A DNA stretch of 64,000 nucleotides from Comamonas sp. NLF-1-9 (lineage in GTDB: Bacteria; Pseudomonadota; Gammaproteobacteria; Burkholderiales; Burkholderiaceae_C). The notes below the pieces were generated by a model. That model did no database searches. It saw nothing but the letters and a program-made list of their open reading frames with translations, and had not been told where the DNA came from. Positions 1 to 64,000 of the stretch are shown here, in pieces. A program made the position numbers and the translations under genes. The DNA is taken from assembly GCF_019195435.1 (NCBI RefSeq), contig NZ_CP078069.1, forward strand, positions 2,666,001 to 2,730,000, in the 5' to 3' direction. Numbering within the stretch: position 1 is the stretch's first letter; each line of letters starts with the position of its first letter.

Positions 1-571
1 GCTTCTCCAGCTCGGCCTTCTCTTGCTCACTCATGGGGGACTCCTCGGGTGGTTGCACGGGTGCGGGCTCGCCCGCGGGTTGGGAAAAGTTCAGCGCCTC
101 GTCCAGGGCGCCGTATTCGGCAAAGCCGATGTCCTTGAGGCCCGCCACCGCCGGCGGCTGCGCGCCCAAAAACGCGACGTGGCGCAGGTACCACTTGCCA
201 GGCGTGGGGTTGTGCGGTGCGTCGGGCGGGTAGAGGCTGGCGCTCCTCTTCTTGAAGCGCCCGGCCTTGACCATCTCGGCAAACTGCACGTCCACCTGCG
301 CGGGGTCTATGGCCAGGTTGCCGCGCTCATTGACGTACACGCGCGCCACCCAGCCGTAGGCGGGCAGGTTGTCGCGCGGGTGGCCTACGGTGAGCGGTGC
401 CTCGCGCAGCTCGCGGTTGTAGCTGTCGGCAATCTCTTGCAGTTGCGCGCGGGTGAAAGTGTGGCTGCGCCCGGCGTCGTCGCGGTGCGTGCCGGCGCGA
501 AAGATTTCGATGCCGCCGGGCAGCAGCTCGGACGCGCCGGCGCTCTTGTTGGGGGGCTCAGGTGATGCCAT
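1..571 (-). CDS. Mu gpI-like head protease/scaffold, 3' end outside window
   Basis: This leftward reading frame starts at the ATG at 569-571 and runs off the left edge, leaving 190 codons. It resembles the Mu gp32 (protein I) head-maturation protease. Near the N-terminus are FTRAQLQEIADSYN, then the PLTVGHP segment, and around residues 105-125 KAGRFKKRSASLYPP, which are typical of this family. Mu protein I cleaves the capsid scaffold, and the scaffold Z is made from an internal start of the same gene. Here an internal ATG (32-34) is preceded by GAGGAG at good spacing and begins MSEQEKAELEK, so it is a likely Z-type start. The gene follows the Mor/C activator on the same strand behind its own candidate late promoter. 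In Mu this gene follows gene G, which in this prophage lies 22 kb away on the other strand. Confidence 0.8.
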   Translation of the reverse strand, partial: MASPEPPNKSAGASELLPGGIEIFRAGTHRDDAGRSHTFTRAQLQEIADSYNRELREAPLTVGHPRDNLPAYGWVARVYVNERGNLAIDPAQVDVQFAEMVKAGRFKKRSASLYPPDAPHNPTPGKWYLRHVAFLGAQPPAVAGLKDIGFAEYGALDEALNFSQPAGEPAPVQPPEESPMSEQEKAELEK

Positions 572-606
572 GGCGGGCATCGTCGTGCCCGCGGGCCGCC
601 AGTATC

Positions 607-623
607 AAATGACGGCGGTCAGT
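607..623 (-). promoter_or_regulatory. Candidate late promoter element upstream of the protease gene
   Basis: On the minus strand this reads ACTGACCGCCGTCATTT, one mismatch away from ACTGACCCCCGTCATTT at 14681-14697 ahead of the lysis/head block. The bases just upstream are also alike (AGT, then 4-5 bases, then ACT). Mu has C-dependent promoters ahead of lys and ahead of gene I, so this pair fits Plys and PI. It lies between the Mor/C stop codon and the protease start. That the Mor/C protein binds here is inference. Confidence 0.55.
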
Positions 624-629
624 GATTCA

Positions 630-1082
630 CTACAACGGCAGCTCGCGCTGGCGCCGGGCGCGTTCGGCGCGCAGCCAGCGCGCCTCGATGCGGCGCACGT
701 GCCGGTCGGTGATGCCCACCAGGCGCGCCACGGCCACGTAGTCTTGCCGATGCTGCGCCAGCAGCGCAATCACGCGCGCGGCCATGGCGCTTCTCTGAAT
801 GTCCGCGCCCTGGTTGATGTACAGCTGCCCGCCGCCCAGGTCGGCAGCGATGCCCAGCACCAGCTCGCAGGCCAGTTGCGCGCCCGCATCATCCTCCAGG
901 CCCTGGGCGCCGAACACCAGGCTGATGTAGAGCGAGCGCGCCAGCTCGCGCCAGGAGTCGGGCCAGGCCTGGGTGCGGTTTTCCAGCGGCGCCAGCTGCG
1001 CGCTGGAGAGCTCGGCCAGCTCGGGGCGCTCGGCCAGCAGCGCGCCGGGGTCTTTGAGGGTGTCGTCTTGCACCGTCGTCAT
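630..1082 (-). CDS. Mor/C-family late transcription activator
   Basis: This 150-residue protein has the Mor/C layout. A variable N-terminal half is followed by a conserved segment around residues 88-98 (LYINQGADIQR) that matches the dimerisation/recognition region. A C-terminal helix-turn-helix ends in GITDRHVRRIE. Mu Mor and C activate middle and late promoters. It is the last early-type gene of the leftward operon and starts 4 bases after the stop of the gp16 gene. Only one Mor/C protein is visible in the window, so it may do the late-activation job of C. The two ACTGACC motif copies (607-623 and 14681-14697) are its likely targets by inference. Confidence 0.8.
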   Translation of the reverse strand: MTTVQDDTLKDPGALLAERPELAELSSAQLAPLENRTQAWPDSWRELARSLYISLVFGAQGLEDDAGAQLACELVLGIAADLGGGQLYINQGADIQRSAMAARVIALLAQHRQDYVAVARLVGITDRHVRRIEARWLRAERARRQRELPL

Positions 1083-1086
1083 GGCG

Positions 1087-1494
1087 TCAGCCCTCCTGCC
1101 CGCGCTGCTGCCAGCGTTTGAGCGCTTCGATCAGGCGGCTGAGCTGGGGCCAGTCGCAAAAGCGCAGATCCTCCATGCCGTTTTGGCGCTTGATCCAGGC
1201 GCGCAAGGCGGGCGCGGAGGTGTCGGCAATGATGCCGTCGCGCCCGAGCTGCTTCCACAGCGCCCAGACCTTGCGCTCCATGGGTGTGGCGTCCCAGACG
1301 GCGCGGTCGGGCGTGGTGGCCTGGGCGGGTTCGGCCAGTTTTTGCAGGTGGCGGCGCACCCGTGCCTGTTCGCTGGCGCTCAGGGCCTTGGCGCTGCTGT
1401 ACCCCGTCAGGTGCAGCAGCAACGCACGGTAGTCGTCGTCGCTCATGGCGAGCTTGTGCTTGAGCACGTGGATGGCGGCAAGGTGGCGGGCCAT
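1087..1494 (-). CDS. Mu gp16-family protein (DUF1018)
   Basis: The protein is 135 residues long and recognisable as the Mu gp16 family that precedes mor in Mu-like phages. An N-terminal block reads HVLKHKLAMSDDDYRALL, a middle GYSSAKALSASEQ lies around a helix, and the C-terminal ends WPQLSRLIEALKRW. Its exact function is not known; a regulatory role is usually assumed. I chose the internal ATG at 1492-1494 because GGAGGT lies just ahead of it. A longer in-frame ATG exists at 1524, but it would overlap the previous gene further. It sits 4 bases after the upstream stop and just before the Mor/C gene, as in Mu. Confidence 0.8.
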   Translation of the reverse strand: MARHLAAIHVLKHKLAMSDDDYRALLLHLTGYSSAKALSASEQARVRRHLQKLAEPAQATTPDRAVWDATPMERKVWALWKQLGRDGIIADTSAPALRAWIKRQNGMEDLRFCDWPQLSRLIEALKRWQQRGQEG

Positions 1495-1498
1495 GGCT

Positions 1499-1759
1499 TT
1501 ACCTCCAGGCAGTGGGGCCGCCAATGAGGGCGGCTATGTAGTCGCTGGCGCGGCAGATGCGCACCGGCGGGCGGCGGGCGCTGCGCGTGCGACTCAGGCT
1601 GTCCGGGCCGGGAGCGCACACGCGGCACAGGTCGGAGATCTCGCCGCGACGCAGACCACGGCGCACACGGGTGAAGAAGCCCGTATCCATCGGCAGCCAT
1701 TCGCGGCATTGGCGGCAACGCTGGTAGAGGCCGAATTCGGTGTGGTCCAGTTCCGCCAT
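1499..1759 (-). CDS. Small cysteine-rich phage protein
   Basis: This 86-residue protein has CRQC near residue 15 and CRVC near residue 45, which could form a single zinc-binding knuckle. The rest is basic (RVRRGLRRGE). It lies in the early operon, 1 base after the stop of the preceding gene (TGACATG), so translation is probably coupled. I do not recognise a named family. A nucleic-acid-binding role is plausible from the charge and CxxC pairs, but this is inference. Confidence 0.6.
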   Translation of the reverse strand: MAELDHTEFGLYQRCRQCREWLPMDTGFFTRVRRGLRRGEISDLCRVCAPGPDSLSRTRSARRPPVRICRASDYIAALIGGPTAWR

Positions 1760-1760
1760 G

Positions 1761-2507
1761 TCAGACCTGCAGGCAAGTGAGCACGAAGCGCATGCTGGGC
1801 AGCTCCAGCGTTTGCGCCAGCAGCGTGCTGGCGTTCACACGAGCAACGGCAAGGGTTTGCCCGTCGCGCCCGGCAAGCGTGGGCGCACTCCACACGCCGC
1901 CTGCGTGATGGATGCACCCGCCGGCTTGCACGCGGCGCAGGAACCAGCCGCTTTGCTGGGGGCTCAAGCGGCCACGGTAGGCGTCCCAGGCGGCGAGCAA
2001 ACTGCGCTCGTCCAACGGCCAATAGCCGTCGCGGATGCGCCGCGCAGTTCGGTAGGAGACACCCAGCACGTGCGCCACCGCGCGCAACGGGGTTGCAGTG
2101 GCGAACGCACGCAAATCTGCCGGAGCCGTTTTACGGCCCTCTGGCGCGTTCAATGACGCCAAGGGTGCCGTGGCATGTGCAGCCCCGGCTGCGGCGCTTG
2201 CAGGTATCGGCAAATTGATCCCTGCGCCATTGGCGGGCGTTGCGCCCTCACCCCCACCGTCTCCCAGGGGGCGAGGGGGCAAAACCGGCGCATGGCGCAC
2301 GCTGATCGTGCCGCGGCGGATTTGCTCGGTTCTGAGCGCCTGCGCGCGGCTTTTCTCGGCGTTGGTGATGTGAAAGCTGCCCGCACGCGGGGCGAGGTTG
2401 ACGCGGCGCGCCCGGGCGGGGCGCTGGCCCCCGCCCTTGCCTTCCCGCAGCGGGGGAAGGGGTGAAGCCGGGTGCGCCAGCTCGAAGGCGTTGGGCGGGC
2501 GGCTCAC
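1761..2507 (-). CDS. Phage protein with HTH-like segment and two in-frame repeat insertions
   Basis: The reading frame uses a GTG start at 2505-2507 that overlaps the stop of the preceding gene (GTGA), giving 248 residues. The N-terminal half is low complexity and contains two stretches, PLPPLREGKGGG and LPPRPLGDGGGEG, that are translations of the GC-rich palindromic repeat found at 2425-2470 and 2245-2285. The C-terminal half looks like a folded domain with an HTH-like segment (VAHVLGVSYRTARRIRDG), so it may bind DNA. The function is unknown. Removing both repeats would leave a shorter protein, so the ancestral gene was probably smaller. Confidence 0.6.
   Translation of the reverse strand: MSRPPNAFELAHPASPLPPLREGKGGGQRPARARRVNLAPRAGSFHITNAEKSRAQALRTEQIRRGTISVRHAPVLPPRPLGDGGGEGATPANGAGINLPIPASAAAGAAHATAPLASLNAPEGRKTAPADLRAFATATPLRAVAHVLGVSYRTARRIRDGYWPLDERSLLAAWDAYRGRLSPQQSGWFLRRVQAGGCIHHAGGVWSAPTLAGRDGQTLAVARVNASTLLAQTLELPSMRFVLTCLQV
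2245..2285. repeat. GC-rich palindromic repeat inside a prophage gene
   Basis: The stretch CCCTCACCCCCACC, a short gap, CTCCCAGGGGGCGAGGGGGC has the same layout as copies at 2425-2470, 3845-3927 and 26903-27036: a C-rich arm, CAG/CAA centre, then G-rich arm. It is read through in frame by the gene on the minus strand. Confidence 0.65.
2425..2470. repeat. GC-rich palindromic repeat inside a prophage gene
   Basis: CCTTCCCGCAGCGGGGGAAGG forms a near-perfect stem and is followed by GGTGAAGCCGG. It is the second copy within the same prophage gene, and is translated in frame as a Pro/Gly-rich stretch. Confidence 0.65.
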
Positions 2508-3055
2508 GCGGCGGCCTCCAGCGCGTCGCCCTTGGTCAAGTCCTTGAGCACGGCGGCCACGGCTTTTTCCACCTCGCCGTCCACGCTCTTGATCAGCACC
2601 TCGTCGCAGTCGGCCGATACCGTGACGCCCAGGCGCTTCAAGGTGCGCGCGTCGAGCTGCTCCAGCGCCTTGGCTACCGGGCGCTCGGTGGTGGCCACCA
2701 GCAGCGCGCGGTGCTCGGCGCTGAGCTCGCCTTCGGCAATCAGTTTGTCGATGCGGGCAATGAGCTGCGCATCTTGCGCCCAGCTCATCTTGCCCTTGGA
2801 TTTTTGCAGGCCGTATTTCAGGCCCGCCACCACCTGGGTGCGCGGGCGCTCGAACAGGGGGCGGTTGCCCTCGATGAGTTCCTTCAGGCGGTTGTGCTCG
2901 GCGGCCACGCGCCGCGCCGCCTGGCGCACGGCGGGCATGGATTGCTGCCTGAGGGTTTCCACGTCGCCATGCAGCGCACGCAAGACATCGGCGAGCTGCT
3001 CGCGGCAGGTGGCGAGCTTTTGCGCGTGGTTCATCAGCTCCAGTTGGGTAGTCAT
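2504..3055 (-). CDS. Possible Gam-like host-nuclease inhibitor
   Basis: The protein has 183 residues. The first 70 are helical and charged. A central segment (GLKYGLQKSKGKMSW) and the following helices resemble the Mu Gam layout, where helices lead to a VSWR-like strand and a C-terminal helix pair. Mu Gam binds DNA ends and protects phage DNA from RecBCD-type nucleases. The assignment rests on pattern only and could be wrong. The gene overlaps its upstream neighbour by 4 bases and the next gene by 4 bases, so it is part of the coupled early operon. Confidence 0.5.
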   Translation of the reverse strand: MTTQLELMNHAQKLATCREQLADVLRALHGDVETLRQQSMPAVRQAARRVAAEHNRLKELIEGNRPLFERPRTQVVAGLKYGLQKSKGKMSWAQDAQLIARIDKLIAEGELSAEHRALLVATTERPVAKALEQLDARTLKRLGVTVSADCDEVLIKSVDGEVEKAVAAVLKDLTKGDALEAAA

Positions 3056-3678
3056 TGGCTCTCTCCTTGGTTGGCAGCGGGATCGGTGGGGGTGGCGGAT
3101 GCACCGCGCTGGCGCGCGATGGCGGCTTTCATGGCGCGCACGGTGGGGCTGGTGCCGGCGGGCGTGGTGGGCGCTGGTGAAGGCAGGGGCACCAGGCCGG
3201 GCACAACGTCCAGCACGGTCACGGCGGCGCCCTTGACATGGGCGGCGCGGGCACTCTTGCGGGTGGCTTCGCGCTCAGCCTCGGCTGCGGCCTCATGCTT
3301 GTCGGCCATGCGCGCCAGAATGGCGTGCAGGTAGCCGTGGCCCTTCATGGGCAGCTCCAGGGCGCCGGCGTCGCGCGCGGCCAGCATCTGGTCTATGGCG
3401 TCGGCCCAGGCATTCAAGGGTGCGCTCCAGTCGCGCCCCTTGTGGGTGATGGCGCGCCGCTCCAGGTCGGGCAGCAGCTCCAGCAGCAGCTTGATCTTCT
3501 TGCGCGCGGTCAGGCGCTGGCGCGCGGGCTGAAACAGTTGCACGTACTGCAAGACCCTTGCACCCAGGGGAATGCTGACGGCGGCCAGGCGCGAGAGTGC
3601 GCGCTGGTCGGCCTCGTGGGCGAAGAGCGTCATCAGGTCGAGCTCGGCGCCGCAGGTGGGGCAGGCAAGGTCGCTCAT
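3052..3678 (-). CDS. Unrecognised early phage protein with N-terminal CxxC
   Basis: This 208-residue protein begins MSDLACPTCGAELDL, which looks like half of a zinc ribbon. A helical region of about 120 residues follows, and then a Pro/Ala/Thr-rich tail that is probably disordered. I chose the ATG at 3676-3678 because it overlaps the previous stop by four bases (ATGA). Extending upstream would cross the neighbouring gene in another frame. I do not recognise the family. Position in the early operon suggests a role in replication or regulation, but nothing in the sequence proves it. Confidence 0.6.
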   Translation of the reverse strand: MSDLACPTCGAELDLMTLFAHEADQRALSRLAAVSIPLGARVLQYVQLFQPARQRLTARKKIKLLLELLPDLERRAITHKGRDWSAPLNAWADAIDQMLAARDAGALELPMKGHGYLHAILARMADKHEAAAEAEREATRKSARAAHVKGAAVTVLDVVPGLVPLPSPAPTTPAGTSPTVRAMKAAIARQRGASATPTDPAANQGESQ

Positions 3679-4076
3679 GCGCGCGGCTCCTGAGGCAGGC
3701 GCGCCACGGGCGTGGCCAGCAGCCAGCGCGGGCCCAGCTGGCGCACCGCCCGGCGCCAGGCGCGCATGTTGTGCAGCTGGGTGGCGCGCGGCACCTCGGG
3801 CACGGCCCAGAGCTGGCGGGCGTGGGGGAGCGTGGGGGTGTGCTGGCCCCCACCCCGGCCCTCCCCCAGCGGGGGAGGGAGTAAAGCGGGGCCATCCTCC
3901 AGCGGGGGAGGGAGTGAAGCGGGGCCCTGGGCATGGGCGCGGGCCAGCCGCGTGAAGTCGCGCGCCTGCTCCATCAGGGGCAGCAGGGCACGCGCCATCT
4001 GGCAGGTGCAGCCGGGGCCGGGGCGCTGAATGCACAGGCCCGCTTCATCGCAGGTACGCAGTTGCTGGGTGTTCAT
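3675..4076 (-). CDS. Small early phage protein carrying a double repeat insertion
   Basis: The 133-residue frame starts MNTQQLRTCDEAGLC at an ATGA overlap with the preceding 57-codon gene. Cysteines near residues 9, 16 and 24 might bind metal. Residues about 50 to 77 are a Pro/Gly-rich stretch (LPPPLEDGPALLPPPLGEGRGGG) translated from a tandem copy of the palindromic repeat at 3845-3927. The C-terminus (NMRAWRRAVRQLGPRWLLATPV) looks like ordinary protein again. I do not recognise its function. The repeat probably entered an existing gene without breaking the frame. Confidence 0.55.
   Translation of the reverse strand: MNTQQLRTCDEAGLCIQRPGPGCTCQMARALLPLMEQARDFTRLARAHAQGPASLPPPLEDGPALLPPPLGEGRGGGQHTPTLPHARQLWAVPEVPRATQLHNMRAWRRAVRQLGPRWLLATPVARLPQEPRA
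3845..3927. repeat. Tandem pair of GC-rich palindromic repeats
   Basis: Two head-to-tail units each contain CAGCGGGGGAGGGAGT followed by AAAGCGGGGCC or GAAGCGGGGCC. The first unit also has the full C-rich left arm (CCCGGCCCTCCCCCAGC). The unit matches 2425-2470. It lies inside the coding region of the 133-residue prophage protein. Confidence 0.7.
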
Positions 4077-4246
4077 GCAGGCCTCCGCAGGCAGATGGCG
4101 GCCACGGCGCGGGCGCCGGGCCAGTCGGCCAGGGTTTGCAGCACGGCCTCGCAGCCGTCGGCAAACAGGCCGGGAAAGCGCAGGCGTTGGCCGCTGGCCA
4201 GCGTCACGCGGATGAGATAGGGGCGCATGGTGGTGGCGGCGTTCAT
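4073..4246 (-). CDS. 57-residue early phage protein
   Basis: This short frame starts at ATG 4244-4246, 3 bases after the stop of the transposition ATPase gene, and ends in TGA overlapping the ATG of the next gene. It begins MNAATTMRPYLIRVTL and ends AAICLRRPA. The tight coupling on both sides is the main evidence that it is real. The composition suggests a small beta-strand/helix fold. Function is unknown. Confidence 0.55.
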   Translation of the reverse strand: MNAATTMRPYLIRVTLASGQRLRFPGLFADGCEAVLQTLADWPGARAVAAICLRRPA

Positions 4247-4249
4247 GGT

Positions 4250-5254
4250 TCAGCACCCCGCCACGCATTGCGCATCCACCTTGGGCCAGCCTGCGGCAGC
4301 GGCTGCGTTCATCGCCCGGCTGACAAGGTTGTGCACGGCCAGCGGGTAGCAGGTGCTGATGCCGCTCTTGCTGCCGCGCGGGGTGTAGATCAGGCGGGCG
4401 CGGATGGCGTCGAAGGCGTCGGGCGCAAAGACTTGATCGAGCTTGAGGTCGAAGCGCTTGAACTTGTGCTCCAGGTAGGTTTCGAGCTCGGCGTCCAGCG
4501 GCTGCAGCTCCACCAGCTCGATGCGCTGCATCACCTCGCGCACTTCCGGGTTCTGGCTGTGCAGCAGGTGGCGCAGCTCGGGCTGGGCCACCAGGGCCAC
4601 GCCCAGCAGGCGCTGAAAGCCGTCGCGCAGCTCGATGAAGCGCTTGAGGTGCTTGACGGTGGCCGTGGGCATGCAGTGCGCCTCGTCGATCACCAAGAGG
4701 TGTCTGCGCCCGGCGCGCCGGCTGGCCTTGAGCAGCTGCGCGAGCTGGTCGAACCGGGCCTGCGGGCTGCTCTTGATCTTCAGACCCGGGTCCAGCGCGT
4801 AGGCGATGGCCTCGGCAATGTGCGTGGCGCGCAGCGTCTTGCCCTTGGCGTCGCTCGCTTCCATGCCCAGCACGTAGGGCTTGATGATGAGCACGTCGCG
4901 GCCTTCGTCGATCAGGCGCTGTTCGAGCTCGTCCATCAGCGTGGTCTTGCCCGCGCCGCTCTCGCCCACCAAGCCGATGAAGCCGTGGTGCCGTGCGGCG
5001 TCCAGCAGCGCGGCGCGGGCGTAGCGGGTGGCGGCGCTCTGAAACACGTCGTCGCGGCTTTCCACGTCATTGACGAAGGGGCTTCGCGGCAGGCCGAAGG
5101 CCTTGCGCGCTTCCAAGGTGATGGGAGTGAATTGCAGTAACATGGGCTCATCCTCAGTGGTTGGGTTTTGGGATTCGGCTTCTTGGGGACCGGCCTCGGG
5201 CGTTGGCGCGCTCGGGGCCTTTTCTTTGCGGGGTAGCCGCTGGGCGGCGGGCAT
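4250..5254 (-). CDS. Transposition protein B, AAA+ ATPase (BcepMu TnpB/ExeA-like)
   Basis: This 334-residue AAA+ ATPase carries a Walker A motif (GESGAGKT, around residue 97) and a Walker B motif (LLVIDEAH, around residue 185). A sensor-like segment GVALVAQPEL follows. In Mu-like phages the B ATPase binds target DNA and delivers it to transposase A. It lacks the separate N-terminal DNA-binding domain of Mu B as far as I can see, and looks like the ExeA-like ATPase type of BcepMu. I chose the start at 5254 because AAGGAG lies 8 bases upstream. An internal ATG at 5143 also has a ribosome site and cannot be excluded. It follows the transposase gene by 14 bases. Confidence 0.85.
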   Translation of the reverse strand: MPAAQRLPRKEKAPSAPTPEAGPQEAESQNPTTEDEPMLLQFTPITLEARKAFGLPRSPFVNDVESRDDVFQSAATRYARAALLDAARHHGFIGLVGESGAGKTTLMDELEQRLIDEGRDVLIIKPYVLGMEASDAKGKTLRATHIAEAIAYALDPGLKIKSSPQARFDQLAQLLKASRRAGRRHLLVIDEAHCMPTATVKHLKRFIELRDGFQRLLGVALVAQPELRHLLHSQNPEVREVMQRIELVELQPLDAELETYLEHKFKRFDLKLDQVFAPDAFDAIRARLIYTPRGSKSGISTCYPLAVHNLVSRAMNAAAAAGWPKVDAQCVAGC

Positions 5255-5268
5255 GGCTGGGTCTCCTT

Positions 5269-7101
5269 TCAGGATGCGACCACGCGCAGCGTGGCCTTGG
5301 TGAGCAGGCGCGCCTTGAGCGCGTCGAGCTGGTCTTCGGGCACGCCCTCGGGGTGCCAGGCGCGCACGCTGGCGTGGCGCTCTGGCGTGGGCGGCACGCC
5401 GCCCGCGGTGAGCCAGGCGGCGGCCTCAAAGTGGGTGAGCACGCGCGCGGCGCGCACGGGGGCGCTGGCGCCGGGCTGCACGGCGGTGCCGCGCAGCGGC
5501 AGCCAGGTGCGCTCGGGCGCAAGGTCGATGCGCTTGCCCGGGTCGATGCGCCCGCCAAAGGGCACCGCGCGCGCCTTGTGTGCGGCTTCGGCGGCTTCGT
5601 CGCTGCTCGCCTGGTAGGCGTGGCGCAGCAGCTCCTTGCGGTGCGTCTCAAGCTGCGTGTCGGCTGGCCGCGCCCAGTCTTCGCCGATGGTGTTGGCGTC
5701 CAGGCGAAAGCCGCCGGCGTCGCGCGCCACCAGCGGGGCGTCGATCAGGCTTTCGTGGCCGTCGGCGTCTTTGGTGACGATGGTGCAAGCGTCTTGCTGG
5801 TACACGCCCCAGGTCACTTGCAGGCTCTCGCCCACCATCACGCCAGGGACTTGGCGCACGTCGTATTCCTGCCCGGCGAAGCTTACGGTGAGGGTGACGC
5901 TGACCTTGCGGGCCTCGGGCGTGTGGGTGAGCAGGCGCTGGCAAACCTCGGGCGCGGGGGCGGTGCGCAGCTGCTCAGCGGTGATGGTGCGCCAGCAGTC
6001 GCTGCGGCTTGTGCGGTGGCGCGTGTGCTCGCGCTCGGCGTTGAACCAGGCGGCCCAGCGCTCGGCTTGTTGGTTGAGCTCGTCGAGGTCTGCCACGGGC
6101 CGAAAGCGCAAGCCGCTTTCAAAGCTGCGCTCGATGAGGTTGCGCGCCTGCTCGACCTGGCCGGTGGCGCGCGCGTTGCCCGGCGCGTGGGCGATGAGCT
6201 GCACGCCCAGGCGGCGCGCCAGGTTGCCAAACAGGCCGCTGGTGTTGGCGCTGCCCATGTCCATCATGAGGATGCGCGGCACGCCGTGGCAGGGGTCACC
6301 CGGGCGCGGCTGGATGAAGTGGATGAAGCTGTCGGCCAGGTTCTTGCCGCTCTCCGCGCCCATGACGTAGTGCACGGCGATGGAGCCGCTGTAGTGGTCG
6401 GTGCGCTCGTAGCTCCAGACGCGGTCGGCCTCGATGCGCTTCAGGTTGGCGGGCTTGTTCTTGTAGAAGCGCTCGCGCTCCATGACCTGCAGGCCGGCCT
6501 CGCGGTGGTTGGCTGCGTGCAGGTAGTACAACACGCACAGGCTGGCGTCGATCTGCCAGACGTGGTTGGGGTGCAGGCTTTTGAGCTCTACCGCCGGCGC
6601 CGGGCGGTTGATCTGGTCGGGGTGCAGGCCGTGGGCGCGCAAGCTGCGCGCCACGGCGCTGGCGGACAGGGGCAGCAGCTCGCCGGTGGCGGGGTCGAGC
6701 CGCTGGGCGCGCAGCTCGCCATTGGCGCGCAGGATTTCCAGCGCCTCGCCGATGGACATCAGGCGCTTGCCGGTTTTGCGGTGGCTCAGCTGCAAGAAGG
6801 CGCTGAGGGTGAGCGCTTCTTCACGGGTGAGCGCGCTGCGGCCGGCGTCGGCACGCTGCTTGCGCTGCGGGGCCACGCGCACCTCGGCCAGCCAGCGGTG
6901 CAGCGTGGGCAGGCTGCACGCGAGCTGGGCGCAGGCGCTGGCGTAGACGGCGCCCTTGCCGCCGGGCGGCGCGGCGGCGGCGCGCTGGCTGACTTCAACC
7001 AGCGCGGGCACGAGGGCGGGGTTCAGGGCCATGTCGGGCGGCGTGGGGCGCTGCGGCGTTGGGACGGCGGGCGGCAAGCCGGGGTTTACTGCCCGCCCCA
7101 T
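5269..7101 (-). CDS. Mu-type DDE transposase A
   Basis: The protein has 610 residues. The DDE catalytic core is visible: HVWQIDASLCVLYY (first Asp), RILMMDMGSANTSG (second Asp) and GQVEQARNLIERSFE (Glu). An N-terminal helical DNA-binding region precedes it. A beta-barrel-like region and a Mu-type C-terminal tail follow. It catalyses strand cleavage and transfer for integration and replicative transposition of the phage genome, using the B ATPase encoded immediately downstream. It overlaps the preceding gene by 16 bases. All three catalytic residues are intact and the frame is unbroken, so the enzyme could be active. Confidence 0.93.
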   Translation of the reverse strand: MGRAVNPGLPPAVPTPQRPTPPDMALNPALVPALVEVSQRAAAAPPGGKGAVYASACAQLACSLPTLHRWLAEVRVAPQRKQRADAGRSALTREEALTLSAFLQLSHRKTGKRLMSIGEALEILRANGELRAQRLDPATGELLPLSASAVARSLRAHGLHPDQINRPAPAVELKSLHPNHVWQIDASLCVLYYLHAANHREAGLQVMERERFYKNKPANLKRIEADRVWSYERTDHYSGSIAVHYVMGAESGKNLADSFIHFIQPRPGDPCHGVPRILMMDMGSANTSGLFGNLARRLGVQLIAHAPGNARATGQVEQARNLIERSFESGLRFRPVADLDELNQQAERWAAWFNAEREHTRHRTSRSDCWRTITAEQLRTAPAPEVCQRLLTHTPEARKVSVTLTVSFAGQEYDVRQVPGVMVGESLQVTWGVYQQDACTIVTKDADGHESLIDAPLVARDAGGFRLDANTIGEDWARPADTQLETHRKELLRHAYQASSDEAAEAAHKARAVPFGGRIDPGKRIDLAPERTWLPLRGTAVQPGASAPVRAARVLTHFEAAAWLTAGGVPPTPERHASVRAWHPEGVPEDQLDALKARLLTKATLRVVAS

Positions 7102-8021
7102 TGCGCCACCTCGGCCATGAGCTGCTGATCGGCAGCGTTGCTCACGTCCGGCAGGTTGAACTCCTCGCGCAGCGTGGCCAGTTCGGCCGCCAGCTGGCCC
7201 ACCAGGCCGGCCATGAAGACTTCGTGGGCGCGCAGCTTGCCGCTCTTGATGCCGTCGTCGCGCAGGGTTTGCAGCGCGGCGCGCAAGTTGCCGCGCACGC
7301 AGCCCAGCGCGTCCGCGAGGATGGCGGCGGCTTCTCTTTGCATTTGCGCCAGCAGCTCGTCGCCTTCGAGCAGCGCGATGCGGCCTTTCTCGCGCTCGAG
7401 CTGGTCGATGCGTTTGTTCTTGCCCTCCAGCAGGCGCTGGTCGGCCTCGCGCTCGGCGCGCACCTCGCGCACGGCGGCGCGCAGCTCTTTGACGGACATG
7501 CGGGCGACGTCGTCCAGGGCGAGTTCGCCGGTCTGACCGAGCTCGGCCAGCTCCAGGGTCTGGTCATCGTCAAGGGGCAGCAGCTCGACCAGTTTGGACA
7601 TGCCGATGGCATCCAAATGCCGCGACGTCGCGGTATTTGCGAACCTGCGGGTGACGGCCATGTAGCGCTGAGCCGCGTCCACGCCGAGCCCCAGCCGCTC
7701 CAGGGCAGGCAGGAATTTGCCGTGCGCGCAAGCCTCTTTCAGCAGCAGCAAGTAGCCGCCGAGCTCGAAGATGCCCGCGCCGATGCGCCGGATGGCGTCG
7801 CGCGCGCTGTTCTCGAGCACATCAGGGTCGGTACTGCCCTGGTAGTTGAGCTGGCGTGCCAGGGCGCTGACGGCCTGATCGGCGGCGACGAGGGCGCGCT
7901 GCTCGCTGTCGATGGCGGCCGCGGCTGCGGGCAGGATGACGGGTTGTCTGGCGGGGGCGGCGGGTTTGAGGGAGGTTTTGGACATGGCGGGGTTGCTTTG
8001 GTGGTGGTGGATCGGATTCAT
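7086..8021 (-). CDS. DUF3102-like early phage protein
   Basis: The protein has 311 residues. Residues about 75-135 resemble DUF3102 proteins (IGAGIFELGGYLLLLKEAC, then HGKF and a region on a YMAV helix), a family of unclear function found in phages and plasmids. A long coiled coil follows (EVRAEREADQRLLEGKNKRIDQLEREK split over residues about 185-215). It starts in an ATGA overlap with the gene upstream and overlaps the transposase start by 16 bases. A DNA-binding role is usually assumed for such proteins; this is not shown here. Confidence 0.6.
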   Translation of the reverse strand: MNPIHHHQSNPAMSKTSLKPAAPARQPVILPAAAAAIDSEQRALVAADQAVSALARQLNYQGSTDPDVLENSARDAIRRIGAGIFELGGYLLLLKEACAHGKFLPALERLGLGVDAAQRYMAVTRRFANTATSRHLDAIGMSKLVELLPLDDDQTLELAELGQTGELALDDVARMSVKELRAAVREVRAEREADQRLLEGKNKRIDQLEREKGRIALLEGDELLAQMQREAAAILADALGCVRGNLRAALQTLRDDGIKSGKLRAHEVFMAGLVGQLAAELATLREEFNLPDVSNAADQQLMAEVAQWGGQ

Positions 8022-8317
8022 TCGCCGGTGAGGGCGCGGCGGCGGTCTTCGTGGCGGCGCATCAGCGCGTCGAAGTCGGCGGTGACGCGAAACGCCAGGC
8101 GGGTGAAGGCGGGCTGGGGAAAGAAGCGGCCGGTCTCTTCATCCTTCCTCGCCCAGCCCTTGGCAGTGAGCTGCGCCATGGCGCGGGTGATGTTGGGCGC
8201 GCTGGTCTGCGCGGCAGCGGCCAGCTCGGCGTTGCTGGCGCCGCGCGCTGCAAAGCCGCACAGGGCTTCGAGCACGTCTAGCGTCCTTAGCGTCAGGTTG
8301 CGTTCGTCGCGGCTCAT
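8018..8317 (-). CDS. Small winged-helix (IclR/MarR-like) phage regulator
   Basis: This 99-residue protein begins MSRDERNLTLRTLDVLEAL and has a clear winged helix-turn-helix: ASNAELAAAAQTSAPNITRAMAQL followed by a wing (GWARKDEETGRFF), like the DNA-binding half of IclR regulators without the ligand domain. It likely binds phage or host DNA. ATGA overlaps on both sides couple it to its neighbours. The start at 8317 was chosen for this overlap. Confidence 0.7.
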   Translation of the reverse strand: MSRDERNLTLRTLDVLEALCGFAARGASNAELAAAAQTSAPNITRAMAQLTAKGWARKDEETGRFFPQPAFTRLAFRVTADFDALMRRHEDRRRALTGE

Positions 8318-8559
8318 GACGCGCCTCCAGCGGTGAGCGCCACGGCGATCCCGAGGGCCTCGCGCTCGCAGCGCAGCTCGGCCAGGATGGCCAGATCGAC
8401 GATGTGCGTCTCGCACTTGCGCGCGAGTGCCAGGCAACGGCGGCGCGGGAACTCGGCCAGGGACTGCGCGCTGCGCGTGGTGTCTGCGGCGCGCTCCAGC
8501 CATCGGCCACGGCGCTGCGCCGTCTCTTGCGCGGCCAGGAAAAGGGCGGTGTCGTTCAT
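8314..8559 (-). CDS. 81-residue early phage protein
   Basis: The frame starts MNDTALFLAAQETAQRRG at 8559 and ends at 8314, with four-base overlaps on both sides. It is helical throughout and rich in Ala, Arg and Glu, with two cysteines near residues 45-52. I do not recognise the family. The operon coupling supports a real gene. Confidence 0.55.
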   Translation of the reverse strand: MNDTALFLAAQETAQRRGRWLERAADTTRSAQSLAEFPRRRCLALARKCETHIVDLAILAELRCEREALGIAVALTAGGAS

Positions 8560-8837
8560 GCCGCCGCTTTCAGCTGCTGGCGTGCCAGCTCCATGCCGAC
8601 GTGCCAGCCGGCGCGCCAGGCATCGTCCTGGCAACTGCCGCTGGGCCAGGTGCTGGACTGTGCCTGCAGGCCGTGGCGGCTCAGGATGCCGGCTTTGGCG
8701 CCCTGCTTCCATTCAGGGCTGCGCGAGCAGGGCTCGATCTCGGACTCGTAGAGCTGGCGGGCGGCGCGCGCGTGCTTGCGCTGGGCCTCGGTCAAAGCGG
8801 CCAGGGTCGCCGCGGCGGGGTGGGTGTGGGGCGTCAT
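8556..8837 (-). CDS. 93-residue early phage protein
   Basis: The protein begins MTPHTHPAAATLAALTEAQR and ends WRAGWHVGMELARQQLKAAA. It has a four-base overlap with the genes on either side. Two cysteines (CSRS and SCQDD) are present. Family and function are not recognised. Confidence 0.6.
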   Translation of the reverse strand: MTPHTHPAAATLAALTEAQRKHARAARQLYESEIEPCSRSPEWKQGAKAGILSRHGLQAQSSTWPSGSCQDDAWRAGWHVGMELARQQLKAAA

Positions 8838-9310
8838 TCTTCAAACTCCAGGTGGGGCTGGTCAAAGGCGGCCACGTTGGCGTGGTGGTAGGCCACTTGC
8901 TCCAGGTGCTGGCGCAGGGCGGCCAGCGTGGCCTCGGGGTCGGCGTCGGCGGGCGTCGTATAGAACCGGGTGAGCAGCTGCAGCGCCTGGGCCCAGCTGG
9001 CGTTGACGGCCAGCAGGTCGACGCCTTCGACCTTGCGCCCCAGCGGCAGGGGAATGGCCATGCGTCCGGCGGTGGCGGCCAGAAAGTCGCTGGCGTAGTG
9101 CGCGCCGCAGGTGTGCTCGTAGGCGGGCAGCAGCACCAGCGGCATGCGGCCGGTGGCCAGCCATTTGTAGAGGGCGTCGTGGCTGGCGCCCATGCGGTCG
9201 GCGATACGCTCCACGCTGAGGTTGCGCCGGGCCTGGGCGTATTCCTTGCACAGGCGCAGCGCGTGCACCAGGCTGGTGGGGCGCAGGTGTTTCCAGCGGG
9301 CGGCGGTCAT
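8834..9310 (-). CDS. Early phage protein with helix-turn-helix
   Basis: The likely start is the ATG at 9308-9310 (MTAARWKHLRPTSLV), giving 158 residues. Residues about 31-57 form a helix-turn-helix (LSVERIADRMGASHDALYKW). A longer helical region follows, and the acidic C-terminus ends HLEFEE. Similar proteins occur in Mu-like prophages of Burkholderiales, but I know no function. It is the first gene of the tightly coupled leftward run. A longer in-frame ATG at 9373 would extend it towards the rightward gene that starts at 9410. Confidence 0.6.
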   Translation of the reverse strand: MTAARWKHLRPTSLVHALRLCKEYAQARRNLSVERIADRMGASHDALYKWLATGRMPLVLLPAYEHTCGAHYASDFLAATAGRMAIPLPLGRKVEGVDLLAVNASWAQALQLLTRFYTTPADADPEATLAALRQHLEQVAYHHANVAAFDQPHLEFEE

Positions 9311-9409
9311 TGGAAGCCCCCCACGCGCGGGGCGTCCGAAAGTTTTCTGCCTTGGAAACGGCTTTGCAGGCACAGTGCGGCCATGTCAACCGGATGAATG
9401 GAGAGGTGC

Positions 9410-9811
9410 ATGGCCATCAACCCCGAAACCACCGAATGGGTGCGCGCGCTGCTGCAGCAAGAGATTGACCGAGCCGTGACGCCACTGCGCCGAGAGCTTG
9501 ACGAGCTCGACGACTGGGCCAATGGCGTGTTTGCGGCGCTGCAGGATGTGCTGATCCCGCTGCTGAAGGCGCAGCCGGAGCTGGCGCGAACGCTGCAGCC
9601 GCTGTGGCAGCTGGCTGCCCAGCGCCATGAGCGGCTGGAGCAGGAGACCAGCCAGGCAGAGGGTTTTCATGAGACGGCCGCGCTGCTGGAAGCGCGCAAG
9701 ATGCTGTACCGACAGCTGGCGCTGCTGGGGCTGTGGCCGGGCGTGGATGCGCAGGAGGCGGCCCGTCAGACGCTAGCGCGTGCAGGATGGCAAGCGCCTC
9801 CTGATGTGTGA
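9410..9811 (+). CDS. Helical acidic phage protein on the opposite strand of the early operon
   Basis: This 133-residue protein begins MAINPETTEWVRALLQQE and is nearly all alpha-helix, with many Glu, Leu and Arg residues. The ribosome site GGAGAG lies just upstream of the ATG at 9410. It lies between two leftward genes but is read rightward. A GC-rich frame on the minus strand also crosses this region, but its composition (Ala/Pro runs) looks like a shadow. I do not recognise the family. Confidence 0.6.
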   Translation: MAINPETTEWVRALLQQEIDRAVTPLRRELDELDDWANGVFAALQDVLIPLLKAQPELARTLQPLWQLAAQRHERLEQETSQAEGFHETAALLEARKMLYRQLALLGLWPGVDAQEAARQTLARAGWQAPPDV

Positions 9812-9904
9812 GCAGGGTTTTCCCGTTGCGGCGGGTGGACGCGATCACCATTGCTATGGCGAGCGCCGGGCGTGTAGGATGCTGCCGGAACATGGCACTC
9901 CCCT

Positions 9905-10153
9905 TCACGCGACGTGGCTCAGGCGCAAAGCGCCGGCCTCGGCCTTGAAGACCTGGCCGCGCTTGAGGCCGAGCTCTACGGCGATGTTGTGCGCGTCGCC
10001 GCGCAGACACTTGAGGCGCGGGTTGTGGTCGTCGTCGTTGACGATGGCGATCACCATGTTGGGGCTGTAGCCGCGATCGCGCGCCCAGGCCGAGTACGGC
10101 ACGCCGCGAGCGGCGAACTCGGCACGGATCTGCTGGCGGGTTTTAAGGGGCAT
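9905..10153 (-). CDS. BcepMu gp16-family DNA-binding protein (Ner-like)
   Basis: The protein has 82 residues and starts MPLKTRQQIRAEFAARG. The segment VPYSAWARDRGYSPNMVIAIV is a helix-turn-helix, and the C-terminal part (CLRGDAHNIAVELGLKRGQVF) completes the pattern of the BcepMu gp16 phage-associated family. It is the first gene of the leftward early operon, directly after the divergent promoter region, where Mu has ner. By position it probably tunes early and repressor transcription. The ATG at 10151-10153 was preferred over one 14 codons upstream because the family begins near the LKTRQQ motif. Confidence 0.75.
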   Translation of the reverse strand: MPLKTRQQIRAEFAARGVPYSAWARDRGYSPNMVIAIVNDDDHNPRLKCLRGDAHNIAVELGLKRGQVFKAEAGALRLSHVA

Positions 10154-10220
10154 GGCTGTGGTCCGGTTGTGGTGCAGCAGTTGGCGCTGTTGCATGAATG
10201 GTTGGGTTTTGGTGAAGTGG

Positions 10221-10250
10221 ATTATGGTGGAACAATTCCACCATCGTCAA
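10221..10250 (-). promoter_or_regulatory. Leftward early promoter with overlapping repressor operator
   Basis: On the minus strand TTGACG (10245-10250) and CATAAT (10221-10226) are 18 bases apart and form a good sigma-70 promoter facing the early operon. A perfect inverted repeat TGGTGGAA-CAA-TTCCACCA (10225-10243) fills the spacer and touches the -10 box. A further half-site TGGTGGAA is at 10276-10283, and a second palindrome GTGAAAAATTCAC lies at 10260-10272 over the repressor start. Binding by the S24-type repressor or the gp16-like protein is inferred. Confidence 0.65.
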
Positions 10251-10259
10251 GGGGTAGGC

Positions 10260-11108
10260 GTGAAAAATTCACCTTTGGTGGAAATCAAACTCCGGCTTGG
10301 GGTGACACAGGAGCGCCTGGCTGAGGCAATGGGCGTGAACCTGGACCGTGTCAAGAGCCTTATGGGAGGAAAGGCCCAGCACCTGCGCCCCCCCGAGATC
10401 GCAGGATTGGTGAATGAATTTCACCTTAATCCGGACTACTTTTTGAATCCTGAGGAACCAATGTTCGGTAGCGGCTCAAGACCCGATGAGCCCGATGCCG
10501 CACACGCCCAGGCGGCTCGGGTTTCTGACTTGGTGGATTTACTGCCTTTTGATGCAGGCAGCCGCTCGCGCATCAAGGCGGCAATGCGGGGCGATTCGGC
10601 AGAAGATCTGAAGACTCTCGCGCAAGCCCTTGCCGGCAGGCACCCCAGCGCCGCCGAGGCCAGGCCAGGCTATTCGATCAATACATGGTCTGAGTTCGTG
10701 CAGGTTCCGCGCTATGACATTCGCGCAAGTGCCGGCGCAGGTGCACTGGTGGACCAGGAGAACGTGCTTGATTACATGGCGTTTCGGGTTGACTGGCTGC
10801 ACAACGTCCTGGGGCTCAACGCCAAACGACTGGCGCTGATCGACGTCGATGGTGACAGCATGGCGCCCACGCTGACGCATGGCGACATGATTCTTGTGGA
10901 CACAGCTGAAGGCAACGGCGTGCGCGACGGCATCCACGTGATCAACCTGTGTGGGCGCCTGCTCGTCAAGCGATTGCGCCCTCGGTTGGACAGATCGATT
11001 GAGGTGATCAGCGACAACGTGCACTACGGCTCCGAGCTGGTGCCCGCAACACAGCTGGAGCAATTGAAGGTCGTGGGCCGCGTGGTCTGGCAAGGCAGGC
11101 GGGTGTGA
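10260..11108 (+). CDS. Phage repressor, XRE-type HTH plus S24 (LexA-like) peptidase
   Basis: From a GTG at 10260 (preceded by AAGGGG) the protein has 282 residues. The N-terminus (LGVTQERLAEAMGVNLDRVKSLM) is a helix-turn-helix. The C-terminal half is an S24 self-cleaving domain with the serine in VDGDSMAPTL and the lysine in LLVKRLRP. An ASAGAG segment at about residue 158 is typical of such repressors. This implies control of lysogeny with SOS-linked inactivation, as in lambda CI. An ATG at 10224 in frame would also work, but it lies inside the leftward promoter and operator, so the GTG is preferred. It is transcribed divergently from the early operon. Confidence 0.85.
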   Translation: MKNSPLVEIKLRLGVTQERLAEAMGVNLDRVKSLMGGKAQHLRPPEIAGLVNEFHLNPDYFLNPEEPMFGSGSRPDEPDAAHAQAARVSDLVDLLPFDAGSRSRIKAAMRGDSAEDLKTLAQALAGRHPSAAEARPGYSINTWSEFVQVPRYDIRASAGAGALVDQENVLDYMAFRVDWLHNVLGLNAKRLALIDVDGDSMAPTLTHGDMILVDTAEGNGVRDGIHVINLCGRLLVKRLRPRLDRSIEVISDNVHYGSELVPATQLEQLKVVGRVVWQGRRV

Positions 11109-11128
11109 TACTTGGATAGCGAGGTGGC

Positions 11129-11674
11129 GTGACAGGTGCGAAGGGAGGCCTGCTGCCAGGCGTCAAGGGCGCTTTCGGCAGTGTGGAATACGAGCTCGAC
11201 CGCGAGGCCACACGCTTGCGGCGCGCTGGTGACATGGACGGCGCGATTGCCGTGCTGCGCAGACGCAAGGCCATCTTCGATTGGCAATGGCAAGACGACA
11301 AGCTGGCGAAGTACTTGCAGCGTGCAGGCTGTTTCGAGGAGGCTATGGCCGAGATTCAATGGTTGCTCGATCACAGCCAAGCCCGAGCGCGCCGGGCATT
11401 GGGGCACCAGCCCGTCAGTCTGCAGCAGTCGCAGCACGCCGCGTATTGCGCACGCCTGCACGCCAGCGCCGCGCTGATTTGCAAACGCGAGGGGCGCGCC
11501 GATTTGCAGGCGCAGCACCGCCGCCTGGCCGAACGTTATGGCGCCATCTGGCAGCGCCTGGAGCCGATCGCGCGCGCAGATGCGAAAGAGGCCTGCCTAC
11601 GCCGACAAGAAGAAATCGCCGAGATGCGAAGGCGGCTTCGCGCAGACCGGAGTCGCTCGGATCGAGCTGCCTGA
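11129..11674 (+). CDS. Unrecognised helical (TPR-like) protein
   Basis: The frame starts at a GTG at 11129 after GAGG and encodes 181 residues. It is almost all helix, with paired segments such as GDMDGAIAVLRRR and CFEEAMAEIQWLL that look like tetratricopeptide repeats. The C-terminus is Arg- and Glu-rich. It starts 20 bases after the repressor stop and may be co-transcribed with it. The family and function are not recognised. A scaffold or regulatory partner role is only inference. Confidence 0.55.
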   Translation: MTGAKGGLLPGVKGAFGSVEYELDREATRLRRAGDMDGAIAVLRRRKAIFDWQWQDDKLAKYLQRAGCFEEAMAEIQWLLDHSQARARRALGHQPVSLQQSQHAAYCARLHASAALICKREGRADLQAQHRRLAERYGAIWQRLEPIARADAKEACLRRQEEIAEMRRRLRADRSRSDRAA

Positions 11675-11699
11675 ACAACGAACCGCGACAGGAGGTGTG

Positions 11700-11879
11700 A
11701 TGCGATTTGCCGTTTTGCTTTTTCTGGGCTGCGCGGCCCTTGCCAGCGCCAACGCCTGGGCCATCAACAAGTGCACGGGACCGGACGGCAAGGTAGTGTT
11801 TCAGGACTTGCCGTGCGCTGGGCAAGGCGAGCAGATGTTAATCAAAATTGCAAAGGAGGCAACGTGGCACGCACGGTAA
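11700..11879 (+). CDS. Short DUF4124-like exported protein
   Basis: This 59-residue protein starts MRFAVLLFLGCAALASANAW, a good signal peptide. It continues with INKCTGPDGKVVFQDLPC, the core of a DUF4124 domain (periplasmic, two cysteines), and then runs out in an unrelated tail. The ribosome site GGAGG lies just upstream. It shares an 81-base near-identical stretch with the start of the 174-residue DUF4124 protein at 13202-13726. It is therefore probably a truncated duplicate. Its 3' end overlaps the next gene by 16 bases. Confidence 0.6.
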   Translation: MRFAVLLFLGCAALASANAWAINKCTGPDGKVVFQDLPCAGQGEQMLIKIAKEATWHAR

Positions 11880-12742
11880 CCATCAACTTGTTCGACGTGA
11901 CCCGAGGCACCAAAACGCAGGCGCTGGCGCAGACGCTGCAGGAATACGCGGCGCTGTCGATCGAGCAGCGCCTGCGCGACGATGTGCGCCTTGACCAAGT
12001 GCAGCAGATAAAGGCGGATGCAGTGCTGAAACACGAGGCGTTTCATCTGGACTTCGCCAAGGCGCGTCCCACTGGTCCGGGCCGCATGCCACCATCGCGC
12101 CCCGTGGCTGACGTGGGGCTGGAGCATGACGAACTTTTTGGAGAGGAAACGGCGGCGCTGTATTTGCCGCACAAGAACTGGTTGCTGACGCTACACAACC
12201 AGTATGGCGTCGGCCCGGCGCGCATGGCGAGCTACTTCAATGCGCTCGATCCGGGTAGCGCCGAACGGCATTTTGACTACGAAATACGTCCGCGGATTGA
12301 TCAGCATGCGCTGCAGCGAATGAAATCCATGAACGGGTTTTCGCATGTGGACGTGATCGCCAGCGTGGGGGCGTTTGAGGATCTTACGGATGACGTGAGC
12401 GAATCGGTTTGGCAAGCTGCGGAATCAGTGCGGGCCATGCGTGTGCAGTTGCGTCTGTCAGCAAACCCGGCGCATCAGCGTGGGCGCAAGTTGAATATGA
12501 GGGCGGTGCGCGAGTTCATTCAAGGACTTCTCAGCCGTGACGATGGGGTCGACAAGATCGAGCTCAAGAGCGCCGACGAGCAACTCGATCAGAACGACCG
12601 GTTGATCGATTTGATTGAACAAAAAATACGTCTGCGTTACCCTGCCACGCAACTCGATGTGCTCAACCTCCGCTACACACATGATTCCAAGATCGCCCTC
12701 TTGCGCCGCGCCTGCAGCCACTGGCTGCAGAGGCTGGAGTAG
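11864..12742 (+). CDS. DUF6731-like protein, possible accessory defence component
   Basis: The GTG at 11864 follows AAAGGAGG and gives a 292-residue protein beginning VARTVTINLFDVTRG (read as Met). The part EETAALYLPHKNWLLTLHN, then GVGPARMASYFNAL and the following strands fit the layout I associate with DUF6731 proteins, a family without known function. No catalytic motif is evident. The next gene, 4 bases on, encodes a four-segment membrane protein, so the two may work together. It lies in the accessory region between repressor and lysis genes, where temperate phages often carry exclusion or defence genes. That role is inference. Confidence 0.55.
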   Translation: MARTVTINLFDVTRGTKTQALAQTLQEYAALSIEQRLRDDVRLDQVQQIKADAVLKHEAFHLDFAKARPTGPGRMPPSRPVADVGLEHDELFGEETAALYLPHKNWLLTLHNQYGVGPARMASYFNALDPGSAERHFDYEIRPRIDQHALQRMKSMNGFSHVDVIASVGAFEDLTDDVSESVWQAAESVRAMRVQLRLSANPAHQRGRKLNMRAVREFIQGLLSRDDGVDKIELKSADEQLDQNDRLIDLIEQKIRLRYPATQLDVLNLRYTHDSKIALLRRACSHWLQRLE

Positions 12743-12746
12743 CGCC

Positions 12747-13202
12747 GTGCCCACGCCGCTGCAGCTTGAACGACATGCGCCGTGGCTGCTGGGACTGGCG
12801 TGTGCGTTGGCATGGTGGCGGCTGGGTGGTGAAATCCCGGCGGCGATTGCCAAGGAGCTTTTGGCGGCGCTGCTTTCGGCGGCTGCGATCTGCGCTGGCT
12901 TCTTGACCACGGCGCTGACGGTGGTGCTGCCCATGGGCGGCACGGTCATTGGTCGTCAGCTCAAGCGCCGTGGAAAGTTGCACCTGCTGCACGGCTATGT
13001 GCGCGCTGCCATCTATGGCGCGCTGGCTCTGGTTGCCTTGTGCGTGCTGGGTTTTTTTCAGGTGCCATCGGGCGGCACGGGAGCGCTTTGGGCGTCGAGT
13101 TTGATCATGGGCGTGGCGATGTATTGCGCCGCCGCGATGGTGCGCGTAGTGGAAATTTTGATCAAGGTGATGCTGGCGATGTCGGAGGAGGAAAGGCCGT
13201 GA
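12747..13202 (+). CDS. Small integral membrane protein, partner of the DUF6731-like gene
   Basis: From a GTG at 12747 the protein has 151 residues with about four hydrophobic segments, near residues 11-27, 36-62, 83-101 and 109-133 (for example LLGLACALAWW and AAIYGALALVALCVLGFF). Between segments 2 and 3 is a basic loop (RQLKRRGKLH). It starts 4 bases after the DUF6731-like gene and overlaps the next start by one base, so it is in the same operon. I do not recognise a family. A membrane effector or exclusion protein is a possible reading. Confidence 0.6.
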   Translation: MPTPLQLERHAPWLLGLACALAWWRLGGEIPAAIAKELLAALLSAAAICAGFLTTALTVVLPMGGTVIGRQLKRRGKLHLLHGYVRAAIYGALALVALCVLGFFQVPSGGTGALWASSLIMGVAMYCAAAMVRVVEILIKVMLAMSEEERP

Positions 13203-13726
13203 TGCTGCGTGTGATTCTGATGTTTGCCTTCATGCTGCTAGCCTCTCCCACTTGGGCCATCAGCAAGTGCACCGGGCCGGATGGCAAGGTGGTGTTTCAA
13301 GACCGCCCCTGCGACGGGCAAGGCGAGGAGATCGTGGTGCGCCCGGCCAGCGGACCTGAACGGGCCGCTGTACCTCCTGCGGCAACATCAGAGCCTGCGG
13401 CCGCGGCCGCGGCGCCAGCGCCGGCGCCCGTCCCGGTAGCCGCGCCGACGGCACCGCCGCCACCTGCGGCCCCCGCGGTCTCACGCGTCGACCAGTTCGC
13501 CCAGCGCTGTCTGGACTGGTACAAGCCGCTGCTGCGTGACCCGGCACACGCCTATTTCACCGAACCGAAGTTTGCTGATCGCCGCGTGCTGCGCATGCTG
13601 CTGCACGCCACCAATGGCTTTGGCGGCGTGGTCGTGCGCCAGGCCGCCTGTGATTTTGACAACGGCAAGCTCGACGAGAACTGGACCAAGATTCAGGCTA
13701 AACGGCTGGAGTGGGTGGTGGATTGA
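13202..13726 (+). CDS. DUF4124 domain exported protein
   Basis: This 174-residue protein has a signal peptide (MLRVILMFAFMLLASPTWA), a DUF4124 core (ISKCTGPDGKVVFQDRPC) and a Pro/Ala-rich linker of about 45 residues. A C-terminal domain of about 75 residues follows, with RCLDWYKPLLRDPAHAYF and a final pair of Cys. It likely acts in the periplasm. DUF4124 proteins occur widely in betaproteobacteria, with no firm function. It begins within the TGATG overlap of the upstream membrane protein. It is the longer partner of the truncated copy at 11700-11879. Confidence 0.75.
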   Translation: MLRVILMFAFMLLASPTWAISKCTGPDGKVVFQDRPCDGQGEEIVVRPASGPERAAVPPAATSEPAAAAAAPAPAPVPVAAPTAPPPPAAPAVSRVDQFAQRCLDWYKPLLRDPAHAYFTEPKFADRRVLRMLLHATNGFGGVVVRQAACDFDNGKLDENWTKIQAKRLEWVVD

Positions 13727-13801
13727 GCGGGCGGCGGGCGTTCAAGTTGTCACGCCATGGGACAATGAGCCATTAAGTGTCCCCGTTTCTTTCAGGACGC
13801 A

Positions 13802-14650
13802 ATGGGAGCCAAGCTAATGTCATTCGACCTTGATCATTTCGAGAGCGTGGCACGTCAAAACGGTGTGCGCTACTGGTATGCGCACGAATTCATGCGCGAG
13901 CTTGGCTATGAGTCGTGGCAGGCGTTTCATGGAGTGATCCTGAAAGCGCAGGCCAGTTGCGCGCGCTTGGAGATGGATACATTCTCGGAGTTCATTCCCG
14001 ACACCTACGTGGCCGACGATGGTGCTGAGGTGCGCACGGTCAAGCTCACGCGTTTTGGCTGCCTGCTGGTGGCGTTGCATGCCGACGATCGCAAGCAGGA
14101 GGTAGCAGCGGCGAAGGCGGCGCTGGCTTCGATTGCCGATCAACTGATCGCGGCGCAGTTGTCGCAAAATGATCTGGGGCGAATTGAAACGCGAGACGAT
14201 CTGAAGGCAGCGGAGCTGGCGCTGAGTTCCGCAGCCAAGCGAGCGGGGGTGCAAAACCATGAGCACGCGTTTTTCAAAGACGCGGGAATTCGCGGAATGT
14301 ACAACCGCAGTTTGCAAGAACTCAAGCGTTTGCGCGGCTTGGGCGAGCGTGATGTGCCGTACGACTTCATGGGACTGACGGAGTTGGCGGGTAATTTGTT
14401 TCGCGTGACGCAGACGGCCGAACGCCTGAAGCAAACTCCCAATGTGGGACTGCGCAATGCACAGCGTACGGCGCACGCCGTAGGCACGGAAGTACGCTCG
14501 ATGATGGTGCAAAACAGCGGGGTGCCACCGGAAGCGTTGCCGGTGGAAACCAACATAGGCGATGTCAAGCGACAGTTGCGCAGCACGGCCAAACAGATGA
14601 AGAAACTGGACGCCCCAAAAAAGACTCGATACGCGCGCAAGAAGTCTTGA
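13802..14650 (+). CDS. dinD: DinD/BRO-family protein (DNA damage-inducible protein D-like)
   Basis: The protein has 282 residues from ATG 13802 (or 277 from ATG 13817). The N-terminal half is BRO-like (WYAHEFMRELGYESWQAF). The C-terminal half closely follows E. coli DinD, notably FMGLTELAGNLFRVTQTAERL and the ending GDVKRQLRSTAKQMK. DinD is SOS-induced in E. coli and has been linked to RecA modulation. BRO-type proteins in phages can act as antirepressors. An inverted repeat TTGTC-N9-GACAA lies upstream at about 13747-13765, but is not a standard LexA box. It follows the DUF4124 gene and ends just before the late promoter motif. Confidence 0.8.
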   Translation: MGAKLMSFDLDHFESVARQNGVRYWYAHEFMRELGYESWQAFHGVILKAQASCARLEMDTFSEFIPDTYVADDGAEVRTVKLTRFGCLLVALHADDRKQEVAAAKAALASIADQLIAAQLSQNDLGRIETRDDLKAAELALSSAAKRAGVQNHEHAFFKDAGIRGMYNRSLQELKRLRGLGERDVPYDFMGLTELAGNLFRVTQTAERLKQTPNVGLRNAQRTAHAVGTEVRSMMVQNSGVPPEALPVETNIGDVKRQLRSTAKQMKKLDAPKKTRYARKKS

Positions 14651-14680
14651 TCACTGAGTACATCGCTTGGCATAGTCAAT

Positions 14681-14697
14681 ACTGACCCCCGTCATTT
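14681..14697 (+). promoter_or_regulatory. Candidate late promoter element ahead of the lysis/head block
   Basis: ACTGACCCCCGTCATTT here matches 16 of 17 bases of the minus-strand motif at 607-623. It lies about 27 bases ahead of the first gene of the lysis and head block. By analogy with the C-dependent Plys of Mu it may be read by the Mor/C protein. No strong -35 box is visible, as expected for an activator-dependent promoter. Confidence 0.55.
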
Positions 14698-14723
14698 AGC
14701 CTCTCACGCCCCCGCGCGGCACC

Positions 14724-14936
14724 ATGCCGCGCATGCACTCTCAACCGCCCACCACCCCCACCGATGCCGCGCACCGCTGCGGCAGCTGTCGGCATTTCTC
14801 TGGCGAGCACGCGCGCCTGGCCCACCTGGGTTTTGGCTATTGCGCCTTCATGCCCGCGTGGCGTGAGGTCAGCCCGGGCGCGCCTTGCGCCTTCAATCCC
14901 CCACGCTGGAGCCCGTCACATGCAAAAGCTGTTTGA
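14724..14936 (+). CDS. Small zinc-knuckle-like phage protein
   Basis: This 70-residue protein (or 67 from the ATG at 14733) contains CGSCRHFSGEH and then GYCAF and CAF, four cysteines that could hold one metal ion. Similar small Cys-rich proteins are frequent in Mu-like phages at the start of the lysis block. It overlaps the holin gene start by 17 bases. The function is not known. Confidence 0.55.
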   Translation: MPRMHSQPPTTPTDAAHRCGSCRHFSGEHARLAHLGFGYCAFMPAWREVSPGAPCAFNPPRWSPSHAKAV

Positions 14937-15330
14937 TCTGGCACGCCGCGCTGTGCGCGTTCGCATGGCGGACTGGATACTTGCTGCCTTGGTGTTGCTT
15001 GTGCTGGTGCTGGCCATGGCGCCGCAGCAGTTGCCGGTGACGCTGTACAAGCTGTGCCTGGTGGCGCTGGCGGCGCTGAGCGGCTGGTGGATAGACCGCA
15101 GCCTGTTCCCTTACGCACGGCCGGAGCGGTTTCTGGAGCCGCTGCGCGAGCAATCGGACAAGCCCTTGGGTGACACCGCCTTCGGCGACCTGGCCGGTGC
15201 GCTGTATTTTTCTGAAGGCACGGCGCAAGGCCTGAGTGCCCAGGATGCGGCGCTGCTGGGCCGCGCGGCGATGCTGCGCCGGGCGCTGATCGTTGCAGCG
15301 GCAATGCTGGCGGTGGGGCTGGGGGCGTGA
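14920..15330 (+). CDS. Putative holin (BcepMu type)
   Basis: The protein has 136 residues. It begins MQKLFDLARRAVRVRMADW and has hydrophobic segments near 18-35, 40-55 and at the C-terminal end. The segment MAPQQLPVTLYKLCLVALAA closely matches what I recall of putative holins in BcepMu-like phages. Holins form pores that release the cell-wall hydrolase and start lysis. It is followed directly (TGATG) by the transglycosylase gene. Its place ahead of the endolysin and spanins supports the call. Confidence 0.75.
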   Translation: MQKLFDLARRAVRVRMADWILAALVLLVLVLAMAPQQLPVTLYKLCLVALAALSGWWIDRSLFPYARPERFLEPLREQSDKPLGDTAFGDLAGALYFSEGTAQGLSAQDAALLGRAAMLRRALIVAAAMLAVGLGA

Positions 15331-16055
15331 TGATGGGCTGGCCGCAATGGACGCTGCTGTTTCTGCTGCTGGTGAGCTTGTTGTTGGCGGCCAACCAACA
15401 TGGCAAGCCCCAGGGGAAAACCAGTTTTCCTGCCCGATTGGTGGCCTTTTTAATTCAGATATCGCTGCTGTGGGCGGGGGGATTTTTCCAGCCCGCGCAC
15501 GCCCAGGTGCCGCCCGAGGCGAGCCGCTACCGCCTGCAACTGCTGCGGGCTGCGCACGGGCAATGGGGGCTGGATGCGCCTGTGGCGGCGCTGGCCGCGC
15601 AGGTGCATCAGGAGAGCGCCTGGCGGCCCGACGCGGTGAGCCGCGCAGGTGCACGTGGCCTGGCGCAGTTCATGCCCGCCACAAGCACCTGGTGGTGCCA
15701 ACGCACGGGCACCGCACCCGCCGATTGCCTTCCGCACAACCCGGCCTGGGCGCTGCGCGCGATGGTGGGCTACGACAAGTTCTTGCATGACCGGGTACCG
15801 GCGCGCTTTGGCGCGTTTGACCGGCTGTGGCTGGCGCTGCGCGGCTACAACGGGGGCGAGGCGCATTGGCGCGCCGAAGGTGCGACCACGGGGTTGCAAG
15901 AGCCCACGCGCACGCAGATTGATGCGGCCTGCGGGCAGGCGCGGCGCGCGGCGCTGCACTGCCGCGAAAACCTGCAGTACCCGGCGCGCATCTTGCAGCA
16001 GTTGCAACCACGTTACGCCACGTGGGGCCCGATGGTGACGGAGGCGGCGCGATGA
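15330..16055 (+). CDS. Phage lytic transglycosylase with N-terminal membrane segments
   Basis: This 241-residue protein has two hydrophobic segments in the first 58 residues, and then an SLT-type domain (residues about 65-230). The catalytic Glu is in HQESAWRPDAVS, with RAGARGLAQFMP and later LRGYNGG as further hallmarks. It degrades peptidoglycan during lysis. In related phages a small two-helix membrane protein and the transglycosylase are separate genes. Here they are one frame, which suggests a fusion; a start at an internal codon is also possible. It overlaps the spanin gene by four bases. Confidence 0.8.
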   Translation: MMGWPQWTLLFLLLVSLLLAANQHGKPQGKTSFPARLVAFLIQISLLWAGGFFQPAHAQVPPEASRYRLQLLRAAHGQWGLDAPVAALAAQVHQESAWRPDAVSRAGARGLAQFMPATSTWWCQRTGTAPADCLPHNPAWALRAMVGYDKFLHDRVPARFGAFDRLWLALRGYNGGEAHWRAEGATTGLQEPTRTQIDAACGQARRAALHCRENLQYPARILQQLQPRYATWGPMVTEAAR

Positions 16056-16609
16056 GCACGCTGATGAACATTGCCATCGGCCTGGTGATTGCGGTGATGC
16101 TGGCACTGGGCTTTGACGCCACGCGCGAGCACTGGCGCGAGCAGGGCCGCGAGGAGGTGCGCGCCGAATGCCTGCGCGCCGATCAGGCGCGCGATGCGCT
16201 GGCAACCCGCGATGCGCTGGCGCGCGCGCAGGAGCAGCGCGCCAAGGAACAACGGATGTCTGAGGAGGCCGAGAAAAATGCTCTTGAAGCCACGAAACGC
16301 GAGGCGGTTTTGCGCGATCGCCTGGCTGCCATTGTGCGCAGCCATGACGGCTTGCAGCGCGAGCTTGCCCGCCGCGACGCCGCGAGCAGCGATCGACGTG
16401 CCGCTGGCACGTGCGCCGCTGCCGACGCCGAAGCTGATGAAGCAGCCACGGCCCGAGGCCTTCTTGGAGCGTGCGCAGGCCGATATCGAAGCATGGCAGC
16501 AGGCGCTGCAAGCCTTGCCGAGCAGGTAATGGGTCTGCAGGCGCACGTGCTGGTGGTGCAGCCGCAGGCGGCGGCGCTTGTGACACCCGAAATCGAGGAG
16601 GCCCGCTGA
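16052..16609 (+). CDS. Rz-like inner-membrane spanin
   Basis: The protein has 185 residues, starting MSTLMNIAIGLVIAVMLALG, an N-terminal membrane anchor. A long coiled coil follows, roughly residues 25-110, rich in Arg, Glu and Ala (for example ARAQEQRAKEQRMSEEAEKNA). This is the shape of Rz-type inner-membrane spanins. Together with Rz1 it bridges the periplasm and fuses the outer membrane in the last step of lysis. It starts in an ATGA overlap with the transglycosylase, and contains the Rz1 gene in another frame. Confidence 0.75.
   Translation: MSTLMNIAIGLVIAVMLALGFDATREHWREQGREEVRAECLRADQARDALATRDALARAQEQRAKEQRMSEEAEKNALEATKREAVLRDRLAAIVRSHDGLQRELARRDAASSDRRAAGTCAAADAEADEAATARGLLGACAGRYRSMAAGAASLAEQVMGLQAHVLVVQPQAAALVTPEIEEAR
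16278..16529 (+). CDS. Rz1-like outer-membrane lipoprotein spanin, nested in Rz
   Basis: This 83-residue frame lies wholly inside the Rz gene in another frame. GGAGG is located 9 bases before its ATG. It starts MLLKPRNARRF, has a hydrophobic stretch and a lipobox-like MTAC around residue 26, and then a Pro-rich mature part (LARAPLPTPKLMKQPRPEAF). Nested Rz1 genes of this type are normal in phages. After lipidation it would sit in the outer membrane and join Rz. Confidence 0.7.
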   Translation: MLLKPRNARRFCAIAWLPLCAAMTACSASLPAATPRAAIDVPLARAPLPTPKLMKQPRPEAFLERAQADIEAWQQALQALPSR

Positions 16610-16914
16610 TGCCGACCTGGGAGGGCTGGATTGCCGACGCAGTGCTGGCGCTGGCGCTGGTGGCGATGGCCGTTTATCTGTGGCGCCTGACGAGCACGCT
16701 GGACGCGGTGAGCCGACGCCAGGCGCTGCAGCAGCAACGCATGGAGCAATTGCCCAGCACGGAGCTGCTGACCGACGTGCGGGTGCACCTGGCGCGGCTG
16801 GAGTCGCTGATCGAGGGCACGGCGCGCGAGGTGAATTCTTCGAGCACGCGCCTGCGCCGTGTCGAGGACTATTTGATGGAGGCAAAGCGCCGCAATGAAG
16901 ACACCCACTTTTGA
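16609..16914 (+). CDS. DUF2730-like phage protein
   Basis: The 101-residue protein has one N-terminal membrane segment (WIADAVLALALVAMAVYLW) and a helical tail with VRVHLARLESLIEGTAREV. Small proteins of this build (DUF2730) lie between the spanins and terminase genes in Mu-like phages. Its function is not established. The ATG overlaps the Rz stop (TGATG). Confidence 0.7.
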   Translation: MPTWEGWIADAVLALALVAMAVYLWRLTSTLDAVSRRQALQQQRMEQLPSTELLTDVRVHLARLESLIEGTAREVNSSSTRLRRVEDYLMEAKRRNEDTHF

Positions 16915-17197
16915 CGAACACGTGGCCGCTGAGCGGCGCCTGGCCATTTTGCAGGTGCTCGAGGGCAGCACCGGCTACCAGGCCAACGAATTCACGCTGG
17001 CTGCGGTGCTGGAAGACCTGGCGCACACGGTGAGTCAGGCACGCCTGCGCGCGGACTTGGCACGCCTTGAAGACTTGGGCTTGCTGCAGGTGGACAGCGT
17101 GGGCGGCGTGGCCATTGCCCGCCTGCGCCAGGACGGGCTGGATGCAGCCCAAGGCAAGAGCACGGTGCCGGGCGTCAAGCGCCCGCGCCCGCAATAA
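16895..17197 (+). CDS. Mu gp26-like winged-helix protein
   Basis: This 100-residue protein begins MKTPTFDEHVAAERRLAILQ and has a winged-helix layout: GYQANEFTLAAVLE, TVSQARLRADLARLEDLGLL, then a short wing (VGGVAIARL). It matches the position and general shape of Mu gp26, an ArsR-like protein of unknown exact role. It overlaps the previous gene by 20 bases and precedes the small-terminase gene. Confidence 0.7.
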   Translation: MKTPTFDEHVAAERRLAILQVLEGSTGYQANEFTLAAVLEDLAHTVSQARLRADLARLEDLGLLQVDSVGGVAIARLRQDGLDAAQGKSTVPGVKRPRPQ

Positions 17198-17208
17198 GGG
17201 GCGCGCGC

Positions 17209-17751
17209 ATGGCCCGCCGCTCCACCGTCGCCACGCTGCCACGCGCACTGCTCGAACGCTGCAACGCGCTGATCCGCGACGGCCACACGATCGAGGAGAT
17301 TCTGGTGGCGCTGCAGGGCCTGGGCGCGCAGGTGTCGCGCTCGGCCGTGGGCCGCTATGTGAAGAGCGCGCGCGAGGTCATGGAAAAGCACCGCCAGGCG
17401 CAGGATGTGGCGCGGGTGTGGGTGGACAAGCTGGAGGCCGAGCCCGCGGGCGACGTGGCCCGCCTGCTGCCCGAGATGCTGCGCGTGGTGGCCTTCCAGA
17501 GCCTGACGACGATGGGCGAGGCCGACAAGCCCGCCAAGCCGATGGACGTGATGCTGCTGGCCAAGGCGCTCAAGGACATCGCGGGCACGACGAAGGCGAA
17601 CCTGGATATCGAAAAACAGCTTCGCGCGATGCGCGCCGAGCTCAAGACGGTAGCCGTGGAGGTGGAAGGCGCGGTGCGCCAGGCGGGCCTGTCGGAGGAG
17701 ACGGTGGGGCAGATCAAGGCGCGCATTCTGGGCGTTGGGGAGCGCACGTGA
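17209..17751 (+). CDS. Mu gp27-like protein (DUF3486), probable small terminase
   Basis: The protein has 180 residues. The N-terminus (STVATLPRALLERCNALI) and a homeodomain-like stretch (GHTIEEILVALQGLGAQVSR, then SAVGRYVK) are typical of DUF3486. This family in Mu-like phages is thought to be the small terminase subunit that recognises phage DNA for packaging. The gene overlaps the large terminase start by four bases (GTGA). Confidence 0.8.
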   Translation: MARRSTVATLPRALLERCNALIRDGHTIEEILVALQGLGAQVSRSAVGRYVKSAREVMEKHRQAQDVARVWVDKLEAEPAGDVARLLPEMLRVVAFQSLTTMGEADKPAKPMDVMLLAKALKDIAGTTKANLDIEKQLRAMRAELKTVAVEVEGAVRQAGLSEETVGQIKARILGVGERT

Positions 17752-19247
17752 GCGCGCCGCGGCTGCCCGACGTGCTGCTGCCCTACCAGCAGCGCTGGAT
17801 CGCCGACCCCTCGCCCTTCAAGGTGGCGGAGAAGGGCCGACGCACCGGCCTGACCTGGGCAGAAGCGGCAGACGACGTGCTGATTGCCGCCGCCGACAAG
17901 GCGGCAGGCGGGCAGAACGTGTACTACATCGGCCAGGATAAGGACATGACCGAGGAGTACATCGACGCCTGCGCGATGTGGGCGCGTGAATTCAACCAGG
18001 TGGCCGGCCAGGTGGAGCAAGGCCTGTGGGACGACGTGGATGAGGAAGGCGGCAGCAAGAACATCCTGACCTACACCATCCGCTTTCCCAAGGCGCGCCA
18101 CCGCATCACGGCGCTGGCCAGCCGGCCCAAGAAGCTGCGCGGGCGTCAGGGCGTGCTGGTGGGTGACGAGGCGGCGTTCCAGGAAGACCTGGACGGGCTG
18201 ATCAAGGCGGCCATGGCCTTCCTCATCTGGGGCGGCAAGGTGCGGCTGATTTCGACGCACTTTGGCGTGGACAACGCCTTCAATACCTTGTGCCAAGACA
18301 TCCGCGCAGGAAAGCAGCCCGGCAGCATTCACCGCATTACGTTTGCCGACGCGGTGGCGCAGGGGCTATACAAGCGCGTGTGCCTGCGCATGGGCAAGCC
18401 ATGGACGCAGGCCGAAGAGGATGCCTGGGCGGCGGACATCTACGCGTTCTACCGCGACAACGCGGATGAGGAGCTGGACTGCATTCCGTCGGCCAGCAGC
18501 GGCGCCTACTTCAGCCGCGCGCTGGTGGAGTCGCGCATGTCGGCGGATTTGCCGGTGCTGCGCCTGAAGCTGCCCGATGGCTTTGAGCTGCGCCCCGAGG
18601 CAGAGCGCATGGCCACCGTGGGTGACTGGCTGCGCGAGCATGTGCGCCCACTGCTGCAGGCGCTGCCCGAGACGGGGCGCAGCTACTACGGCATGGACTT
18701 TGGGCGCTCGGGCGACCTGTCGGTGATCGTGCCCCTGATCGAGGACCAGCATCTGCACAAGCGCGCGCCCTTCATCGTCGAGATGCGCAACGTGCCCTTC
18801 AAGCAGCAAGAGCAGGTGCTGTACTACGTGGCCGATGGCCTGCCGAACTTCGCCGCGGGCGCCAACGACGTGCGCGGCAACGGGCAGTACCTGGGCGAGG
18901 TGGCAGCGCAGAAGTACGGCGCCGCGCGCATTCACCGGGTGATGCTGTCGCAGCAGTGGTACATCGACCAGATGCCGCGCTACAAGGCCGCCTACGAGGA
19001 CGGAAACATCACGGTGCCGATGGACGACGGCGTGCTGACCGACCACCGCGCGGTGCAGATGATCAAGGGCGTGCCCAAGGTGCCGGACGGGGCCAAGGCC
19101 AAGGATGCGGACGGCGGCCAGCGCCACGGCGACAGCGCCATCGCCGGTGCGCTGGCGTGGTTTGCTACGCAGAACGCGGCCGCGCCCATCGAGTTCATGA
19201 GCGGCGGGCCGCGCACCGATGCCGCTGATTTGCAAGGGTTCATGTAA
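17748..19247 (+). CDS. Large terminase (Mu gp28-like)
   Basis: The GTG at 17748 overlaps the small terminase stop and gives 499 residues. The N-terminal ATPase half has GRRTGLTWAEAAD (Walker A-like) and VLVGDEAAFQED (Walker B-like DE). The C-terminal nuclease half starts with YYGMDFGRSGDLSVIV, holding the first metal-binding Asp, and ends with HGDSAIAGALAW. It cuts and pumps DNA into the prohead. The protein appears complete, with no frameshift. Confidence 0.9.
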   Translation: MSAPRLPDVLLPYQQRWIADPSPFKVAEKGRRTGLTWAEAADDVLIAAADKAAGGQNVYYIGQDKDMTEEYIDACAMWAREFNQVAGQVEQGLWDDVDEEGGSKNILTYTIRFPKARHRITALASRPKKLRGRQGVLVGDEAAFQEDLDGLIKAAMAFLIWGGKVRLISTHFGVDNAFNTLCQDIRAGKQPGSIHRITFADAVAQGLYKRVCLRMGKPWTQAEEDAWAADIYAFYRDNADEELDCIPSASSGAYFSRALVESRMSADLPVLRLKLPDGFELRPEAERMATVGDWLREHVRPLLQALPETGRSYYGMDFGRSGDLSVIVPLIEDQHLHKRAPFIVEMRNVPFKQQEQVLYYVADGLPNFAAGANDVRGNGQYLGEVAAQKYGAARIHRVMLSQQWYIDQMPRYKAAYEDGNITVPMDDGVLTDHRAVQMIKGVPKVPDGAKAKDADGGQRHGDSAIAGALAWFATQNAAAPIEFMSGGPRTDAADLQGFM

Positions 19248-20821
19248 TGGCCACCAAGCCCCCAGCCCCGTCATCGGCACAAGCTGCCCGCATCGAGCGC
19301 CCGCCGCTCGACAGCGAAACCGCCACGCGCCAGAAAGACCCCTGGGCCCATGGCTTCATGGGCGTAGTGCCCACCAATGACCCGCTGCTGCTGGAGCGCG
19401 GCGACCCCGGCTCGCTGGCGTTTGAGCTCTATCGCGACCTGCGCCGCGACGGCAAGGTGTTTTCCGGCTTGCAAAAACGCAAGCTGGCGGTGGTGGGCCA
19501 GGCCTGGAGCGTGTCGCCCCTGGTGGATACCCCCGAGGGCGCGCGCGATGCCAAGCTGGTCACCGACATCCTGGGTAGTTTCGCGTTTGATCGCCTGTGC
19601 TCCAGCCTGCTCAATGCGCTGCTGGTGGGCTGGCAGCCCGCCGAGATCGTCTGGACGCTGCGCGAGCTGCCTATGGCGGGTGGCGGCACGCGCCAGATGG
19701 TGGTGCCCGACCGAGTGCCTGCGCGCGCGCACCGGCGCTTTGTCTACCGCGACGGCAAGGAGGGCGAGCCGCCCGAGCTGCGCCTGCTCACCCGTGACGC
19801 GCTGCAGGAAGGCGTGCCGGTGCATGCGCGCAAATTCATCGTGCACGTGGTGGACGCCGAGGACGGCAACCCCTACGGCACGGGCCTGGGCCTGCAGCTG
19901 TACTGGCCGGTGTTCTTCAAGCGCAAGGGGGTGCTGGCCTGGGCCAAGCTGTGCGACCGCTTCGGCACGCCCACGCCGTGGGGCAAATACCCGCGCGAGG
20001 CCAGCGCACGCGAGAAGGGCACGCTGTTTGAGGCGCTGCGCGCGCTGTCCAACGACGGCTTCATGATGACGCCCGAGGGCACCATGATCGAGCTGCTGGA
20101 GTCGCGCCTGTCCAGCAGCGGGCAGACGCCCAACCAGTCGATGGTCGAATACATGGACGACTGGATTGCCGAGGTGCTGCTGGGCCAGCCGCCGCGCAAT
20201 GGCGGCGGTGGCGCGCTGGCGGCGGCGGCAAGCGAGCGCGAGCAGGTGCGCATCGAGCTCAGCCAGGCCGACAGCGACCTGCTGAGCGAGACGCTCAACC
20301 GCACCCTGCTGCAATGGATCTGCGAGCTGAACGGTTTGCAGCCGTGCACCGTCTCGCGCACCATCAAGAAGGAAGAAGACAAGAAGGCACAAAGCGAGAC
20401 CGACGTGAATGTGGCCAGCATGGGCTTCAAACCCACGCTGGATGCGGTGCGCGAGCGCTATGGCGAAGGGTGGAAAGAAGCCGATGCGCCTGCAAATCCC
20501 CCGGAGTCAGCCCCCGGGAAACCTGTTGTTGACAACGCAAACCCAGCCTTTGCCGAAGGCGATGCAAACGCCGGACCGGACGCGATGCAGCAGCTCATCG
20601 ACGCCGAGCTGGCCCAATGGGAGCCGCTGCTCGAACCCATGGTGGCGCCGGTGCAGGCGCTGCTGGATGCCGCCGCGCGCGAAGGCTTGAGCGCCCAGCA
20701 GGTGCTCGACCGCCTGCCGCAGGCGCTGGCGCGCATGGATGCCGACCCGCTGGCCCAGGCGCTCACGCGCACGGCCTTCGCCGCCCGTCTGGGTACGGCC
20801 AGCGGCCTGCCGCTGGATTGA
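19247..20821 (+). CDS. Portal protein (Mu gp29-like, DUF935)
   Basis: This 524-residue protein starts in a TAATG overlap with the terminase stop. It has the DUF935 portal pattern: DPLLLERGDPGSLAFELYRDL near the N-terminus, FSGLQKRKLAVV, then YGTGLGLQLYWPVFFKR and QPPRNGGGGALAAAASE in the middle. The portal is the dodecameric ring at one head vertex through which DNA enters and leaves. Size and order next to the terminase and MuF genes agree. Confidence 0.9.
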   Translation: MATKPPAPSSAQAARIERPPLDSETATRQKDPWAHGFMGVVPTNDPLLLERGDPGSLAFELYRDLRRDGKVFSGLQKRKLAVVGQAWSVSPLVDTPEGARDAKLVTDILGSFAFDRLCSSLLNALLVGWQPAEIVWTLRELPMAGGGTRQMVVPDRVPARAHRRFVYRDGKEGEPPELRLLTRDALQEGVPVHARKFIVHVVDAEDGNPYGTGLGLQLYWPVFFKRKGVLAWAKLCDRFGTPTPWGKYPREASAREKGTLFEALRALSNDGFMMTPEGTMIELLESRLSSSGQTPNQSMVEYMDDWIAEVLLGQPPRNGGGGALAAAASEREQVRIELSQADSDLLSETLNRTLLQWICELNGLQPCTVSRTIKKEEDKKAQSETDVNVASMGFKPTLDAVRERYGEGWKEADAPANPPESAPGKPVVDNANPAFAEGDANAGPDAMQQLIDAELAQWEPLLEPMVAPVQALLDAAAREGLSAQQVLDRLPQALARMDADPLAQALTRTAFAARLGTASGLPLD

Positions 20822-20829
20822 CGCCGCGC

Positions 20830-22158
20830 ATGTCCGCCGCTACCGACTTCGCCATGCTGCAGCGCCTGCCGCCGGCGGGCGCCATTGCCTACCTGCAGGG
20901 CCGCAAGGACCTCACCGTCACGCACAGCTGGCAAGACCTGTGGCACGAGGAGCACGCTCGGCAGTTCACCATCAGCCGCCTCACCCGGCTGGATTTGCTG
21001 CAGGCCATTCGGGAATCGCTGGAAAAGTCCGTCAACGGTGAGCTCACCCGCGCCGACTGGATGCGCGACACCCGCAAGCTGCTGCAGAACGCCGGCTGGT
21101 GGGGCACCAAGGAGGTAATCGACCCGGCCACCGGCAAGACCGTCAGCACCACCTTCGACAACCAGCGGCTCAGCCTGATCTTTGACACCAACACCCGCCA
21201 GGCGGCGGCCGCCGGCCAGTGGGAACGTGTGCAGGCCACCCGGAAAACCCACCCGTTCCTGCGCTACATCACCAAGGACGACGAGCGCGTGCGCCCCGCG
21301 CACCGCGCCTGGCACAACCTGACGCTGCCCGTCGATGATGCGTTCTGGCTAATGCACTGGCCGCCCAACGGCTGGCGCTGCCGCTGCCGGGTGGTGTCCA
21401 TGAACCGGCGCGACTACGCAGCGGGCCGGGCGCCCGACGGTTCGCCGCTGAACACCACCGCGCCCCCGTTCGAGACCATCGCCCACATCAACCGGCGCAC
21501 CGGCGAGATCACGCAGACGCCCGTCGGTGTGGACCCGGGCTTTGGCTACAACGCCGGCGTGGCGCGCCAGCAGGCGCTGGAAGCCGTCGAGCAGGCCAAG
21601 CTCAAGGCCGCTGCGGCCGATCTGGCCGCCGCTGCGCGCAAAGAGGGGCTGCAGCCGCCCCAGGTCGCACGAGAAAAGCCCGACCAGCCGACCTGGAAGA
21701 CGCTGGACCTGCCCGACCTGCGCGAGCTGCAGCCGCGTGCGCAGGCGCCGGAGCTGCTCGCCGCCGCCGAATCGATTGAAGACGCCGTGTCGCTGCTGCG
21801 CGGCACCCTGGGCGTCCCGGTAGGTGCTGCCCGCAGCGTGCACACCCCGGTCGGTGATGTGACCATCATGGACGAGCTCTTGCGTCACGTCGTGGATAAA
21901 CGGCAGAACGCGCGCGAGCGCTATGCGAACTTCGTGCTACCCACGCTCATGCGACCAGACGAGGTGTGGCGCACCGCCTATGACAACGGCACCACACGCA
22001 AACGTTTCATCAAGCTGTTTTCAGGGTCGAAATACGACATCATCGTCATCGTCGAGGAAATGCCCGACGGCGATGTGCTCTGGAACATCATCAACCGCGA
22101 GCGCGGAAAGATGAACACGATGCGGATCGGTGAACTGGCCTACCAAGCAAAGGAATGA
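20830..22158 (+). CDS. MuF head morphogenesis protein with C-terminal nuclease-like toxin domain
   Basis: The protein has 442 residues. The MuF (SPP1 gp7-like) domain covers roughly residues 50-210 and has the hallmark PPNGWRCRCRVVSM. A linker follows. From about residue 325 the C-terminal 115 residues look like a PBECR2 (barnase/EndoU/colicin E5/RelE-like) nuclease domain, with HVVDKRQNARERYANFVL, PDEVWRTAYDNG and VLWNIINRERGKMN. MuF proteins sit at the portal inside the virion, and such fusions form phage-borne polymorphic toxins. The toxin call is pattern-based; no activity is shown. No immunity gene is obvious next to it. The 125 bases up to the next gene hold no gene that I can see. Confidence 0.8.
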   Translation: MSAATDFAMLQRLPPAGAIAYLQGRKDLTVTHSWQDLWHEEHARQFTISRLTRLDLLQAIRESLEKSVNGELTRADWMRDTRKLLQNAGWWGTKEVIDPATGKTVSTTFDNQRLSLIFDTNTRQAAAAGQWERVQATRKTHPFLRYITKDDERVRPAHRAWHNLTLPVDDAFWLMHWPPNGWRCRCRVVSMNRRDYAAGRAPDGSPLNTTAPPFETIAHINRRTGEITQTPVGVDPGFGYNAGVARQQALEAVEQAKLKAAAADLAAAARKEGLQPPQVAREKPDQPTWKTLDLPDLRELQPRAQAPELLAAAESIEDAVSLLRGTLGVPVGAARSVHTPVGDVTIMDELLRHVVDKRQNARERYANFVLPTLMRPDEVWRTAYDNGTTRKRFIKLFSGSKYDIIVIVEEMPDGDVLWNIINRERGKMNTMRIGELAYQAKE

Positions 22159-22283
22159 GGTACACGCAGGGGATCGAGCTCCCTCGACTGTCTGGATATC
22201 GGGGTCACCTTTCAGGCGGCTATGGGCCCAGCGCCAGCCGCTTTCGCGCCCTGCGTGCAACCCCATTGTAAAAAAGAGCGCCC

Positions 22284-22739
22284 ATGCTGACCATCGACGT
22301 AAAAGACAGCGGCTTTCGCCAGTACCTGGCCGACCTGCAGGCCCGGCTGGGCGACCTCACCGGCGCCATGCAGGCCATCGGCCAGGAAATGGAGAACCGC
22401 ATCAAGGCCCGCTTCGAGACCGAGACCGACCCTGACGGCGAAAAATGGGAAAAATGGTCAGACTATTACGCCGAACATTACCCGAAAGACGGCAACCATC
22501 GCATCCTCGACCGTTACAGCCCAGGTGCCGCCAGCTTGCTCGGAAGCCTCAACTGGGATGCCGATACCACCAGCGTCCTCGTCGGCTTCGGCCAGCACTA
22601 CGCCACCTTCCATGAGTTCGGCACTTGGAAGATGCCCCGCCGCGGCCTGCTCTTTCAAGACCCCGAATCCGGCCGCCTCGCTCCCGCCGACGAACAGGCC
22701 GTCATCGACATCTTGCAGGACTGGTTGCTGCCCGACTGA
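22284..22739 (+). CDS. Virion morphogenesis protein (Mu gpG-like)
   Basis: This 151-residue protein begins MLTIDVKDSGFRQYLADLQ. It has the Phage_tail_S/gpG pattern: IGQEMENRIKARFETETDPDGEKWEKWS and, later, VGFGQHYATFHEFGTWKMPRRG. It acts in head or tail-joining steps in Mu. In Mu the protease/scaffold gene follows; here the phage genes stop, and the protease gene is at the left edge on the other strand. The region 22740-22957 has no gene I can support. Confidence 0.85.
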   Translation: MLTIDVKDSGFRQYLADLQARLGDLTGAMQAIGQEMENRIKARFETETDPDGEKWEKWSDYYAEHYPKDGNHRILDRYSPGAASLLGSLNWDADTTSVLVGFGQHYATFHEFGTWKMPRRGLLFQDPESGRLAPADEQAVIDILQDWLLPD

Positions 22740-22957
22740 AGGCACAATCCCGCCATCCACCGCGTTTGCCGTATTTGCAAGAGCGTTGCACAACCCAGCC
22801 CACTATGTGCCACGACCGACCATCAAATCCCGGATTTATCGCGCCGCCCGCCATCCATTTATCTCACCTTCGGTCAGGATGTGGCGGCGGCGACGCGGGG
22901 TTTGCGTGCGGCTTGGGGAGAGCTTGGCGTACCAGCCCGTGCCAGGGGTGATTGAAT

Positions 22958-22974
22958 ATACGTCAGTGACGTAT
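22958..22974. promoter_or_regulatory. Palindromic operator before the toxin-antitoxin pair
   Basis: ATACGTCA-G-TGACGTAT is a perfect 8+1+8 palindrome ending 8 bases before the toxin start codon. Type II toxin-antitoxin operons are commonly repressed by their own antitoxin at such sites. It probably overlaps the promoter. Confidence 0.65.
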
Positions 22975-22982
22975 GATCACGG

Positions 22983-23309
22983 ATGTACACCATCATCGAA
23001 ACACCGCTCTTCAGCGCTGATGCGAAAGACATCTGGTCTGAAGAGGAACGCGGCGATTTCTGTGCTTGGCTGGCCGCCAACCCGCAAGCCGGAGACGTGA
23101 TTCCCGGCTCGGGTGGTTGCCGCAAGGTGCGGTGGGCGCGTCCTGGTGCAGGCAAGCGGCCCGGGGTGAGGGTGATCTACTTCAACCGGCTGGAAAACGG
23201 CGTGATTCATCTGTTGGTGATTTACGCCAAGGCGGTGCGCGGCAATATTCCGGCGCATTTGCTCAAGGCCATCAGACACGAGATCGAGCATGACGACGAG
23301 CAAGCATGA
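22983..23309 (+). CDS. RelE/HigB-family toxin
   Basis: This 108-residue protein has the RelE-like fold pattern of HigB2-type toxins: MYTIIETPLFSADAKDIW, GCRKVRWARPGAGKRPGVRVIYF and HLLVIYAKAVRGNI. Such toxins cut mRNA at the ribosome. The toxin gene comes first and overlaps the antitoxin gene by 20 bases, as in higBA. It stands just beyond the last recognised prophage gene, so it may be a phage cargo gene or host-encoded. Confidence 0.8.
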   Translation: MYTIIETPLFSADAKDIWSEEERGDFCAWLAANPQAGDVIPGSGGCRKVRWARPGAGKRPGVRVIYFNRLENGVIHLLVIYAKAVRGNIPAHLLKAIRHEIEHDDEQA

Positions 23310-23577
23310 CACCCTCACGGGCGAGGCATTGGGGCTGAAGCTGTTGCAATCGGTCAAGCAGATGCGTGCCGGGCAAGGCACGGTAGTGCACTCGCCGGTC
23401 ACCCAGGTACGTGCGGCGTCGGGTCTTTCGCAAGCGCGGTTCGCCCAGCTCATGGGCGTTTCCGTGCGTACCTTGCAAGAGTGGGAGCAGGGCCGACGCC
23501 AGCCCAGCGGCGCCGCGCAAACCTTGTTGATGGTGGCGCAGCGCCGCCCTGAAGTACTGCGCGAGCTCGCCATGTGA
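23290..23577 (+). CDS. HigA-like antitoxin (XRE family)
   Basis: This 95-residue protein has an XRE helix-turn-helix in its C-terminal half (ASGLSQARFAQLMGVSVRTLQEW) with the ending QGRRQPSGAAQTLL typical of HigA antitoxins. It would neutralise the upstream toxin and bind the palindrome at 22958-22974. The ATG lies inside the end of the toxin gene. Confidence 0.82.
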   Translation: MTTSKHDTLTGEALGLKLLQSVKQMRAGQGTVVHSPVTQVRAASGLSQARFAQLMGVSVRTLQEWEQGRRQPSGAAQTLLMVAQRRPEVLRELAM

Positions 23578-23698
23578 GCTGCCTGTGCCCGCAGCCCGAG
23601 GGCCGGGCGGGTCATGGAGCGCCTGCGGCAGGGCTGCGCTCGTGGTTCAGCCGCAGCAGCCGACGCAGGATTTCCTCGCCGGGCATCCCGGCTGTTGC

Positions 23699-23768
23699 AA
23701 GCGCTATTTTTTGTATAGCGACACGCGCTTTGTGCACAAGCGTAAAACGCTAATTTGGCTTGAAAATT
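23699..23768 (-). repeat. Copy of the AGCTAT-type dispersed repeat, intergenic
   Basis: The minus strand reads TTTCAAGCCAAATTAGCG, then an imperfect palindrome centred on CGCTTGTGCACAAAGCG, then CGCTATACAAAAAATAG. The same order (CAAAAA stretch, GCGCT-type palindrome, GCTAT, A-rich end) occurs in proA and rsmB. I recognise it as a repeat common in Comamonadaceae. No gene is supported in 23578-23881 otherwise. Confidence 0.6.
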
Positions 23769-23881
23769 CGATCTCGGTAGCGGCCTGCCTGGTACCCGAT
23801 CGGCGAAGGGCTCCCCGGTTGCGCCGGCGCCCCTGCGCTGCCCCGTTCCCCGCCGACGGCGCGCCGCAGTGCAGGCCGCGC

Positions 23882-24523
23882 TCATGCGCCGCTGCGCCTG
23901 CGCAGCCAGGCCATGCCCAGCAGTGCCAGCAGCGCCGAGCTGGCGAGCAGCGCCGCATCCGAGAGCGCCGGGATGGCGCTGGGGGCGCCGACTACCACGA
24001 TGACGATGCGGTCGCGATCGGCGCCAGCGCCGAAGGGCCAGATGTAGGTGCCCGGGGTCATGCCCAGCCCGGCGATGGTCTTTCCCGGGGCGCGCATGGT
24101 GCTGTAAAGAGGCGTGCCGCTCACATAGCCCGGGGGCAAGTAAAGGTTTCCGTAGATGCCGTCAAAGCGTGTGCCATCGCCGGTGCGCGCGGTGAGCACG
24201 CTTGCCCCACCCGGACCAATGGCGGTGACGCTCACCGGGATGCCCTTGTATTTTTCGGTCCCGGGTCCGCCAAAGCTGATCGCCGCTGCCAAGGGAGCGA
24301 TGTAGGGCGTGGTAGATCCGCCGCTGCCATCCGAGGTGAGCGCCGCGGTATTGACGCTGCCCGTCCCCGTGACCACGACGTCGGGTCCGTCCTGGCTGAT
24401 CACGATACGGTATTCCGCCAGCGCCGGTGCGGTCGCGAGCAGCAGAGCCGCGCCCCAGGCGCCCGCGTGACGGCGCAGGATGCAGCGGGGCAGGAAGGCG
24501 AAGCACGAGAAGAAGCGTTGCAT
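23882..24523 (-). CDS. Exported protein with IPTL-CTERM-like sorting end
   Basis: The protein has 213 residues. A signal peptide (about residues 15-36, GAALLLATAPALA) is followed by a beta-rich body with many Gly, Ser and Thr residues. The C-terminus has IPALSDAALLASSALL, a membrane segment and a basic end (WLRRRSG). This is the build of IPTL/PEP-CTERM proteins, which are handled by exosortase-like enzymes; IP-L at the start of the segment fits IPTL-CTERM. The role of the body is unknown. The 235 bases between it and thpR hold no other gene I can support. Confidence 0.65.
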   Translation of the reverse strand: MQRFFSCFAFLPRCILRRHAGAWGAALLLATAPALAEYRIVISQDGPDVVVTGTGSVNTAALTSDGSGGSTTPYIAPLAAAISFGGPGTEKYKGIPVSVTAIGPGGASVLTARTGDGTRFDGIYGNLYLPPGYVSGTPLYSTMRAPGKTIAGLGMTPGTYIWPFGAGADRDRIVIVVVGAPSAIPALSDAALLASSALLALLGMAWLRRRSGA

Positions 24524-24758
24524 GTTTGTCCATCACAGTGGTGTGGCGGGAACGGGCCGGCCCGGCAGGCGCAGCGGTGGCCGAAGTGGGGCCCGCATCC
24601 ACTTCCATCGTTCATGCCGCTGCAGCAGCGCCCCCAAGGCCGCGGGGCGCGCAAGCGGCGTGCAAGCCGGCCTGGGCGCCGCCAAGTCACCTTGGAGACA
24701 GCGGCGTATTGTGCAAGATGCGCTGCAATCGTGCCGGGGCGCACGCTATGCTGCTTGC

Positions 24759-25322
24759 ATGCCAGAGTCCGAGCCCGCGCACGAATCCGAAAATGCCGCG
24801 GCCCCGCGGCGCCTGTTCACTGCGCTCTACCCCGACGGCGCTGCGCGCGCCGCCCTCGTGGCGCTGCGCGCACGCTGGCCGGGGCTGCCGCGGCGCCTGC
24901 GCCCGCCCCCCGAGCACTTGCATCTGACGCTGCAATTCTTTGGCGCCGTCGATGCGCGGCGCGAAGCCGCCTGGCGCGCGCAGCTTGCGCGCTTGCGCTT
25001 TGCGCCGTTCGATCTGGAACTGACGCGCGCCGAACTCTGGCATGCGCCCCAGGGCCCGCTCGTGGTGTTGCGCGCGGCGCCTTCGACCGCGCTGCTCGGG
25101 CTGCATGCGGCGACGGATGCGCTGGCGCGCGCGGCAGGACTCACCCCCGAAGCGCGCGCCTGGAAGCCGCACCTGACGCTGCTGCGCGATGCCAGCGGGC
25201 TCACGCCGGCGCGCCTGGCGCAGCCGATACGCTGGCGGGTGCAGGCGCTGGCGCTCGTCTGGTCCGAGTTGGCAGCGCGCCCGCCGCGCTACCACACGCT
25301 GGCGCAGTTCGCGGCGGCGTAG
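24759..25322 (+). CDS. thpR: RNA 2',3'-cyclic phosphodiesterase (2'-5' RNA ligase family)
   Basis: The protein has 187 residues and the two HxTx motifs of the 2H phosphoesterase fold: HLHLTLQFFG near residue 52 and KPHLTLLRD near residue 138. The N-terminus RRLFTALYPDGAARAAL is also typical. ThpR opens 2',3'-cyclic phosphates on RNA; its cellular role is unclear. The ATG at 24759 was chosen, though a start nearer the conserved RRLF is possible. Confidence 0.85.
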   Translation: MPESEPAHESENAAAPRRLFTALYPDGAARAALVALRARWPGLPRRLRPPPEHLHLTLQFFGAVDARREAAWRAQLARLRFAPFDLELTRAELWHAPQGPLVVLRAAPSTALLGLHAATDALARAAGLTPEARAWKPHLTLLRDASGLTPARLAQPIRWRVQALALVWSELAARPPRYHTLAQFAAA

Positions 25323-25386
25323 CATCCGGATACACAGCCTGCGCCGCGCGGCCTTGGCGTGTGCGCTTTCTGACCAGGGGCCGGGT

Positions 25387-26217
25387 ATGCCATCTACCGT
25401 TTTCATCACCGGTTGCTCCTCCGGCATCGGCGCGGCCGCCGTGCGCCACTTTGCCGCCCAGGGCTGGAACGTGGCGGCAACGCTGCGCGAGCCGGGAAAA
25501 GCGAAGTTCGGCGCGCCGGCGAGGTGCATCGAAACCTTCGCGCTGGACGTGACGCTGCCCGCCTCGGTCAATGCGGCGGTGGCGCAGGCGCAGCGGCGCT
25601 TCGGGCGCATCGACGTGCTGATCAACAACGCCGGCTACGGCCTGTTCGGGCCGTTCGAGACCGCTACGCCCGAGCTCGTGCGGCGCCAGTTCGCGACCAA
25701 TGTGGAGGGCGTATTCGCCGTCACCCGCGCGGTGCTGCCGGGCATGCGCGTGCAGGCCAGCGGGGTGATCATCAACATCGCCTCGCTCTCGGGGCTGGTG
25801 GCGATGCCGCTGTATTCGCTGTATGCGGCCTCCAAGTACGCGGTGGTCGGGTTTTCAGAATCGCTCAGCCATGAGCTTGCGCCGCTGGGCATCCGCGTGA
25901 AGGTGTTTGCACCGGGCGCGGTGGATACCGATTTTTCCGGGCGCTCGCTGGCGCGCACCTGGGACGGCGACGGCGGGCCGTACGCGCCCGCCATCGCCAG
26001 CGTGCAGGCGGTGTTTGCCGCCAACCGCGCGGGGGGCGGCGCGGCGTCGACCCCCGAGGCGCTGGCCCGCGCCCTGTACGCCGCCGCGACCGACGGCAGC
26101 GCCCAGGTGCGCTATGTGGTGGGCGCGGACGCCGAGGAGGTGCTGCGCGCGCGCCAGCAGCTGGGGGACGAGGCCTTGCTGGCCGGCCTGCGCCAGCGCT
26201 TTGGCCTGGCCGCCTGA
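25387..26217 (+). CDS. Short-chain dehydrogenase/reductase
   Basis: This 276-residue protein has the classical SDR motifs: TGCSSGIGAAA for NAD(P) binding, NNAGYG, a catalytic Ser in NIASLSG and YAASKYA with the catalytic Tyr and Lys. The C-terminal region differs from well-known members, so the substrate cannot be named. It starts at an ATG after GGGT. It stands alone, 65 bases after thpR. Confidence 0.85.
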   Translation: MPSTVFITGCSSGIGAAAVRHFAAQGWNVAATLREPGKAKFGAPARCIETFALDVTLPASVNAAVAQAQRRFGRIDVLINNAGYGLFGPFETATPELVRRQFATNVEGVFAVTRAVLPGMRVQASGVIINIASLSGLVAMPLYSLYAASKYAVVGFSESLSHELAPLGIRVKVFAPGAVDTDFSGRSLARTWDGDGGPYAPAIASVQAVFAANRAGGGAASTPEALARALYAAATDGSAQVRYVVGADAEEVLRARQQLGDEALLAGLRQRFGLAA

Positions 26218-26307
26218 GCGCCTGCGCCATGTAGTAAGGGAGTAACACCCGCCGCGTTCGCAGCGCACCAACAATGGGCTTTTGCTGAAAACCCAAGGAG
26301 ACGTGTG

Positions 26308-26889
26308 ATGGCGGCGAAGAAGATACTGATGGTCTGCGGCGACTACGGCGAGGACTACGAAACCATGGTGCCCTTCCAGGCGCTGCTGGCCGTGGGTCAC
26401 CAGGTGGATGCGGTGTGCCCGGACAAGAAGGCCGGCCAGCAGATCAAGACCGCGATCCACGACTTCGAGGGCGCGCAGACCTACAGCGAAAAGCCGGGCC
26501 ACAACTTCACGCTGAACGCCAGCTTCGACCAGGTGCGCGCGCAGGACTACGACGCGCTGGTGGTGCCCGGCGGGCGCGGGCCGGAATATCTGCGCACCTA
26601 CCCGGCGGTGGTCGCTGCCGTGCGTCACTTTTTCGACGCCGGCAAACCGGTGGCCTCGATCTGCCACGGCGCGCAGCTGCTGGCCGGGGCGGGGGTGCTC
26701 AAGGGGCGCACCTGTTCGGCCTATCCGGCTTGCCGTGCCGAGGTCGAGCTGGCCGGCGGCACCTATGCCGACATCGCCGTCGATCAGGCGGTGACCGACG
26801 GCAACCTCGTCTCGGCCCCGGCCTGGCCCGCGCATCCGGCGTGGATCGGCCAGTTCCTGAAGCTGCTGGGCACGCGCATCGAGCTTTGA
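26308..26889 (+). CDS. DJ-1/PfpI-family protein
   Basis: The protein has 193 residues in a DJ-1/PfpI glutamine-amidotransferase-like fold, with [12 protein letters not shown] at the start and the nucleophile elbow [13 protein letters not shown], with Cys near residue 113. Family members include deglycase-like and stress proteins; the substrate is unknown. AAGGAG lies 7 bases before the ATG at 26308. It is followed by a run of palindromic repeats. Confidence 0.85.
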
Positions 26890-26902
26890 GGCGGCGGGGC
26901 AG

Positions 26903-27036
26903 CCCTCACCCCAGCCCTTTCCCAGAGGGAGAGGGAGCCAAACCGGCGCCGTATTTCATCCTCGCCCCTTGGGGAAAGGCAGTGAGACGGGACCGGGCTG
27001 GCTCCTCGCCCCTTTGGGGAGAGGCTGGGAGAGGGG
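26903..27036. repeat. Array of GC-rich palindromic repeats, intergenic
   Basis: The stretch has CCCTCACCCCAGCCC-TTTCCCAGAGGGAGAGGGAG and two further degenerate units (CTCGCCCCTTGGGGAAAGG and CTCGCCCCTTTGGGGAGAGG). The layout matches the elements inside the prophage genes at 2245-2285, 2425-2470 and 3845-3927. The elements may act as a transcription-end or mRNA-stability element here. No gene is seen between 26890 and 27087. Confidence 0.7.
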
Positions 27037-27087
27037 CTCGCGGCGCGTGCACAATGCGGCGCAAGCCCGTGACCCGGAGACATCGCG

Positions 27088-27513
27088 ATGTGCCAGATTT
27101 TCATCAGCGCAGACCCGCAGCTCTACGACAGCCGCGCGCGCTCGGTGCGCCTGCATGGGGTGGCAACCAGCTTGCGGCTGGAAAATTTCTTCTGGCAGGT
27201 GCTCGAAGAGATAGCCGGGCGCGACGGCCTGTCGGTGCCGCAGTTGTGCACCCGGCTCTACGACGAGCTGGTGCAGGAGCGCGGCGCGGTGGACAACTTC
27301 ACCTCCTTCCTGCGCGTGTGCTGCGGGCGCTACCTGGCACTGCAACTGGCGGGCGGCATTCCGGCGGACACGCGGGTCGCGATCCGCAGCCTGAACCCGC
27401 AGGCGGTGCTGGCGCGCGAGCGCCCTCGGCACGCGGCGCTGCAGCCGCGCATGCAGAGCGGATTGCGCCGGCGCGCCGGGCTGCCTGAGCACGGCCAGAG
27501 CGTGGCGCTTTGA
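27088..27513 (+). CDS. Ribbon-helix-helix domain protein
   Basis: This 141-residue protein has SRARSVRLHGVATSLRLENFF, a ribbon followed by two helices, near residues 15-45, and then GLSVPQLCTRLYDEL. It is the RHH_4 (aryl-sulfate-like) build. Such domains bind DNA as dimers. The C-terminal Arg-rich tail is specific. It ends 42 bases before proA. Target unknown. Confidence 0.72.
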   Translation: MCQIFISADPQLYDSRARSVRLHGVATSLRLENFFWQVLEEIAGRDGLSVPQLCTRLYDELVQERGAVDNFTSFLRVCCGRYLALQLAGGIPADTRVAIRSLNPQAVLARERPRHAALQPRMQSGLRRRAGLPEHGQSVAL

Positions 27514-27555
27514 GCGCGCGCGTTCGCGGCGGCGCTCTTGCGCCAAAATCTGCCC

Positions 27556-28878
27556 ATGAATGCCCTGAACATCGCCGAGTACACCGAGACGCTGGGTTTA
27601 CAGGCAAAAACGGCCGCAGCCCTTATGGCGTCTGCGCCAGCAGCTATCAAAAACAAGGCCTTGCGGGCGCTGGCGCGGCTGCTGCGCGCCGGTGGTGATC
27701 TGCTCGAGCGGGCCAATGCGCAAGATCTGGCCGCCGCCGAGGCGGCGGGCCTGGCCGCGCCCCTGCTGGACCGCCTGCGCCTCACGCCCAAGGTGATAGA
27801 GACCTGCGCGCTGGGCTGCGAACAGCTTGCCGCCATGCCCGACATCGTTGGCGAGATCATCGGCATGACGCAGCAGGAAAGCGGCATCCGCGTGGGCCAG
27901 ATGCGCGTGCCCATCGGCGTGTTCTGCATGATCTACGAGAGCCGGCCCAACGTGACCATCGAGGCCGCGAGCCTGTCGATCAAGAGCGGCAACGCGGCCA
28001 TCCTGCGCGGCGGCTCGGAGGCCATCCACTCCAATCGCGCGCTGGCCGAGCTGGTGGTGCGCGCCCTGCAGGAAGCGGGCCTGCCCGGGCACGGCGTGCA
28101 ACTGGTGCAGACCACCGACCGCACCGCCGTCGGCCGGCTGATTGCCATGCCGCAATATGTGGATGTGGTGATACCGCGTGGCGGCAAGGGCTTGATAGAG
28201 CGCATCAGTGCCGAGGCGCGCGTGCCCGTGATCAAGCACCTGGACGGCAATTGCCACAGCTACGTGGACGAGCCCTGCGACCTGGACCTGGCCGTGAAGG
28301 TGGTGGACAACGCCAAGACGCAGAAATTCAGCCCCTGCAACGCCACCGAGAGCCTGCTGGTTGCGCGCGGGGTGGCGCAGGACTTTCTGCCGCGCATCGG
28401 CGCCGTGTTCGCGGCCAAGGGCGTGCAGATGCGCTGCGATGCGGATGCCTTGCAGATCTTGAAGGAAAAACTGCCGCAGACGCTTGCAGGACAAGCGCTG
28501 GAAGCTATCAATATTGAAGAACTGCTGCGGCCGGCGCAAGAGTCGGACTGGTCCGAGGAATACCTTGCGCCCATCATCAGCGTGAAGATCGTCGCGGGGT
28601 TGGACGAGGCGATCGCTTGGATCAACCGCTACGGCAGCCACCACACCGACGCCATCCTGACTACCGACCAGCGCCACGCCCAGCGCTTCGTGCGCGAGGT
28701 CGATTCGGCCAGCTGCATGGTCAACGCCAGCACGCGCTTTGCCGATGGTTTCGAGTACGGCCTGGGCGCGGAAATCGGCATCAGCACCGACAAATTCCAT
28801 GCGCGCGGGCCGGTCGGCATCGCGGGCCTGACCTCGCTCAAGTGGGTGGTGCTGGGCGAGGGCGAGGTGCGCAGCTAG
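27556..28878 (+). CDS. proA: Gamma-glutamyl phosphate reductase
   Basis: The protein has 440 residues, a little longer than the E. coli enzyme (about 417). Visible hallmarks are [54 protein letters not shown] with the catalytic Cys, and [13 protein letters not shown]. It reduces glutamyl 5-phosphate to the semialdehyde in proline synthesis. Residues 14-33 and about 304-321 correspond to two in-frame repeat copies (27597-27656, 28465-28518). The second accounts for much of the extra length compared with E. coli. Confidence 0.93.
27597..27656 (+). repeat. AGCTAT-type dispersed repeat inside proA, first copy
   Basis: TTTACAGGCAAAAACGGCC, a degenerate palindrome, then CAGCAGCTATCAAAAACAA has the layout of the copies at 23699, 28465 and 60056. 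It is translated in frame near the proA N-terminus. Confidence 0.55.
28465..28518 (+). repeat. AGCTAT-type dispersed repeat inside proA, second copy
   Basis: GAAAAACTGCCGC, then CGCTTGCAGGACAAGCGCTGG (a palindrome around CAGGA) and AAGCTATCAATATTGA match the repeat consensus. It is translated in frame in a stretch where E. coli ProA has no counterpart. Confidence 0.6.
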
Positions 28879-28890
28879 CGCCGGCTGGGC

Positions 28891-30369
28891 ATGAAGATTC
28901 TCATCGTCGGGGCCGGCCGCGTGGGCGCGGGCGTGGCCGAAAGCCTGGTGTCGGAGAAGAACGACATCACCGTGGTGGACCGCGACGCCGACGGCCTGCG
29001 CGAACTGCAACAGCGCCTGGACTTGCGCGGCGTGGTCGGCAGTGGCACCGACCCGCTGGTGCTGGCCGAAGCGGGCGCGCGCGACACCGACCTGCTCATC
29101 GCCTGCGCGGCGCAAGACGAGGTCAACCTGGTGTGCTGCAAGCTCGCCTGGATGCTGTTCAACATCCCCACGCGCATCGCCCGGGTGCGTGCCCGCGCCT
29201 ATGAGGACGGCAGCGCGCTGCTGTCCAAGGAGGGCTTTGCGGTGGACCACATCCTCTGCCCCGAAGATCTGCTCACGCGCTACATCGGCCTGCTGGTGCA
29301 ATACCCCGAGGCGCTGCAGGTGCGCGAATTTGCCGGCGGGCGCGCCTGCCTGGTGTCGGCGCGCGCGCGCATGGGCGCGCCGGCGGTGGGCGTGCAGATC
29401 AAGACGCTGCGCGAGCAGATGCCCGAGGTGGCCATGCGCATCGTCGCCATCTACCGGCGCTTTACCGAGGGGCCGGACCGCTTCGTGCCCTGCGACGGCG
29501 ACACCTTCATCGAACCGGGCGACGAGGTTTTCGTGCTTGCCGGGCGCCAGCGCATCGCGCAGGTGCTGGCCGCGCTGCACCGGCGCCAGGACCAGCCGGC
29601 CCAGCCGGTGCGCCGCATCATGGTGGCCGGCGCCTCCAGCGTGGGCGAGCGCCTGGCGCAGGAGCTCGCCAGCCAGCAGGGGCGCTTTCACATCAAGATC
29701 ATCGAAGAGAACGCCGAGCGTTGCCAGCAACTGGCGGCGCGCGTGCCCGAGGGCGTGCTGGTGCTGCACGGCGAAGCCTCGGACGAGTCGCTGCTGGAAG
29801 AGGAGGGCGTGCAGGAGACCGACCTCTTCCTCTCGCTGTCCGACGACGAGGAGGACAACATCATGGCCAGCCTGCTGGCCAAGCGCATGGGCGCGCGCCG
29901 CGTGCTGGCGCTGATCAACCGCCACACCTACGCCGACCTGATGCACGGCACGCAGATCGACATCGCGCTCTCGCCCACGCAGACCATCCTGGGCGAGCTG
30001 CTCACCTATGTGCGCCGCGGCGACGTGCAGGCGGTGCACAGCCTGCGCCGCGGCGTGGCCGAGGCGCTGGAGGTGGTGGTGCGCGGTGACCGCAAGACCT
30101 CGCGCGTGGTCGGGCGGCGGGTGCAGGACTTGTCGCTGCCGCCCGAGGTGCACATCGGCCTGATCGTGCGCGGCCTGCCCGACCCCGAAGCGCCGCCGCC
30201 CGCCGAGGACGAGGCCCCGCGCACCCTGCCCCCGAGCGAGCCCGAAATCATCATTCCGCGCAGCCACACCGTGCTCGAGAGCAACGACCATGTGGTCTTC
30301 TTCCTGCCGCGCAAACGCCTGGTGCGGCAGGTGGAAGAGCTGTTTCGCGTGCGCGCCACTTTCTTCTGA
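28891..30369 (+). CDS. trkA: Trk potassium uptake regulatory subunit TrkA
   Basis: This 492-residue protein has two RCK units. The first NAD-binding motif is MKILIVGAGRVGAGVAE and the second RRIMVAGASSVGERLAQ at about residue 245. RCK_C parts follow each (residues about 140-220 and 365-475). TrkA binds NAD(H)/ATP and gates the TrkH channel at the membrane. An acidic Pro-rich loop (about residues 430-455) makes it longer than the E. coli protein (458). The trkH gene begins 15 bases downstream. Confidence 0.93.
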   Translation: MKILIVGAGRVGAGVAESLVSEKNDITVVDRDADGLRELQQRLDLRGVVGSGTDPLVLAEAGARDTDLLIACAAQDEVNLVCCKLAWMLFNIPTRIARVRARAYEDGSALLSKEGFAVDHILCPEDLLTRYIGLLVQYPEALQVREFAGGRACLVSARARMGAPAVGVQIKTLREQMPEVAMRIVAIYRRFTEGPDRFVPCDGDTFIEPGDEVFVLAGRQRIAQVLAALHRRQDQPAQPVRRIMVAGASSVGERLAQELASQQGRFHIKIIEENAERCQQLAARVPEGVLVLHGEASDESLLEEEGVQETDLFLSLSDDEEDNIMASLLAKRMGARRVLALINRHTYADLMHGTQIDIALSPTQTILGELLTYVRRGDVQAVHSLRRGVAEALEVVVRGDRKTSRVVGRRVQDLSLPPEVHIGLIVRGLPDPEAPPPAEDEAPRTLPPSEPEIIIPRSHTVLESNDHVVFFLPRKRLVRQVEELFRVRATFF

Positions 30370-30384
30370 GACCGCCGCCCGCGC

Positions 30385-31851
30385 ATGAAAGACCTGGCCA
30401 TCGTCGCGCGCGTGCTGGGCATGCTGCTGTGCATGTTCTCGGCGGCGCTGGCGCTGCCGCTGGTGGTGTCGCTGGCGCAGCAGGACGGCCTGTGGCGGCT
30501 GTACGCCGCATCGGGTCTCATGATCGCGGCCTGCGGCGGCGCGCTGTGGTGGCGGCTGCGTCGCCAAAGCCGCGACCTGCTGCCGCGCCACGGCATCATC
30601 CTGGTGACGCTGTCCTGGGTGGTGCTGCCGCTGGCGGCCAGCCTGCCGCTGTGGCTGGCGCTGGCCTGGGCGGGGCACGTGCTGTCGTTCACGCACGTGT
30701 ACTTCGAGGCGGTCTCTGCGCTCACTACCACCGGCGCGACGGTGATCGAGGGGCAGGACGCCTTGCCGCTGTCGCTCAACATCTGGCGCACCTTCTTGCA
30801 GTGGATAGGCGGCATGGGCATCCTCATCATGGCCATGGCGGTGCTGCCCATGCTGCGCGTGGGCGGCAGCCAACTGTTTCGCGCCGAAGCCGCGGGCCCG
30901 ATCAAGGACACCAAGCTCACCCCGCGCATCACCGAAACCGCCAATGGCATGTGGGGTGTGTACCTGGCGATCTCGGCGGTCTGTGCGCTCGCCTTCTGGC
31001 TTGCCGGCATGCAGCCCATGGACGCGCTGATGCACATGTTCACCACCATGAGCCTGGGTGGCCTGTCACCGCACGACGCAAGCTTTGCCTGGTTCGATTC
31101 GCCGCTGCTCGAAGCGGTTGCGCTGGTCTTCATGGTGCTGGCCAGCTGCAACTTCACGCTGTACTTCGTGGCCCTGCGCCGGGGCAAGTGGTTTGCGCTG
31201 TGGCGCGACCCCGAGGCGCGCGCCACCGTCATCGCGCTGCTCGGCGGCGGGCTGCTGGTGTCCCTCATCCTCTGGGCCAAGGGGGTGTATGCGCCGCTGG
31301 ACGCGCTGCGCTACGGCATGTTCCACACCGTCTCGGTGGCCACCACCACCGGTTTTGCCAGCGTGGACTATCCGCACTGGCCGGTGTTCGTGCCGGTGTT
31401 TCTGCTGCTCTTGTCGGGCGTGGCCACGAGCGCGGGCTCCACCGGCGGGGGCATCAAGATGGTGCGCATGCTGATCCTCATCAAGCAGGCGCGCCGCGAG
31501 CTCACCCGCCTGGTCCACCCGCGCGCCATGCAGCCGGTGCTGCTGGGGCGCAACGTGGTGGACAACCGCATGATCTTCTCGGTGCTGGCTTTCATCCTGG
31601 TGTATGGCGCCACGGTGTTCGTGCTGGTCATGGCGCTGCTGCTCACCGACCTCGATCCGCTGACCGCGTTTTCCGTCGTGCTCTCCAGCGTGAACTGCAC
31701 CGGCACCGGCCCGGGCACGCTGGGCATGGACGTGGGCTATGGCCAGCTCAGCAATTTCCAGATGTGGATCTGCACCCTGGGCATGCTGCTCGGGCGGCTG
31801 GAGATCCTGAGCTTCGTCACGCTGCTCTCGCCAGCCTTCTGGCGCGGGTGA
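30385..31851 (+). CDS. trkH: Trk potassium channel subunit TrkH
   Basis: The protein has 488 residues with about ten membrane segments. The selectivity-filter regions appear as SALTTTGATVIEG, TMSLGGLSPHD, VATTTGFASVD and VNCTGTGPGTLG, the four P-loops expected of TrkH/KtrB. It moves potassium inward through the membrane under TrkA control. It is in an operon with trkA. Confidence 0.93.
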   Translation: MKDLAIVARVLGMLLCMFSAALALPLVVSLAQQDGLWRLYAASGLMIAACGGALWWRLRRQSRDLLPRHGIILVTLSWVVLPLAASLPLWLALAWAGHVLSFTHVYFEAVSALTTTGATVIEGQDALPLSLNIWRTFLQWIGGMGILIMAMAVLPMLRVGGSQLFRAEAAGPIKDTKLTPRITETANGMWGVYLAISAVCALAFWLAGMQPMDALMHMFTTMSLGGLSPHDASFAWFDSPLLEAVALVFMVLASCNFTLYFVALRRGKWFALWRDPEARATVIALLGGGLLVSLILWAKGVYAPLDALRYGMFHTVSVATTTGFASVDYPHWPVFVPVFLLLLSGVATSAGSTGGGIKMVRMLILIKQARRELTRLVHPRAMQPVLLGRNVVDNRMIFSVLAFILVYGATVFVLVMALLLTDLDPLTAFSVVLSSVNCTGTGPGTLGMDVGYGQLSNFQMWICTLGMLLGRLEILSFVTLLSPAFWRG

Positions 31852-31854
31852 AGA

Positions 31855-31871
31855 GGCCTGCGGCGCAGGCC
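31855..31871. terminator. Hairpin between convergent trkH and Yip1-family genes
   Basis: GGCCTGC-GGC-GCAGGCC is a perfect 7-base stem between the two stop codons. It has no T-run on either side, so it is only a possible bidirectional terminator or stabilising hairpin. Confidence 0.4.
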
Positions 31872-31879
31872 GTGCCGGC

Positions 31880-33133
31880 TCAGGCGGGCGTGCGCGCGAT
31901 GGCCGCCAGTTGCTTGCCCATGGGCAGCAGGTGGCGCTTGAGCTCCTCGATGCCGACGGCGCCGCTGGCCTCGAGCAAGATGCCGTTGGGCAGCAGCATG
32001 GCCAGCTCGGCGCTGCTGCCGTCCTTGGCATAGCGCTCCTGGATGGCGGTCTTGCCCTGGCGATAGACGCGCTCGACGCTGTCGGTCTTTTCGCTGTCCA
32101 CCTCCGAGCTCGACCAGGCGGCCAGGCCCATGCGCAAGGCCGGCGAGGCGCCCACGTCCCTGACCGTGATCTCCACTGTCTGCCCGTCGGCGTCGTAGCT
32201 GGCGCTGGCGGTGCTCATCTTCATGCCCAGGGCGCTGTCCGAACGCGCTTCGACGGCGGTGCGCGCCAGCTTGCCCAGGCTCTCGGGCAGGGCCGCGCGC
32301 AGCTGCTGCGGCTCCAGCGCCTGGCTCGCGCCGCCCAGGCCGAGCGCGGCGCCAATGGCCTCGCCGGCGGCCTTGGCGGCCGCGTCGGCGTCGCCCTTGC
32401 TCTGGGCCGCTTCCATCTTGCGGCTGGCCGCTTCGATGGCGCGGGTGTCGATCGTGATGTCGGTACCGGGTACCTTCAGCGTGACCGATTCGCCGCTGCC
32501 CGCGCCCGCAAGGCCGCCGCCCACCCCTCGGCTGGCCGGCGTGAACACGCTCATGACCAGGCCGGCGACGATGGCGACGATCACCCCGCAGACGACCACC
32601 GCGCCGGTATAGCCCAGCGCCTTTTCTTGCGGCGCTTTCATCAGTACCGGTATGCCGGTATAGACCAGATAGATGGAGTACAGCGCGGCCAGCAGCCCCA
32701 GCATCGACAGCAGCGGCAAGAGATTGAACACGCCGCCGAGCATTCCCGCGGTCGACGCGTAGGCCACCAGCTTGAAGGCGCTGCCCATGTCCTGGCGCGC
32801 CTGAAAGCGCGGCGCGAGCTGGTTGACGATCAGCGTCAGCACATAGGCCAAGGCGAGCGAGAGCACATAGCCGACCACCATGTTCACCAGCCCCGCCGCA
32901 ACCGGCGTGCGCACAGTGACGCCGAAGACGCTGGCGCCGATCAGGCTGTAGCCGATGAACCCGGCCACGGCCGGAATGGCCGCGAGGTAGACGAGGTAGT
33001 TCTTGTAGATGGCAGCCGGGCTGCCGTCCTCGGCCTCGATCTGCGGCCAGGTCTCACGCGGGCGCAGCAGGATGTCGCCGACCCGCTTGAGTAGTGCGGC
33101 GCGGGCGCCGGCATCAGAGACGATGGTGTTCAT
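31880..33133 (-). CDS. Yip1-family membrane protein
   Basis: The protein has 417 residues. The N-terminal 205 residues carry a Yip1-type membrane domain with about five segments (for example FIGYSLIGASVFGVTV and VVVCGVIVAIVAGLVMSVF), beginning with ILLRPRETWPQIEAE, which is typical. A Gly-rich linker (GVGGGLAGAGSGES) is followed by a soluble C-terminal part of about 190 residues, exported or cytoplasmic, with no family I recognise. The function is unknown. Confidence 0.78.
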   Translation of the reverse strand: MNTIVSDAGARAALLKRVGDILLRPRETWPQIEAEDGSPAAIYKNYLVYLAAIPAVAGFIGYSLIGASVFGVTVRTPVAAGLVNMVVGYVLSLALAYVLTLIVNQLAPRFQARQDMGSAFKLVAYASTAGMLGGVFNLLPLLSMLGLLAALYSIYLVYTGIPVLMKAPQEKALGYTGAVVVCGVIVAIVAGLVMSVFTPASRGVGGGLAGAGSGESVTLKVPGTDITIDTRAIEAASRKMEAAQSKGDADAAAKAAGEAIGAALGLGGASQALEPQQLRAALPESLGKLARTAVEARSDSALGMKMSTASASYDADGQTVEITVRDVGASPALRMGLAAWSSSEVDSEKTDSVERVYRQGKTAIQERYAKDGSSAELAMLLPNGILLEASGAVGIEELKRHLLPMGKQLAAIARTPA

Positions 33134-33444
33134 GGATTCCCCTCCGGTCAGACTTCATGGATTGCGGGCATGGCGTGCCGCTTGCCCGCGCGCTGGGCAC
33201 AAGCTCCGCGCCCGGCCTGGCACCAGGCAAAACGTGCCTTGCCGGGGTTTCGGTTTTCCGCTGCCAGCGCCTGCCCTGGCGCGCGCAGCCCTGCCAAGGT
33301 TACCCGATGACGCCTCTGCAACTCGAATGCCCGTCCATGCGCCACAATCTTGCGTTTGCCTGGTCCCCGCGCAACTTCGCGCGGCCGCCGGAAAACGCTT
33401 TCTACAATGGCGGACACCCCTTCCCGCCACAAGAACACACTCGC

Positions 33445-34713
33445 ATGGTTCCCCACCTCATCACCGCACTGACCGGGCCGATCAATGAACTCGAGCAGCG
33501 CATGCTCGATGCCATGCCTGCCATCGAGCGCTGGTTCCGTCTCGAATGGATGGAGCACACGCCGCCGTTCTACACCTCGGTGGACTTGCGCAATGCCGGC
33601 TTCAAGCTCGCGCCGGTGGATACCAGCCTGTTTCCCCACGGCTGGCACCATCTCACGGCCGAGATGATGCCGCTGGCGGTGCAGGCGGCGATGGCGGCCA
33701 TAGAGAAGATCTGCCCCGAGGCGCGCAACCTCTTGATCGTGCCGGAAAACCGCCTGCAAAGCCCCTCGGACGTGGCCGACCTGGCCCAGTTGCAGCGCAT
33801 CTTCAACCTGGCCGGGCTGAACGTGCGCGTGGGCTCCATCGATCCCGAGCTCAAGAAGGCCACCACCTTCCAGCTCGCCGATGGCCAGAGCGTGGCGGTG
33901 GAGCCGGCGCTGCGCGTGCGCAAGCGCGTAGGCCTGCGCCATTTCGACCCCTGCACCATCTTGCTCAACAACGAGCTGCCCGCCGGCCCCCCGGGCATCC
34001 TCGAAGATTTGTACGAGCAATACCTGCTGCCGCCGCTGCAGGCCGGCTGGACGGTGCGCCGGCGCAGCCGCCACACGCGCTGCTATGAAGAAGTGGGCAA
34101 GCGCTTTGGCAAGATGCTCGGCATAGACCACTGGCTGATTCACCCGATCAGCCACAGCGCCGAGGCCGGCAAGACCAAGGCCAAGCGCATGGAGGCGCTG
34201 CGCGCCGCGGTGGACCAGACCTTCTCCAAGGTGCGCCGCAAATACAAGGAATACGGCATAGGCGAGAAGCCCTTCGTCGTGATCAAGGCCGACGACGCGG
34301 GCGACGAGGCCGGCGTGGCCGTGCTGCGCGACGCCAAGGACCTGCCCGCGCTGGAAGAAAGCGGCCAGCTGCCGCGCAGCGGCCATTGGCTGGTGCAGGA
34401 AGGCGTGCTCACGCAGGAGCGCGTGCATGAAGCCGTGGCCGAGCCCGTGGTCTACACCATGGACCGCTACGTGGTCGGCGGCGTCTACCGCATGCACTTG
34501 GGCGAAAGTGTAGGGCCTGCCGGGCGGGCTCGCGGCGCGTCCTACGTGCCGCTGGCCTTCGAGCACAGCACCCAGCTGCCCCAGCCGGGCGAGCGCCCCG
34601 GCGCCAGCGCGCCGAACCGCTTCTACATGTACGGCGTGGTCGCGCGCCTGGCGATGCTCGCCGCAAGCTACGAGCTCGAAGCCACCGACCCGGAGATGCT
34701 GGAGCTGGCCTGA
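33445..34713 (+). CDS. gshA: Glutamate-cysteine ligase (proteobacterial GshA type)
   Basis: The protein has 422 residues and the pattern of the betaproteobacterial GshA family: SVDLRNAGFKLAPVDTSLFP, NNELPAGPPGILEDLYEQ, and HWLVQEGVLTQERVHEAVAE. It makes gamma-glutamylcysteine, the first step of glutathione synthesis in the cytoplasm. The ATG at 33445 is followed by VPHLITALTGPINELE; a much longer upstream frame exists but is not conserved in composition. gshB lies about 3.2 kb downstream. Confidence 0.88.
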   Translation: MVPHLITALTGPINELEQRMLDAMPAIERWFRLEWMEHTPPFYTSVDLRNAGFKLAPVDTSLFPHGWHHLTAEMMPLAVQAAMAAIEKICPEARNLLIVPENRLQSPSDVADLAQLQRIFNLAGLNVRVGSIDPELKKATTFQLADGQSVAVEPALRVRKRVGLRHFDPCTILLNNELPAGPPGILEDLYEQYLLPPLQAGWTVRRRSRHTRCYEEVGKRFGKMLGIDHWLIHPISHSAEAGKTKAKRMEALRAAVDQTFSKVRRKYKEYGIGEKPFVVIKADDAGDEAGVAVLRDAKDLPALEESGQLPRSGHWLVQEGVLTQERVHEAVAEPVVYTMDRYVVGGVYRMHLGESVGPAGRARGASYVPLAFEHSTQLPQPGERPGASAPNRFYMYGVVARLAMLAASYELEATDPEMLELA

Positions 34714-34788
34714 GCCCGTCGCCCAGGCGCCACGGCGGCGCCGGCGCGCGGCGCACAATGGCGGCCCCACCCGTTTGCCTCTTGCGGC

Positions 34789-36660
34789 ATGTCTGAATCG
34801 CGCTCTTCCCTGCCCACGCTGATGGTGGGCGCTATCGGCGTGGTGTTCGGCGATATCGGCACCAGCGTGCTCTACACCGTCAAGGAGGTGTTCGGCGGCG
34901 GCCACGTGCAGTTCACGCCGGACAACGTCTATGGCGTGCTCTCGCTGATCTTCTGGACGCTGACCATCGTCGTCTCGATCAAGTACGTGACGCTGGTGCT
35001 GCGCGCCGACAACAACGGCGAGGGCGGGCTCGTTGCCATGCTCACGCTGGCGTCCAGCGCGGTCGCGGGCCGGCCGCGGCTGCGCGCGGGCATGCTGCTC
35101 GTGGGCATCTTCGGCACCTGTCTGTTCTATGGCGACGGCGTCATCACCCCGGCCATCACCACGCTGGGCGCGATGGAGGGGCTGCAAGTGGTATCGCCCT
35201 TGCTGGGCGACTATGTCATCGAGCTCACGCTGCTGGTGCTGCTGGCCTTGTTCGTGGTGCAAAAGAAGGGCACGGCCGGCATAGGGCGTTACTTCGGCCC
35301 GGTGATGCTGCTGTGGTTTGCCGTGATTGCGTTGCTGGGCCTGCGCCAGATCCTGCAGCATCCGCAGGTGCTCTGGGCGCTGCTGCCCAACCACGCGGCG
35401 CGCTTTGCGCTGGACAGCCCCGGCGTCACTTTCATCATCCTCGGCGCGGTGGTGCTGTGCGTGACCGGCTGCGAGGCCTTGTATGCCGACATGGGCCATT
35501 TCGGTCGCCGCCCGATCCGCCTGGCCTGGTTCTTCATCGCCATGCCGGCGCTGGTGCTCAACTACTTCGGCCAGGGCGCGCTGCTGCTGGCGCGCGGGCG
35601 CGAGGTGGTGGACAACCCCTTCTTCCATCTGGCGCCGCCCTGGGCCACGCTGGCGCTGGTGGTGCTGGCCACGGCCGCGGCGGTGATCGCCTCGCAGGCG
35701 CTGATCTCGGGCGCCTTCAGCGTTACCAAACAGGTGATCCAGCTCGGCTTTTTGCCTCACCTGAAGGTAGTGCATACCAGTGTGCGCGACTTGGGGCAGA
35801 TCTACGTGCCGCTGGTCAACTGGGGGCTGTTTGCGCTCATCGTGCTGGCGGTGGCGATGTTTCGCTCTTCGGGCAATCTGGCGGCGGCCTACGGCATCGC
35901 GGTGACTACCGACATGTTGATCACCACGGTGCTGACTTTCTTCGTGGTGCGCTATGCGTGGAAGATGTCGCTGCTGCTGTCGCTGGCGGCCACGGGCGTC
36001 TTTCTGGTGGTTGACCTGCTGTTCTGGAGCTCCAACCTGCTCAAGCTGCTGCACGGCGGCTGGTTCCCGCTGGCGATTGCTGCGGGCGTCTTCGTGCTGA
36101 TGCTCACCTGGCGCGACGGGCGCGAGCTGCTGCACCGCGCGTTGCAGCAGACGGCGCTGACGCTGGAAGACTTTCTCGAATCGCTGTTCCTCGCGCCGCC
36201 CTCGCGCGTGGAAGGCACGGCCGTCTTCATGAGCGCCGACCCGCGCATCGTGCCCAATGCGCTGCTGCACAACCTCAAGCACAACAAGGTGCTGCATGAG
36301 CAGAACCTGTTCGTGAGCGTGCATCAGCATGAAGTGCCCTGGATAGGCATGGACAAGCGCGTGCAGGTCGAGGCGCTGGGCCACGACTGCTGGCGCGTGG
36401 TGCTGCACTACGGCTTCAAGAACGACCCCGACCTGCCCAAGGCGCTGGGGCTGCTGGCTGGGCGCGGCATCAAGCTCGAGCCCATGAGCACCAGCTATTT
36501 CCTCTCGCGCCACATCGTCGCGCCGGGCCTGGCCACGGGGCTTGCGCCCTGGCGCGAGAAGCTGTTTGCCTACATGCACCACAGCGCGACGGCCGCAGCC
36601 GAGTACCTGAACCTGCCGGGCAATGCGGTGGTCGAGCTCGGCTCCAAGGTGGAAATCTGA
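34789..36660 (+). CDS. kup: Potassium transporter Kup
   Basis: This 623-residue protein has about twelve membrane segments in its first 430 residues and a cytoplasmic C-terminus. The start ([21 protein letters not shown]) and motifs [38 protein letters not shown] and [20 protein letters not shown] (in parts) identify KUP. It brings in potassium, probably with protons. Together with trkAH it gives the region two uptake systems. Confidence 0.94.
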
Positions 36661-36707
36661 GCACTGCGCCCGCGCCCTCGCCCGAGAACCCTCTTCAAAG
36701 ACACCGC

Positions 36708-37904
36708 ATGCGCTGGATCAAGGACCTGAGTTTTTCCGCCCTGGTGGCGGGTTTCGTTGCGGTCCTGGTGGGCTTTACCAGTTCGGTGGCGCTGGTGTTC
36801 CAGGCGGCGCAGTCCTTTGGCGCCACGCCCGAGCAGATCACCTCCTGGATGTGGGCGCTGGGCCTGGGCATGGGGCTGTGCACGCTGCTGCCGTCGCTGT
36901 GGCTGCGCCAGCCGGTGATGATCGCCTGGTCCACTCCCGGCGCCGCGGTGCTGGCGGCCGCTGGCGCCGCCGCGGGCTTCAGCATGGCCGAAGCCGTCGG
37001 GGCTTTCCTCGTGAGCGCGCTGCTGATCACGCTGGCCGGCCTCACCGGCTGGTTCGAACGGGTGATGAACCGCATTCCGGACGAGATCGCGTCCGCGCTG
37101 CTCGCCGGCGTGCTCGCGCGCTTTGGCATGCAGGCTTTCTCCGCGCTGCAGACGGCACTGGGCCTGGTGCTGGCGATGCTGGCGGCCTATCTGCTGACGC
37201 GGCGCCTGCTGCCGCGCTACGCGGTCATCGTCACGCTGGCGGTGGGAGTGGCCTGGGCGGCAGCCGCCGGGCAGATGCGCTGGTCCGAGGTGTCCTTTGA
37301 ACTGGCCATGCCGGTCTTCACCGCCCCCAGCTTTACCTGGCAGGCCACCATGAGCCTGGCGCTGCCGCTGTTCATCGTCACCATGGCCTCGCAGAACCTG
37401 CCTGGCGTGGCAGTGATGCGCGCCACCGGCTATCCGGACATGCCGGTGTCCAGGCTCATCACGCTCACCGGCGTGGCGACCGCGCTGCTCGCGCCCTTTG
37501 GCGGCTATGCGCTCAATTTCAGCGCCATTACCGCCGCCATCTGCATGGGCCCGGAGGCGCACCCCGATCGCGACCGACGCTATATCGCCTCGGCCGCCTG
37601 CGGGCTGCTCTACATCATCGTCGGCATCTTCGGCGCGGTCGTCACCGGGCTGCTGCTGGCTTTTCCGCAGGAACTCGTCGTGGCCATCGCCGGGCTGGCA
37701 TTGCTCGGTGCCATTGGCGCCGGCCTGGCCTCTTCGCTGCGTGAGGAGCGCCATCGCGAGGCCGCACTCATCACCTTCCTCGTCACGCTCAGCGGGGTGA
37801 CGATTGCCGGCGTCGGCTCGGCGTTCTGGGGTGTGGTCGCGGGCAGCGCCGCTCTCTTTGTGCAACAGTACGGCAGATCGCGCGCCGCGTCGGTGCGCTC
37901 CTGA
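36708..37904 (+). CDS. BenE-family transporter
   Basis: The protein has 398 residues with about twelve membrane segments. The opening (LSFSALVAGFVAVLVGFTSS), IAWSTPGAAVLAAAG, and LPLFIVTMASQNLPGVAVMR fit BenE-type benzoate/proton symporters. The substrate may not be benzoate, since no aromatic-degradation genes are near. It starts 47 bases after kup. Confidence 0.82.
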   Translation: MRWIKDLSFSALVAGFVAVLVGFTSSVALVFQAAQSFGATPEQITSWMWALGLGMGLCTLLPSLWLRQPVMIAWSTPGAAVLAAAGAAAGFSMAEAVGAFLVSALLITLAGLTGWFERVMNRIPDEIASALLAGVLARFGMQAFSALQTALGLVLAMLAAYLLTRRLLPRYAVIVTLAVGVAWAAAAGQMRWSEVSFELAMPVFTAPSFTWQATMSLALPLFIVTMASQNLPGVAVMRATGYPDMPVSRLITLTGVATALLAPFGGYALNFSAITAAICMGPEAHPDRDRRYIASAACGLLYIIVGIFGAVVTGLLLAFPQELVVAIAGLALLGAIGAGLASSLREERHREAALITFLVTLSGVTIAGVGSAFWGVVAGSAALFVQQYGRSRAASVRS

Positions 37905-37920
37905 TGTTTGAACCGCCGCC

Positions 37921-38871
37921 ATGCACCTGCTGTTTGTCGCCGACCCGCTGGAACACTTCAAGATCTACAAGGACACCACCTTCGCCATGATGCGCGAGGC
38001 GCAGCGGCGCGGGCACCGCATCGCCGCCTGCGAGCCGCGCGACCTGCATTGGCGCACCGGCGGGAGGGTCGAAACCAGGGTGCGCGAGATCCACCTCACC
38101 GGCCAGCCCGAGGCATGGTTCAGCGAAACCGCCACGCCCGTCGTCGCCCTCACGGACTTTGATGCCGTGCTGATGCGCAAGGACCCGCCCTTCGACGCCG
38201 AATACATCTACGCCACCCACTTGCTGGAGCAGGCCGAGCGCGAAGGCGCGCGCGTCTTCAACCGCCCGGCGGCCCTGCGCAACCATCCGGAGAAGCTCGC
38301 CATCATGGAATGGCCAGAGTTCACGGGCCCGACCCTCGTCACGCGCTCGGCCGAAGAGATCCGCCGCTTCCACGAGGAGCAGCGCGACATCATCCTCAAG
38401 CCGCTGGATGGCATGGGCGGCATGGGCATCTTTCGCGTCGGACCCGATGGCTTGAACCTGGGCTCGATCATCGAAACCCTGAACAAGGACGGGGCGCAAA
38501 CCGTCATGGTGCAGCGCTACCTGCCCGAGATCGTCGAGGGCGACAAGCGCGTGCTGATCATCGGCGGCCAGCCCGTTCCCTACTGCCTGGCGCGCGTGCC
38601 CCAGGGTGACGACATCCGCGGCAACCTCGCGGCCGGCGCCCGGGGAGAGGCGCGCCCGCTCACCGATACCGACCGGCACACCGCGACAACGATCGGGCGG
38701 GTGCTTGCTCCGCGGGGCTTGCTGCTCATAGGCCTGGACATCATCGGCACCCATGTGACCGAGATCAACGTCACCAGCCCGACCTGCTTTCAGGAGATCA
38801 CCGAGCAGACCGGCTGCGACGTCGCCGCCTTGTTCCAGGACGCCCTGGAGGCGGCGCTGGCTGCTCCTTGA
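37921..38871 (+). CDS. gshB: Glutathione synthetase
   Basis: This 316-residue ATP-grasp enzyme has LLFVADPLEHFKIYKDTTFAMM at the start, FDAVLMRKDPPFDAEYIYATHLLEQ in parts, DIILKPLDGMGGMGIFR for ATP binding and ITEINVTSPTCFQEI-like residues (TEINVTSPT) near the end. It adds glycine to gamma-glutamylcysteine. It starts 16 bases after the BenE-like gene and ends just before the rRNA operon promoter. Confidence 0.94.
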   Translation: MHLLFVADPLEHFKIYKDTTFAMMREAQRRGHRIAACEPRDLHWRTGGRVETRVREIHLTGQPEAWFSETATPVVALTDFDAVLMRKDPPFDAEYIYATHLLEQAEREGARVFNRPAALRNHPEKLAIMEWPEFTGPTLVTRSAEEIRRFHEEQRDIILKPLDGMGGMGIFRVGPDGLNLGSIIETLNKDGAQTVMVQRYLPEIVEGDKRVLIIGGQPVPYCLARVPQGDDIRGNLAAGARGEARPLTDTDRHTATTIGRVLAPRGLLLIGLDIIGTHVTEINVTSPTCFQEITEQTGCDVAALFQDALEAALAAP

Positions 38872-38890
38872 ATAATTTTCCTCCCACATC

Positions 38891-38920
38891 TTGCGCGCTG
38901 CTCAAAACTTGGTATAGAAT
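38891..38920 (+). promoter_or_regulatory. rRNA operon promoter and leader
   Basis: TTGCGC (38891-38896), 16 bases, then TATAGAAT (38913-38920) is a plausible rRNA promoter about 320 bases before 16S. A GCTCTTT box at about 38943 may act as boxA for antitermination. The remaining leader (to 39239) contains no gene I can see. Confidence 0.6.
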
Positions 38921-39239
38921 TCAGGGCTTCGCTGATCGCAGCGCTCTTTCTTGAACCGGGTTCTCTCTTGGGGGCTTTGGGGTGTGATGGGAAGAGACAG
39001 GGTTCGTTAACAACACACAGCCGATAAGCGTGGGCGTTTGGCTCGGTGCAGCTGCAAAGCGGCTCGCCCGCCTGGCCTGAGAGGGGCTTTGACTGCCGTA
39101 GTTGGTGCTGGCGCGCAAGCGCTGCGCTGCTGGGGCAGGCGAGGGCCATCTTGGAGCTCTGGCGCACCAAACGCTCATGAGAAAAGGAAGTGAGGATTCA
39201 CTTCAATTTCCGTTTTTGAGTGAGCACAAGCAAAAGATC

Positions 39240-40772
<1,533 letters not shown>

Positions 40773-40941
40773 CTGGATACAACACAGAAAAAAAGCGCAC
40801 AGAGCGCAAGCACAGGCAGCAGCCGCTGCTGCACAAGCGCTGGCCAGGCGCCCACACTTATCGGTTGTTGGACAGCACAAGGGGTGTGTGTCACCAGCGG
40901 TCCGGGCCCGGCAAAGGGTTCGAATGCAGTTTGACCGATTG

Positions 40942-41018
40942 GGGTCTGTAGCTCAGCTGGTTAGAGCACCGTCTTGATAAGGCGGGGGTCGTTGGTTCGA
41001 GTCCAACCAGACCCACCA
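40942..41018 (+). tRNA. tRNA-Ile (GAT)
   Basis: The 77-base cloverleaf runs from GGGTCTG to CAGACCC-ACCA, with anticodon loop CTTGATAAG and T-loop TTCGAGT. CCA is encoded. It lies in the 16S-23S spacer as usual. Confidence 0.95.
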
Positions 41019-41141
41019 ATCCCTGGGCAAAAGATCGTGACAGCAATGGCGATCAAGATTGCGCTTGCCAGGCAAGGCGCGAGCAAGGGCCGTGTAGCAG
41101 CGCTACACAAGCGACCGAGCAACGCAGCATGGCGGGCGCAA

Positions 41142-41216
41142 AGGGGATTAGCTCAGCTGGGAGAGCACCTGCTTTGCAAGCAGGGGTCGTCGGTTCGATC
41201 CCGTCATCCTCCACCA
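41142..41216 (+). tRNA. tRNA-Ala (TGC)
   Basis: The cloverleaf with TGC anticodon (CTTTGCAAG) and encoded CCA follows the tRNA-Ile. If the seven acceptor bases are AGGGGAT, pairing with ATCCTCC gives the G3-U70 pair expected for alanine, but position 1 is A opposite C. The variable loop also seems one base short. Both places are runs of G. Confidence 0.88.
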
Positions 41217-41334
41217 GTGTGCCCAAACCAGTGCACCCCAAGCCAGATGCAGTGGCAATCTCAAAGCAAGCCAGAAGCGCCTGCTTTGACATTGGCATGA
41301 GCCAAGAAACTGGAAGCGCAAAACGCTTCCCGGC

Positions 41335-41347
41335 TGTTCCTTAAAAA
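41335..41347 (+). promoter_or_regulatory. boxA-like element in the 16S-23S spacer
   Basis: TGTTCCTTAAAAA resembles boxA antitermination elements. The spacer from 41217 to 41614 otherwise shows no gene; its ends should pair to form the 23S processing stem. Confidence 0.5.
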
Positions 41348-41614
41348 TTCACAGAGTCGAATCAGCGCTGCTGATGGCAAGGGCGTCCGCAAGGATGCGC
41401 AGTGTCATCAGTGGCAAAGAATTTGATTGCGTCAAAACGAACATGAGATTCGAGAGAAACTCTGTTTGAGTAATGACGAATGGTTCTCAAAGCACTGCTG
41501 TAAAAGGCAGAGCCAAGAAAGAAATTCGCGTTACGGCATGAAAACGCGCGAGGTGAAAGACCTCGCAAGTGAACTTGAAAACAAGGCTTGGAGGCTGCAA
41601 GGCTTCAAAGTTAT

Positions 41615-44502
<2,888 letters not shown>

Positions 44503-44647
44503 TAACCTTGAGGCCCAAAAAACACCAAAAAAGCCCAAGGTCCATGCCAAAGACTCAATCAAATTCCAAAAACGATTCGACTGCTGTGAATGAGCTGCAC
44601 AAAAAAAGGCACCACAACGCCCCCACCAACGTGCAGCTACCCTTTAC

Positions 44648-44761
44648 GCCTGATGACAATAGCAAGCCGGAACCACCCCTGCCCATCCCGAACAGGACCG
44701 TGAAACAGCTTCGCGCCAATGATAGTGCGGACTCCCGTGTGAAAGTAGGTCATCGTCAGGC
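44648..44761 (+). rRNA. 5S ribosomal RNA
   Basis: GCCTGATGAC at the start pairs with GTCATCGTCAGGC at the end. The internal GAACCACCCCTGCCCATCCCGAACAG region, in parts, is typical of 5S. The ends may shift by a few bases. The 145 bases from 23S hold no gene. Confidence 0.92.
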
Positions 44762-44776
44762 ACCCATACCAACAAC

Positions 44777-44834
44777 AAACCCCCTGCCTCAAGCACTACA
44801 CAGGTGCAAAGGACAGGGGGTTTGGTGTTTGCAG
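44777..44834 (+). terminator. rRNA operon terminator
   Basis: AAACCCCCTG (44777-44786) pairs with CAGGGGGTTT (44814-44823) around a 27-base loop and is followed by T-rich sequence. It directly follows the 5S gene and probably ends the rRNA transcript. Confidence 0.65.
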
Positions 44835-44989
44835 GGGTGAGCATCGGGACGCCCCTGCCAGCGGCGCAGCTGCTCGGGCGGGACAGGCCGAGGTCACAGG
44901 GCCGGCGCGAACCGCTCGGGCGCCAGCGCAAATTTTCCTGCCTCGGCGCGCGGCGCGGCCAAAAAATCGGCTACAATGCCCGATTGCGC

Positions 44990-45075
44990 GGAGGAGTGCC
45001 CGAGTGGTTAAAGGGGGCAGACTGTAAATCTGTTGGCTTGCGCCTACATTGGTTCGAATCCAATCTCCTCCACCA
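44990..45075 (+). tRNA. tRNA-Tyr (GTA)
   Basis: This 86-base class II tRNA runs from GGAGGAG to CTCCTCC-ACCA, has a long variable arm and GTA anticodon (CTGTAAATC). A -10-like TACAAT lies at about 44971-44976, so a new transcript probably starts here and runs into tRNA-Gly, tRNA-Thr and tuf. Confidence 0.94.
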
Positions 45076-45116
45076 GCTGAAGACGTCGGAATCGCGCTTG
45101 CGGGCGGGTGTCGCCT

Positions 45117-45190
45117 GCGGGAGTAGTTCAATGGTAGAACCTTAGCCTTCCAAGCTAATGACGCGGGTTCGATTCCCGTCTCCCGCTCCA
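45117..45190 (+). tRNA. tRNA-Gly (TCC)
   Basis: The 74-base tRNA runs from GCGGGAG to CTCCCGC-TCCA with anticodon loop CTTCCAAG. CCA is encoded. Confidence 0.95.
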
Positions 45191-45224
45191 GCTTCGGGGT
45201 GCCGTGCTTGCGGCGGCGCCTCAG

Positions 45225-45299
<75 letters not shown>

Positions 45300-45367
45300 A
45301 GTATCGAAGACGGCCGGCACAGCCGGCGCCATGAACTGATTGGTGTAGTTTTTTCGGAGTCGAAAAG

Positions 45368-46558
<1,191 letters not shown>

Positions 46559-46570
46559 CAGGAGTACTGC

Positions 46571-46646
46571 AGGGGTATAGCTCAATTGGCAGAGCGTCGG
46601 TCTCCAAAACCGAAGGTTGTAGGTTCGATTCCTACTGCCCCTGCCA
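46571..46646 (+). tRNA. tRNA-Trp (CCA)
   Basis: The 76-base tRNA runs from AGGGGTA to TGCCCCT-GCCA with CCA anticodon (TCTCCAAAA). It lies 12 bases after tuf. Confidence 0.95.
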
Positions 46647-46726
46647 CCACCGGGTGGCGCCTCTGAAGAGCCCGTCAGCCTTGACGGGCTTCGGCGTCTG
46701 TGTGGTGCATTGAATCAGGATAACGA

Positions 46727-47110
46727 ATGGCGACTTCCCAGGTACAAACGGTGTCCAGCGCGGCGGACAAGGCCAAGCTCGCCTTGGCCGGCGTGCTGGT
46801 CGTGGCCGCATTGGCGGGGTTTTATTTCCTTGGCAAGCAAGGTCCGCTGGTGCAGTGGGGTTCGCTGGCGGGCGGTCTTGCGGCGGCCTGCGTGGTTTTC
46901 TTCCTCTCCGAGACCGGGCGCCAGCTGATCGCCTTCTCGCGCGATGCCTGGCGTGAAGTCAGCAAGGTGGTGTGGCCCACGCGCAAGGAAACCATGCAGA
47001 TGACCGCCTATGTGTTTGCCCTGGTGGTGCTGATGGCTGCTTTTCTCTGGTTGACCGACAAGACGCTGGAATGGGTGCTCTACGACCTCATCCTGGGGTG
47101 GAGGAAGTGA
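46727..47110 (+). CDS. secE: Preprotein translocase subunit SecE
   Basis: This 127-residue protein has three membrane segments, as in E. coli. Its conserved cytoplasmic helix and hinge read [17 protein letters not shown] before the last segment. SecE clamps SecY in the inner-membrane protein channel. It overlaps nusG by one base (TGATG). Confidence 0.95.
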
Positions 47111-47700
47111 TGGCTGAGATGAACGAAAACACCCCCGAGCCCACCGCAGCCGAGGCGGCGCCCGCCTCGCATTTGCGTTGGTACATCGTCCATGCCTATT
47201 CCGGCATGGAAAAGGCGGTGGAACGCAACATTCTCGAGCGCATCAAACGCGCCGGCATGCAGGAGAAATTCGGCCGCATCCTGGTGCCGACCGAGGAAGT
47301 GGTGGAGCTGCGCAACGGCCAGCGCCGCACGACGGAACGCCGCCTGTATCCGGGCTACGTGTTCGTGCAGATGGAGATGGACGACGACACCTGGCATTTG
47401 ATCAAGCACACCAACAAGGTGACCGGCTTCGTCGGCGGTGCCAAGAATCGGCCGGCGCCGATCTCGGATGAAGAGGTCAGCAAGATCGAGAACCAGGTGC
47501 AGGAAGGCGCGGACAAGCCGCGCCACAAGATCGAGTTCGTCACCGGTGAAGTGGTGCGCGTCAAGGACGGGCCGTTCACCGACTTCAACGGCACGGTCGA
47601 GGACGTGAATTACGAAAAGAGCCGCCTGCGCGTGGCGGTGATGATTTTTGGCCGCTCCACTCCGGTGGAGCTGGAATTCGGTCAGGTGGAAAAGTCCTGA
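47110..47700 (+). CDS. nusG: Transcription termination/antitermination factor NusG
   Basis: The protein has 196 residues. The NGN domain includes [19 protein letters not shown] and [17 protein letters not shown], and the C-terminal KOW domain [16 protein letters not shown]. It binds RNA polymerase and couples it to Rho or ribosomes. An acidic N-terminal extension of about 18 residues precedes the domain. The ATG at 47110 overlaps the secE stop. Confidence 0.95.
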
Positions 47701-47826
47701 ACGCGAACGGCATGCGGGATGCGCGGCTTTACGGCTCGGCCGCACATCCGTCGAAGATAGAAGAGTCGATCACCCCCGGGGAGCTTGACGTCAGATCGTC
47801 GGGCGCTTGACCCGCAAGGAGTATTC

Positions 47827-48258
47827 ATGGCGAAGAAAATCGTCGGCTTCATCAAGCTGCAAGTGCCAGCTGGCAAGGCCAACCCATCACCCCCCATCGG
47901 TCCTGCGCTGGGTCAGCGCGGACTGAACATCATGGAGTTCTGCAAGGCGTTCAACGCGCAGACCCAGGGCGTGGAGCCCGGTCTGCCCTTGCCGGTGGTG
48001 ATCACCGCGTTTGCCGACAAGAGCTTCACCTTCATCATCAAGACGCCGCCCGCGACCGTGCTGATCAAGAAGGCGATCAAGCTGGACAAGGGTTCGGCCA
48101 ATGCCAAGGCGAGCAAGGTGGGCAAGATCACGCGCGATCAGCTCGAAGAGATTGCCAAGACCAAGCTCAAGGACATGAATGCCGCCGACGTGGACGCCGC
48201 CGTGCGCACGCTCGCCGGTTCGGCCCGCTCGATGGGCGTTGCGGTGGAGGGCGTGTAA
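47827..48258 (+). CDS. rplK: 50S ribosomal protein L11
   Basis: This 143-residue protein has [20 protein letters not shown] at the start, FNAQTQ, and [12 protein letters not shown]. It binds the GTPase-centre RNA of 23S. AAGGAG precedes the start. rplA begins directly at the next base after its stop. Confidence 0.97.
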
Positions 48259-48954
48259 ATGGCCAAGCTCACGAAGAAGCAGAAGGCCCTGCAGGGCAAG
48301 GTGGACAGCGGCAAGCTTTATCCGCTGGCGGATGCGCTCGCCATCGTCAAGGAAGCGGCGACGGCCAAGTTCGATGAATCCATCGACGTGGCGGTGCAGC
48401 TCGGCGTCGATGCCAAGAAGTCCGACCAGGTGGTGCGCGGCGCCGTGGTGCTGCCCAACGGCACCGGCAAGGTCAAGCGCGTGGCGGTGTTCGCCCAAGG
48501 CGCCAAGGCCGAAGAGGCAAGCGCTGCCGGCGCCGACGTGGTGGGCATGGACGACCTGGCGGCACGCGTCAAGGCCGGCGACATGCCGTTTGACGTGGTG
48601 ATTGCCGCGCCCGACGCGATGCGCGTGGTCGGCCAGCTCGGCCAGATCCTGGGCCCGCGCGGCCTGATGCCCAACCCCAAGGTGGGTACCGTGACGCCGG
48701 ACGTCGCCACTGCGGTGAAGAACGCCAAGGCGGGTCAGGTGCAGTTTCGCGTGGACAAGGCCGGCATCGTGCATTCGACCATCGGCCGCCGTTCGTTCGA
48801 GACCGACAAGCTGCAGGGCAACCTGGTGGCGCTGGTGGATGCGCTCACCAAGGCAAAGCCCGCTACCAGCAAGGGTGTGTACCTGCGCAAGGTGGCGGTG
48901 TCCAGCACCATGGGCCTGGGCGTGCGCGTGGACACGCAGACCCTGAACGGCTGA
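48259..48954 (+). CDS. rplA: 50S ribosomal protein L1
   Basis: The 231-residue protein has the L1 signature ([15 protein letters not shown]) and the ending [15 protein letters not shown]. It forms the L1 stalk and in E. coli represses the L11 operon by binding its leader mRNA. It starts immediately after rplK. Confidence 0.97.
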
Positions 48955-49187
48955 GCGGGTGCAAGGAATTGGGGTGCCTTCGCGGGCGCCCCGGAGGTGG
49001 GCGGCGCGCCAGCGCGCTGGCCATCCAAGACCGTTGGTGTGCTCACCGGGAGCACTTAAACCCTGAAGGGCCAACGCAGATGGCGATCCCGCTGAGAACG
49101 GAATGAAGGTTCCCCAACAGTTGGTCGCTGCAAACCAAGCGCGCATTGAGGGGTTCGCCCCGAGGTGCGCATACGAAGGAGTAGACC
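48955..49187 (+). promoter_or_regulatory. rplJ leader, candidate L10 autoregulatory RNA
   Basis: This 233-base stretch between rplA and rplJ has hairpins (for example GGGGTGCC-TTCGC-GGGCGCCCC near 48971-48991). L10 (with L7/L12) represses its own translation through a leader of this size in many bacteria. A promoter for rplJL-rpoBC may also lie here. The folding was judged by eye. Confidence 0.5.
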
Positions 49188-49694
49188 TTGAGTCTGAATC
49201 GCAGTGAGAAAGAAGCGGTCATCAGTGAAGTGACCGAACTCGCCGCCAAAGCTCAAACGCTCGTGATCGCCGAGTACCGTGGCATCACGGTGGCCGACAT
49301 GACCAAGTTGCGTGCCAGTGCGCGCGGCCAGGGTGTGAGTCTGAGTGTTCTGAAGAACACTCTGGCGCGCCGGGCCGTCAATGGCAGCAACTTCGAAGTG
49401 CTGGCCGACCAGATGACCGGCCCGCTGATCTATGGCTTCTCCGAAGACGCCGTGGCCGCCGCAAAGGTGGTGGCCGATTTCGCGAAGACCAACGACAAGC
49501 TGGTGATTCGCGGCGGTGCCTTCGCGGGCAAGACCCTGGACGTGAACGGCGTGAAGGAGCTGGCCAGCATTCCCTCCAAGGACGTGCTGCTGGCCCAGCT
49601 GTGTGGCTTGCTCATGTCGCCGATTTCCCGCACCGCGGTGGTGCTGGGCGCGCTGGCGACGAAGAAGGGCGAAGGTGCGCCGGCAGCCGCCTGA
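49188..49694 (+). CDS. rplJ: 50S ribosomal protein L10
   Basis: This 168-residue protein starts at a TTG, after GAAGGAG, with the canonical [37 protein letters not shown] is also typical. It anchors L7/L12 dimers to the ribosome. The TTG start may lower translation or support the leader control. Confidence 0.95.
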
Positions 49695-49745
49695 GGCGGT
49701 GTGCGCACGCGTTATCCAACAAACCAACATTCCTAGGAAATCAAA

Positions 49746-50126
49746 ATGGCATTCGACAAAGACGCATTCCTGACCGCGCTGGACGGCATGACCGTGCTGG
49801 AACTCAACGACCTGGTCAAGGCGATTGAAGAGAAGTTTGGCGTGAGCGCCGCCGCCATGGCCGCGCCGGCCGCTGGTGGCGCCGCCGGTGGCGCTGCCGC
49901 CGCAGCCGAAGAGAAGACTGAGTTCGACCTGGTGCTGGCCGAAGTGGGCGCCAACAAGGTCTCGGTCATCAAGGCGGTGCGCGAGATCACCGGCCTGGGC
50001 CTGAAGGAGGCCAAGGACCTGGTGGACGGCGCGCCCAAGACCGTCAAGGAAGCGATGCCCAAGGCCGACGCCGAGGCCGCTGCCAAGAAGCTTACCGAGG
50101 CGGGCGCCAAGGCCGAGCTCAAGTAA
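49746..50126 (+). CDS. rplL: 50S ribosomal protein L7/L12
   Basis: This 126-residue protein has an N-terminal dimerisation helix ([20 protein letters not shown]), an Ala-rich hinge, and the C-terminal domain ([32 protein letters not shown]). It recruits GTPase factors. Confidence 0.97.
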
Positions 50127-50136
50127 GACCTGCCGC

Positions 50137-50185
50137 AAGCGCCGGGCTGGAGGTCTTGCAAAGAGGCCTCCAGCCCTTGGCGCTT
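50137..50185 (+). terminator. rplL-rpoB intergenic hairpin (attenuator/processing site)
   Basis: AAGCGCCGGGCTGGAGG pairs with CCTCCAGCCCTTGGCGCTT around a loop of about 13 bases. There is no U-run, so partial attenuation or RNase III cleavage, as known between rplL and rpoB in E. coli, is likelier than full termination. The rest of the gap to 50406 holds no gene. Confidence 0.6.
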
Positions 50186-50406
50186 GTGGGTGCCAGCGCT
50201 GCGAAGCGCACCAGAAAGCGGCCCATGGGCTGTTTTCTAGTGTCTTTCGCTCTTGTCCGACAACGAAAGACGCCTTGGTTCGGGCGATGTGCAATGCATC
50301 GCCGTCCGCCATGGTTGGTAGTGGCCAACCGCCAAGCCCGCGGAGCCTGCACGTCCGCGGGAGCAGTCGTCGAAGACCACTTTTCATGTCTTTGCCCGGA
50401 GTATTC

Positions 50407-53400
50407 ATGGCCCCAACATCCACGTACAGCTATACCGAACGCAAACGCATCCGCAAGAATTTCGGCACGCGCGACAGCGTGCTCGAAGTGCCCTACCTGC
50501 TGCAGATGCAAAAGGACGCTTACACCGCGTTCCTGCAGGCCGAAGTCCCTCCGAAGAAACGCACTGCCGAAGGTCTGCAGGCCGCTTTCCTGTCGGCTTT
50601 CCCCATCGTCTCGCACAACGGCTTCGTGGAGATGAAGTTCGTCGAGTACAACCTGGCCAAGCCCACGTTCGACGTGCGCGAATGCCAGACGCGCGGCCTC
50701 ACGTTCGCCTCGGCCGTGCGCGCGCGCGTGCAGCTCATCATCTACGACCGCGACGCCTCGACCAAGGACTCCAAGGTGGTCAAGGAGGTCAAGGAGCAAG
50801 AGGTCTACATGGGCGAAGTGCCGCGCATGACGGACAAGGGCTCCTTCGTGATCAACGGCACCGAGCGCGTGATCGTCAGCCAGCTGCACCGCTCGCCCGG
50901 CGTGTTCTTCGAGCACGACAAGGGCAAGACGCACAGCTCTGGCAAGCTGCTGTTCTCGGCGCGCATCATTCCCTATCGCGGCTCCTGGCTGGACTTCGAG
51001 TTCGACCCCAAGGACATCCTGTACTTCCGCGTGGACCGTCGGCGCAAGATGCCGGTGACCATCTTGCTCAAGGCGATCGGCCTGAACAACGAGCAGATCC
51101 TGGCGCACTTCTTCGTCAACGACAACTTCCGCCTGATGGATTCGGGCGCGCAGATGGAATTCGTCGCCGATCGCCTCAAGGGCGAGGTGGCGCGCTTTGA
51201 CATCACCGACAAGTCGGGCAAGGTGGTCGTTGCCAAGGACAAGCGCATCACCGCGCGCCATACGCGCGAGCTCGAGCAGTCCAAGACGAGCTGGATCAGC
51301 GTGCCCGAGGACTTTCTCATCGGCCGCGTGCTCGCGCACAACATTGTCGACGGCGACACCGGCGAGATCATCGCCAAGGCCAACGACGAGCTGACCGAGG
51401 CGCTGCTCAAGACGCTGCGCACGGCGGGCGTGAAGGAGCTGCCCTGCATCCACACCAATGAGCTCGATCAGGGGCCTTACATCTCGCAGACCCTGCGCAT
51501 GGACGAGACCAGCGACGAGTTCGCCGCGCGCGTGGCCATCTACCGCATGATGCGCCCCGGCGAGCCGCCGACCGAGGACGCGGTGCAGGCCTTGTTCCAG
51601 CGCCTGTTCTACAACCACGACACCTACGACTTGTCGCGCGTGGGGCGCATGAAGTTCAACGCCAAGGTAGGCCGCGAGGAATCGACCGGCCCCATGGTGC
51701 TGTCCAACGAGGACATCCTGGCCGTGGTCAAGATCCTGGTCGATCTGCGCAACGGCAAGGGCGAGGTCGACGACATCGACCATCTGGGCAATCGCCGCGT
51801 GCGCTGCGTGGGCGAGCTCGCCGAGAACCAGTACCGCACGGGCTTGGCGCGCATCGAGAAGGCCGTGAAGGAGCGCCTGGGTCAGGCCGAGCAAGACCCC
51901 TTGATGCCGCACGACCTGATCAACTCCAAGCCGATTTCCGCCGCGCTCAAGGAGTTCTTCGGTGCCTCGCAGCTCAGCCAGTTCATGGACCAGACCAACC
52001 CGCTGGCCGAGATCACGCACAAGCGCCGCGTTTCGGCCCTCGGCCCGGGGGGCCTGACGCGCGAGCGCGCCGGTTTTGAAGTGCGCGACGTGCACGTCAC
52101 GCACTACGGCCGCGTGTGCCCGATCGAAACGCCTGAAGGCCCGAACATCGGCCTGATCAATTCGCTCGCCTTGTACGCGCGCCTGAACGAGTACGGCTTC
52201 ATCGAGACGCCCTACCGCCGCGTGGTCGATGGCAAGGTGACCGACGAGATCGACTACCTCTCGGCCATTGAAGAGGGCAAGTACATCATTGCCCAGGCCA
52301 ATGCGGCGCTGGACGACAAGGGGCGCCTCACCGGCGAACTGGTGAGCGCGCGCGAGCAGGGCGAATCCACGCTGGTCTCGGCCGACCGCGTGCAGTACAT
52401 GGACGTCTCGCCCGCGCAGATCGTCTCGGTGGCGGCCTCTCTCGTGCCCTTCCTGGAGCACAACGACGCCAACCGCGCGCTGATGGGCGCCAACATGTCG
52501 CGCCAGGCGGTGCCGGTACTGCGCCCCGAAAAGCCCCTGGTGGGCACGGGCATAGAGCGCGTGGCCGCGATCGACTCGGGTACCGTGGTGACGGCCGAGC
52601 GCGGCGGCGTGGTCGATTACGTGGATGCAACCCGCATCGTGATCCGCGTGCACGACGACGAGGCCGTGGCCGGCGAAGTGGGTGTGGACATCTACAACCT
52701 GATCAAGTACCAGCGCTCCAACCAGAACACCAACATCCACCAGCGCCCCATCGTCAAGAAGGGCGACGTACTGGCCAAGGGCGACGTGATTGCCGACGGT
52801 GCTTCGACCGACCTGGGCGAGATCGCGATCGGGCAGAACATGCTGATCGCCTTCATGCCCTGGAACGGCTACAACTTCGAGGATTCCATCCTGATCAGCG
52901 AGCGCGTGGTGGCCGACGACCGCTATACCAGCGTGCACATCGAAGAGCTCGTGGTGATGGCGCGCGACACCAAGCTCGGTGCCGAGGAAATCACGCGCGA
53001 CATTCCCAACCTCTCGGAGCAGCAGCTCAATCGTCTGGACGACTCGGGCATCATCTACGTGGGCGCCGAGGTGCAGCCGGGCGACACGCTGGTCGGCAAG
53101 GTCACGCCCAAGGGCGAGACCACGCTGACGCCGGAAGAAAAGCTGCTGCGCGCAATCTTTGGCGAGAAGGCCTCCGACGTGAAGGACACCTCGCTGCGCG
53201 TGGAGCAGGGCAGCCAGGGCACGGTGATCGACGTGCAGGTGTTCACCCGCGAAGGCATACAGCGCGACAAGCGTGCGCAGCAGATCATCGACGACGAGCT
53301 CAAGCGCTATCGCCTGGACCTGAACGACCGCCTGCGCATCGTCGAGGCCGACGCGTTCGACCGCATCGAGAAGCTGCTTACCGGCAAGGTCGCCAACGGC

Positions 53401-54531
53401 GGACCGAACAAGCTGCCCAAGGGCAGCAAGCTGGACAAGGCTTACCTTGCGAGCGTCGATCGCCACCACTGGTTCGACATCCGCCTGGCGGACGACACCG
53501 TGGCTGCGCAGCTCGAATCCATGAAGAACGCGATGGAGCACACGCGCCACGAGTTCGACCTGGCGTTTGAAGAAAAGCGCAAGAAGCTCACCCAGGGCGA
53601 CGAGCTGCCTGCGGGCGTGCTCAAGATGGTCAAGGTCTACCTGGCCGTCAAGCGCCGCCTGCAACCCGGCGACAAGATGGCCGGGCGCCATGGCAACAAG
53701 GGTGTGGTGTCCAAGATCGTCCCCGTCGAAGACATGCCCTACATGGAAGACGGCACGCCGGCCGACATCGTCCTGAACCCGCTGGGCGTGCCCTCGCGCA
53801 TGAACATCGGCCAGGTGCTGGAAGTGCACCTGGGCTGGGCCGCCAAGGGGCTGGGCCAGCGCATTGCCGACATGCTCGACCAGCAGGCCAAGGTGGCCGA
53901 GCTGCGCAAGTTCATGGAGAAGATCTACACCACCCGCGGGCGCAAGGACGGCCTGGCGCTGCTGGGCGACGAGGATCTGCTGGCCATGGCGCAGGAGCTG
54001 CGCTCGGGCGTGCCGTTTGCCTCTCCGGTCTTCGACGGCGCGACCGAAGAAGAGATCAAGGAGATGCTGCAACTGGCCTACCCGGACGAGATCGCCAAGG
54101 CCAAGGGCCTGACCGCGCCGCGCACCCAGGCCTGGCTCTACGACGGGCGCACCGGCGAGCGTTTCGAGCGCCCGACCACCGTGGGCTACATGCACTACCT
54201 GAAGCTGCACCATCTGGTCGACGACAAGATGCACGCGCGCTCTACCGGCCCGTACTCGCTGGTCACGCAGCAGCCTCTGGGCGGCAAGGCGCAGTTTGGC
54301 GGCCAGCGCTTCGGCGAGATGGAAGTCTGGGCGCTGGAAGCCTACGGCGCGGCCTATGTGCTGCAGGAGATGCTCACGGTGAAGTCCGACGACGTGCAGG
54401 GCCGCACCAAGGTCTACGAGAACATCGTCAAGGGCGAGCACTCGATCGAGGCAGGCATGCCCGAATCCTTCAACGTGCTGATCAAGGAGATCCGCTCGCT
54501 GGGTCTGGATATCGAGTTGGACCGCTCCTGA
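50407..54531 (+). CDS. rpoB: RNA polymerase beta subunit
   Basis: The protein has 1374 residues and all beta-subunit landmarks: [12 protein letters not shown] at the N-terminus, the rifampicin region ([22 protein letters not shown], then [10 protein letters not shown], in parts) with wild-type residues at the usual resistance sites, and the C-terminal [25 protein letters not shown] segment. It is the catalytic core with beta-prime, encoded downstream. I chose ATG 50407 for its agreement with the family N-terminus; a longer upstream frame is not conserved. Confidence 0.98.
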
Positions 54532-54662
54532 GACCGAGTGGATTTAGGTAAAAAGTGAGCTGCTCGCGATGGTGCAACAAGGGTTTGAGAGTGTTTTATC
54601 TCTCAAATCATTGCCCGGCGCGCGCAGACAGCTAGTATTTTGGATGCAAGGGAAAGAGTCAC

Positions 54663-58892
<4,230 letters not shown>

Positions 58893-58915
58893 ACGCGGGC
58901 CACGGCCGTGAAGAC

Positions 58916-58952
58916 AGGCCCGCTGCAGCGCATGCTCGGCGGGCCTTTTTTT
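58916..58952 (+). terminator. Rho-independent terminator after rpoC
   Basis: AGGCCCGC (58916-58923) pairs with GCGGGCCT (58939-58946) and is followed by a run of seven T. It lies 23 bases after the rpoC stop. Confidence 0.88.
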
Positions 58953-58972
58953 GCGCCGCATCGCTTCAAGCC

Positions 58973-59518
58973 ATGAGCTGGATGCACGCCTTCCTTCTTG
59001 CGCTGGCCATCGCGCTGTTCTGGATGGTGGGCGCCTACAACCGCCTGGTACGCCAGCGCGCGGCGGTGCTGCAGGCCTTCGGCGCGCTCGATGCCTACTA
59101 CCTGCGCTGGATCACGCTGATTGGCGAATGCCTGGCGGCGCTGCGCGGCCCGCAGGAAGACGGCGCGCTGGCCAACGCCTGCGCTGCGGTGGACGCGGCC
59201 ACTGGCCAGCTCGGGGCCTCGCTTGCGGTGGCGCGCGCGCGCCCGCTCGACGGCGCGGCCATTGCCGCGCTGAGCGCGGGCACCCAGGCGCTGGCCGCTG
59301 CCTGGCAAGGCCTGCACCAGCACGCCGAGGGCGCGCCGCAGCCCGAACGCACCGCCCTGGCCTTGTGGGGCCGCCAGTACGAGGCGCTGCGCCAGCAAAG
59401 CCTGCCCACGCGCGAAGCCTTCAACGCTGCGGTGCAGGCCTACAACGGCGCCATCGGCCAGTTCCCGGCCAATCTGCTGGCCTGGCTGTTCGGCTTTCGC
59501 CGCAGCCAGGGCCTGTGA
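58973..59518 (+). CDS. LemA-family protein
   Basis: The protein has 181 residues with one N-terminal membrane segment (AFLLALAIALFWMVGAYNRLVR) and helical body. The C-terminus has the LemA hallmark AYNGAIGQFPANLLAWLFGF. It is cell-envelope located in related proteins, with unknown function. It overlaps rsmB by one base. Confidence 0.82.
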   Translation: MSWMHAFLLALAIALFWMVGAYNRLVRQRAAVLQAFGALDAYYLRWITLIGECLAALRGPQEDGALANACAAVDAATGQLGASLAVARARPLDGAAIAALSAGTQALAAAWQGLHQHAEGAPQPERTALALWGRQYEALRQQSLPTREAFNAAVQAYNGAIGQFPANLLAWLFGFRRSQGL

Positions 59519-60864
59519 TGCCCGAGCGCCGCGCGCCGCCGCTGTGGCAGCTCTTGACCGCCACCGCTGCCGCGCTGCGTGCGGTGATCGCGGGCGCTTC
59601 GGCCACCAGCGCCCTGGCGGCCACGCCGGCCGCGCTGCGCCCTGCGGTGCAGGCGCTGCTCTTTTATGCGCTGCGCCAGCTCGGGCGCGCGCGGGCGCTG
59701 GCGCGCCTGCTGGCGGCGCGCCCGCCGGCGGCCGACGCGCAGGCGCTGCTGCTCACCGCGCTCGCCCTGGCCTGGGATGAAGAGGCCGCGCCCTACACCT
59801 CTTTCACCCTGGTCAGCCAGGCGGTGGAAGCGGCCAAGCGCCAGCAGGCCACGCGCGCCCAGGCCGGCTTCATCAACGCCTGCCTGCGCCGCTTCCTGCG
59901 CGAGCGCGGCGCCCTTGTTGCCGCGAGCGAGCGCGACGAGGTCGCGCGCAGCAACCACCCCGCCTGGTGGCTGCGGCGGCTGCGCGCCGACCATCCCGCG
60001 CACTGGCAGCGCATCGTGCAGGCAAACAACACGCAGGCCTCCATGGTTCTGCGCATTTCAGAGTCAAAAACCACTCTCACCCAATACCAGCAAGCGCTGA
60101 CAGCTATTGAAATAGGTGCATACGAGCTGGGCGGGATGGCGCTTGCGCTGCAGCAGGCCGCGCCGGTGCAGGAGCTGCCGGGCTTTGCCGCCGGCTGGTT
60201 CGCGGTGCAGGATGCGGCCGCGCAGCGCGCCGCGCCGCTGCTGCTGCAAGGCCTCGATCAAGCGGCGCCGCTGCGCCTGCTCGACGCCTGCGCCGCGCCC
60301 GGTGGCAAGACCGCCCATATCGCGGACTGGGCACTGGCGCGGCGCGCCCCATGGAGCGTAACCGCGCTGGAAGTGGACGCACGGCGCGCCGCGCGCATCC
60401 ACGACAACCTGCAGCGCCTGGGCCTGCAGGCGCAGGTGCTGGTGGCCGACGCCGCCCAGCCTGCGCAGTGGTGGCAGGCCGCGGGCGGCGAGCCGTTTGA
60501 CGCCATCTTGCTCGATGCGCCCTGCACCGCTTCGGGCATCGTGCGCCGCCATCCCGACGTGCGCTGGCTGCGCCGCGAGAGCGACATCGCGCAACTGGCG
60601 GCGCAGCAGACGCGCCTGCTCGATGCGCTCTGGCCCTGCCTGCGCGCCGGCGGGCGGCTGCTGTATTGCACCTGCTCGGTGTTTCGCGCCGAAGGCGACG
60701 CGCAGGTGGCGGCGTTTCTTGCGCGCCACGGCGATGCGCGTCTGCTGCCCTCGCCCGGGCATTTGCTGCCCACGCCGGCGCACGCCGGTGGCACGCTCGG
60801 GGACAATGCCGAGAGTGAGCACGATGGTTTTTTCTATGCCCTGCTGCACAAGACGGCGCTCTGA
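59518..60864 (+). CDS. rsmB: 16S rRNA m5C967 methyltransferase
   Basis: The protein has 448 residues. An N-terminal NusB-like RNA-binding domain includes SFTLVSQAVEAAKRQ. The methyltransferase domain has LDACAAPGGKTAHIADWA for SAM binding, LLDAPCTASGIVRRHPDVRW and LLYCTCSVF with the catalytic Cys pair. It methylates C967 of 16S rRNA. Residues about 180-200 come from an in-frame repeat copy. It is longer than E. coli RsmB (429). Confidence 0.93.
   Translation: MPERRAPPLWQLLTATAAALRAVIAGASATSALAATPAALRPAVQALLFYALRQLGRARALARLLAARPPAADAQALLLTALALAWDEEAAPYTSFTLVSQAVEAAKRQQATRAQAGFINACLRRFLRERGALVAASERDEVARSNHPAWWLRRLRADHPAHWQRIVQANNTQASMVLRISESKTTLTQYQQALTAIEIGAYELGGMALALQQAAPVQELPGFAAGWFAVQDAAAQRAAPLLLQGLDQAAPLRLLDACAAPGGKTAHIADWALARRAPWSVTALEVDARRAARIHDNLQRLGLQAQVLVADAAQPAQWWQAAGGEPFDAILLDAPCTASGIVRRHPDVRWLRRESDIAQLAAQQTRLLDALWPCLRAGGRLLYCTCSVFRAEGDAQVAAFLARHGDARLLPSPGHLLPTPAHAGGTLGDNAESEHDGFFYALLHKTAL
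60056..60115 (+). repeat. AGCTAT-type dispersed repeat inside rsmB
   Basis: TTTCAGAGTCAAAAACCAC, then CCAGCAAGCGCTGACAGCTATTGAAATAGG in parts, has the same order as the copies at 23699 and in proA. It is translated in frame (SESKTTLTQYQQALTAIEIG). Confidence 0.6.
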
Positions 60865-61513
60865 AGCGCCCCGCCCATGGCTGCGTGCGCGCGCAGTGCT
60901 GGCGGCGCTGCTGCTGTGCCTGGGCAGCTTTGCCGCCGCGCAGACCGCCGCCGCGCCCGGCGCGCTGCAGCTGCAGGTGCAGCGCGACGCGCAGGGGGTG
61001 TATCTGTCGGCCCTGCTGCCGCTGCAGTTGCAGCCGGCGGTGGAAGACGCCCTGCTCAAGGGCATTGCCATGCACTTCGTCGCCGAGGCGCGCATCCTCA
61101 GCCCGCGCTGGTACTGGAGCGACAAGCTGCTGGTCCAGACGCAGCGCTATCTGCGCCTGAGCTATCAGCCGCTCACGCGCCGCTGGCGCCTGGTGCAGTC
61201 GCCCGAGCCGATCTCGCCGAGCGGCCTGGGCATCGTGCTGGGCCAGAACTACGACAGCCTGACCGAGGCGCTGGCCAGCATGCAGCGCATCTCGCGCTGG
61301 CAGGTGGCCGAGGCCGGCGCGCTGCAGGACGACGAGGCCTATACGCTGCGCTTTCACTACCGGCTGGACACCTCGCAGCTGCCGCGGCCGCTGCAATGGG
61401 GCACGGTGGGCGGCGCCAACTGGAGCCTGCATCTGCAGAGCAGCGCGGTGGTGCCGGCGCTGGGTGCCGCACCCGCACCGGAGGCGCCGCTCGTGCCGGC
61501 GGCGGGCTCATGA
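60836..61513 (+). CDS. DUF4390 domain protein
   Basis: From the ATG at 60836 the 225-residue protein has an N-terminal signal/anchor (RAVLAALLLCLGSFAAAQ) and a DUF4390 domain: LLPLQLQPAVEDALLKGIAM, HFVAEARILSPRWYWSD and NYDSLTEALASMQRI. It is probably periplasmic or membrane-attached, of unknown function. It lies between rsmB and ntrY, an arrangement conserved in Burkholderiales. It overlaps rsmB by 29 bases and ntrY by four. An ATG at 60824 is an alternative. Confidence 0.8.
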   Translation: MPCCTRRRSEAPRPWLRARAVLAALLLCLGSFAAAQTAAAPGALQLQVQRDAQGVYLSALLPLQLQPAVEDALLKGIAMHFVAEARILSPRWYWSDKLLVQTQRYLRLSYQPLTRRWRLVQSPEPISPSGLGIVLGQNYDSLTEALASMQRISRWQVAEAGALQDDEAYTLRFHYRLDTSQLPRPLQWGTVGGANWSLHLQSSAVVPALGAAPAPEAPLVPAAGS

Positions 61514-63807
61514 GCGCGCTGGAACCGCGCCCGGCCGGCTCGGCGCGGCGCGCCGCAACCCGGGCGCGCGGCGTGCGCTGGGCGCTGGGCCTGGGCGCGG
61601 GCTTCATGTCGGCCATCGCCATCGTGCTGCTCTTCCTGCTGACGCTGGCAACCAACAACCGCGCGCTCTACGAACGCAACTTCAACTGGCTGGTGGCGGT
61701 CAACGTGCTGGTCGCGCTGGTGCTGTTGGTGGTGCTGCTTTGGGGCGGCGCACGGCTGCTGGCGCGCCTGCGCAAGGGGCGCTTTGGCAGCCGGCTGCTG
61801 CTCAAGCTGGCCGCCATTTTCGCGCTGGTGGGCGTGGCGCCGGGCCTGCTGATCTACGTGGTGTCCTACCAGTTCGTCTCGCGCTCGATCGAGACCTGGT
61901 TTGACGTCGAGGTCGAAGGGGCGCTCAATTCGGGTGTGAACCTGGCGCGCGTGACGCTGGAGACGATCGCTGGCGACATGGCCGCCAACACCCGCAGCGC
62001 CAGCAGCCAACTGGCCAAGGTGCCCGACGCCGGCGCCGGCCTGGTGCTCGAGCGCATGCTCGACCAGCTGGGCGCCTCCGACCTGGTGCTCTGGAGCGCC
62101 GGCGGGCAGCCGCTGGCCAGCGCCGGGCAGTCGCTGCTCACGCTCAGCCCGGTGCGCCCCAGCGCGCAGATGCAGCAGCAGGCGCGCCAGCAGCGGGCAA
62201 GCTGGCAGATCGAGGGCCTGGAAGACGTCACCCGCGCCGACCCCGCGGTGCATGCGCGCGTGCGTGTGCTGGTGCCGGTGGTCAACCCGCGCGTGGGCTT
62301 GCTGGAAGAGCCGCGCTACCTGGAAGCGGTGATGGAGCTGCCGAGCGCGCTGGTCACCAACGCGCTGGCGGTGCAACAGGCCAACCGCGAATACCAGGAA
62401 CGGGCGCTGGCGCGCGTCGGCCTGCGGCGCATGTACATCGGCACGCTGACCCTGAGCCTGTTCATGGCGGTGTTCGGCGCGGTACTGCTCGCGGTGATCC
62501 TGGGCAATCAACTGGCACGCCCGCTGCTGGTGCTGGCCGACGGCGTGCGCGAGGTGGCCGCGGGCAACCTCGCGCCCAAGGCCGCGCTGGAAAGCCACGA
62601 CGAGCTCAGCCAGCTCACGCGCGCCTTTGCGCTGATGACCCAGCAGCTCGCGGAAGCGCGCCAGCAGGCCACGCACAGCATGCAGGCGCTGGACAGCGCG
62701 CGCGCCTACCTGCAGACGATTCTGGACAACCTGACCGCGGGCGTCATCGTGCTCGACCCCGAGGGGCGCATGCGCACCAGCAACCCCGGCGCCACGCGCA
62801 TCCTGCGCGTGCCGCTCGCGGCCTGGCAGGGCGAGCCGCTGTCGGAGGTGCCCGAGCTTGCCGACTTTGCCTTGGCGGTGCGCCAGCAGTTCGACATCTT
62901 TCTGGGCAACACCGAGCGCCACGGCCTGGACCACTGGCAGCACGCCTTCGAGCTGCACGGCAGCGCCAACGCGCCCGCCGGCATGCCGGGTCAGGGCCTG
63001 AGCCTGGTGGCGCGCGGCGCGGTGCTGCCCGACAACGGCCGGCTGCTGGTGTTTGACGACATCTCGGAGATCGTCTCTGCCCAGCGCACCCAGGCTTGGG
63101 GCGAGGTCGCGCGGCGCCTGGCGCACGAGATCAAGAACCCGCTCACGCCCATCCAGCTCTCGGCCGAGCGCCTGGCGCTCAAGCTCGACGGCAAGCTCGC
63201 GCAGCCCGAGCAGGCCATCCTGAACAAATCGGTCAAGACCATCGTCGAGCAGGTCGATGCCATGAAGCGCCTGGTCAATGAATTCCGCGACTACGCGCGC
63301 CTGCCTGCGGCCAATCTGCATCTGCTGGACCTGAACGCGCTGGTGAGCGACGTCTTGCATCTGTACGGCGAAGAGACGGCCGCCGTGCCCGTGGTCGCCG
63401 AGCTGGATCCGCGCTGCCCGCCGATCGCCGGCGACGCCCAGCAGCTGCGCCAGGTGGTGCACAACCTGCTGCAAAACGCCCAGGACGCCACCTTGCAGGC
63501 GCGCGGCGCAGACGCCGCACAGCGCCCGCCGGTGCGCCTGCAGACCGTCTGGAACGAGGCCGGCCAGCGCGTGCGCCTGACGGTGAGCGATGGCGGCGCG
63601 GGCTTTCCCGAGCACATCCTGCGCCGCGCCTTCGAACCCTATGTCACCACCAAGCCGCACGGCACCGGCCTGGGCCTGGCGGTGGTCAAGAAAATCGCCC
63701 AGGAACACGGCGCGCGCGTGGACATTGCCAACCGCATCCATGAAGGCGTGATAGAGGGCGCGCAAGTCTCGTTATCATTCGAGGCGAGGCCACAGGCGGC
63801 CACCTGA
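61510..63807 (+). CDS. ntrY: NtrY-like sensor histidine kinase
   Basis: This 765-residue protein has several N-terminal membrane segments, a HAMP domain (LARPLLVLADGVREVAAGNLAPK) and a PAS-like part (ILDNLTAGVIVLDPEGRM). The kinase core has the phospho-acceptor His in RRLAHEIKNPLTPIQ (about residue 539) and ATP-binding boxes HNLLQNAQDA, SDGGAGFP and GTGLGLAVVKK. It likely senses an envelope or nitrogen/redox signal and phosphorylates NtrX. It starts in the ATGA overlap with the DUF4390 gene. Confidence 0.93.
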   Translation: MSALEPRPAGSARRAATRARGVRWALGLGAGFMSAIAIVLLFLLTLATNNRALYERNFNWLVAVNVLVALVLLVVLLWGGARLLARLRKGRFGSRLLLKLAAIFALVGVAPGLLIYVVSYQFVSRSIETWFDVEVEGALNSGVNLARVTLETIAGDMAANTRSASSQLAKVPDAGAGLVLERMLDQLGASDLVLWSAGGQPLASAGQSLLTLSPVRPSAQMQQQARQQRASWQIEGLEDVTRADPAVHARVRVLVPVVNPRVGLLEEPRYLEAVMELPSALVTNALAVQQANREYQERALARVGLRRMYIGTLTLSLFMAVFGAVLLAVILGNQLARPLLVLADGVREVAAGNLAPKAALESHDELSQLTRAFALMTQQLAEARQQATHSMQALDSARAYLQTILDNLTAGVIVLDPEGRMRTSNPGATRILRVPLAAWQGEPLSEVPELADFALAVRQQFDIFLGNTERHGLDHWQHAFELHGSANAPAGMPGQGLSLVARGAVLPDNGRLLVFDDISEIVSAQRTQAWGEVARRLAHEIKNPLTPIQLSAERLALKLDGKLAQPEQAILNKSVKTIVEQVDAMKRLVNEFRDYARLPAANLHLLDLNALVSDVLHLYGEETAAVPVVAELDPRCPPIAGDAQQLRQVVHNLLQNAQDATLQARGADAAQRPPVRLQTVWNEAGQRVRLTVSDGGAGFPEHILRRAFEPYVTTKPHGTGLGLAVVKKIAQEHGARVDIANRIHEGVIEGAQVSLSFEARPQAAT

Positions 63808-63847
63808 CAAGACCGCCAAGGCGAATCGAGAGGGTGCAAACAAAGAC

Positions 63848-64000
63848 ATGGCAAATATTCTGGTGGTCGACGACGAACTGGGGATACGCGACCTGCTGTC
63901 CGAAATCCTCAACGACGAAGGCCATAGCGTGGACCTGGCCGAAAACGCCGGCCAGGCGCGCAGCGCCCGCGAGTCGGCAAATTACGACCTGATCCTGCTC
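63848..64000 (+). CDS. ntrX: NtrX-like response regulator, 3' end outside window
   Basis: The first 51 codons are in the window: MANILVVDDELGIRDLLSEIL and NYDLILL form the receiver-domain start with the acidic pair (VDDE). It begins 40 bases after ntrY. The rest, including the phospho-acceptor Asp, is outside. By context it is NtrX, a sigma-54-type regulator. Confidence 0.85.
   Translation, partial: MANILVVDDELGIRDLLSEILNDEGHSVDLAENAGQARSARESANYDLILL

Follow-up and report, generated by a model that had tools for sequence, protein, structure and literature searches.

Predicted Mor/C-dependent late promoters with putatively leaderless start codons in a B3-like prophage of Comamonas sp. NLF-1-9

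The late operons of a Mu-like prophage in the genome of Comamonas sp. NLF-1-9 are preceded by a recurrent sequence element that we interpret as the operator of the single Mor/C activator of this prophage. Considered as a whole, the explanation that we favor (Mor/C-operator late promoters, a leaderless start at the ATG and, as its weaker part, an inverted repeat acting as a lock) has in our estimation a probability of about three in four. In this scheme, a Mor/C dimer would bind a dyad of about 5-6-5 bases (here ACTGA-CCNCCG-TCATT) that is centered approximately 43.5 bp ahead of the point where transcription starts and replaces the -35 element, and the bound activator would recruit the RNA polymerase of the host to a weak -10 element of the form xAnnnT. 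Three such promoters would serve the lysis/packaging, head (protease) and tail (tape measure) genes. Transcription would start on the A of the ATG or on the base preceding it, so that the gene opening each late operon would be translated from an mRNA with no leader or almost none. In read-through RNA, running from mor into the protease gene or from the repressor side into the lysis genes, the repeat might fold as a hairpin and block the start codon; late RNA, which would start inside the repeat and lack its 5' arm, might thereby be translated. A first-pass annotation of this DNA had already proposed late promoters with Mor/C as their activator. Our sequence comparisons support the late-promoter elements and make Mor/C the likely activator, while several details of that proposal are corrected below.

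When the window, by which we mean the entire analyzed stretch of 64,000 nucleotides, was searched for ACTGACCNCCGTCATTT with up to three mismatches, exactly two matches were found, both of them perfect (c1 and c2 in Table 1) and both located where the first-pass annotation had placed its 17-base motif. Only two copies had been proposed; the total is three, since the same prophage contains a further copy with one mismatch (c3), which precedes the tape-measure gene and lies 4.1 kb beyond the left edge of the window. The flanks, described at the time as similar, resemble each other even more closely than claimed: in c1, c2, and c3 alike, an ATG follows 26 bases past the motif and a second ATG 35 bases past it, the latter being the likely start codon. 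The 17-base unit is real, but the functional unit appears to be larger and to comprise an operator, a -10-like element, an inverted repeat and the ATG, all at fixed spacing.

Table 1. Positions of motif copies, predicted promoter elements and genes of the prophage. Positions refer to the window unless another coordinate system is given.
Feature	Position	Strand	Remarks
Motif copy c1	607..623	-	ACTGACCGCCGTCATTT; precedes head protease gene
Operator core of c1	610-621	-	12 bases, TGACCGCCGTCA
Predicted -10 of c1	579..584	-	GACGAT; A at -11, T at -7 (proposed numbering); direct reading, family columns
Inverted repeat of c1	573..592	-	GCGGGCA-CGACGA-TGCCCGC; spans -10; one base short of start codon
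Motif copy c2	14681..14697	+	ACTGACCCCCGTCATTT; precedes lysis/packaging operon
Operator core of c2	14683-14694	+	TGACCCCCGTCA
Predicted -10 of c2	14720..14725	+	CACCAT; direct reading, family columns
Inverted repeat of c2	14714..14732	+	GCGCGGCA-CCA-TGCCGCGC; spans -10, reaches ATG
Motif copy c3	G000:C1:2661840-2661856	-	one mismatch; outside window
Head maturation protease, predicted leaderless start codon	569..571	-	L010:15501-16571
Mor/C-family activator	630..1082	-	Pfam Mor PF08765, 29.8 bits, cut-off 24.9
GemA homologue	1087..1524	-	directly upstream of mor, early operon
Transposase A	5269..7101	-	served to place prophage
First ORF of lysis operon	14733..14936	+	67 aa, CxxC protein; predicted leaderless ATG at 14733
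ORF with holin	14764..15330	+	
Endolysin	15327..16055	+	transglycosylase type

If the -10-like element is taken as a sigma-70 -10 element, the center of the operator falls at -43.5, and +1 coincides with the A of the ATG or with the preceding base. The operator itself is a dyad with a GC-rich center near -43.5, a geometry that is defined relative to the predicted -10 and the ATG only. By direct reading, the sequence 18 bp from the -10 is TTAGCC in c2 and c3 (three of the six bases of TTGACA) and TTGATA in c1 (five of six); the latter is a possible -35 element and counts against our main explanation.

The Pfam Mor profile has a single match in the whole genome, the Mor/C-family protein listed in Table 1, which scores above the cut-off and is the candidate activator envisaged in the first-pass annotation. 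Its gene assignments, a head maturation protease and a block of holin and endolysin, were both confirmed; the protease gene extends past the left edge of the window. For the CxxC protein opening the lysis operon, a homologue was found behind a like site in a genome of the same family. The early operon ends in gemA and mor, and the lysis operon is divergent, as in B3-like phages. Genes for the protease, capsid and tape measure are found past mor, on the minus strand, and not downstream of the lysis genes on their strand; in all 42 of the 42 transposase loci with a protease, the latter was encoded on the same strand as the transposase. Fifty-eight transposase matches were obtained in phage records, 51 of them from Pseudomonas phages, mainly B3-like; identity amounted to 49.1% for B3, 50.0% for Fc02 and 50.2% for JD18, and Burkholderiales prophages were closer (up to 72%). 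None of the 58 matches was a Burkholderia phage, and BcepMu itself was absent from the set under the accession numbers AY539836 and NC_005882; the structural genes of B3 are annotated as similar to those of BcepMu. The BcepMu-type label given in the first-pass annotation is not established by these comparisons. Given the placement of its head and tail genes, we regard the prophage as B3-like by transposase with a gene order of its own.

Relatives were gathered by transposase and protease queries; a query with the Mor protein yielded no matches in either the phage records or the genome contigs. The first-pass annotation had made its proposal dependent on conservation of the motif in related phages. 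There, the site keeps its place before the genes for protease, lysis and tape measure, whereas the motif letters mostly drift; what is kept is the layout of palindromic operator, -10-like element and ATG. The exact motif (up to two mismatches) is absent from loci L012-L091. A first matrix scan was dropped, 207 of its 312 matches having no mapped gene start nearby. Since control offsets did not separate well (153 matches at the expected offset versus 74-151 at eight others), we adopted an operator test that is independent of start codons. By this test, a recognizable operator was present in 50 of 104 non-redundant head-protease regions, and no operator above the threshold in the other 54. An ATG lies 36-39 bases past the operator in 39 of these 50 sites, and GTG or TTG in none of the 50. 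Of the 39 sites, 35 have A at offset 26, 32 have A at 28 and 36 have T at 30, and C immediately precedes the ATG in 36. Similarly, 62 genome-contig loci that do not overlap with the training loci gave 41 operator matches without any demand for a start codon (L220 and L221 being one site counted twice), of which 27 had an ATG at 36-39 and none a GTG or TTG.

The protease site of the window itself reaches a score of just 1.8 with the family operator matrix and is missing from the matches of the composite matrix, which, like the 54 regions that lack an operator, speaks against our explanation; the tape-measure copy c3 is among these matches (score 18.8), and c2 lies outside the loci scanned. The copies in the window are tied to the family through L093, L095, L096, and G230. 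The near relatives L095 and L096 carry the window-type operator at the protease gene with one mismatch, and a same-family genome whose Mor protein is 62% identical possesses this operator type at both the protease and the lysis operon, each with an ATG 38 bases on. Upstream regions were also compared within each of 18 phages. In six of them, the window included, the shared stretch exceeded the 95th percentile of the controls across phages; in the remaining 12 it did not.

Activator and operator also vary together. In a set of 166 loci, Mor was found next to the protease 84 times, the window counted in; 79 of these have an operator by our filter, and 38 are left at less than 75% identity. Operator base 2 is A in 19 of 19 phages with M, Q, T or V at one Mor residue, and G in 18 of 19 with other residues; the exception, L018, has G in its palindromic register, which was set by hand. 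Mor and operator types hence agree in 37 of 38 phages. Since the class changes once on the tree, we take this agreement as weak evidence for a contact and do not count it as independent.

The fixed position of the ATG relative to the motif predicts that the late messages begin at the start codon itself. Shine-Dalgarno words were found in none of the 39 operator-selected sites and in 1 of 84 composite sites, compared with 22 of 65 control genes. In 24 of the 49 protease sites, the stretch from the upstream stop codon to the conserved motif contains no further in-frame start codon. The composite matrix scores bases 22-36 past the operator and could by itself disfavor Shine-Dalgarno words and favor a repeat; because of this selection effect, both tests were redone on the 39 sites whose selection relied solely on the operator matrix and on an ATG at 36-39, and both results held. 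Lack of a Shine-Dalgarno word and exclusive use of ATG, two criteria for leaderless mRNAs, are thus both found at these sites, and we infer that the late promoters are activated by Mor/C and yield leaderless late mRNAs. The cI message that phage lambda transcribes from PRM is leaderless, with its start codon at or beside +1 and no Shine-Dalgarno sequence. The prophage sites are alike in having the start codon at or beside the predicted +1 and no Shine-Dalgarno word; the difference is that a leaderless start is predicted here as a group rule for activator-dependent late operons.

A stem of at least five base pairs is present in 23 of the 39 operator-selected sites, compared with 4.35 expected and a maximum of 11 in 200 shuffle sets. 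The sequence of the repeat varies among sites while its arms stay complementary. The repeat spans the predicted late start and would be expected to occlude the start codon in read-through RNA. In T4 gene e, a hairpin is reported to prevent the translation of read-through RNA, and the late transcript to start within its 5' strand (PMC3014915); the inverted repeat may, as a weaker part of our proposal, silence read-through RNA in the same fashion. T4 late transcripts keep a ribosome-binding site; none is seen at the prophage sites.

The repeat might instead act as DNA, as a cruciform or a second protein site tuning promoter melting, without any role in RNA; with the exception of the lock, this would be compatible with our main explanation. 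It would fit the centering of the repeat on the -10 element and the alternating GCGCGCGCG run in 16 of 89 composite sites, but no partner is known for such a site, and the RNA reading accounts for the end of the repeat at the ATG and has a precedent in T4; we consider a pure DNA role rather unlikely. Complementary arms of differing sequence are what one expects of an RNA structure, and compensating changes would likewise fit a transcribed leader hairpin, given a start further up. The Mor/C promoters would then start upstream of the repeat and produce a short leader whose hairpin, directly before the ATG devoid of a Shine-Dalgarno word, protects the message or recruits the ribosome. We judge this quite improbable: the A..A.T columns, read as a -10, put +1 at the ATG and the operator center at -43.5 as in Mu Pm, and the high predicted energy for opening the ribosome site in such a leader (median 16.9 kcal/mol) should hinder translation.

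The two copies in the window are inverted and flank the early region, as one might expect of transposase ends or repressor operators; we rejected this very improbable reading since the layout contradicts it, c3 lying on the strand of c1 ahead of the tape-measure gene and the sites of relatives at a fixed distance from the ATGs of late genes. The loose match count is by itself only mildly unusual, since 0.25 matches were expected and 4 of 100 shuffled windows contained at least two at up to three mismatches. In the 3.03-Mb genome, 13 matches were found at this stringency versus 7 for the backwards-read pattern, and the three with the fewest mismatches (0, 0 and 1) are confined to 19 kb of this prophage. 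A chance repeat was discarded as practically negligible in view of three copies in homologous places that are kept in near relatives.

In Mu, Mor is described as acting at Pm through a 16-bp dyad centered at -43.5 that replaces the -35 element, and C as serving four late promoters, Plys, PI, PP, and Pmom (PMC4390567, PMC4287176, PMC4461284). Mu and, by our prediction, the prophage have in common a Mor/C-family activator, a dyad operator, promoters for lysis and protease genes, and use of the host polymerase. Mu, however, has separate Mor and C proteins where the prophage has a single Mor/C; its late genes have annotated ribosome-binding sites, whereas the late starts of the prophage are without Shine-Dalgarno words; and PP precedes P, while c3 precedes the tape-measure gene. 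We regard the prophage sites as variants of the Mu late promoter. B3 (genus Beetrevirus) and Fc02 likewise possess palindromes ahead of the lysis, protease and tape-measure genes, and the distance from the operator center to the A of the ATG at their protease site is likewise 43.5 bp; in Fc02, this ATG is at position 20152 of MH719189. Their operator letters are wholly different (TTTTCG...CGAAAA), and only the protease site would be leaderless by this reading; the ATGs of the lysis and tape-measure genes are further down, and these genes seem to have leaders. In B3 and Fc02, the head and tail genes come after the lysis genes on a single strand, in contrast to their location beyond mor on the other strand in the prophage. 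RNA-seq of Fc02 revealed three late clusters, the first starting at the holin-endolysin genes; the part of this study available to us covers transcription and does not treat late promoter sequences (PMC9936078). In the literature searched, largely outside subscription journals, we came across no study dealing with the late promoters of B3-type phages or with leaderless mRNAs from their late genes.

These data give single Mor/C proteins a candidate target site, together with a rule for spotting late promoters in uncharacterized prophages, and they predict a family of leaderless, activator-driven phage messages. More tentatively, and with some doubt on our part, an entire branch of B3-related transposable phages may make its late proteins only from late-promoter RNA, the promoter being fused to a leaderless start codon and the repeat through the -10 rendering read-through RNA untranslatable; through this combination, the timing of transcription and the supply of translatable RNA would both be under one activator. 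If the repeat is indeed a lock, it would help to silence the lysis genes in the lysogen, even though the repressor-side genes point straight at them.

A 17-base motif had been placed by the first-pass annotation ahead of the head protease gene and of the lysis/head block, with one mismatch between the two copies, and read as a pair of candidate late promoters of the Mu-like prophage. Our pattern search of the window confirmed both copies, which were its only matches at up to three mismatches (0.25 expected; two were reached by 4 of 100 shuffles). The whole 3.03-Mb genome contains 13 matches, the best three being these two and a third copy. The protease-side copy precedes the head maturation protease gene, the third copy precedes the gene for the 904-aa tape-measure protein, and downstream of the lysis-side copy lie a CxxC small protein, holin, endolysin, a spanin-like gene, terminase, and portal; therefore, each of the lysis, head, and tail blocks is marked by one copy. 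The late-promoter proposal was right in kind and place, but it counted one copy too few, its BcepMu-type label is putative, and the unit is larger than 17 bases. The lysis operon opens with a gene for a small CxxC...GFGxC protein that has no PHROG match; similar ORFs are present in five loci (L052, L046, L219, L243, and L304).

All three copies share the 12-base core TGACCNCCGTCA of a palindromic operator, the predicted target of Mor/C, from which we count offsets. By direct reading, the core is followed by an xAnnnT element that is surrounded by an inverted repeat (imperfect in the tape-measure-side copy), and by an ATG at offset 38. Nine bases before this ATG lies an earlier one; the corresponding codon at offset 29 is ATG in 10, GTG in 17, and TTG in 3 of 50 operator-bearing relatives. 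Since the first ATG falls within the -10-like/repeat region and is often no ATG in the relatives, the second one most likely serves as the start codon.

Coordinates of the motif copies and of other features (L010, fetched locus running beyond the left window edge; L215, phage B3; G000, own genome)
Feature	Position	Strand	xAnnnT (offsets 25-30)	Start codon or remark
Protease-side copy	window 607-623	-	GACGAT	most likely 571(-)
Lysis-side copy	window 14681-14697	+	CACCAT	most likely 14733(+)
Tape-measure-side copy, CCTGACCCCCGTCATTT	G000:C1:2661840-2661856	-	CACCAT	most likely L010:11804(-); 4.1 kb left of window edge
CxxC...GFGxC gene	window 14733-14936			
Lysis/packaging genes	window 14733-22739	+		
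Head-protease, capsid, tape-measure genes	L010:9090-16571	-		beyond mor
ORF, 1145 aa	window 27598-31035	-		long ORFs opposite
ORF, 1144 aa, near-equal to preceding	window 33148-36582	-		long ORFs opposite
B3 protease site	L215:19835-19889			annotated CTG 19857, between operator and rule-fitting ATG 19887

For comparison of the layout, 80 transposase loci were kept from viral contigs. Wherever they were found, lysis genes were oriented away from the transposase (37/37) and the protease lay on the transposase strand (42/42); all 16 loci having both displayed the window layout. In the prophage and these relatives the two blocks occupy opposite strands, whereas in B3 the head/tail genes follow lysis on one strand. 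The motif letters in the relatives are unlike those of the window. Within-phage comparison of the protease and lysis upstream regions gave, for 6 of 18 phages, a shared stretch beyond the 95th percentile of the cross-phage controls; these stretches are palindromes (e.g., TGAAACGCTTCA, TAAAACGCTTTA, and TAAAGCGCTTTA) whose register is that of the window motif. Three more protease-query scans provided 123 additional loci, and the 166 loci with a protease match yielded 163 regions with enough upstream sequence (window included), 104 of them non-redundant. A symmetric operator matrix blind to start codons (threshold 8; 95th and 99th percentiles of shuffled maxima, 6.6 and 9.1) accepted 50 of the 104, with ATG at offset 36, 37, 38, or 39 in 2, 20, 15, and 2 regions, respectively, and GTG or TTG at these offsets in none of the 50. 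The window's own protease site scores only 1.8 and is joined to the family via loci L095, L096, and L093 and genome G230, whose Mor is 62% identical. G230 carries TGACTCTGGTCATTTA upstream of the protease and TGACGGCGGTCATTTA upstream of the lysis operon, both with an ATG 38 bases beyond the core. At an E-value cut-off of 1e-10, Mor relatives occur in 5 of 399 family genomes, our own counted; of the other four, G230, G231, and G262 were fetched. G231 and G262 have one site apiece under a strict filter, and a tape-measure site was found in none of the three. The nearest annotated phages among the records searched are B3-like, and prophages closer than these occur in Burkholderiales genomes (e.g., Giesbergeria, Extensimonas, and Rhodoferax).

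The 39 sites selected by operator and ATG at 36-39 align with A at offsets 26 (35/39) and 28 (32/39), T at 30 (36/39), G at 31 (32/39), and C directly before the ATG (36/39), in mostly G + C surroundings. If the T at offset 30 is -7, the operator centre would lie at -43.5 and the A of the ATG at +1 (offset 37) or +2 (offset 38). The Mor site of Mu is described as a 16-bp dyad of 5-bp repeats whose G/C-rich 6-bp centre lies at -43.5, in place of a -35 element (PMC4390567); the same position emerged here from a matrix constructed without it. In the protease-side copy, a TTGATA 18 bp from the -10 is a possible -35 element.

As would be expected of leaderless messages, Shine-Dalgarno words were absent from all 39 sites (median duplex energy -1.8), the only set free of selection on the tested bases, on which this and the repeat test were therefore redone; they occurred in 1 of 84 sites selected by a composite matrix also scoring bases 22-36 past the operator (-1.7). 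As controls we used 65 genes from these loci, including 30 capsid genes; 22 of the 65 have such words (-5.3; Fisher p = 8.7e-6 and 1.7e-8 for 39 and 84 sites). In 24 of 49 protease sites, no in-frame start other than the ATG occurs from the upstream stop to the conserved motif, and 43 of 49 lack any later start ahead of this motif. As a check on other sequences, we fetched 80 genome-contig loci, set 18 of them aside, and ran the fixed composite matrix on the remaining 62, none of which overlaps a training locus. Without start-codon demand it gave 41 matches (one site doubled, L220 and L221; the matrix reaches the base preceding the ATG), 27 with ATG and none with GTG or TTG at 36-39; a match with an ORF of 50 or more codons was present in 18 of the 62 loci. 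Reversed sequence, in which palindromes can still score, gave 13 matches without ATG demand; with ATG demanded, the training collection gave 139 real (89 non-redundant) versus 0 reversed matches. An alternating GCGCGCGCG run, possibly a DNA-shape element, lies between operator and ATG in 16 of 89 composite sites (including L016, L021, L027, L030, L033, L043, L056, and L065; by eye mostly lysis/tail-side).

Two cultured phages carry comparable sites upstream of lysis, protease, and tape measure: TTTTCG-N6-CGAAAA in B3, where the derived search pattern matches only these three places (on both strands, being palindromic), and TTTT[CA]GNNNCTTCCAAAA in Fc02. Upstream of the protease gene, the palindrome of each phage is centred 43.5 bp from the A of the ATG, which an inverted repeat adjoins. 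The B3 protease is annotated from a CTG 30 bases upstream of the ATG fitting the family rule; this annotation is probably too long. At the lysis and tape-measure sites of both phages, the position of the -10-like element is kept (by eye) and the ATG lies further downstream, so that leaders are expected there. RNA-seq of Fc02 is reported to delimit three late clusters, the first starting with holin-endolysin, and mor closes the early operon (PMC9936078); the main text of that paper contains neither "leaderless" nor "late genes".

Stems that reach 5 bp or more and stop no further than 3 bases from the ATG are present at 23 of the 39 operator-selected sites (4.35 expected; maximum 11 in 200 shuffle sets) and 46 of the 84 composite-selected sites (8.5 expected; maximum 16); the arms vary in sequence while their complementarity is kept. 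In read-through RNA, the predicted energy for opening the ribosome site exceeded that of shuffles at 34 of the 37 operator-selected sites with enough sequence for the calculation (median +4.7 kcal/mol) and at 82 of the 86 sites of a wider set (+5.2 kcal/mol); for a leaderless 5' end it is about 1.5 kcal/mol. Only 58 bases separate mor from the protease start on the same strand, and the repressor-side genes aim at the lysis operon. On the model of T4 gene e, whose early read-through RNA is reported to fold across the start site, with late promoters in the region of the fold's 5' strand (PMC3014915), the repeat might tentatively be viewed as a lock against translation of read-through RNA, a reading to which we give somewhat less than even odds. 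Alternatively, it may form a transcribed leader hairpin or act at the DNA level.

The genome has one Mor/C match. Of 38 Mor proteins less than 75% identical, 37 (38 after one register correction) have a helix residue class that agrees with base 2 of the operator. On the tree this pairing needs a single change only, and the agreement is therefore no proof of contact. As judged from these comparisons, operator and Mor travel together, and we infer that the motif copies represent a new, variant form of the Mor/C late promoter.
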